A stretch of DNA of 28,313 nucleotides from Planctomycetales bacterium. GTDB taxonomy: Bacteria; Planctomycetota; Planctomycetia; Pirellulales; UBA7805. This document shows, one piece after another, positions 1-28,313 of this stretch. The stretch's first letter is position 1, and the number at the start of each line of letters is the position of its first letter. The stretch covers positions 18,201-46,513 of the forward strand of contig WVZU01000227.1 of NCBI GenBank assembly GCA_011772275.1, in the 5' to 3' direction. The translations under genes and the position numbers were made by a program. The notes under the pieces were generated by a model that searched no databases, was not told where the DNA came from, and saw only the letters and a list, made by a program, of their open reading frames with translations.

Positions 1-27
1 GGGGGGGGGGGGGGGGGGGGGGGGGGG
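1..27. repeat. 27-base G homopolymer at window edge
   Basis: The window opens with 27 consecutive G. On the minus strand they are in frame with the synthase gene and would encode a run of prolines that continues a Pro/Ala-rich linker. A homopolymer this long exactly at a sequence end is also what a sequencing or assembly artefact would look like. Its true length cannot be judged from the sequence. Confidence 0.9.
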
Positions 28-3000
28 CGGCGGCTGGGACCGCGGCCGGCTGGGCCGCGCTGGTCGTGGGGGTCATGCGTCGACCACCTGGCGGCGTTTG
101 TGGCAACGGCGGCCTGCCGGGGGGCACAACCTGCCTGCTGCCGGGCGGCACGAGACCCTGTGGCGACTGCTGGTGATTGCCAACCGGCGTGCCGGCGACC
201 TTGGGGGTGGCCGGCTGTTTTTCCGCCGGAGCAGCCGTGGGCGTCATCGGCATGACCCCACCCTGTTGGCCCAGGGCGGTAGAGCGTTTGCTGGCCCGTC
301 GACTTTCGGTGGCATCGAAATGGATAATCTCGTGACGTGGTTCAGGCATCGCTGCGCTCTCTTCCTTGCTGGAGGTGGGTCGTTGAAGGCTCGGGCTGGC
401 GACCGGGTCCCCTGCCCCGGCACACTCCAACACGGCTTGGACGTGCAACAGCTGTTGGAGGCCGGGCGCTTTAGGATTGTCGCTGGCGACCGTCGCGACC
501 TGCCGTCCTGACAGGATTTGGCGGTGGAGCCGCGTCAGTGCCTGTTGGGGCCCGACTTCGACCAGTATGGTCTCGTTAGGGGCAACCAATTTTTCGATCA
601 GGTCGACGTACCGCACCGGCGTGGTCATGTGTGCGACCAGGTTGTCGCGAATTTCTTCCACGCTGGCGACGGGTCGATTGGTCGCGACGCTGTACAAGGG
701 GACGTTTGGCATTTTGATGTTCGCCGCGCGTAAAGCTTCGCTCAATGGTCCCACCGCTTTTGCCATGAGGGGTGTATGGAACGGGCAGGGTACGGGCAGG
801 AACCGCGCGGAAAAGTTTTGCGTTTCCAAGAGCCGTACCAGATTTTCCAGTTCATCATTCGGCCCACCCACAACGGTTTGCTGCGGCGCGTTGTGATTGG
901 CCAGATAGACCGGCAAGCAGGACTGGCGTATCGATTGTTCGACGACTTCTGAGGAAGCATCTGTAACGACCATGCCGCCGTTGGCTTGGGCGCAGGCAGC
1001 GATGCCGTCACATCGAGCGCGCGTGACCCGGATGGCGGTGTCCAAGTCCCAGGCCCCGGTGACCAATAGTGCCGCGTACTCGCCGTAGCTGTGACCTGCG
1101 ACCAGATCGGGGTGGATCCCCAGATCGGCCAGGGCCGCAGCCATCACGAAATCGGCCAAGAGGATGGAAATCTGTGTGGCAAAGGGGTCGGTACCAAGCG
1201 CATTTGGCTCCTGCCAGCAGAGCTGGGAAAAAGCGGGCAAGCCGGCGCGGCGCATGGCCGCGTCGGCTGTTTGCAGGGCCCCGGCGGCAGCGGGACAAGT
1301 CTGGACCAGCGGCCGCAGCATACCGCTGTACTGGGACCCCTGGCCGGCGAAAAGGAACGCGACTTGTGGACGGGCTGACCGCGTCTGCCTGAAAAAGATC
1401 CCCTGTTGTTGCAGCACGTCTGCCGCAGCCGGGTTTCCCATCTGGCTGGCGGCAACTTTCAATTTCTTTTCCAGCCAATGCGGTCCGTCGGCGACGATTG
1501 CCAGGCGGCAGGGCAAATGCGGGTCGAATCGATGGCCGCGGGCCCCGTTCCACAGCGAGTTTATATCCCGCTGTGCGTCCGCCAGCCTGGCAGCCATCTG
1601 TTCGTTGGAGACCGTGGCGATGCGACAGATCCGCGAATCCGTGCCCGCCTCCCCAGCGGCCGTCACGGCAGGTACAGGGGGTGGGGTGACCGGTGCCGCA
1701 ACCGGCTTGCTGCGGGTGGATGAGGGTGTGTCGAGCATGTCGCGGGGGACTTTTTCACTGCGCTCGAGCACAACCTGGTAATCCATCCCCTTGGAACAAC
1801 TGACCACTGCGGCCAACCGCCGATGGTCCGCCGTGGCATGTCTGATCGCCATGGTTTGTGACGGTGTGGCCAGCTGGGTTGGATGCGCGGCGATGGATGG
1901 CAAGGGGTGCTGGAGGCCCCAGTTTGCGGGAAGCTTTCCCTCCTGCACGGCGAGGATGGATGCGATCAGCGAGACCATGCCCGATGCGCCGCCGGTATGG
2001 CCCATCTGTCCGACCAGGGAATTCAACAGCAGCGGTGCAGCCTGCCGTGCCGGGCCGTAGACGTCCAGAACCGCCTGGATGATTTCCCCGTCGGTGGAGG
2101 TCAATCCCACGCCATCGGTGGTCAGCGTCGCGATATCGGATGCAGGGGCGTGGGCATCGCCCAGGGATCGGCGGATGGCGGCCCGCAAGGCCTCGTCCCA
2201 CGCCGGATCGTAGGCGGCACCGATCCCCCGCACGATGGCGTGGATCGTATCGCCGTCGCGCCTGGCGTCCGAGAGGCGTTTGAGCAGCAGGACGCCAACT
2301 GCTTCACCGGGCAGAATGCCATTGGCTTGAGCGTCAAAAGGCCCGTGCGGACTGGGATCGGTGGCTAACATCCCTGCGGCAGAGAGGGCTTCGAAGGCGG
2401 GCAAGCCCATCCGCCGCTGTCCAGCGGCGCACAACATCATGTCACAATCACCGGTCAGCAGCATATCGACGCAGATCGACAACGCGGACAGCGCGGATGC
2501 GTCGCCACTGTCGATGGCGGCCGCCCCGCCCATCACGTTGAACGATTTGGCAATCCGCGATGCGAGCGTGCTGGTACTGAAACTGCCCGTTTCATCGATC
2601 AGGGCTGGCCAATGTTTAAGCAGTACATCGGCAAACTTGTTGCCGATCGCCGTGATCGTATCAGGGGCCACATTGCGCCGCGCCAAGAGCTGTTGCAGGA
2701 TCTGGCACATGTGCGGCAGACGCAGGCCCAGCTGCAGCTGGAATTGGAAGTCTCCTCCAAATTCGGTGCCGACCACCACGCCTAACCGCGCACGATCGAA
2801 TTCTTTGCGATCGTATCCCGCGTCGTTCATCGCCTGGTCCGCGGCGTCCAACAACATGAACTGAAGCGGATCGGCTTGTTCGATCTGTTTCGGGGGCACC
2901 TTATGCGTCCGCCAGTCGTAGTGGAAGTCGGTAATGAATCCACCCAGCGTCTGTGGGCTGCTGTAAGGGGCAGGTTGCCCAGGCCGGTAGGCCAGGTCCG

Positions 3001-4615
3001 TTCGCCAGCGGTCGAGCGTGGCGTGGCTTTTCGCATCCCGCCCGCTGAGCAGCAACTCCCAGAACTCGGCGACATTGGACGCACCGGGCAGAACACATCC
3101 CATGCCAATCACGGCGACAAGATCGTTGTCCTGGCTGGGCTGCAACGAAGCGGGGGCGTTCGCGCGGCCGTCTGGTTGTTGTGGAGGGGCTTGGGTTGTG
3201 CTGATAAATTGATCCAGGACGACATGCATGTTCAGGCCACCGATCCCAAACGCATTCACCCCGGCTCGGCGCGGCTTGCCCCCTTCCGGCGCAGGCCAGG
3301 GAATCGGCGTCTGCGGGATGAAAATGGGAGCGCCCTCCCAATCGATCTTGGGATTACGCTGCTGGATATTGATGGCGGGAGGCACCGTCTCGTGTTGCAT
3401 GCTGAGCACGGTCTTGATCACCCCGGCAATTCCGGCCGTTTCCAGGGAATGACCAATGTTGGCCTTGACGCTGGTGATGGGAATCTTGCGGCCGGGCGGG
3501 ACCTTGTCGGACAGCAGTTCGATCAGCGTGTTCAGCTCCGTCGCATCGCCCAGCTGGGTGGCCGTGGCATGCGCCTCGATGTATTGCAGTTCGGACATTT
3601 CGATGCCCGTCCGGTAGGCCCGCTGCATGGCCTTGATTTGCCCTTCCTTGCGCGGTGCCCAGAGGCTCTTTCCTTTACCATCCGAGGAAACGCCCAGGCC
3701 GCGGACGACCGCCTGAATCGGATCGCCATCCGCGAGGGCCCGCTCGAGCGTTTTCATCACCAGGGCCACGTATCCCTCGCCGGTAATCAGGCCATCCGCA
3801 TTGGCATCGAAGGGACGCGTACCGGTGGCGCTCATTGCGCGGGCCGCCGAGAAGAGGACCAGCGAGTCCCCTTTGCAGTCGGATGCGCCCCCCACGATGG
3901 CCATGTCGATGTAGCCTCGCTGGAGCGCCCTTGCCCCCAGCAGCATGGCTTGTAGCGAGGACGCGCAGGCCGAATTTATCGCGACGTAGGGTCCCGTCAA
4001 TCCGAACGCCTTGGTAATCAAACCGGCGACCATGCTGGCGGCGACATCCGGCGTATCGGGCGACCGCTGCGGAAGCTGGCTGCGCACCCGGTCGACCAGT
4101 TCTTTGATCACGGCCTGTTGTTGGTCAACCGATAGCGTCTGAAAATCGTCGACCTCGCGCAAAAATTCGGCACCCTCGGCGACGCAGGTGGCGTACGTGT
4201 AATCCCCTGCCAGATGACTGCCCTGCGCGTGCCCGATATAGACGCCCGTATTTCGCAAAGAGAGGTGAAAGGGATCCATGCCTGCGTGACGACAAGCGGC
4301 GGCGGCGACTTCGCACATTAACAAGTGCGTCATGTCGGACGATTCGATCAGCGGTTCTGGGATGGGGCACGCCTGACGATCGAAGTCACGATTGGAAATG
4401 ATTGCGCCCAGCCTGGAATACGTCTTACCACGTACCCCGACCTGGGGATCGTAGTACAGCTCCTGGTCCAACCGCTCGGCGGGCAACTCGACCACCGCAC
4501 TGCGGCCTTCGCTGACCAGCGACCAGTATTGGTCCAGATTGTCTGCGCCGGGCAAACGACAGCCCATGCCCACGATGGCGAGCGGTATGCTGGCGGTTTG
4601 ATGCAGACTTTCCAT
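1..4615 (-). CDS. Type I polyketide/secondary-lipid synthase, KS - degenerate KS (CLF-like) - AT, C-terminus outside window
   Basis: The frame is open from ATG 4615 to the window edge, giving 1538 codons with no stop. Residues about 10-460 form a ketosynthase (AIVGMGCRLPG start) with a complete triad: Cys217 in NSACASSL, His349 in EAHATAT and His389 in NIGHSLETAG. Residues about 497-955 form a second KS fold (VAVIGMGCVLPG) in which the nucleophile position is Asp705 (IDSGDASAL) and the EAHGTGT His is replaced (TTDGVGL), as in chain-length-factor-like domains. An acyltransferase follows from about 1087 to 1390, with LFAGQGSQ, Ser1176 in GHSYGEYAAL, and His1280 in CPFHTPLM; the FH pair suggests malonyl-CoA. 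After HEIIHFDATESRR comes a Pro/Ala-rich linker, usually a prelude to carrier domains. The start lies 28 bases after the thioester reductase stop, so the two are probably co-transcribed. KS/CLF/AT sets are typical of Pfa/Hgl-type lipid synthases, but the exact subtype and product are not established. Confidence 0.93.
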   Translation of the reverse strand, partial: MESLHQTASIPLAIVGMGCRLPGADNLDQYWSLVSEGRSAVVELPAERLDQELYYDPQVGVRGKTYSRLGAIISNRDFDRQACPIPEPLIESSDMTHLLMCEVAAAACRHAGMDPFHLSLRNTGVYIGHAQGSHLAGDYTYATCVAEGAEFLREVDDFQTLSVDQQQAVIKELVDRVRSQLPQRSPDTPDVAASMVAGLITKAFGLTGPYVAINSACASSLQAMLLGARALQRGYIDMAIVGGASDCKGDSLVLFSAARAMSATGTRPFDANADGLITGEGYVALVMKTLERALADGDPIQAVVRGLGVSSDGKGKSLWAPRKEGQIKAMQRAYRTGIEMSELQYIEAHATATQLGDATELNTLIELLSDKVPPGRKIPITSVKANIGHSLETAGIAGVIKTVLSMQHETVPPAINIQQRNPKIDWEGAPIFIPQTPIPWPAPEGGKPRRAGVNAFGIGGLNMHVVLDQFISTTQAPPQQPDGRANAPASLQPSQDNDLVAVIGMGCVLPGASNVAEFWELLLSGRDAKSHATLDRWRTDLAYRPGQPAPYSSPQTLGGFITDFHYDWRTHKVPPKQIEQADPLQFMLLDAADQAMNDAGYDRKEFDRARLGVVVGTEFGGDFQFQLQLGLRLPHMCQILQQLLARRNVAPDTITAIGNKFADVLLKHWPALIDETGSFSTSTLASRIAKSFNVMGGAAAIDSGDASALSALSICVDMLLTGDCDMMLCAAGQRRMGLPAFEALSAAGMLATDPSPHGPFDAQANGILPGEAVGVLLLKRLSDARRDGDTIHAIVRGIGAAYDPAWDEALRAAIRRSLGDAHAPASDIATLTTDGVGLTSTDGEIIQAVLDVYGPARQAAPLLLNSLVGQMGHTGGASGMVSLIASILAVQEGKLPANWGLQHPLPSIAAHPTQLATPSQTMAIRHATADHRRLAAVVSCSKGMDYQVVLERSEKVPRDMLDTPSSTRSKPVAAPVTPPPVPAVTAAGEAGTDSRICRIATVSNEQMAARLADAQRDINSLWNGARGHRFDPHLPCRLAIVADGPHWLEKKLKVAASQMGNPAAADVLQQQGIFFRQTRSARPQVAFLFAGQGSQYSGMLRPLVQTCPAAAGALQTADAAMRRAGLPAFSQLCWQEPNALGTDPFATQISILLADFVMAAALADLGIHPDLVAGHSYGEYAALLVTGAWDLDTAIRVTRARCDGIAACAQANGGMVVTDASSEVVEQSIRQSCLPVYLANHNAPQQTVVGGPNDELENLVRLLETQNFSARFLPVPCPFHTPLMAKAVGPLSEALRAANIKMPNVPLYSVATNRPVASVEEIRDNLVAHMTTPVRYVDLIEKLVAPNETILVEVGPQQALTRLHRQILSGRQVATVASDNPKAPGLQQLLHVQAVLECAGAGDPVASPSLQRPTSSKEESAAMPEPRHEIIHFDATESRRASKRSTALGQQGGVMPMTPTAAPAEKQPATPKVAGTPVGNHQQSPQGLVPPGSRQVVPPGRPPLPQTPPGGRRMTPTTSAAQPAAVPAAAPPPPPPPP

Positions 4616-4643
4616 CTACGATCGTTCTTCCCAAGCTACAAGT

Positions 4644-6086
4644 TCAGGACTGAAAAACTGTCTCCAAGGCGCGCAAGGTCGTCGCTGCATCGGCCTCTGC
4701 GCCTTCGATGATCAGGCGACCGGTATCGATGGCCTGCCGCAGATTGCGGCGTCGCTGAATCAGTTCCGCAAACGTATCGTTGTTCAGATAGATGCCGCAC
4801 GACGAAGAATCGTCGAGTCCGGGGCTGGCACCCAGCAGGCGATCGCCATGGACCTGCAATCGCCACTGCCCGCCACCTGGGCCGCTGACCTCCAGGTTCA
4901 TGCTGCGGCCTGTGGCCGCGCTGGACACCGGGGAAAGCGACTCCAGCCGCGGTCGAGATTCCAAGCCGGTTGGCGGTGGTGTCGGTTCGTAAAAAGCGAA
5001 ATTTTTTTGCACGGGATACGCGGCGATCCGCAACAACATGTCGTGGTCCACCATGGGGCACGGCAGGTGCGGCAGGGCACGGTCCGTATGGGTACGGTCA
5101 AATAAGGGATCGTCCCGCCAGTGCGACCGGTAGATGTCCATATACTGCCCGAACAATTGTTCCAGGTCGGCGATTTCTTTTTCACTGAGCACGCCGCTAA
5201 ATTGTCGCGTGGAGTACTTCTCAACGGCTTCCTGGATCACTTCCTGGATCAATCGCACGGTTACCGGTTGCGGGTTGGTCAAATGGTAGGTGCGTCCATG
5301 CTGTGGCGGGGCAGAGACCAGATCGACGATCGCTTGAGCCAGCCAGTCGACAGGAACCAGATTTTTTCCCTCGCTGCCGCTGAGCCCCAGGAGGCGGAAA
5401 AACCGGTCGCCCATGAGACTGGTAGGCACCTTGTCGGCAATCGTGCTGGCCAGTTGCAGCGGCAGATAAAAACCGTGGGCCGACGTGGTGTAGCCGGTTT
5501 GGGAATCCCCCACGACGCTGGCCGGGCGGTAGACCGTGACCTGCTGGAGATGGTCCGCCTCCAGCACCATTTTCTCGCCGGTCAGCTTGCTCCTTTCATA
5601 AACGTTGCCGTTCTCCTGTCCCAGGTCCAGTTCGGTTTCCAAAACGCTTCCGGTCCGCAAGCCGCACACATACGCGGTCGACACGTGATGGAATTGACGC
5701 ACACCCGTCCTGCGGCACAGGTCAAGCATGTTTTGAACGCCGTCGACATTGGTGCGGAACGGTTCGTGAGACCTGGGATCTTCGCGGAAGGTCATGCTGG
5801 CTGCGTTATGCAGCACGCGGTCGCAATGTTCAGTAACCCACCGCGTCGCTTGATCATCCAGTCCCAGTTGCGGTGTTGTAAGGTCGCCTTCCAACACAAC
5901 AGGTCGCGGAAGCGTACGGCCCTCCAGCCGCTCCCAGCGCTGCATGACCGCTTCCACACGATCAACTGCAGGCTGTATCCGCGTGCTGCGGACCAGCACC
6001 GCCACGTGCTCTTCTTTTTCCAGCAGGTAGCGAAGAAGGTAGCCACCCACCAGACCGGTCGAGCCGGTTAACAGCAAATACCCCAT
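4644..6086 (-). CDS. Thioester reductase (extended SDR) fused to C-terminal SCP2-like lipid-binding domain
   Basis: A 480-residue protein. The N-terminal two thirds is an NAD(P)-dependent extended SDR of the thioester-reductase/male-sterility type: TGSTGLVGG at 7-15 binds the cofactor, HNAA is at 93-96, HHVSTAYV supplies the catalytic Ser/Thr near 136, and Tyr163/Lys167 form the YxxxK pair, followed by VYRPASVVGDS. Such domains release carrier-bound acyl thioesters as aldehydes or alcohols. The last ~90 residues (about 390-480) have the pattern of an SCP2 sterol-carrier domain: a GGQWRLQVHGDRLLG strand pair, NNDTFAELIQ, and TGRLIIEGAEADAATTL near the end. The frame stays open 66 codons upstream to 6284, but that extension is Arg/Pro-rich and unlike the domain, whereas MGYLLLTGSTG is a classical Rossmann start. 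It lies directly upstream of the synthase (28-base gap), pointing to reductive off-loading. The SCP2 assignment is by eye. Confidence 0.88.
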   Translation of the reverse strand: MGYLLLTGSTGLVGGYLLRYLLEKEEHVAVLVRSTRIQPAVDRVEAVMQRWERLEGRTLPRPVVLEGDLTTPQLGLDDQATRWVTEHCDRVLHNAASMTFREDPRSHEPFRTNVDGVQNMLDLCRRTGVRQFHHVSTAYVCGLRTGSVLETELDLGQENGNVYERSKLTGEKMVLEADHLQQVTVYRPASVVGDSQTGYTTSAHGFYLPLQLASTIADKVPTSLMGDRFFRLLGLSGSEGKNLVPVDWLAQAIVDLVSAPPQHGRTYHLTNPQPVTVRLIQEVIQEAVEKYSTRQFSGVLSEKEIADLEQLFGQYMDIYRSHWRDDPLFDRTHTDRALPHLPCPMVDHDMLLRIAAYPVQKNFAFYEPTPPPTGLESRPRLESLSPVSSAATGRSMNLEVSGPGGGQWRLQVHGDRLLGASPGLDDSSSCGIYLNNDTFAELIQRRRNLRQAIDTGRLIIEGAEADAATTLRALETVFQS

Positions 6087-6709
6087 CAGATTTTTCCAAA
6101 AAATATGTCCGAAAGAAGTAGACCGCCGCCTGAGGGGACACGCCTCAGGGAACACATACGCTTCAGGGAACAGGCACTGTGTTTGGGACGTGAGCCCCGT
6201 GCAAGCCGTGCGGCCCAGAAGGTCTTCCGTGAGCAGTGCACGGGGGTTTGAATCTCCGCCTTCCTTGCAAGGGACCGACGTCACCGCCGCCTGGGTTCCA
6301 CTATGCTTACCGCGTCGGAAAACGTCAATTTTCTGACCCGGGCAGAAAACGGAAGATTTTCACCCCTTGTCGCCGGAGAACCTGGGCTGTGACCTCCGCT
6401 CACTGCAGGCTTCTTCCCTCCACCACCACGGATCGGCCTTATGCGGGCAAGGGGACGGCCAACAGCTGTGGTGCGGGTTGTGTTCCGACCTGGCAAACAG
6501 GCGCTGCGTGGCTTTTTTGGGGTGGGGGACGGCGTGCCGGCGCCAGCCCAATCGTCATCATCCTTGCGACCGGACGACGACTCGCACCAAACGACAAGTT
6601 GCGGATCACCCGCAGGCGACTTAGCCCCCCGGTAATCGCACACCGTTTCCCGTGGCAAGCGTCCCCGGCCCGCCGGATCTCGCCGCGGACCCCAGCCGCT
6701 GGGAAGCGA
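6087..6709. other. 623-base intergenic region without a recognisable gene
   Basis: This lies between the monooxygenase and thioester reductase genes, both minus strand. Several frames are open on both strands, but none has a recognisable domain and their translations are Arg/Pro-rich noise. The left end holds three copies of a 14-base unit (annotated separately) 40-90 bases upstream of the thioester reductase start. The size suggests the reductase/synthase pair has its own promoter, though no convincing -35/-10 pair was found. Confidence 0.5.
6127..6172. repeat. Three degenerate 14-base repeats upstream of the thioester reductase
   Basis: Units at 6127-6140 (CGCCTGAGGGGACA), 6141-6154 (CGCCTCAGGGAACA) and 6159-6172 (CGCTTCAGGGAACA). 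The first two also contain a 7-base inverted repeat, CCTGAGG at 6129-6135 and CCTCAGG at 6143-6149. The array sits 41-86 bases upstream of the start of the thioester reductase/synthase unit, where a regulator binding site or leader hairpin could lie. Confidence 0.55.
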
Positions 6710-7912
6710 TTAGAGGAAGAAATCCTGATTCGGAAGATTCAACAGCGTTCTGCCCAGATTGCGTCCTGCTTTTTCGGGGACGTTGACGTAATGCGCTCGA
6801 GCGGCGTGGACGTCCAAAAAGTAACCTGCCAGGGGATGTTCGGCAAAGATGGCTCGACCGCCGCTGGCGGTAAACAGCCGATCGATCGCCTCGACGGCCT
6901 TGCCCACAACATTGGCTGAGTCAAACCGGTACTGAACACGCAAATCGACCGGAATCCGCTCGCCGCGTTGTACCCGCTGCATCATATCGTCCAGATTCCT
7001 GTGAAGGATGACACGCATTTCATCGACCAAAGTGGTTGCACCAGCAGCGGCCATCTGCGCGGCTGGGTCCTCGGCGACGCGCGATCCGTCACCGGCGGCC
7101 ACTTTGTGGGCCGTCGCCTGACAGAACGCCTTCAGGGCGCCCTGGGCCATTCCGATGGCAGACGTGGAAATGGCCCGCACCAGTACCTGGCCAAAAGGCA
7201 AACGATAAAGGGGCGCGGTATTGACCGCGTTGCCGGGGTTGTTCTGCATAAAACCGTCGATAAAACGATGCGTTCGATATTCCGGTACAAAGGCCCCGTC
7301 CACCACGATGTCCTTGCTGCCGGTCCCTTTCAATCCGATGACGTGCCAATTGTCTTCGATGCGGTAGTCTTTTCTGGGGATCAAGTAGGACCGCATGTCG
7401 GGAACGGCGCCTTCCTGCACCGGTGCGTAGCCGCCCAGCAAGACCCAATCGCAATGGTCGCATCCGCTGGAATAGGACCAGCGCCCCGAAACGCGGAAGC
7501 CCTCCTCGACACGTTCGACTTTTCCAGTTGGCGAATACGACGACGAAATCAGGACACGGGAATCATCTCCCCACACATCTTCCTGGGCCTGTTTGTCAAA
7601 CAGAGCCAGGTGCCAGTTGTGTATTCCGACCACCCCCATGATCCAACCGCTTGACGGGCACGCTTCGGCCAGCGTAATTTGCACCTCGAAGAAGGTGCCG
7701 GGGTCGCTTTCCCACCCGCCGTAGGCCGCCGGTTGGAGCATGCGGAAGAAACCCGCTTGGTGGAAGTCGGCAATCGTTTCTGCGGGAATGCACCGTCGCC
7801 GCTCCGTTTCGGCGCGACGTGCTCGTAAAGCCGGCGCCAATCGTCTCGCTCGATCAAGCCATTCCGGGGGGGCTACGGCTTCCACAGGGTGAGTGGAGAC
7901 AATCGTGCTCAT
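6710..7912 (-). CDS. Flavin-dependent monooxygenase of the acyl-CoA dehydrogenase fold (HsaA-like)
   Basis: A 400-residue protein with the acyl-CoA dehydrogenase fold. The N-terminal helical domain contains FHQAGFFRMLQPAAYGG. The middle has AEACPSSGWIMGVVGIHNW, which resembles the A/CxxSGW segment of HsaA/HpaB-type two-component hydroxylases rather than true dehydrogenases. Then come the beta domain (FRVSGRWSYSSGCDHCDWV, and VIGLKGTGSKDIVV) and the C-terminal four-helix bundle (AIDRLFTASGGRAIF). Members of this group hydroxylate aromatic or lipid substrates with reduced flavin supplied by a separate reductase; none is visible here. No CoA-dehydrogenase catalytic Glu could be assigned. The frame opens upstream to 8005, but ATG 7912 (MSTIVSTHPVEAV) matches family length. 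The gene is divergent from the enoyl-CoA hydratase (171 bases apart), suggesting joint control. The exact substrate is unknown; a tailoring role for the synthase product is inferred. Confidence 0.85.
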   Translation of the reverse strand: MSTIVSTHPVEAVAPPEWLDRARRLAPALRARRAETERRRCIPAETIADFHQAGFFRMLQPAAYGGWESDPGTFFEVQITLAEACPSSGWIMGVVGIHNWHLALFDKQAQEDVWGDDSRVLISSSYSPTGKVERVEEGFRVSGRWSYSSGCDHCDWVLLGGYAPVQEGAVPDMRSYLIPRKDYRIEDNWHVIGLKGTGSKDIVVDGAFVPEYRTHRFIDGFMQNNPGNAVNTAPLYRLPFGQVLVRAISTSAIGMAQGALKAFCQATAHKVAAGDGSRVAEDPAAQMAAAGATTLVDEMRVILHRNLDDMMQRVQRGERIPVDLRVQYRFDSANVVGKAVEAIDRLFTASGGRAIFAEHPLAGYFLDVHAARAHYVNVPEKAGRNLGRTLLNLPNQDFFL

Positions 7913-8083
7913 TTTTTTCAAGCCCTGGAGGACCCCTTCGAGGCAGGGTGTCTTGGCAGCTGGCTGGGAAAGGATAACTTCAGTATGGTTTTCACCTCGC
8001 TGCAAATCAACAAGCAGCCCGCGGAACCGCGTTGCGGCCTACAATGCAAATCATGAAGATATCAGAAGTTACCACCTGGTCTG
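7913..8083. promoter_or_regulatory. Divergent promoter region between monooxygenase and hydratase
   Basis: A 171-base spacer between head-to-head genes. It contains a 9-base direct repeat TGCAAATCA at 8001-8009 and 8045-8053 (44 bases apart), and between them a near-palindrome CGCGG-AA-CCGCG at 8020-8031. TACAAT at 8040-8045 could be a -10 for the plus-strand hydratase but lacks a good -35. These are candidate operator elements only; no regulator gene lies beside them. Confidence 0.4.
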
Positions 8084-9037
8084 ATGAATAGCTCATTCCT
8101 CCATGCCACCATCGACGGTGAGATTGCCACCTTATCCGTCCAGCGTCCCGCTTCGGACAATGCGCTGAATGGTGCCGTCGTCTGCCAGCTGGGCGAGGCT
8201 TTCCGCCAGGCGGCGGCTGACCGGGCCGTTGGTGGGATTGTGATCGGTCGTGCCGAGCAACCGTTCGTTTCGGGGGCCGACGTGCCCTTCTTTATCCGGA
8301 ACATAAAGTCCGGTGACATCGACCGGATCGTCGCTTTTACAAGGATGGCTCAAGATTTACTGGGAGAAATGGATCGGTGTGCCAAGCCGGTCGTGGCGTG
8401 TATTCACGGCGCCGCCCTGGGTGCGGGGCTCGAAATGGCTTTAGCTTGTGACCGGATCGTGGTCTCGACCAGGACCACGCTGGGCCTGCCAGAGACCCGC
8501 CTGGCAATTTACCCTGGGCTCGGCGGCACTCAACGTTTGCCGCGGCGGATTGGCATCGGACTGGCCAAGTGGTTGATCTTCACAGGCGCTCGTATCCCGG
8601 CCACGGTCGCCGCGCAGATCGGCCTTGTGGACCAGGTGGTCGAACCGGATCGATTGGACCACGCCGCTCGTGATGTCGCCATGTCCTTGGCGGACGCCCG
8701 CGATAGCGGTGGCCCGGCTGCAGTGGATCTGCGGCCTGAGCACGTGGCGCTGAGAGACTTTTTCGCCAGCCACAGCGGCGAGGCGATTCAGCAAGGTCGA
8801 GCCGATACGGGTGGCGACAAACAACTGACCATGGCCGCGTGCCAGGTCGCCGCCGCCGGTTCGATTGCCATCCGGATCGCGGATTGGCTGATCGACACGG
8901 GAATGGCCCTGCCGCTGGAAGATGCCTTACAACTGGAAATCGACCACCTGATCGACGTGTTCACGACAGAGGATGCCCTGGCGGGCCTGCAGAGCGTATT
9001 GACGAAGGGTCGGGCACCAACGTTCCGTGGTCGGTAG
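8084..9037 (+). CDS. Enoyl-CoA hydratase/isomerase (crotonase) family protein
   Basis: A 317-residue crotonase-fold protein, longer than the usual ~260. Oxyanion-hole segments are FVSGADVPFF (62-70) and HGAALGAGLEMALACD (108-123). Both acidic residues used by hydratases are present: Glu117 in GAGLE and Glu137 in LGLPETRLAIYPG, followed by GGTQRLPRRIG. This favours true hydration/dehydration of a 2-enoyl thioester over a pseudo-enzyme. The C-terminal ~60 residues end in LEDALQLEIDHLIDVFTTEDALAGLQSVL, the usual C-terminal helices. The residues between about 205 and 250 are an extra, non-conserved stretch that accounts for the length. It is the only plus-strand gene in the first 15 kb. No strong Shine-Dalgarno precedes ATG 8084. 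It may supply dehydration or rehydration for the synthase product, or belong to fatty-acid turnover. Confidence 0.9.
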   Translation: MNSSFLHATIDGEIATLSVQRPASDNALNGAVVCQLGEAFRQAAADRAVGGIVIGRAEQPFVSGADVPFFIRNIKSGDIDRIVAFTRMAQDLLGEMDRCAKPVVACIHGAALGAGLEMALACDRIVVSTRTTLGLPETRLAIYPGLGGTQRLPRRIGIGLAKWLIFTGARIPATVAAQIGLVDQVVEPDRLDHAARDVAMSLADARDSGGPAAVDLRPEHVALRDFFASHSGEAIQQGRADTGGDKQLTMAACQVAAAGSIAIRIADWLIDTGMALPLEDALQLEIDHLIDVFTTEDALAGLQSVLTKGRAPTFRGR

Positions 9038-9201
9038 CCGGTTTGTGACCTGTGTCCGGTCTGTGTCAGGAGGACTGTGTCGGGAAGTTTTCCATCCCTT
9101 TTCCGCCTCGCCGCCAGCAGCATGGTTTTTCACGGCCCGCGCTGGAAGGGGACCTTTTTCGGTGGCAGCTGTCCCTCAGCTACCCCCTCCGCTTGCGCAC
9201 C

Positions 9202-11565
9202 TCAGCGGACCGGGTCTTCCCACGGGATGGTCAGCGGTGTCGCCTGGCTGGCCTGGGAAACGGCCTCCTGCGGGGCAAGGCTTTGGGGGTCGGGCCGATG
9301 CCGAGCGAAAAAACGGCCGACGGGGGTGTTCAGCAGTGCGGGGAAGACAAGCAGGTCACCCAGGAGGGCCATGACCAACAGGAGGAACATGAACCAGGCA
9401 AAGCGTTCGATGGGCAGGAAGGGGCTGAAGGCAAAGAAAAGCAGTCCCCCGCCACAAATCAGTGTCGTCTGCAACATGGCTGAGGCGCATTGCTGGTAGG
9501 CAGACTCCACGGCCTTGCTCCGGCACCCATAGCGGGCCAGTCCCCTGCGGAAGGAGACCAGGAAGTGGATCGTGTCGTCCACGGCGATACCCATGGCCGC
9601 GCTGGCGGTCATCATCACGCCGATGTCGATCGCCTGGCCGCAGAGCCCCAGGCTGCCAAAGACGACGGCGGCCGGGAAGATGTTGGGGACCATCGAGACC
9701 ATGCCGGCGATCAGGCTCCGGGTAATCAGCATCATCACCAGCCCGATCAGCAGGAACGCGGTGACAAAACTGCGGATCAGGTCTTCCAGCAGTTGTTTCT
9801 GGGCCGTGTAGATCAGCGGCACCCCGCCGGTAACCACCGCGGTGGCCTGCAAACCTGTTGTCTCCTGCTCTTCCTCCAGAAACTTCGCGACCACCCCATC
9901 CAGGCGCTGGAGAAATTTGCCGTATTCCACTTTTTCATCGGTCGAGAGCCGGGCGCTGATCCGCCACAGTTCGTTTTTTTGGGGCCCGTCGAGGTACAGA
10001 TAACCCAGCTGTTGGAAATCTTCCTGCTGTCGCTGGATTCGCCGAGCAGCAACGCGGCGGTGCATGATTTGTCGAGCGCCGCCGGCGGCGGGCAGCGCGG
10101 GGACAAAGGTACTGGCTGCCAGCGTGCCGCCCACATGGTCCAGCCGATCGATCCTCTCCCGCAGCCGCTCGACCGTTTCGATCCGTCTCAGCAGTTCCCG
10201 CGCGTCATCCTCTCCGCGAGGTCCCAGGTTCAGCACGACTTCCATCGGCACCAGCGGGCCAATGTGCTGCTGCAGCCACGCATAACTGCGCATCAGGTCG
10301 GATGTGGGGGGCATCAGGTCGTTCAGCTTGGTGGAAGTCCGTATGCGAGAAATTCCCAGTAAGAAAAGGGGCAGCAGCAGCAAGACAACCAGCAGCAGGC
10401 CGGTGCCATATCGCGAACTGGAAAGACGACAGAGGCCGAACCACCAGGGGTCTCCCCCGCCCCGCCGCCCTTTTGTCTGCAGACCCGCAGCGTGTTCGGC
10501 GTCCGCCGGCCGCATCCACCAGCTCATCGCCGCCGGCCACAATAACAACAGCACCCCCAGAACGATCATCACGCCAATCGACGAGAACAAACCGAACCTG
10601 CGGATGGGGATCACCTCGCTGACCATCAGCGAACCCAAACCGAAGCTGGTGGTGACGCTGGCAAGTGTCACGGGCAGCCAGCCGCGGCGCATGGCGCGGC
10701 GAAGCGCCCCGTCGACGCCCTGATGCCGCACCGCATCCAAGTAATAGTTGGCCAGGTGAATCGCCCCGGAAACACCCAGCACGTAGACCAGAACGGGCAT
10801 CATCATCATGACCGCGTTCATGTTCGTTCCGGACAAAAACAAGACCGTGAGGCTGGCGGTCCAGGCCCAGACCGCAGTGAGAAAGACAATGACGATCATG
10901 CGGAAGCTGCGGAGGCTGCGCCAGGCCGCCAGTAGTCCCCACACTCCCGACATCGTGCCCATCCACAGCAAATATTGCTGGCTGGCTGCATCAATGGCCA
11001 CGCTATCGACAGTCGACCCGCCCACAAAGAATTTGTCACGGTCGAAACCCAAGTTGTTCGCGACCGTGTAAGCGGCACGTACCGCCTGCTCGCGGTTTTC
11101 CATCCCCACGTGGGAAACCAAGGCCACGACACAGGTCGTCTGGCCATCGTGGCCCACCAGCCAGCCCTGCATGCGATCCAGGGCCTGGTCCCGCTCCAGA
11201 CCCGCCGGCCCATCCATCAATGCACTCAGCGTCTCTCGCCCCGTAAATACCTGCCGGAACAAACGGGGGGACGACTGTCCAGCGGTGGTCAAGCGGGACT
11301 GGCGCAACTGGTGGGCAAACGCCTCCAGCCGCTGGTCCTCAAGCGTGCAGCCGGGCCAGCTGACCACCAGGATCTCTTCGGTGCCAAAGCGGTGGAAGAA
11401 CCAAATCAGCTCGTCCAGGCCCTCGATATGGCGGGGCATCCAGTCCTTGATGTCGTTGCTATTGGTCAGGTAGGCCCGCAACGAGCCGTAGCCCAGCAGC
11501 GGCAGCACCAGCAAGGCGGCCAGACAGATGGCTCGACGGTAACGGCAGTAAAACAGCTCGGTCAT
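9202..11565 (-). CDS. RND-superfamily (MMPL-type) transporter, 12 TM
   Basis: A 787-residue integral membrane protein with the duplicated RND/MMPL plan. TM1 (AICLAALLVLPLLGYGSL) is followed by a ~180-residue extracytoplasmic loop and five TM helices (e.g. MMMMPVLVYVLGVSGAIHLA). A second half repeats this: TM7 (GLLLVVLLLLPLFLLGI), a second large loop, then five helices including VPNIFPAAVVFGSLGL and ASAAMGIAVDDTIHFLVSF. GIAVDDTIHF matches the TM10 signature holding the charged proton-relay residues of RND pumps. MMPL/HpnN-type members export lipids and lipid-linked metabolites, which suits the neighbouring synthase, ligase and SCP2-fused reductase. It lies downstream of the hydrolase/ligase/oxidoreductase genes after a 367-base gap and is convergent with the hydratase. 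Start ATG 11565 places TM1 right after MTELFYCRYRRA. The cargo is inferred, not shown. Confidence 0.9.
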   Translation of the reverse strand: MTELFYCRYRRAICLAALLVLPLLGYGSLRAYLTNSNDIKDWMPRHIEGLDELIWFFHRFGTEEILVVSWPGCTLEDQRLEAFAHQLRQSRLTTAGQSSPRLFRQVFTGRETLSALMDGPAGLERDQALDRMQGWLVGHDGQTTCVVALVSHVGMENREQAVRAAYTVANNLGFDRDKFFVGGSTVDSVAIDAASQQYLLWMGTMSGVWGLLAAWRSLRSFRMIVIVFLTAVWAWTASLTVLFLSGTNMNAVMMMMPVLVYVLGVSGAIHLANYYLDAVRHQGVDGALRRAMRRGWLPVTLASVTTSFGLGSLMVSEVIPIRRFGLFSSIGVMIVLGVLLLLWPAAMSWWMRPADAEHAAGLQTKGRRGGGDPWWFGLCRLSSSRYGTGLLLVVLLLLPLFLLGISRIRTSTKLNDLMPPTSDLMRSYAWLQQHIGPLVPMEVVLNLGPRGEDDARELLRRIETVERLRERIDRLDHVGGTLAASTFVPALPAAGGARQIMHRRVAARRIQRQQEDFQQLGYLYLDGPQKNELWRISARLSTDEKVEYGKFLQRLDGVVAKFLEEEQETTGLQATAVVTGGVPLIYTAQKQLLEDLIRSFVTAFLLIGLVMMLITRSLIAGMVSMVPNIFPAAVVFGSLGLCGQAIDIGVMMTASAAMGIAVDDTIHFLVSFRRGLARYGCRSKAVESAYQQCASAMLQTTLICGGGLLFFAFSPFLPIERFAWFMFLLLVMALLGDLLVFPALLNTPVGRFFARHRPDPQSLAPQEAVSQASQATPLTIPWEDPVR

Positions 11566-11932
11566 GGATCCAGGCTCTTCCTTCCGACAGCGGCACCTTC
11601 CAAAAATCTTTCACCGCCAGCCCACCGGACGGTGCGCGTGTTTACCGCCAGCCTGACGGAACGCGGTCCCTGCTGGCCGTCCGAAATTCAGCCCGCTTGC
11701 TCAGCGGTCTCTCTCCCCCCCGCGCCACAAGGCCCGTGAAACGATCGAAGGCAACGACGGACGCCGCAGGGGCGGTGGCCAATTCGGGGCGGTCGGAAAA
11801 CATGGCTGGGTGTCAACATCTGAACGCGAAAACCGCGGCAACGGTCCCTTCTGCAGGTCCCCTGACCCGGCCAGGGCGGGTCATAGCTACGGTCGTTTTG
11901 GTGAACCTCCTTAAATTTGGTTTTTTCGCGGC
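11566..11932. other. 367-base spacer with a hairpin and an orphan Shine-Dalgarno
   Basis: This separates the hydrolase from the transporter, both minus strand. On the minus strand, AAATTTAAGGAGGTTCACC (AGGAGG at 11911-11906) is an almost ideal ribosome binding site 20 bases after the hydrolase stop, yet no start codon lies at proper spacing. The next ATG (11884) is 21 bases away and opens only 22 codons. No recognised gene is present, and no clear promoter for the transporter was found. Confidence 0.45.
11863..11883 (-). terminator. Stem-loop after the hydrolase gene, no T-run
   Basis: TGACCCG at 11863-11869 and CGGGTCA at 11877-11883 form a 7-bp GC-rich stem with a 7-base loop, 50 bases downstream of the hydrolase stop. 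No T-tract follows on the minus strand, so it is at best a weak or Rho-assisted terminator or an mRNA-end stabiliser. Confidence 0.3.
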
Positions 11933-12907
11933 CTAACAGAATTTACGTTGGTGGTTTGGATTTGACTGGCGCTTATCGGAGAGCCAGGTATCGGTCGTCC
12001 CTCCCAGTCGCGGCAAACCGTCGCAGGCCACGAACTCGCGCTGCGGATGCCGGCGGATACGGCTGGCCGCCAAGCGGGGGTCATGATTCCAGAGCACCCA
12101 CCATCGGCCATCGGCCACCTGACCCAGCAGTTGCGGCTTACGGCGGCGGGAGTCGAGCGGATGCGTGTCGTAGGCGGGGCACCACATGTGGCGGAGGTGA
12201 GCGGTCGAGGGGCAGATGTCGGCCAGGTAGATGGCTGCCTGGCCGCCCGACTCAAAAAGGAATGCCAGGTGGCCCCGCGTATGGCCACCGGTCAGGATGG
12301 CCTTCAGTCCCGGCAGGATCTGCTGGCCGTCCTCGACCAGGTCGAGCTGAGCGTGGCGCAAGGGGAGGATGTCCTCCAAGGCATACGCGGTTTTCAATTC
12401 GATCGCTTCCCGGGTCGCATCCTCCCATTCGATACGCCCCACCACGTGTCGTGCCTGGGGAAAGGTCAGCCGCCGGGCTCCGCCGGCATCCAGACGCGTG
12501 GCCCCTCCCACGTGATCGAAATGGAGGTGGCTGAAGAGGACCGTATCGATCTGGTCCAAAGGCATTTGCAATTCGGCCAGGCTGCGGATCAGCGGTTCGC
12601 CCTCCTCCATATCGTAAAATTTGCGTTGCAGGGCATCGTACTTGCCGCCGTATCCGGTATCGATCAACACGTTGTGTACGCCATTGCGGGCCAGCACGCA
12701 GTGGTTGGCAAAGGGTACCCGGTTTTGCGGATCGGCACGGACGACGTTGTGCCACAGCGATTTGGGTACCACGCCAAACATGACTCCGCCGTCCAGTCGG
12801 AACATGCCGCCGTTGACGGTGGTCAGTTGCCAATCTCCAAGCTGCATGGTTCCGTTTCCCGCAAGCTGCCGGCGTGCGTCCTTGTTTTCCGGGTGCGCGT
12901 CAGGCAT
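11933..12907 (-). CDS. Metallo-beta-lactamase-fold hydrolase
   Basis: A 324-residue MBL-fold protein with the complete two-metal ligand set: His127, His129, Asp131 and His132 in SHLHFDHVGG, His209 in LTGGHTRGH, Asp230 in IYLADIC and His275 in LWNHDPR. This matches the AHL-lactonase/AidC-like and hydrolytic-thioesterase branches, which cleave lactones or thioesters, but the substrate cannot be read from sequence. The chosen ATG 12907 overlaps the ligase stop (ATGCCTGA), giving translational coupling. ATG 12847 (MQLGDWQLTTVNGGMF), preceded by GGGAAACGGAACC, would start just before the conserved fold and is a realistic alternative. It sits third in the oxidoreductase-ligase-hydrolase set, so a job on the same acyl intermediate, such as editing or lactone/thioester cleavage, is inferred. 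Confidence 0.88.
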   Translation of the reverse strand: MPDAHPENKDARRQLAGNGTMQLGDWQLTTVNGGMFRLDGGVMFGVVPKSLWHNVVRADPQNRVPFANHCVLARNGVHNVLIDTGYGGKYDALQRKFYDMEEGEPLIRSLAELQMPLDQIDTVLFSHLHFDHVGGATRLDAGGARRLTFPQARHVVGRIEWEDATREAIELKTAYALEDILPLRHAQLDLVEDGQQILPGLKAILTGGHTRGHLAFLFESGGQAAIYLADICPSTAHLRHMWCPAYDTHPLDSRRRKPQLLGQVADGRWWVLWNHDPRLAASRIRRHPQREFVACDGLPRLGGTTDTWLSDKRQSNPNHQRKFC

Positions 12908-14408
12908 TTTCCAGAATGGCCGCGGCATCATCGGCAATCGGCATGCCCCTCCGCAGCGGCTTGCCACTGCCGGTGCGTGGCAGAGTGGCCACGAAAAAGA
13001 TCCGTTCAGGAACCTTAAAATACGTGACGCGTCTGGCGCAGTAGCGACGCAAGTCCTGTTCGCCAGGCGGCTGGGCCACGCCCGGCTTGAGCATCACCCG
13101 TGCTCGGCCCGTCTCCTCTGCTTGGGGGCTGCGGTGAGCGTAGACGGCCGCCTCCTGGACGGCCGGGTGGGACTCCAGCACCGCTTCGACCTCCTGCGGG
13201 AAATATTTCATGCCCCCCACATTGATCATTTCCTTCGAACGGCCGCGAATGAAGAGGCAGCCCTCGGAATCCAGCTCGCCAAGATCCCCCGTGGCGAACC
13301 AGCCGTCTGGCATGATCCGGTCGCGCGTCCGCCAGGGATCGTAGTAAGCGTCCAGCAGGCCTTGGCCTCGAATGTGGATCTCCTTGAGTCCTTTTCCCAG
13401 TCCGAGATCGACCAGCTTCAGGTCATAGGCAGGCAACAGCTTTCCCACGGCATCGACATGCTGGTCGGCCCACAACAGATTGATGCACGGCAGTCCGACT
13501 TCGATGATTCCGTAGGCCTGGGTCAGCGGGATGCCGAAGCGGTCGCGAAACGCCGCCGCGGTCCGGCTGGAAAGCGCGCTGGCCGTGGAGATCGCCAGCC
13601 GCAGATGGCTGAGCAGCTGTCCGCTGCGATCGGCCGCCATCAGCAGATAATGCGAGGGCGAACCGTAGATGATGGTCCCCTGGTACCTGGCCGTCGTATC
13701 GACGATGGCACTGCCCAGCCTTGTCTTCCGCGGACAGATCACCGTCGTGGCACCGAACGTCAGGTAAGCCACGATGGAGACGGCAAAGTGATACGACATG
13801 GACAGCAGCCAGATCACCCGGTCCTGGGGGCAGATTTCCATGCCATCGTTGGCCGCATGGATGCGATCCAAAATCGTTTCGTGGGAAAGAACCACGCCTT
13901 TCGAATCGCCGGTTGTTCCCGAGCTGAAGCGAATAAAGGCGGCGTTCACGTCGGCGAATCCCGCCGGATGATCTCGCAGCGGTCGCACTGGGAAGAGAAG
14001 ATTATCGTCGGCCAGCTTCTGCACCGGTCCGCAGACCGCCGGATGAAACACGTTCGCCGAGACATCACGCGAGACAATGTGCTCCAGCCGTATCCGCTCG
14101 CAGAGGGCTTGCTTTTCCACGTCGGCCAACTCTACCGGTATCGGCACGACACAGGCCCCGCATCGCCACAAGGCGTAATTGACCACGATGTAGTTCAATC
14201 CGCTGGGTGCATGCAGTCCGACGCACTCGCCCGCCGAAACACCCGCCGCCGCCAATTGTGCGGCGACCTCGTCGATCATGTCGCACAGCTGGGCATAGGT
14301 GTAGACCTCATCCTGGTCGGGACAGACGACCGCGGGGTGATCCGGTTGCTGCCGGGCAGTTTGCACCAGTTTCTCGTACAGATTCACCTTCGCTGCTCGC
14401 CTGAACAT
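12900..14408 (-). CDS. Acyl/aryl-AMP ligase (ANL superfamily)
   Basis: A 502-residue adenylate-forming enzyme. The ATP-binding A3 loop is SSGTTGDSKG (162-171), A5 is YGIIE (299-303), A7 is ATGDLG (372-377), the A8 hinge is RGRSKEMINVGG (388-399), and A10 is RTGSGKPLRR with the catalytic Lys at 483. All are intact, so it should activate a carboxylic acid as acyl-AMP and pass it to CoA or a carrier protein. The substrate pocket shows no clear signature; both fatty acids and aromatic acids are possible. ATG 14408 (MFRRAAKVNLYEKL) is preceded by GAGG at 9 bases; ATG 14426, which overlaps the oxidoreductase stop, would add six residues. The end overlaps the hydrolase start by 8 bases. It is a good candidate for supplying the synthase's starter unit. 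Confidence 0.92.
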   Translation of the reverse strand: MFRRAAKVNLYEKLVQTARQQPDHPAVVCPDQDEVYTYAQLCDMIDEVAAQLAAAGVSAGECVGLHAPSGLNYIVVNYALWRCGACVVPIPVELADVEKQALCERIRLEHIVSRDVSANVFHPAVCGPVQKLADDNLLFPVRPLRDHPAGFADVNAAFIRFSSGTTGDSKGVVLSHETILDRIHAANDGMEICPQDRVIWLLSMSYHFAVSIVAYLTFGATTVICPRKTRLGSAIVDTTARYQGTIIYGSPSHYLLMAADRSGQLLSHLRLAISTASALSSRTAAAFRDRFGIPLTQAYGIIEVGLPCINLLWADQHVDAVGKLLPAYDLKLVDLGLGKGLKEIHIRGQGLLDAYYDPWRTRDRIMPDGWFATGDLGELDSEGCLFIRGRSKEMINVGGMKYFPQEVEAVLESHPAVQEAAVYAHRSPQAEETGRARVMLKPGVAQPPGEQDLRRYCARRVTYFKVPERIFFVATLPRTGSGKPLRRGMPIADDAAAILENA

Positions 14409-14419
14409 TGTTTCGCGCC

Positions 14420-15607
14420 TCAACATTGGTGAGCCGCCGTTCCGGCGGCTTCTCCCATCTTCCAGCAGCTGCCCACCACGCGGGCCGAGGCCTGCGCGCG
14501 ATGATCGGCCGAAAGGCACTTGCCCGCGGCCCACAGGTTGCTGTGACCCTTCACTTGCAGCGACCGTAAGGGAATCTCGTACTGCACCTCGGCCGGCAAA
14601 TATTCCAGCTCCAAGCCACGTTGGGGATGCCAGTATTCAATCGGCCAGCTGCAGCGACAGATGCCGTCCTCAAAACGGCGACCACTGCGGATATCCTCTT
14701 CGGTCAGATAATATTCCCCCCGGATACGCCCGCCGTCGCGAACCCCCAGTTCGCCGGTCTGCGTCACGCGGGCCCCGGCAAAGTCGGTAAAGCGACGCAG
14801 GTAGGTCACCAGCTCTTCCTGGATCCGGCAAGTTTCCACATCGATCTGCCGGCGCCGTTCGGCCGATCGCCAGTCACCAGACAGGGGCACAAAAAGCTTG
14901 ACGTAGACTTCGCCTTCTTCCGTACCGCTGTCCAGCCAGGCGTGTTGGCACAGCGACGGCAATTCACCACGCTGGGCCGCCAGATGTATTTGCTGTACGA
15001 TCTTCAGCCCCTTGGGAAACGCCACCGCGCCCGGCTGGACTCCCCCCAAACGAAACACCACTCCGCCGGCGGCCCGCTCGTCGTCGTCCAGCACCAGTCT
15101 TCGATCCACCATGCCCACCACCTCGCCGCTACCGGTCGTGTCAATCAACGCCCGGGGACGGATCATCCTCGGACGCTGACCGCTGGTAATCTCCACCTCT
15201 GTCAACCTGCCGCCCACGGCCCGTACGCCCGTGACGCGGCTGGCGTACAACTGCAAAATGTTGTGCTCTTCATCCAGCCAGCTGCGGACGACGTTGCGGT
15301 AAACCTCCGGGCTGACCGCCAGGCACCACGTCTTGCCGATCCGCCGCTTGCGGACCTGCGGACTCGACTTGTGCAACCGCACAACCAGTTCGTCGATCAA
15401 CCCGTCGTTCAGCGGCTTTCCCTGCGGGTCGTACAGGCCGGCCAGCGTGTGGATAAAGGCCTTGGCAACGGTGCCTCCCGCCATGGCTGAACTCTCGATC
15501 AGCCAGGTTCGCGATCCGCGCCGAGCGGCCGCCAGGGCGGCCGCCATCCCCGCGGCACCCGCCCCCACGACCACCACCCCGCCATCCCTACCGTCCGCCG
15601 CGACCAT
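14420..15607 (-). CDS. FAD-dependent oxidoreductase (FAD_oxidored family)
   Basis: A 395-residue flavoprotein. The N-terminal dinucleotide fold is GGVVVVGAGAAGMAAALAAA (Gly15, Gly17, Gly20 of GxGxxG), with IESSAMAGGT closing the FAD ribose site. The middle has RALIDTTGSGEVVGM. The C-terminus LWAAGKCLSADHRAQASARV followed by GEAAGTAA is the hallmark second FAD-contact region of the PF12831-type family. The family contains various dehydrogenases/oxidases and the reaction cannot be narrowed. Start choice: ATG 15607 has GGGAGG 11 bases upstream and begins just before the FAD fold; GTG 15682 would add 25 unconserved residues. It is the first gene of the minus-strand set that continues with the ligase (11-base gap) and hydrolase, downstream of an AT-rich promoter-like region. 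Confidence 0.88.
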   Translation of the reverse strand: MVAADGRDGGVVVVGAGAAGMAAALAAARRGSRTWLIESSAMAGGTVAKAFIHTLAGLYDPQGKPLNDGLIDELVVRLHKSSPQVRKRRIGKTWCLAVSPEVYRNVVRSWLDEEHNILQLYASRVTGVRAVGGRLTEVEITSGQRPRMIRPRALIDTTGSGEVVGMVDRRLVLDDDERAAGGVVFRLGGVQPGAVAFPKGLKIVQQIHLAAQRGELPSLCQHAWLDSGTEEGEVYVKLFVPLSGDWRSAERRRQIDVETCRIQEELVTYLRRFTDFAGARVTQTGELGVRDGGRIRGEYYLTEEDIRSGRRFEDGICRCSWPIEYWHPQRGLELEYLPAEVQYEIPLRSLQVKGHSNLWAAGKCLSADHRAQASARVVGSCWKMGEAAGTAAHQC

Positions 15608-15715
15608 CGCCGCTGCTGCCTCCCGATACCCGGCCAATTGACTGTGGGCCCCACTTTTCGCCGCACCAGGGGCCCTCAACACCCGCTACCCCCAAAGGGG
15701 CGACCGGGGGGCCAT

Positions 15716-15800
15716 AGACCCTCTATTTGCTGCAAATTTACAAAATAGTATAGATATCTCTATCTATTCATCATTCCCAGATTACTTAGAATTCCCAGCT
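15716..15800 (-). promoter_or_regulatory. AT-rich promoter region of the oxidoreductase-ligase-hydrolase genes
   Basis: This is the most AT-rich stretch for several kilobases, directly upstream of the oxidoreductase. On the minus strand TATACT (15752-15747) is a good -10, without a recognisable -35. An inverted repeat ATAGAT-N6-ATCTAT at 15750-15767 overlaps it and could be an operator. Transcription would start near 15740, about 130 bases before ATG 15607. Confidence 0.45.
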
Positions 15801-15831
15801 ATTTCAAGCAATTTGAACACCTTTTCGAACG

Positions 15832-15856
15832 AAAAAATGGCCGCCTGGCGGCCATT
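15832..15856 (-). terminator. Rho-independent terminator (minus strand)
   Basis: AATGGCCGC at 15836-15844 and GCGGCCATT at 15848-15856 form a 9-bp perfect stem around a 3-base loop. On the minus strand it runs directly into TTTTTT, the standard intrinsic-terminator layout. It faces transcription arriving from about 16.1-15.9 kb, where no minus-strand gene was recognised, and would insulate the oxidoreductase promoter just downstream. Confidence 0.65.
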
Positions 15857-16092
15857 GGCTGTGAGGATCGGGTGCCTTGGTCCGAGTTGAATTTTTCCGC
15901 TGGGCGACAGGGGCCCGAGTTTCGCCAACGGGTCCGCCCCTCAAGGCGGCCCCTTGTTGGCGGCAGCGGAAAACGGGAACCATTCGGCCTGGCAGACCGC
16001 CGGGGGCCGGGTCGCCGACCGTGGCCGGTCGGTCGTCCGGGGGGGCAACGGACGAGCCTTTTCACGTGGCCGTCAAAGTGGCCGCAAAATTG

Positions 16093-16122
16093 TTGACACA
16101 ACGGACAGACCGTGCCTAAGGT
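16093..16122 (+). promoter_or_regulatory. Candidate sigma-70-type promoter for the 147-aa protein gene
   Basis: A perfect TTGACA (16093-16098) is followed after 18 bases by TAAGGT (16117-16122; four of six matches to TATAAT). This would give a 5' leader of roughly 220 bases ahead of ATG 16349. The -10 is weak. Confidence 0.4.
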
Positions 16123-16168
16123 GGAAGTGAGTTCTTTTTCAGGCCGAAATTCGCCTCCTTGCCGGGGT

Positions 16169-16234
16169 GAGGAAAGTCGCCAAAACTTTCGCCGCTGGCA
16201 CGAATTGCCAAAACGGGTGGCGCGTTTTGGCGAC
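16169..16234 (+). promoter_or_regulatory. Leader inverted repeat with three GCCAAAAC copies
   Basis: GTCGCCAAAAC at 16176-16186 and GTTTTGGCGAC at 16224-16234 are a perfect 11-base inverted repeat with a 37-base interior. The interior holds another direct GCCAAAAC at 16207-16214. A shorter hairpin, GAAAGT (16172-16177) with ACTTTC (16185-16190), would compete with it. GAGGAAAGTC at 16169-16178 recurs exactly as the ribosome binding site at 16339-16348. It could be a set of protein-binding sites or an RNA leader. Confidence 0.5.
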
Positions 16235-16348
16235 CTGAATGTTCAGCGTCGAGAAACCACTCGGGGAACTTTGAACCCAGCCAATCAGCCTGCTGTTTGA
16301 TCGCCACGGGTGTGGCAGGTTCCTGGAAGACATTTGGAGAGGAAAGTC

Positions 16349-16792
16349 ATGCTTGTACAAAACGCCTTAACCGTCGAATTCTTTGACGCCTGTCTGGATG
16401 CCGTCACGGACGCTGCCGAAGCCCGCAACAGCGACCATGCCGCGCTGGTAGGTTGTCAAGCCAGGCCAGGCGACGATTATGCCTCGAACTTCGAACAACA
16501 GCGCGACGATTTCCAGGAACTGGCGATGCGTCTGCGGGAGGGACAAGCTTCCTGGACGAACGATCCGGACGAGTCGCAAAAACATCAACTGTTGGATGAT
16601 ATGCGGCAGGTGTTGACGGCGATTCGGATCGCAGCTTTTGATACGGGACTGCACGGCCGGCAAGCGGGGCTTAGCGATAGCGACATCGTGGCCGAACTGG
16701 AGAAATACGCCAAGCTGGACTACCAGATTCGTGGCGAACTTTTGCCCTGGTTGAAAGCGGACCTGGGCGTTACCGAAACCAAAGCCTACTGA
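16349..16792 (+). CDS. Hypothetical acidic, mostly helical protein
   Basis: A 147-residue protein with no recognised family. It is soluble-looking, rich in Asp/Glu/Gln and probably mostly alpha-helical (e.g. DDMRQVLTAIRIAAFDTGL, SDSDIVAELEKYAKLDY), with a single Cys in ALVGCQ and no signal peptide or TM segment. The start at ATG 16349 is supported by a strong Shine-Dalgarno (GAGGAAAG, 3 bases before the ATG). An upstream in-frame ATG at 16310 lacks such a site. It stands alone between the biosynthetic genes and a convergent acyltransferase, with its own candidate promoter and a structured ~220-base leader, so it is likely separately regulated. The codon usage is normal for the window. Function cannot be assigned. 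Confidence 0.8.
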   Translation: MLVQNALTVEFFDACLDAVTDAAEARNSDHAALVGCQARPGDDYASNFEQQRDDFQELAMRLREGQASWTNDPDESQKHQLLDDMRQVLTAIRIAAFDTGLHGRQAGLSDSDIVAELEKYAKLDYQIRGELLPWLKADLGVTETKAY

Positions 16793-16969
16793 TTTCCGCG
16801 GCAGGCCACGGCCGCCCACCCCCCCAGGCGTGACAGGTCCCCCCTTGCTCGCGCCCCTTTTCTTTTTCCGCCAGCAGGCCAGCCAGGGAGAGGCTGAGCC
16901 ACCCCAAACGCGGCGGACTTGTTCTGGCTGTAATCTGTTACCCGATGGCAGTCGAGGGAAAACCTTGAC

Positions 16970-17050
16970 GGGGTCGGGAGTCTTTTTCGCCACCGCGACC
17001 CAGTCGATCGCCTGGGCAACGCGGATATCGCGAAAAAGACTCCCGACCCC
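16970..17050. repeat. 21-bp perfect inverted repeat with inner hairpin, REP-like
   Basis: The arms at 16970-16990 (beginning GGGGTCGGGAGTC, then TTTTTCGC) and 17030-17050 are perfectly complementary over 21 bases. The 39-base spacer contains a second stem, CCCAG...CTGGG, flanked by GCG/CGC. It lies between the convergent 147-aa gene and the acyltransferase gene (stop at 17093). The layout fits a REP/BIME-like extragenic element or a bidirectional transcription stop. The whole 16793-17092 gap contains no other recognisable feature. Confidence 0.8.
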
Positions 17051-17092
17051 TTCCTCGACAAAAAGACAACGACGCGCCCGGATGCGATATTT

Positions 17093-18436
17093 TCAGCCAC
17101 CGCTGGTTTCGCGCAGCTTGGCGACGTATGCATCCAGGAATGCCTCGCCTTGGGAGGGGTCAAAGCAGTGGGGGTCATAGCGGAAATGGATACTGACCTC
17201 TCCAGCGTACTTGGCCACCACGATGGCCCCGCGCGTCAGCGGACGAATCGGCGGCACGCCCCCGATGGTCTCCAGCGTCACGTTCCCGCAGACGAGGCGG
17301 CGATCACGGCGGGGCAATCGGGTCCGCCCAAAGACCCGCCCCAGGTTGCTCAGCACGATCGTGGCCATACACCGCTTGCCATCCAAAAACCTGGGCAGCA
17401 TGCCGCGGATCCCACTGGCGAATCCTAGCCCGCCTAAAAAACAGAGGCTGCTGTGGTTCTCCAGAACGGACCTGGTTTCAGCTCGAATCGATTCCAGCAG
17501 TTGCTGACCGTCCACGCAATCGCGGGCACGGCGGGAGAGGAAAGCGAAACTCAGTCGGTTGGTGGCCGGCAGGGCCTGGTCCGCGGTGACCCGCAAGTTG
17601 ACCGGCAAGTTGACACGCATCCAGCCACGGGCCGTGGGGTGATGCCGCCGGTTCCAGGCTTGCACGACTTGCAACAGATCGCGCAACAGCAGATCGTTGA
17701 AGGTGGCCCTGGCCGACCTGGCGATTTGGCGCAAGCGTTTTTCGACTGGGTCGTCGAGCGGGCGGGTCAGAAAACCACGTTCGTCCAGGTACGGCCAGGG
17801 AGGCTGCGCGACGCCGGCCGGGGCGGCCAAGGGCAGCGAGCGGCGGGCAAGAAACCTGGCCCAGTGGATGGCGGTCTGGCAGACGTCCCGCGGGGTGAGC
17901 CGATAGTGGGGCGTATCCTGCCCCAACAGAAAGCCGACTTCCGCACGGTGTTGCAACAGTTGTTCGTCGACCGCCGGCAGGAGCGGCCCGGCCCTACGAT
18001 GGTATCGTTGGGCATATCCCAGCAAGAGGTCCTCCAGGAACCGGATTCCACCCAGCCCGTCGCAACAGGCATGATGGATCCGCAGCCGCAACCGCGTGGA
18101 CGTATCGCTGACGCGGACCCACGCCCGCAGACCGCTGCCGGAGGCCAGGTCGATCGGCTGGCAAAGGTCATCCACAATCGGTTTTTCGGCCGTCGCCCAG
18201 TCGACTTCCGGCAGCGGGCAATCCCCGGTCTGCCAGGCGGGCCATTTTTGCGAATCGTCTATCCGGGCCCGCAGGAGCGGATGGCGGGCCAGGGCCGTCT
18301 GCCATGCGTCCGCAAAACACTCCTGATCCATGACGCCCGTAAATTCCAGTTCAGACGGACAAGCCGTCGGATAACCCGGCCGATCATCGCACCAGTAGTA
18401 ATACTCGAAGGGTGTCAGAGGCAAAGGAAAAATCAA
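17093..18436 (-). CDS. HHxxxDG acyltransferase (condensation / WS-DGAT-like)
   Basis: A 447-residue protein of the CoA-dependent acyltransferase/condensation superfamily. It opens with FPLPLTPFEYYYWCDDRPGY, and the catalytic motif HHACCDG lies in LRIHHACCDGLGGIRFLEDL. The second half has FNDLLLRDLLQVVQAW, then MRVNLPVNLR, LSNLGRVFG, and a FRYDPHCFD strand near the end. Both halves of the bilobed fold are present. Family members join an acyl thioester to an alcohol or amine (PapA-type, wax-ester/DGAT and NRPS condensation relatives). The start is uncertain. TTG 18436, with GGAG 7 bases upstream, begins at the fold. The same frame stays open to ATG 18751, which has a strong AAGGAG site, but that extension is low-complexity Arg/Pro and poorly protein-like. 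It is a plausible esterifying tailoring enzyme for the nearby synthase product. Confidence 0.82.
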   Translation of the reverse strand: MIFPLPLTPFEYYYWCDDRPGYPTACPSELEFTGVMDQECFADAWQTALARHPLLRARIDDSQKWPAWQTGDCPLPEVDWATAEKPIVDDLCQPIDLASGSGLRAWVRVSDTSTRLRLRIHHACCDGLGGIRFLEDLLLGYAQRYHRRAGPLLPAVDEQLLQHRAEVGFLLGQDTPHYRLTPRDVCQTAIHWARFLARRSLPLAAPAGVAQPPWPYLDERGFLTRPLDDPVEKRLRQIARSARATFNDLLLRDLLQVVQAWNRRHHPTARGWMRVNLPVNLRVTADQALPATNRLSFAFLSRRARDCVDGQQLLESIRAETRSVLENHSSLCFLGGLGFASGIRGMLPRFLDGKRCMATIVLSNLGRVFGRTRLPRRDRRLVCGNVTLETIGGVPPIRPLTRGAIVVAKYAGEVSIHFRYDPHCFDPSQGEAFLDAYVAKLRETSGG

Positions 18437-18751
18437 CGCTCGGCTCCAGAGTCTGCTAATTTCCAGTCCACGGCAAGGGAAAGAAAACGGCAATCGCCAG
18501 CGACGCAAGCCCGCACACCAGGCCAGCGGCAACAGGGGGCATCGGGTCTCCCAGCCGTCCTTCGCGTCCCCCACCAGGGGGCTTGTCGAAGACAGACCGC
18601 GCCGTGACGGGACCCGCGGCGGGGATGCGGACGGCCGCCGCGGCCCGCACCGCCGGCGGGGATGCGACAAGCCTCCGGGGCGCAAGGGCTTTGCCCGCAA
18701 ACTGGCTCGCAAAAAGGCGATTTCGTCGCCTTTGCCCAGCTGATGGTCCAT
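18437..18751 (-). other. Ambiguous coding stretch upstream of the acyltransferase
   Basis: ATG 18751 (MDHQLGKGDEIAFLRASL) has a strong ribosome binding site (AAGGAG at 18760-18755) and is in frame with the acyltransferase, but after ~25 codons the frame turns into Arg/Pro-rich sequence. In another minus-strand frame, a stretch ending at 18456 encodes a membrane-like tail (AAGLVCGLASLAIAVFFPLP), whose stop lies 20 bases before TTG 18436. This could be a genuine N-terminal extension, a small upstream gene with a frameshift, or non-coding sequence. GGCGGGGATGCG occurs twice within it (near 18618 and 18655), so slippage is possible. Confidence 0.35.
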
Positions 18752-18761
18752 CTGCTCCTTT

Positions 18762-18775
18762 TTGATTATAATCAA
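18762..18775. promoter_or_regulatory. 14-bp perfect palindrome TTGATTATAATCAA
   Basis: A perfect palindrome in the gap between the divergent acyltransferase and peroxidase genes. It contains TATAAT on both strands, so it may serve as a -10 (plus strand: peroxidase start 117 bases downstream) or as a repressor site. On the minus side it abuts the AAGGAG site at 18760-18755. Confidence 0.5.
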
Positions 18776-18794
18776 ACTAGCTGTGTCGCGGTCT

Positions 18795-18874
18795 GAATCT
18801 TGTCGCCGCATTCTGACGCGCAGGCACCCTTGCCACCGGGCGCTAGGGGAGTTGGAAGACTCGAATCTTGTCGC
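18795..18874. repeat. 12-base direct repeat GAATCTTGTCGC upstream of the peroxidase
   Basis: Exact copies at 18795-18806 and 18863-18874, 68 bases apart, in the leader of the peroxidase gene; the second ends 17 bases before ATG 18892. Possible regulator half-sites, or chance duplication. Confidence 0.4.
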
Positions 18875-18891
18875 TGCTCGACGAAGCACCC

Positions 18892-21381
18892 ATGACAAAC
18901 CGAAAAATCAGAAATCGCCCCCGGAGGCGGCAGGGCGTTTTGCGCGGCGTCGAGCCTCTGGAACCCCGCTTGCTTCTGGCAGGCGATGTCGAATTTCGCT
19001 CCTTTGACGGAACGGGCAACAACCTGGACCACAACGATTGGGGTGCCGCCAACACTCCGCTCCAACGCTTGACCACCGTCGAGTACGGCCCGGGCATGAC
19101 GAACGGGTTTCCCAACCTGGCCACCCGCGTCGACTCGACCGGCCAGACGATCAACCCGCGGAGTGTCAGCAATTTGCTGTTCGACCAGGACGACTCGCAT
19201 CTGAACGATCGCGGCCTGACCAGCTTTATTTTTCAGTGGGGTCAGTTCTTGGACCACGACTTGGACCTGACCGGGTCGGCGATGCCACCGACGTTTATCG
19301 GATTTACCGTGCCGGACGACGGGACGGAAACCGAACTGCCTCTGGGGACGATGATTCCCATGCTGCGCTCGAGGTTTGTCTGGGACGAGGGAGTCGCTCA
19401 GCAAATCAACCAGATCACCAGCTACATCGACGGTTCCAGCGTCTACGGCTCGGACGATGCGCGGGCCGCCAACCTGCGGGCCGGCTATGGCGGTTTCCTG
19501 CTGACAAGTGACGGCGTCAACAACCAGTCCGATGGCGAGGGACATCTTCTGCCATTCAACTTTCAGGTGGAAGGCAACTACCTGCCCAACGCCTCACCCC
19601 CCAGGACGGGGACCGGCGTGCCCCTGGATCGCGACGACCTGTTCGTGGCCGGCGACGTGCGGTCCAACGAACAACCGGGACTGACCGCTTTGCATACGCT
19701 GTTCGTGCTGGAGCACAACTATCAGGCCCGCCAGATCGCTGAGCAGCTGGGCTTGGACCAGAATGACCTGGCGGAGACCGAAGTGGACGAACTGGTCTAC
19801 CAGCTGGCTCGTGCCACGGTCGGGGCCGAAATCCAGGCGATCACTTACAACGAGTTCCTCCCCGCCTTGCTGGGCCCCCAACAACTGGAGAGCTACGGCG
19901 GCTACGACAGCCAGGTCAACGCGGCCATCGCCAACATTTTTTCGACGTCGCTATACCGGGTAGGCCACACGATGCTGCCCAATGAGCTGCTGTTATTGAA
20001 TGAAGATGGTACGCCCGTGCCCGACCAAGTGGTCATGGGCGCGTCGATCGCCGCTGGCCAGGTCGCGCTGGGAGAGGCTTTTTTCAATCCGGGTCTGATC
20101 ACCGAAGTTGGCATTGAACCCTACTTCATGGGGCTCGCCACGCAACAAATTGAAGAAGTCGACCCGTTGATGACCGATGGCGTGCGGAATATGCTCTTCG
20201 CTCCGCCTGCCGCGATGGATCTGGGTGCCACGAATTTGCAGCGCGGCCGCGATCACGGACTGCCTGATTACAACCAGGCCCGCATCGACTTTGGGTTGGA
20301 GCCTCGGAACAATTTTGAGGAGATCTCCAGCGATCCTCACATCGTTGCCGCGCTGAAAGCTGCTTACGACGCGGCCCACGACGGCCACGGAGGCTACGAT
20401 GCGATCAACAACATCGATGTCTTTGCGGCCGCGATCAGCGAAGACCATATTCCCGGCGGCAGCGTCGGCCAGCTGATCCACACCGTGCTGGTCGATCAGT
20501 TCGCGCGGTTGCGGGATGGGGACCGCTTCTATTACGAGAAGACTTTTCGTGGCTCGGCCTTGGCCGAAATCCAAAACACGCGGCTGTCCGATATCATCCG
20601 CCGCAACACGAACCTGCAGGCCGTGCAGGATGAAGTCTTTCGTGGCCAGCACGTGTTCAGTTTCCGCGGCGAGGAGGGACATGGCGGAATCCATCTGACC
20701 CTCCGGGTCCGCGGCGATCAGCTGCAGGTGGTGCGGGGCCAGTCCAACCAGATACTGGCCACCGCCAACCTGGACGAGACGGACATCGTGGTAATTTACG
20801 GAACCTCCGAAAACGATCGATTGCGCGTCGATCACAGCGTGGCGGCCGCCTTTGCCGGTTCGGTGGAAGTGCACGGCGGCGGCGGGGTCGACAGGCTGAT
20901 CGTGCAGAGCACCCGCCAGGAGGCTGGAGAGATGATCGGGTCGAGCGAAATTCGCGTCGGCCCGCTGTCGGTGGTTGCCGGAAATACCGAGCAGATCGGG
21001 ATCTTATCCACAGCCCCCACCGGTCCACCGTGGTTCGCCCGCGGACTAAACCTCAGCTGGGCAGCCGCCGACGCCCTGGCAGAGGACCATCTGTCGCCCC
21101 ATGCCATGCATCGCAGCCTGACCACCCATTTTCCACCCGCCCGGATGCTCAGCAGCAGCACCGGCCACCTGGAGATCCCCGAGGTCCCGCTGAGTCCCGC
21201 CGAGGAAACCCGACCTGATCCGAAGGCCCTGGCCGTACGGGCGGGGGGTCGGTTGAGCCGGTGGGACCTGTTTGCCACGGGGCAGGAAGAACCGGTGGCG
21301 GGGGTGAAAGCGGCGGACGACTATTTCCAAGGGCTGGGCACCGACGGGATCTCCCGCAGCCCCTTCGGCCGCAAGCGGTAA
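18892..21381 (+). CDS. Secreted animal-type heme peroxidase
   Basis: An 829-residue protein of the peroxidasin/myeloperoxidase-like family. The distal His122 and calcium-site Asp lie in QFLDHDLDLT, Arg257 in RSNEQPGLTALHTLF is the catalytic arginine, and His359 in LYRVGHTMLPNE is the proximal heme ligand. SYIDGSSVYGS and QRGRDHGLPDYN are further family signatures. All key residues are intact, so H2O2-dependent oxidation, with possible halide or phenol substrates, is expected. The N-terminus has no ordinary hydrophobic signal but carries EPLEPRLLLAG (21-31), the motif seen at the start of many exported planctomycete proteins. After ~600 a beta-rich C-terminal region (YGTSENDRLRVDHS, VEVHGGGGVDRLIVQS) resembles RTX/beta-roll-like decoration. 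ATG 18892 is chosen over TTG 18868. It is divergent from the acyltransferase and may act at the cell surface. Confidence 0.95.
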   Translation: MTNRKIRNRPRRRQGVLRGVEPLEPRLLLAGDVEFRSFDGTGNNLDHNDWGAANTPLQRLTTVEYGPGMTNGFPNLATRVDSTGQTINPRSVSNLLFDQDDSHLNDRGLTSFIFQWGQFLDHDLDLTGSAMPPTFIGFTVPDDGTETELPLGTMIPMLRSRFVWDEGVAQQINQITSYIDGSSVYGSDDARAANLRAGYGGFLLTSDGVNNQSDGEGHLLPFNFQVEGNYLPNASPPRTGTGVPLDRDDLFVAGDVRSNEQPGLTALHTLFVLEHNYQARQIAEQLGLDQNDLAETEVDELVYQLARATVGAEIQAITYNEFLPALLGPQQLESYGGYDSQVNAAIANIFSTSLYRVGHTMLPNELLLLNEDGTPVPDQVVMGASIAAGQVALGEAFFNPGLITEVGIEPYFMGLATQQIEEVDPLMTDGVRNMLFAPPAAMDLGATNLQRGRDHGLPDYNQARIDFGLEPRNNFEEISSDPHIVAALKAAYDAAHDGHGGYDAINNIDVFAAAISEDHIPGGSVGQLIHTVLVDQFARLRDGDRFYYEKTFRGSALAEIQNTRLSDIIRRNTNLQAVQDEVFRGQHVFSFRGEEGHGGIHLTLRVRGDQLQVVRGQSNQILATANLDETDIVVIYGTSENDRLRVDHSVAAAFAGSVEVHGGGGVDRLIVQSTRQEAGEMIGSSEIRVGPLSVVAGNTEQIGILSTAPTGPPWFARGLNLSWAAADALAEDHLSPHAMHRSLTTHFPPARMLSSSTGHLEIPEVPLSPAEETRPDPKALAVRAGGRLSRWDLFATGQEEPVAGVKAADDYFQGLGTDGISRSPFGRKR

Positions 21382-21392
21382 AGGACGCGGCC

Positions 21393-21411
21393 GGGCCACC
21401 TGGGCTGGCCC
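21393..21411 (+). terminator. Hairpin after the peroxidase gene
   Basis: GGGCCA (21393-21398) and TGGCCC (21406-21411) form a 6-bp stem with a 7-base loop, 12 bases after the peroxidase stop. No T-run follows, so it is only a weak terminator candidate between convergent genes. Confidence 0.3.
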
Positions 21412-21518
21412 ACCCAATCGGCCCCCCCTGGAGTGGGGCGTGGGAGGTCACCGCAGCGACCTTGTCCGACCCGCCAGGAATCCTCCGTCATCGCGCGAGG
21501 CAGGGGTGACTGTCCGCT

Positions 21519-21731
21519 TCACCGCACGCGGTTGGCACAGCGGCTGGCAGGTCCCTGCTGGGCCCCGTGACGGTGATGGCAGTCGCAGGGCGGGCAAGCG
21601 TTGTAGGCGTGAATCCCGGGTCCATGATGGATACCCAGCCAGCGGCGGACTTTGCGGCCGGCCTCGGCGTGCTGGACCGTCACCAACAGCATGCTGACCA
21701 CGAATGCCAGTGCCAACATTATGCGTTTCAT
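21519..21731 (-). CDS. Small secreted Cys/His-rich peptide
   Basis: A 70-residue protein. Residues 1-24 are a clear signal peptide (basic MKR, hydrophobic IMLALAFVVSMLLVTV, then HAEA before Gly25), so export by the Sec system is expected. The mature ~46 residues carry GRKVRRWLGIHHGPGIHAY, then CPPCDCHHRH and one more Cys near the end: four Cys and seven His overall, suggesting metal binding or disulfides. ATG 21731 is preceded by AAGGAACC, and the same frame runs far upstream through the export-protein gene region without sense. It is 212 bases downstream of the export-protein gene and convergent with the peroxidase. No family was recognised, and a tie to the peroxidase or polysaccharide export is speculative. 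Confidence 0.75.
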   Translation of the reverse strand: MKRIMLALAFVVSMLLVTVQHAEAGRKVRRWLGIHHGPGIHAYNACPPCDCHHRHGAQQGPASRCANRVR

Positions 21732-21943
21732 TTCTAGGTTCCTTGTCATGAGGGACGTAAGCAGCGATGGTTTTTCGAGAGTGTCACGCCAGATGCCCCG
21801 CCCAGTTCTACGGGGCGGCCTGATCTGGACGGCCACCGGCTGATGGCCTCTTGTTCGTCCCGTAAAGTTTCCTGCAGGCCACTGGCCAGCCGACGCATTC
21901 ATAGCCCGGCCGGTCCAATTCCCGACCCTTGGCGAGGGATCAT

Positions 21944-23245
21944 TTAGAGCGTGCTGAGATCGGTAATGTTGTTGATGGGAAACACTCCATAGATGCCGCG
22001 GGTAAAGACCAGCTCGATAAACTCGTCGGCCACCAGGATCGGGCTCTTTGGCACAACCACGATATCGGAATCCCGGATCCAGATCTCGTCCGCCGGGCAG
22101 GGTCGTTTTCCGTACAAGGCACCCCGGATATCCAGCTTGGTGGCCATCAGGCACCAATTGGCGTCGCGGCGGAAGACGACCACTTGATTCAGATTGGCCC
22201 CCACTTTCCAGCTGCCAGCCAGGGCAAGTGCCTGCATGACCGTGGTGGGCCCTTCCAGTTCGTAACGACCCGGCCGGGCGACTTCACCCAGGACATAAAC
22301 ATAGCGCGGTGCCCGCGCTTCGAGAATGGGTGTCACGTCCAGGCCGCTGACCAGTTCCGCATAGCGGGCATCCACTTCGCGCTTCAGTTCGCTTAGCGTC
22401 AGACCTTGTGCCGACACCGAACCGATGCCGGGCAGCTGTACGGTTCCCTCGGGTGTGACGCGGGTAGCAGTCGCTTGGCCACCGGCGCCGAAACGCCGAT
22501 CAACGGTGGCCCGCAGCTCTTCCAGCCGGGTATTTGTGTCGATTGGTGACACCGTGATGGTAGGTTCCCTGATGAGCCGCTTGTACGCCTCCTCCAGGGC
22601 CTTCCGCAATTCCTCAATGGTCCGATTTGCGGCCGGAATTTGACCGAGTTGTCCCACGGTAATCGTGCCGTCCGGCTGGATCTGCACATCTCGGTTTAAT
22701 TCCGGTGCCGTGAGGGATTCGATCCGCACCTCATCGCCGACTTCCAGCCGATACGGCGTGGCGGAGGGTGTCTGGGAGAGGCGGAAGACAAAGCTGATCG
22801 AGTCGTCCACCCGGACGCGGTATTCGGGGACATGTCGCGTGCGAGCCGGTCCGACATACTCACCTTGAGCGAACACGTCAAAGGGGATGGGCCCCATCGC
22901 CTTCCAGCTCAACTCACCGCAGTAGCGTCCCCCGGCACAATGCACACCATGGATGGGCGCCGGGCCACAGAGGGCCGGCTGACTGCAGATCCCGTTTACC
23001 GGGACCACCTGGCTTGTGGGAGGGAGGAGCTCAGCAGCCGGCCTCTCGGACGGATGCGCGGCCACTGCAGGTATCGCCGGTGAGCTCAGCGGTGCGGCAA
23101 TCCGCGTGACGGGAGGCGGGGGCGCCGTCTGCGCGATGGCGAGCGAAGCTGTTGAGGCCACCAGTGCCCACAAACAGAGGGTCGTCATCAGACGATTTTC
23201 AATGCCAATCCCGGCTGGCTTCGGGACAGGGACGCTCATACGCAT
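21944..23245 (-). CDS. Polysaccharide biosynthesis/export protein (Poly_export + SLBB, Wza-like)
   Basis: A 433-residue exported protein. A hydrophobic segment (LMTTLCLWALVASTASLAIA, 19-38) forms the signal peptide; no lipobox Cys follows, unlike E. coli Wza. After a Pro-rich stretch and a Cys-containing region (GICSQPALCGPAPIHGVHC) comes the Poly_export domain (YRLEVGDEVRIESLTAPE through IQPDGTITVGQLGQIPAA, then EELRKALEEAYKRL). At about 320-360 an SLBB-type unit follows (VYVLGEVARPGRYELEGP). Members form or gate the outer-membrane export channel for extracellular polysaccharide. ATG 23245 has GAAGG 8 bases upstream; GTG 23260 is a poorer start. It lies 33 bases after the 785-residue protein gene, so the two are probably one operon. 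The C-terminus FTRGIYGVFPINNITDLSTL is short of the usual TM helix. Confidence 0.93.
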   Translation of the reverse strand: MRMSVPVPKPAGIGIENRLMTTLCLWALVASTASLAIAQTAPPPPVTRIAAPLSSPAIPAVAAHPSERPAAELLPPTSQVVPVNGICSQPALCGPAPIHGVHCAGGRYCGELSWKAMGPIPFDVFAQGEYVGPARTRHVPEYRVRVDDSISFVFRLSQTPSATPYRLEVGDEVRIESLTAPELNRDVQIQPDGTITVGQLGQIPAANRTIEELRKALEEAYKRLIREPTITVSPIDTNTRLEELRATVDRRFGAGGQATATRVTPEGTVQLPGIGSVSAQGLTLSELKREVDARYAELVSGLDVTPILEARAPRYVYVLGEVARPGRYELEGPTTVMQALALAGSWKVGANLNQVVVFRRDANWCLMATKLDIRGALYGKRPCPADEIWIRDSDIVVVPKSPILVADEFIELVFTRGIYGVFPINNITDLSTL

Positions 23246-23278
23246 GGTCGGTACCTTCACTCTGTCGACTTGGGGGGA

Positions 23279-25636
23279 CTAACGAATTTCCGCGGGGGAC
23301 CCGAATTTCTCTTTCACCAATCGGCCGAGTTGCTGCAGGGCCCCGCGGCCGGACTTTCCGTCCTGCCCGGCGACCGGCCCTTTGGCCTGACCAGGTTGGA
23401 CGGGGGAACCTGGCACGGCGTTAGCTTGCTGATCTGGGAGGGGACTGCGGGGGGCCCCCAGCGAATCGGCCTGGCTGCGAAATTCTTCTGGAGCGACCCA
23501 ATAGACCTGGCGTCCTTCATTGGCATTTTTGCCGGACTTGCGCGTATTGGCCAACAGGCGGTGATGCACCATTTTCGCCTGGTCCGCCCTTTTTCTGTCC
23601 CCCTTCATCTCGTACACCCGTGCCAGGTTGTGCCAGGTTTCCGGCTGGGAAGACAGTTTGGCCGCGTGGCTTAGCACATCCCCCGCACCATCCAGCTGAC
23701 CATAATGGGCCAGCAGCACCCCCAGCTCGTTGGCCGCCGCATAATTTTTCTGATCCACCAGCAGGGCCGCCTGGTGCAGGGCAATCGCCCGGGGACCACG
23801 GATTGGCTTGTCCAGGGGGCGGCCTTGTCGTGGGGACGTCTCCAGCCGTGCCAGGCCATACAGCGCGCGCGAAGCCACCGGCTGCTGTTGGCTGGCAAAA
23901 ATCAATTGTTCTTTGCCATATTGCAGATAACTTTGCATCGCCATCACGGGCGTGAGATGTTGGAAATCCAAGATCTTTTTCAGGGCCTGCGTCTGATGCG
24001 TGGCGATCAGCCTTTTTAAATCCACATCCGTCGAGAGCCGATTGTGCCCTGTCTGAAAGTCTTCGGCTTCGCGCAAGGCCACCAGACCCGCCTGCAGGGC
24101 TGTGGTGTATTGATGATTGCCGCTGGTATGGTCCAGCGCCTGGCTGACGCGGTTCAATACCACAATGAATTCCTGACGAGCCGAATGGGTGGCACCCCGG
24201 CACGCCAGATCATTGCCATAGCGGATGTGTTCGCCGCAGATGTGGCCGAGCAGTTGAAAGCGCTGCTGGGCTACCTGGGAAACATGAGGCGGCTGGCGGG
24301 GGGGTGGCTGCTGGGGGAGGACCCTCGCGGTGGCCGGCTGTTTGTCCCAATCCTGGGCAGGCGCTTTGGCCACAGACTGGTCGACCTGCTGGCGCCGATC
24401 GGCTGACTGCTCAGGCCGGGACTGGAATGATTTGGCTGGGGAATTCGCTAATCGGGCCACCTGTGGGCGAGCAAGCTGTCTGAGCGGAGCACGCGCGGTT
24501 GGCGGCGGCGCGGGTTTGGCAACAGCGGACGGGGGGGTGACGGCCAATGACGTCGAACGCTTTTGTCGCAGCAGCAGGCGTTGCTGGGGTAGCTTCGGAT
24601 TGGCCAGGGTGGGGTGTCCGTGCACAGGAACGGCCTTTTTCGCAAGCAGCTTGTCGAACGGAACATCGGTCGGCGGTACAACCTGCCTGGAAGGAGGTGC
24701 AGAAGGAGGACTTTCGGGGACCCTCTTGATGGAGACCAAGCGGGAATCATCGGGACGCGGCGCGGTGGTGCTGACCGGGGGCGGGGAATGGGGATCGGCG
24801 GCCTTCAACGGTCGCTTGGCCAGATTGCTCTGAGGTTGGCCCGACGGTGCCTGCGACTTGGTCGGCTTGACAACCTGTGGGGGTGACAGCAATCGGTCAG
24901 CTGTCTGGGGTGACTTGTCCAGGGACGGCTCAGCAGCCTTCAACGGTCGCTTGGCCAGAATGCTCGGAGGTTGGCCCGACGCTGCCTGCGGCTTGGTCGG
25001 CTTGACAACCTGCGGGGGTGACAGCAACCGGTCAGCTGTCTGGGGTGACTTGTCCAGGACAAGTTCGGCGGCGGGTGCGAGGTGCCAAGTTGCTCGCGGG
25101 GATCGATCTGCTGACGTAATCGGCTGCTGTTGTGCGGACGGTTGGGGCCCTGGTTTTTGAGCGACTGGCACTGAGGCGATCGGGCCGGAGGAGGACGGCA
25201 AGCCGGGTGACTTGAGGGATAATTTCGAACCGCTGTCGTGTGGTTTGCGTAAATTCTGGGAGGGCTGCAGCGCGATACGAGTCCGCTTAGCAGCTGGGGC
25301 GACCGTGGCAACCGCACCGCGTGGCTCGGCCCGCGACCCCTGGGGCTCCTGACCGGGGACGGTCACCAATTTGTCCGCCAGCGGCGAGATGGGCATGACC
25401 CGCAGGACCGGATCAAGCCGCTCAGCAGACATTTCGGCCCTGGCCGCCCTCAGTTTCAACATGGGCTGGTTGAAGAGTGGCTCGCCACCAGGCATCACAA
25501 TGGCGGAAGACGACGTCCCAGGATGGGCCGACGAACCTGGAGCGTCCGTCTTGGCAGAGGCAGCCGACAGCGCACCGATGGCAACGATGCCGAGGGTCGC
25601 CCCGAGCAGCATATAACGATCAATCACTTTGCCCAT
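23279..25636 (-). CDS. Exported Pro/Ala/Gln-rich protein with C-terminal TPR-like helical domain
   Basis: A 785-residue protein, anchored or exported through a single N-terminal hydrophobic segment (YMLLGATLGIVAIGALSAASA). Residues ~50-450 are low-complexity Pro/Ala/Ser/Lys/Gln and include a tandem 45-residue duplication. The C-terminal ~330 residues are ordered and helical, beginning near QRFQLLGHICGEHIRYGN. They contain TPR-like helix pairs (AIALHQAALLVDQKNYAAA, ELGVLLAHYGQLDGAGDVL, ETWHNLARVYEMKGDRKRA). It is probably a periplasmic scaffold partner of the adjacent export protein (33-base spacing). ATG 25636 is chosen as the closest start upstream of the hydrophobic segment, though its Shine-Dalgarno is poor and ATG 25612 is possible. 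TATAAC on the minus strand (25712-25707) is a candidate -10. The function is inferred from context. Confidence 0.85.
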   Translation of the reverse strand: MGKVIDRYMLLGATLGIVAIGALSAASAKTDAPGSSAHPGTSSSAIVMPGGEPLFNQPMLKLRAARAEMSAERLDPVLRVMPISPLADKLVTVPGQEPQGSRAEPRGAVATVAPAAKRTRIALQPSQNLRKPHDSGSKLSLKSPGLPSSSGPIASVPVAQKPGPQPSAQQQPITSADRSPRATWHLAPAAELVLDKSPQTADRLLSPPQVVKPTKPQAASGQPPSILAKRPLKAAEPSLDKSPQTADRLLSPPQVVKPTKSQAPSGQPQSNLAKRPLKAADPHSPPPVSTTAPRPDDSRLVSIKRVPESPPSAPPSRQVVPPTDVPFDKLLAKKAVPVHGHPTLANPKLPQQRLLLRQKRSTSLAVTPPSAVAKPAPPPTARAPLRQLARPQVARLANSPAKSFQSRPEQSADRRQQVDQSVAKAPAQDWDKQPATARVLPQQPPPRQPPHVSQVAQQRFQLLGHICGEHIRYGNDLACRGATHSARQEFIVVLNRVSQALDHTSGNHQYTTALQAGLVALREAEDFQTGHNRLSTDVDLKRLIATHQTQALKKILDFQHLTPVMAMQSYLQYGKEQLIFASQQQPVASRALYGLARLETSPRQGRPLDKPIRGPRAIALHQAALLVDQKNYAAANELGVLLAHYGQLDGAGDVLSHAAKLSSQPETWHNLARVYEMKGDRKRADQAKMVHHRLLANTRKSGKNANEGRQVYWVAPEEFRSQADSLGAPRSPLPDQQANAVPGSPVQPGQAKGPVAGQDGKSGRGALQQLGRLVKEKFGSPAEIR
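24801..25058 (-). repeat. 135-bp tandem duplication inside the TPR-like protein gene
   Basis: Units begin at 24801 and 24936; the period of 135 bases equals 45 codons, so the frame is kept. Each unit encodes SLDKSPQTADRLLSPPQVVK and continues with PTK, SGQP and LAKRPLKAA segments. Only scattered substitutions separate the copies, indicating recent duplication. Confidence 0.92.
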
Positions 25637-26863
25637 GAGTAATCGCAGGTGTGTCAAACGCGTCACAACGGATGTTGTCTCTATCCGCACTACACGACCT
25701 GAGCGTGTTATATTGATTCTGATAGAGCTTCCTTCGGACAGGCCGGGAGATATCGCTTCGCAAAAGCGGTTACATTGTCCGTTTCTAACAAATCCCCGGA
25801 CAAATTATTGGCACAGCCGTTAAGCGTTAAATAATCGTTAAAAATTGACTACCTTAAGGCCGCCCAGACGGCTTTCAGCTTTGGAGCTCAGGTCAGCCGG
25901 AGGGACCAGCTGCTGGCCGTGTTTGCTCCGCTGGCTCGCCCTGCCCGCGGGCAATTTTTCCTGTTTGGCCCCCAGTGGTCGCCCAGGGGAGTCACGCCTG
26001 ATTATTCGGGAAAGAGGCGGCTCCTGCCCTTGATGATGTGCCGCGTCTGCGACGGGCAGGAGGGGCTGTCGGGCAGGGGCAGCCGGAGCGAATTGGTCGT
26101 TTTGACGCGCCCCTGGGGTTTCCGGCTGCCGCTTACTGCCGTGTTATCATGCGTGCAGTGCTGGCAGTTGGAATCGCGTGAGAACTTTTCGCAAGGGCGT
26201 TCGCCAGACGAATCGAAGCCTTAGAGGTGCTGGCCGCAAACGACAAGATTTCAGCACCAGCGGAGTCCACGGTGCTATCGATCGATACGCTGGCTTCCTC
26301 GCCTCACTTGGCTGTTGTCCTTCGCCTGGCGATTTTGACGCGTCCATCGGTGGCCGGTTTTAAGCGCCTCCTGACATTCGGGACGGCCTTCGATTCACTG
26401 CCTCACAGCTTGCTCTGTCTCAGAAAAAACTCGTGCAACTCCTCCGTGTTCGCTGGATGAAGATACGTGCGGTCTGGAAACGCATCCCTAAGTAAGCTGA
26501 TTTGCCGACCAAAATTTCGCATCGCGACTGACGCCCCTGGCGTACCCAGCGGGGAAATAAGTGTTCACCGACGGATTTTAAAACAGTGGCCATCCATGGC
26601 CGGTTTGACGACTGCCGTCCGCTCTGGCACGATCGGGCACGTTGGGAGCGCCGCCCCACGATACCGTTGCTGGAGAAAGATGTGGCGAATCCTGGAGAAA
26701 GATGCGGCGGAAACCCATCGGATTGAGCATGTCTGGTGGCACCTGCGCGATCCTCAGCGATCACAGGGCCACCGTCTTGGCCACTCGGCGCCAAACGCCC
26801 CTTTTTGACAATCGGCTGGAGACTCTCGGGCTGTCTCGCCACCTCCACCACGGTCCCTCATCC
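25637..26863. other. 1.2-kb region without a recognisable gene
   Basis: This lies between the TPR-like protein and the first GNAT gene, both minus strand. Open frames of up to ~140 codons exist on both strands, but none shows a domain, a good ribosome binding site or plausible composition. The 25.69-25.86 kb part is AT-rich and probably carries the promoter of the TPR-like/export operon. An imperfect repeat, CTGGAGAAAGATG-YGGCG, occurs twice near 26.67-26.71 kb. The rest may be decayed coding sequence or long intergenic DNA. Confidence 0.5.
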
Positions 26864-27601
26864 TTACCGCGCCTCCATCCTGACCGGCATCCCTGAAAAC
26901 TCTGCTTTTTGCAGCGCGCTGATGATGGGTGTCGCCTCGGGCAGGTCGGCCAGAGTCCGGATGCTGGTCTGCCAAGGCCCATCCATCCAGCGCGAATGCG
27001 TGACTTCGGCAACTCTGCGAAATCCCAGCGGTTCCCAATTACGAATCGCGTAGCGGTTGTCGGGAATGATCAACACCACGGGGATCGTACCCGCCGGGAT
27101 CAGCGTCAAGCGTGCTTCGTTGAGCTTCCGGGCCAGCCGTTTTCCACGAAACTTGGGGAAGACAAACAGATTCTTTGCCACGGCGTACCCTGGTGGGATC
27201 ATCAAGCGACCCGCATACCCAAACCTGTATTCGCCCCCGCGCTGCACCCACGCGTATCCGGCCAGGCAGCCATCCACTTCGGCACAGATCCCCGCGGACC
27301 CCTCCGCCAGAAAACCGGAAAGCAACCGCGCCGTCTCGGCACTCAACTCACCAGCCTCGACCGCACGGGTCACCCGTCCGTTGGTAAGCGACACGATACC
27401 GGGATGCTGAAATGCATACCCAGAAAAATCTGGCATGACAAACACGAGCTTGGTCTGAGAACCATACGCGCGTCGCACCAATACCCGCAGCAACTGCTTT
27501 CCACTGGCCAGCGCCCCATACTGCCGAACGCGGTTATGCAGACGGCGACAGCTGCCGCCAGCGGTCACGGCAATCGTTTTGGCTAACACGGCGTTTCTCA
27601 C
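26864..27601 (-). CDS. GNAT-family N-acetyltransferase
   Basis: A 245-residue protein with a GNAT fold in its C-terminal two thirds. A core beta strand is AGYAWVQRGGEYRFGYAG; the acetyl-CoA pyrophosphate loop region is AKNLFVFPKFRGKRLARKL (RGKRLA matching the R/QxxGxG/A pattern loosely); then comes VVLIIPDNRYAIRNWEPLGF, the typical N-x-x-x-x-x-x-x-x-x-GF ending of motif B. It is expected to transfer an acyl group from acyl-CoA to an amine. The N-terminal ~50 residues are basic and less conserved. GTG 27601 overlaps the upstream stop by GTGA, the usual coupled arrangement, so the protein likely works with the BioF2-like neighbour. In planctomycete surface-polysaccharide loci such enzymes often modify amino sugars; here that is inference. 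Confidence 0.83.
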   Translation of the reverse strand: MRNAVLAKTIAVTAGGSCRRLHNRVRQYGALASGKQLLRVLVRRAYGSQTKLVFVMPDFSGYAFQHPGIVSLTNGRVTRAVEAGELSAETARLLSGFLAEGSAGICAEVDGCLAGYAWVQRGGEYRFGYAGRLMIPPGYAVAKNLFVFPKFRGKRLARKLNEARLTLIPAGTIPVVLIIPDNRYAIRNWEPLGFRRVAEVTHSRWMDGPWQTSIRTLADLPEATPIISALQKAEFSGMPVRMEAR

Positions 27602-28313
27602 TTGAAGATCGGGCGTACGTATCTCTGGTAGTACGGTTTGACTCGATCTCGCCAGACCAACTGATATTCCCGAAACATGGCCGAGGGCAATGAGCGGTCG
27701 CCCATCACGAAGAGATAATTGTGGCGCATCTCATGCTGGGGAGAGAAGCCCAGCTTGTAATTGTAGACGCCAGCCATGTGGTCATACTTCGTGAATCCCT
27801 CCTCAATCAACTGCCGTATCACGTAAGCAACACACACCAGTCCCGGAGAGTACCGCTGCCAAGCGGGATCGTAGTTAGTATTCCAGTCGTAGTATGTGCG
27901 GCCCTGAATAACCCCAATACGATAAGCGATCATCGTCTCACCGGCCCGCAGGACAAAAAGCATCATTTGGCCTCTGGAAAAAAGCTGGGAATGGGTCTCT
28001 TTGACGCACTCCATGTAGGCATCCGAACGTTGGGGACGATCTTTCCTGCCACGGACATCGATCATTTCACGAATTTTGTCGAACCATTGAAGGTAGCCCT
28101 CTCGATCTCGGATGACCTCTAAAGTCACGTCATGTTCCGTCTCCAGCGTGCGGATCTTCTTCCGCATCATCTTGCGGCGATGCTGGCTGAGATGACCGAG
28201 GTAGTCATCCCAACTAGGGGCGCGGATATCGGCCACAATGTTGCCAACCAGCCTTTTTGACGCACATTTTTTTCGCGCCAAAAAGGCATAAAGGGCCGAA
28301 TGGTCGTTGACCG
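27598..28313 (-). CDS. BioF2/CelD-like GNAT acyltransferase (Acetyltransf_6), N-terminus outside window
   Basis: The C-terminal 238 residues of a protein whose frame is open through the window edge; TTG 28281 is merely internal. The visible part is the FemAB/BioF2-type GNAT domain: HRRKMMRKKIRTLETEHDVT opens it, MIAYRIGVIQGRTYYDWNTNY forms the central strands, RYSPGLVCVAYVIRQLIEEG is the long helix, and YDHMAGVYNYKLGF matches the family's D-x-x-x-G-x-x-x-YK closing motif. CelD-type members are linked to cellulose and exopolysaccharide synthesis, probably acylating sugars or peptides. It is directly upstream of, and overlaps by 4 bases, the second GNAT gene. With the export protein and TPR-like protein downstream on the same strand, it supports a surface-polysaccharide locus. 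Confidence 0.88.
   Translation of the reverse strand, partial: VNDHSALYAFLARKKCASKRLVGNIVADIRAPSWDDYLGHLSQHRRKMMRKKIRTLETEHDVTLEVIRDREGYLQWFDKIREMIDVRGRKDRPQRSDAYMECVKETHSQLFSRGQMMLFVLRAGETMIAYRIGVIQGRTYYDWNTNYDPAWQRYSPGLVCVAYVIRQLIEEGFTKYDHMAGVYNYKLGFSPQHEMRHNYLFVMGDRSLPSAMFREYQLVWRDRVKPYYQRYVRPIFK

Follow-up and report, generated by a model that had tools for sequence, protein, structure and literature searches.

What does a planctomycete build with a polyketide synthase (PKS) encoded next to a thioester reductase (TR), an acyltransferase and a transporter, and do these genes belong to a single pathway? We addressed this question in a stretch of 28,313 nucleotides (hereafter, the window) from a member of the Pirellulales. 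The first-pass annotation had named nine gene families in it, all of which we recovered with Pfam, and had proposed that they form one system making an esterified or hydroxylated lipid-like product. Our analysis indicates that the core of this set is probably a secondary-lipid biosynthesis and export cluster, in which a chain is released reductively, esterified and exported. We found no published description of this gene set among open-licence papers. Searching the window for Rfam families (at the gathering threshold) and for tRNAs produced no matches.

The window begins inside the PKS gene (positions 1–4615, minus strand) and contains its first 1538 residues as an open reading frame without interruption. 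Judging from its domains, the protein is a putative iterative, PUFA-synthase-like type I PKS with a KS–CLF–AT arrangement at the N-terminus, where Pfam detected ketoacyl-synt in two stretches (353 bits) and Acyl_transf_1 (124 bits). Inspection of the alignments by eye showed that the first stretch, the catalytic ketosynthase KS1 (approximately 3176–4585, minus strand), retains its Cys-His-His residues in 25 out of 25 aligned PKSs. The second, the chain-length-factor-like KS2 (approximately 1766–3133, minus strand), has Cys in the nucleophile column in none of the 25 (Asp in the window's PKS), with a Cys one residue downstream in eight of them. The AT (485–1357, minus strand; Pfam match at residues 1087–1377) carries the motifs GHSYGE and PFH, which we take to be malonyl-type, and motif alignments revealed its Ser and His in all 25 PKSs. 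The gene extends past the left edge of the window to about C437:11868, and a 71-base assembly gap (C437:18130–18200) immediately precedes this edge. The remainder of the gene, which the first-pass annotation had recommended obtaining, was found on the contig beyond the window and added ACPs, a degenerate C45-like domain, two KRs and a DH. The ACPs are in tandem, with 2 + 2 Pfam PP-binding stretches across the two parts of this PKS and three in that of L012; a loose ACP motif matched 1–6 times per protein in 24 near-complete PKSs, a few of these matches lying outside the ACP region. The tandem ACPs, the C45-like domain and the KR-KR-DH portion, as well as the FabL-type reductase described below, were beyond the reach of the first-pass annotation.

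Next to the PKS, the TR (4644–6086, minus strand, starting at an ATG) is predicted to release the chain reductively. It matched NAD_binding_4 with 158 bits, and its AF2 model (pLDDT 87.5) had the myxalamid terminal R domain as top fold match. The C-terminal SCP2-like domain is a marginal match (21.6 bits for a cut-off of 21.3), and we dropped SCP2 as a Pfam-recognised trait of the family, where it was found in just 1 of 16 members; what persists is the C-terminal block, which carries a GxxGGxW-type motif. Of 120 homologues retrieved, four (P0019, P0027, P0035 and P0036) have the TR joined to the N-terminus of the PKS. The acyltransferase (17,093–18,436, minus strand; Condensation, 37.7 bits) has a condensation/PapA fold and an HHACCDG motif, and is predicted to carry out the esterification step. 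In the aligned family, HHxxxD occurs in 25 and HHxxxDG in 24 of 26 rows; PapA_C was found by Pfam in 6 of 15 members, the window's own protein having no match. Its AF2 model (pLDDT 89.9) retrieved AzeD first and PapA5 (1q9j) at rank 47.

Three further genes, all on the minus strand, complete the picture. The MMPL/RND-type transporter (9202–11,565; MMPL, 53.6 bits), predicted to export the lipid, has HAE3 as nearest NCBIfam model (127 bits, under its cut-off) and scored 65 bits against the actII/MMPL model TIGR00833 (cut-off 874.7), which does not support an MmpL7/8-type identity. The MBL-fold hydrolase (11,933–12,847, by Pfam) is YtnP-like, with 199 bits for its nearest NCBIfam model, the YtnP lactonase (cut-off 425), and an intact HxHxDH motif, present in 15 of 15 family members. 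The AMP-binding acyl ligase (12,900–14,426; AMP-binding, 178 bits) shares 57% identity with its counterpart in genome G126 and 24–30% with those at other loci. Some of the gene starts given here reflect our choice of start codon.

The first-pass annotation had named a lack of joint conservation in related genomes as what would speak against one pathway. We surveyed 146 genomes of the order, taking the best PKS match per genome and its 25-kb neighbourhood, and found the core genes conserved together. Forty genomes contained the PKS; at a distance of no more than 25 kb, 26 of them have the TR, 24 the acyltransferase and 21 both. PKS and TR co-occurred across the 146 genomes with a Fisher p of 5.8e-12. 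The neighbourhood of 35 PKS loci contained the SDR at 31, the TR at 29 and the acyltransferase at 25, together with the AMP ligase at 17, the MBL hydrolase at 16 and the MMPL transporter at 15, the last three having been counted in these 35 neighbourhoods only. As controls we took eight further ORFs from the contig, two of which are questionable gene calls, and none of the eight matched at any of the 34 other loci. Neither TR nor acyltransferase was found within 25 kb of 11 of the 40 PKS matches: five are weak (G010, G016, G029, G033 and G133; E 1e-32 to 1e-44), possibly representing different PKSs, four come from contigs 5.7–7.3 kb long, and the other two are G111 and G129. Neither gene is exclusive to PKS-bearing genomes, since the TR also occurred in 24 that lack the PKS and the acyltransferase was found in 74 genomes overall. 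Since 14 of 72 TR genes had an acyltransferase at 8 kb or less and no PKS match within 25 kb on the contig, release and esterification also exist as a pair. At G003, a GT2 gene sits between TR and acyltransferase.

A wider search of 294 genomes of the phylum (E ≤ 1e-60, up to four candidates scored per genome) detected the PKS in seven: three belong to the order, four to another family of the same class, and none to a different class. A PKS scan of genome contigs gave seven loci, three of them planctomycete. Two gene families placed directly after the PKS in relatives, at 13 and 8 loci, are PPTases, judging from a single Pfam-identified member per family. The window contains no PPTase gene, and the same genome has two PPTase matches away from the cluster (C166 and C368).

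Other genes of the window had a much narrower distribution. The HsaA-like flavin monooxygenase (6710–7912, minus strand; 442.5 bits for NF045629, just under its cut-off of 450) was found at E ≤ 1e-60 in only 2 of the 146 genomes, its own and G022 (39%). The crotonase-fold enoyl-CoA hydratase (8084–9037; ECH_1, 131 bits) was present at 3 of the 35 loci and, contrary to its initial description, lies on the plus strand, opposite to the other genes listed here. Together they take up the 3.1 kb between MMPL and TR genes, a gap of ~110 bp in G126. The FAD_oxidored protein (14,420–15,607, minus strand; 244 bits) is shared with one other locus, that of G126, with the same gene order (2 of 35). Thus, the monooxygenase and crotonase are not core and the FAD_oxidored protein is accessory. 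The single-system proposal is supported for PKS, TR-SCP2 and acyltransferase and, less uniformly, for MBL hydrolase, AMP ligase and MMPL transporter, but finds no general support for these three genes. The core genes recur as a group in several of the order's families, which supports an esterified, exported lipid, and the rarity of the monooxygenase leaves the hydroxylation step, as initially drawn, unsupported.

Just outside the window and adjoining the PKS gene, we found the SDR gene, for which a ketoreductase role (YxxxK) was abandoned as the alignment showed Yx6K. This signature was present at 29 of the 29 loci covering the site (two more end too early) and, without Met, is that of FabL in the available text of PMC9260719. 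Comparison with known structures gave FabL 3oic as best match (190 bits; 128 for the next), and the curated FabL model NF005975 yielded 260.9 bits, below its NCBIfam cut-off of 328. FabL-like genes (E ≤ 1e-75) occurred in 33 of the 40 PKS genomes versus 0 of the 106 without PKS and, in 30 of these 33, within 2.8 kb of the KR2-DH match on the same contig. PfaD (E ≤ 1e-30) was found in none of 24 PKS genomes, including that of the window, which is 85% complete; a control search matched in B. subtilis. The FabL-type protein would be an enoyl reductase acting in trans in the place of PfaD.

The domain identities, active-site motifs and co-conservation described above are observations. From them we infer a probable pathway, including the sequence of its steps, the enoyl reductase activity, what the ligase acts on, what the MBL hydrolase does and what is made. 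The AT would put malonyl units on the tandem ACPs for iterative extension by KS1, with KS2 as chain-length factor; KR1 and KR2 would reduce and the DH dehydrate, and the separate FabL-type enzyme, replacing PfaD, would saturate chosen steps. The TR would then free the chain as an aldehyde or primary alcohol, its SCP2-like domain perhaps shielding the lipid. The AMP ligase might activate a further acyl group (alternatively, the starter), and the PapA-like HHxxxDG enzyme would join this further group to the released chain as an ester. Finally, the MMPL protein would transfer the product toward the outer envelope.

Alternatively, the synthase might produce a diffusible specialised metabolite rather than an envelope lipid, such as an amino-alcohol chain resembling zeamine or fabclavine, or a different bioactive product, tailored by the aminotransferase and Rieske oxygenase of relatives and expelled by MMPL as a self-export pump. 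Families typed by an examined member as class III aminotransferase (12 of 35 loci) or Rieske oxygenase (20 of 35) do adjoin the PKS in relatives, and zeamine, in the available text of PMC13291983, combines a secondary-lipid synthase with an aminotransferase and a TR. However, the window's cluster has neither enzyme, Pfam detected no NRPS adenylation-carrier module among the cluster proteins scanned, and occurrence in many families of the order looks more like a structural trait, which makes this alternative rather unlikely. Much less probable is an ordinary PUFA synthase feeding membrane fatty acids. The KS-CLF-AT-ACP logic and the scores against the PfaA model TIGR02813 (925 bits in L012, below the cut-off of 1010.1, and 1033.8 in G126, above it) point in this direction, but the lack of PfaD in the 24 PKS genomes searched, together with a single PKS-type DH (one PKS_DH_N/PS-DH region, with no paired DH/isomerase domains found by Pfam), led us to reject a PUFA synthase proper, and TR, acyltransferase and exporter genes are linked to the PKS. 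Lastly, that several unrelated operons are neighbours by chance, as the limited conservation of monooxygenase, crotonase and FAD oxidoreductase might suggest, is scarcely credible for the core given its co-localisation across loci and the TR-PKS gene fusions, although the three accessory genes may be such neighbours.

Within the secondary-lipid cluster that we favour, two components would not be expected of a PKS, the C45-like domain and the FabL-type trans reductase. The former is flanked by carrier proteins on one side and ketoreductases on the other. Among 122 such domains, its nucleophile column is occupied by Cys in 29 and by Ser in 28; the Cys nucleophile of C45 autoproteolytic acyltransferases is absent from that column in the window's own PKS. 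We tentatively consider, as a possible though doubtful reading, a planctomycete megasynthase lineage with a C45 Ntn-hydrolase in an iterative lipid PKS, in which Cys and Ser forms would either cut the synthase into two chains or transfer the nascent chain onto an amine or alcohol, and other forms, including that of the window, would be non-catalytic and only structural. If true, this would define, with the dedicated FabL-type trans enoyl reductase, a new secondary-lipid synthase architecture.

More generally, the cluster offers a testable route to a lipid that is probably associated with the envelope. Few metabolites of this phylum have been characterised; a 2025 review counts five compounds or classes (available text of PMC12078418). 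Cultured carriers of the PKS appear to exist, as homologues bear the names Blastopirellula, Bremerella and Bythopirellula; knockout and lipid comparison are therefore feasible.

Several known systems resemble this cluster. Mycobacterial PDIM and sulfolipid loci combine Pks, FadD, PapA and MmpL, and the planctomycete cluster likewise has a PKS, an AMP ligase, an HHxxxDG acyltransferase (with family-level PapA_C similarity) and an MMPL exporter. However, its synthase is PUFA-like and iterative instead of modular as Pps, release by the TR would be reductive, and its MMPL protein matches HAE3 more closely than it does the actII/MMPL model. With zeamine and fabclavine it shares a secondary-lipid synthase and a TR, plus the aminotransferase in relatives, but no NRPS arm was seen among the proteins scanned and the aminotransferase is absent from the window's cluster. 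The iterative KS, CLF, AT, ACP, KR and DH logic is that of Pfa/secondary-lipid synthases, whose types I and J include planctomycetes (Shulse and Allen 2011, available text of PMC3098273), type J consisting of pfaD and KS-MAT-ACP3-KR and type I having a pfaBC fusion; here, in contrast, there is a single giant protein and PfaD was not found in the 24 PKS genomes. The heterocyst glycolipid (hgl) islands of cyanobacteria come with KS, CLF, AT, ACP, KR, DH, thioester reductase and PPTase, through which a long-chain aglycone of alcohol type is assembled and set free (available text of PMC11804610). The domain set and the linked TR are the same here, with the PPTase in relatives only. The hgl island, as described in that text, also has a glycosyltransferase, an ABC transporter and its own ER domain, whereas Pfam detected neither glycosyltransferase nor ABC exporter among the scanned proteins of positions 1–18,436 and L003, and a PapA-like acyltransferase, MMPL, a FabL-type reductase and a C45-like domain are found instead. 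The cluster would work like the hgl and PDIM loci, yet it matches neither in full.

The window covers positions 18201-46513 of contig C437. On its minus strand, the gene of the PUFA-synthase-like type I megasynthase (PKS) starts at window position 4615 and is cut by the window's left edge, which is immediately preceded by a 71-base gap; the remainder lies on the same contig, reaching about C437:11868. In this incomplete assembly (85%), the tandem ACP repeats are interrupted by gaps and one frame break, which look like assembly trouble; in relatives the PKS is a single unbroken protein. It measures 3757 residues in a Planctomycetaceae MAG (locus L012), 3560-3954 residues in 15 other long forms and 2443-2972 in eight short, near-complete ones. 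In alignments of 25 PKSs judged by eye, KS1 always had its Cys, His and His, AT its Ser and FH/YH motif, and KR1 its Tyr; a second KR was present in 17, and the DH is of PKS type. The nucleophile column of KS2 lacked Cys in all 25 (eight had a Cys one position later), and this absence gives KS2 the appearance, at sequence level, of a chain-length factor.

A C45-like (AAT, Ntn-hydrolase) domain sits between the ACPs and the KR. The NCBIfam model NF040521 scored 61.9 bits in the L012 PKS, below its cut-off of 85, and 86.6 bits, above it, in that of G126, a genome from a different family. Pfam PF03417 was annotated in 38 of 120 homologues (counted by eye; the 120 are among the matches listed, of 1183 above threshold). 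A profile made in this analysis, widened across three rounds so that its weakest members are less certain, detected the domain in 122 of 146 PKS sequences, some proteins being included twice. Its nucleophile column holds Cys in 29 domains, Ser in 28 and another residue or a gap in 65, among them the PKS studied here; an ACP motif precedes 96 of these 122 domains. This profile had no match in G065, G107, G119, G123 and G131, which are five of the order's eight short forms, in those homologues that are modular PKSs of very large size, or in the four homologues, among 120 retrieved, with a thioester reductase (TR) fused to the PKS N-terminus (P0019, P0027, P0035 and P0036). Used as a query, the domain retrieved 19 proteins, all carrying PKS domains, in a search restricted to PKS-size proteins, where free-standing C45 enzymes were therefore unable to show up.

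Beside the PKS, outside the window, lies a FabL-type SDR gene (C437:10907-11680). It occurs in 33 of the 146 genomes compared (E ≤ 1e-75), all carrying the PKS, which it adjoins on one contig in 30; the remaining three come from assemblies of 130-440 contigs. Its nearest solved structure is B. subtilis FabL (190 bits; runner-up, 128), and Yx6K, given as a FabL signature in an extract of PMC9260719, is present in all 29 loci covering that stretch. Because its score falls under the NCBIfam FabL cut-off, we only infer enoyl reductase activity. No PfaD, the trans enoyl reductase expected for PUFA synthases, was found among 24 PKS genomes. Two genes following the SDR (L003:6637-10979, minus strand) have counterparts close to the PKS in G066, G021, G057 and G126; one matches DUF3352 weakly and the other probably encodes a secreted protein.

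Gene neighbourhoods were compared across 35 loci, several shortened by contig ends: 30 genomes of the order in which the PKS query matched well, G003 (included on account of its TR), our own contig and L011-L013. With C437 proteins as tblastn queries, TR was matched in 29 loci, the HHxxxDG acyltransferase in 25, the AMP ligase in 17, the YtnP-like hydrolase (MBL) in 16 and the predicted MMPL exporter in 15; eight control ORFs had no match beyond themselves. The crotonase was matched in three loci, the FAD oxidoreductase in two and the monooxygenase in its own locus only, the last being found in 2 of 146 genomes (E ≤ 1e-60). Every family named in the first-pass annotation was recovered with Pfam, and the finding is real. 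The single pathway it had tentatively proposed is supported for the core genes, which are one conserved system; these three rarely shared genes are not part of that core. In G126 the order is FAD oxidoreductase, AMP ligase, MBL, MMPL, TR and PKS, then a PPTase-family gene and the SDR; since MMPL and TR are there only about 110 bp apart, the window's monooxygenase and crotonase genes appear to have been inserted between them. Additional families beside the PKS in relatives are PPTase, Rieske oxygenase and class III aminotransferase. G057 has a second TR-acyltransferase pair (L058:1620-4596) a few kb from the first.

Genome-wide, with up to 8 PKS candidates scored per genome, the PKS was detected in at least 40 of 146 genomes (KR2-DH query, E ≤ 1e-30), TR in 58 (72 genes, E ≤ 1e-50) and the acyltransferase in 74 (103 genes, E ≤ 1e-15). 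Measured from the single best PKS match per genome, TR lay within 25 kb in 26 of the 40 genomes, the acyltransferase in 24, both in 21 and neither in 11. TR occurs without the PKS in 24 genomes, and 14 of the 72 TR genes are paired with an acyltransferase on contigs lacking it. G003, with no PKS match at E ≤ 1e-30, has a stand-alone module of clustered MMPL, TR, GT2 glycosyltransferase and acyltransferase genes (L099:1580-8607).

The AF2 model of TR with its SCP2-like domain (pLDDT 87.5) has the myxalamid terminal reductase domain as closest fold. That of the acyltransferase (pLDDT 89.9) shows a condensation-domain fold, with AzeD as top match and PapA5 at rank 47; within its family, Pfam Condensation was found in 14 of 15 members, PapA_C in six and WS_DGAT_cat in four. 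Divergent from the acyltransferase gene, window 18868-21381 (plus strand) encodes an animal-haem-peroxidase protein (PF03098, 426 bits), without match at the 34 other loci. Further on, window 21944-28311 (minus strand) and L004 probably form an exopolysaccharide locus of their own: they encode polysaccharide export/SLBB and TPR proteins and two GNAT proteins, followed by Wzz-like, ParA-like and sugar transferase genes.

Extracts of Shulse and Allen (PMC3098273) name as sole planctomycetes Gemmata (type I) and Planctomyces limnophilus (type J), and those of a planctomycete genome paper (PMC13190842) give type I PKS and hglE-KS clusters by number. The main text, as excerpted, of a survey published in 2026 on hybrid PUFA-like pathways (PMC13291983) has no words starting Planctomycet or Pirellul, and the excerpts of PMC12078418, PMC10896814 and PMC4982196, from the open-licence literature, do not describe the cluster. 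The hgl islands, as described in an extract of PMC11804610, have KS, CLF, AT, ACP, KR, DH, TER and PPTase in common with the planctomycete cluster, PPTase only with that of relatives. The latter works like the hgl and PDIM loci while falling outside the membership tests of both, and it is best described as a novel type of cluster for a secondary-lipid synthase, varying a known theme.
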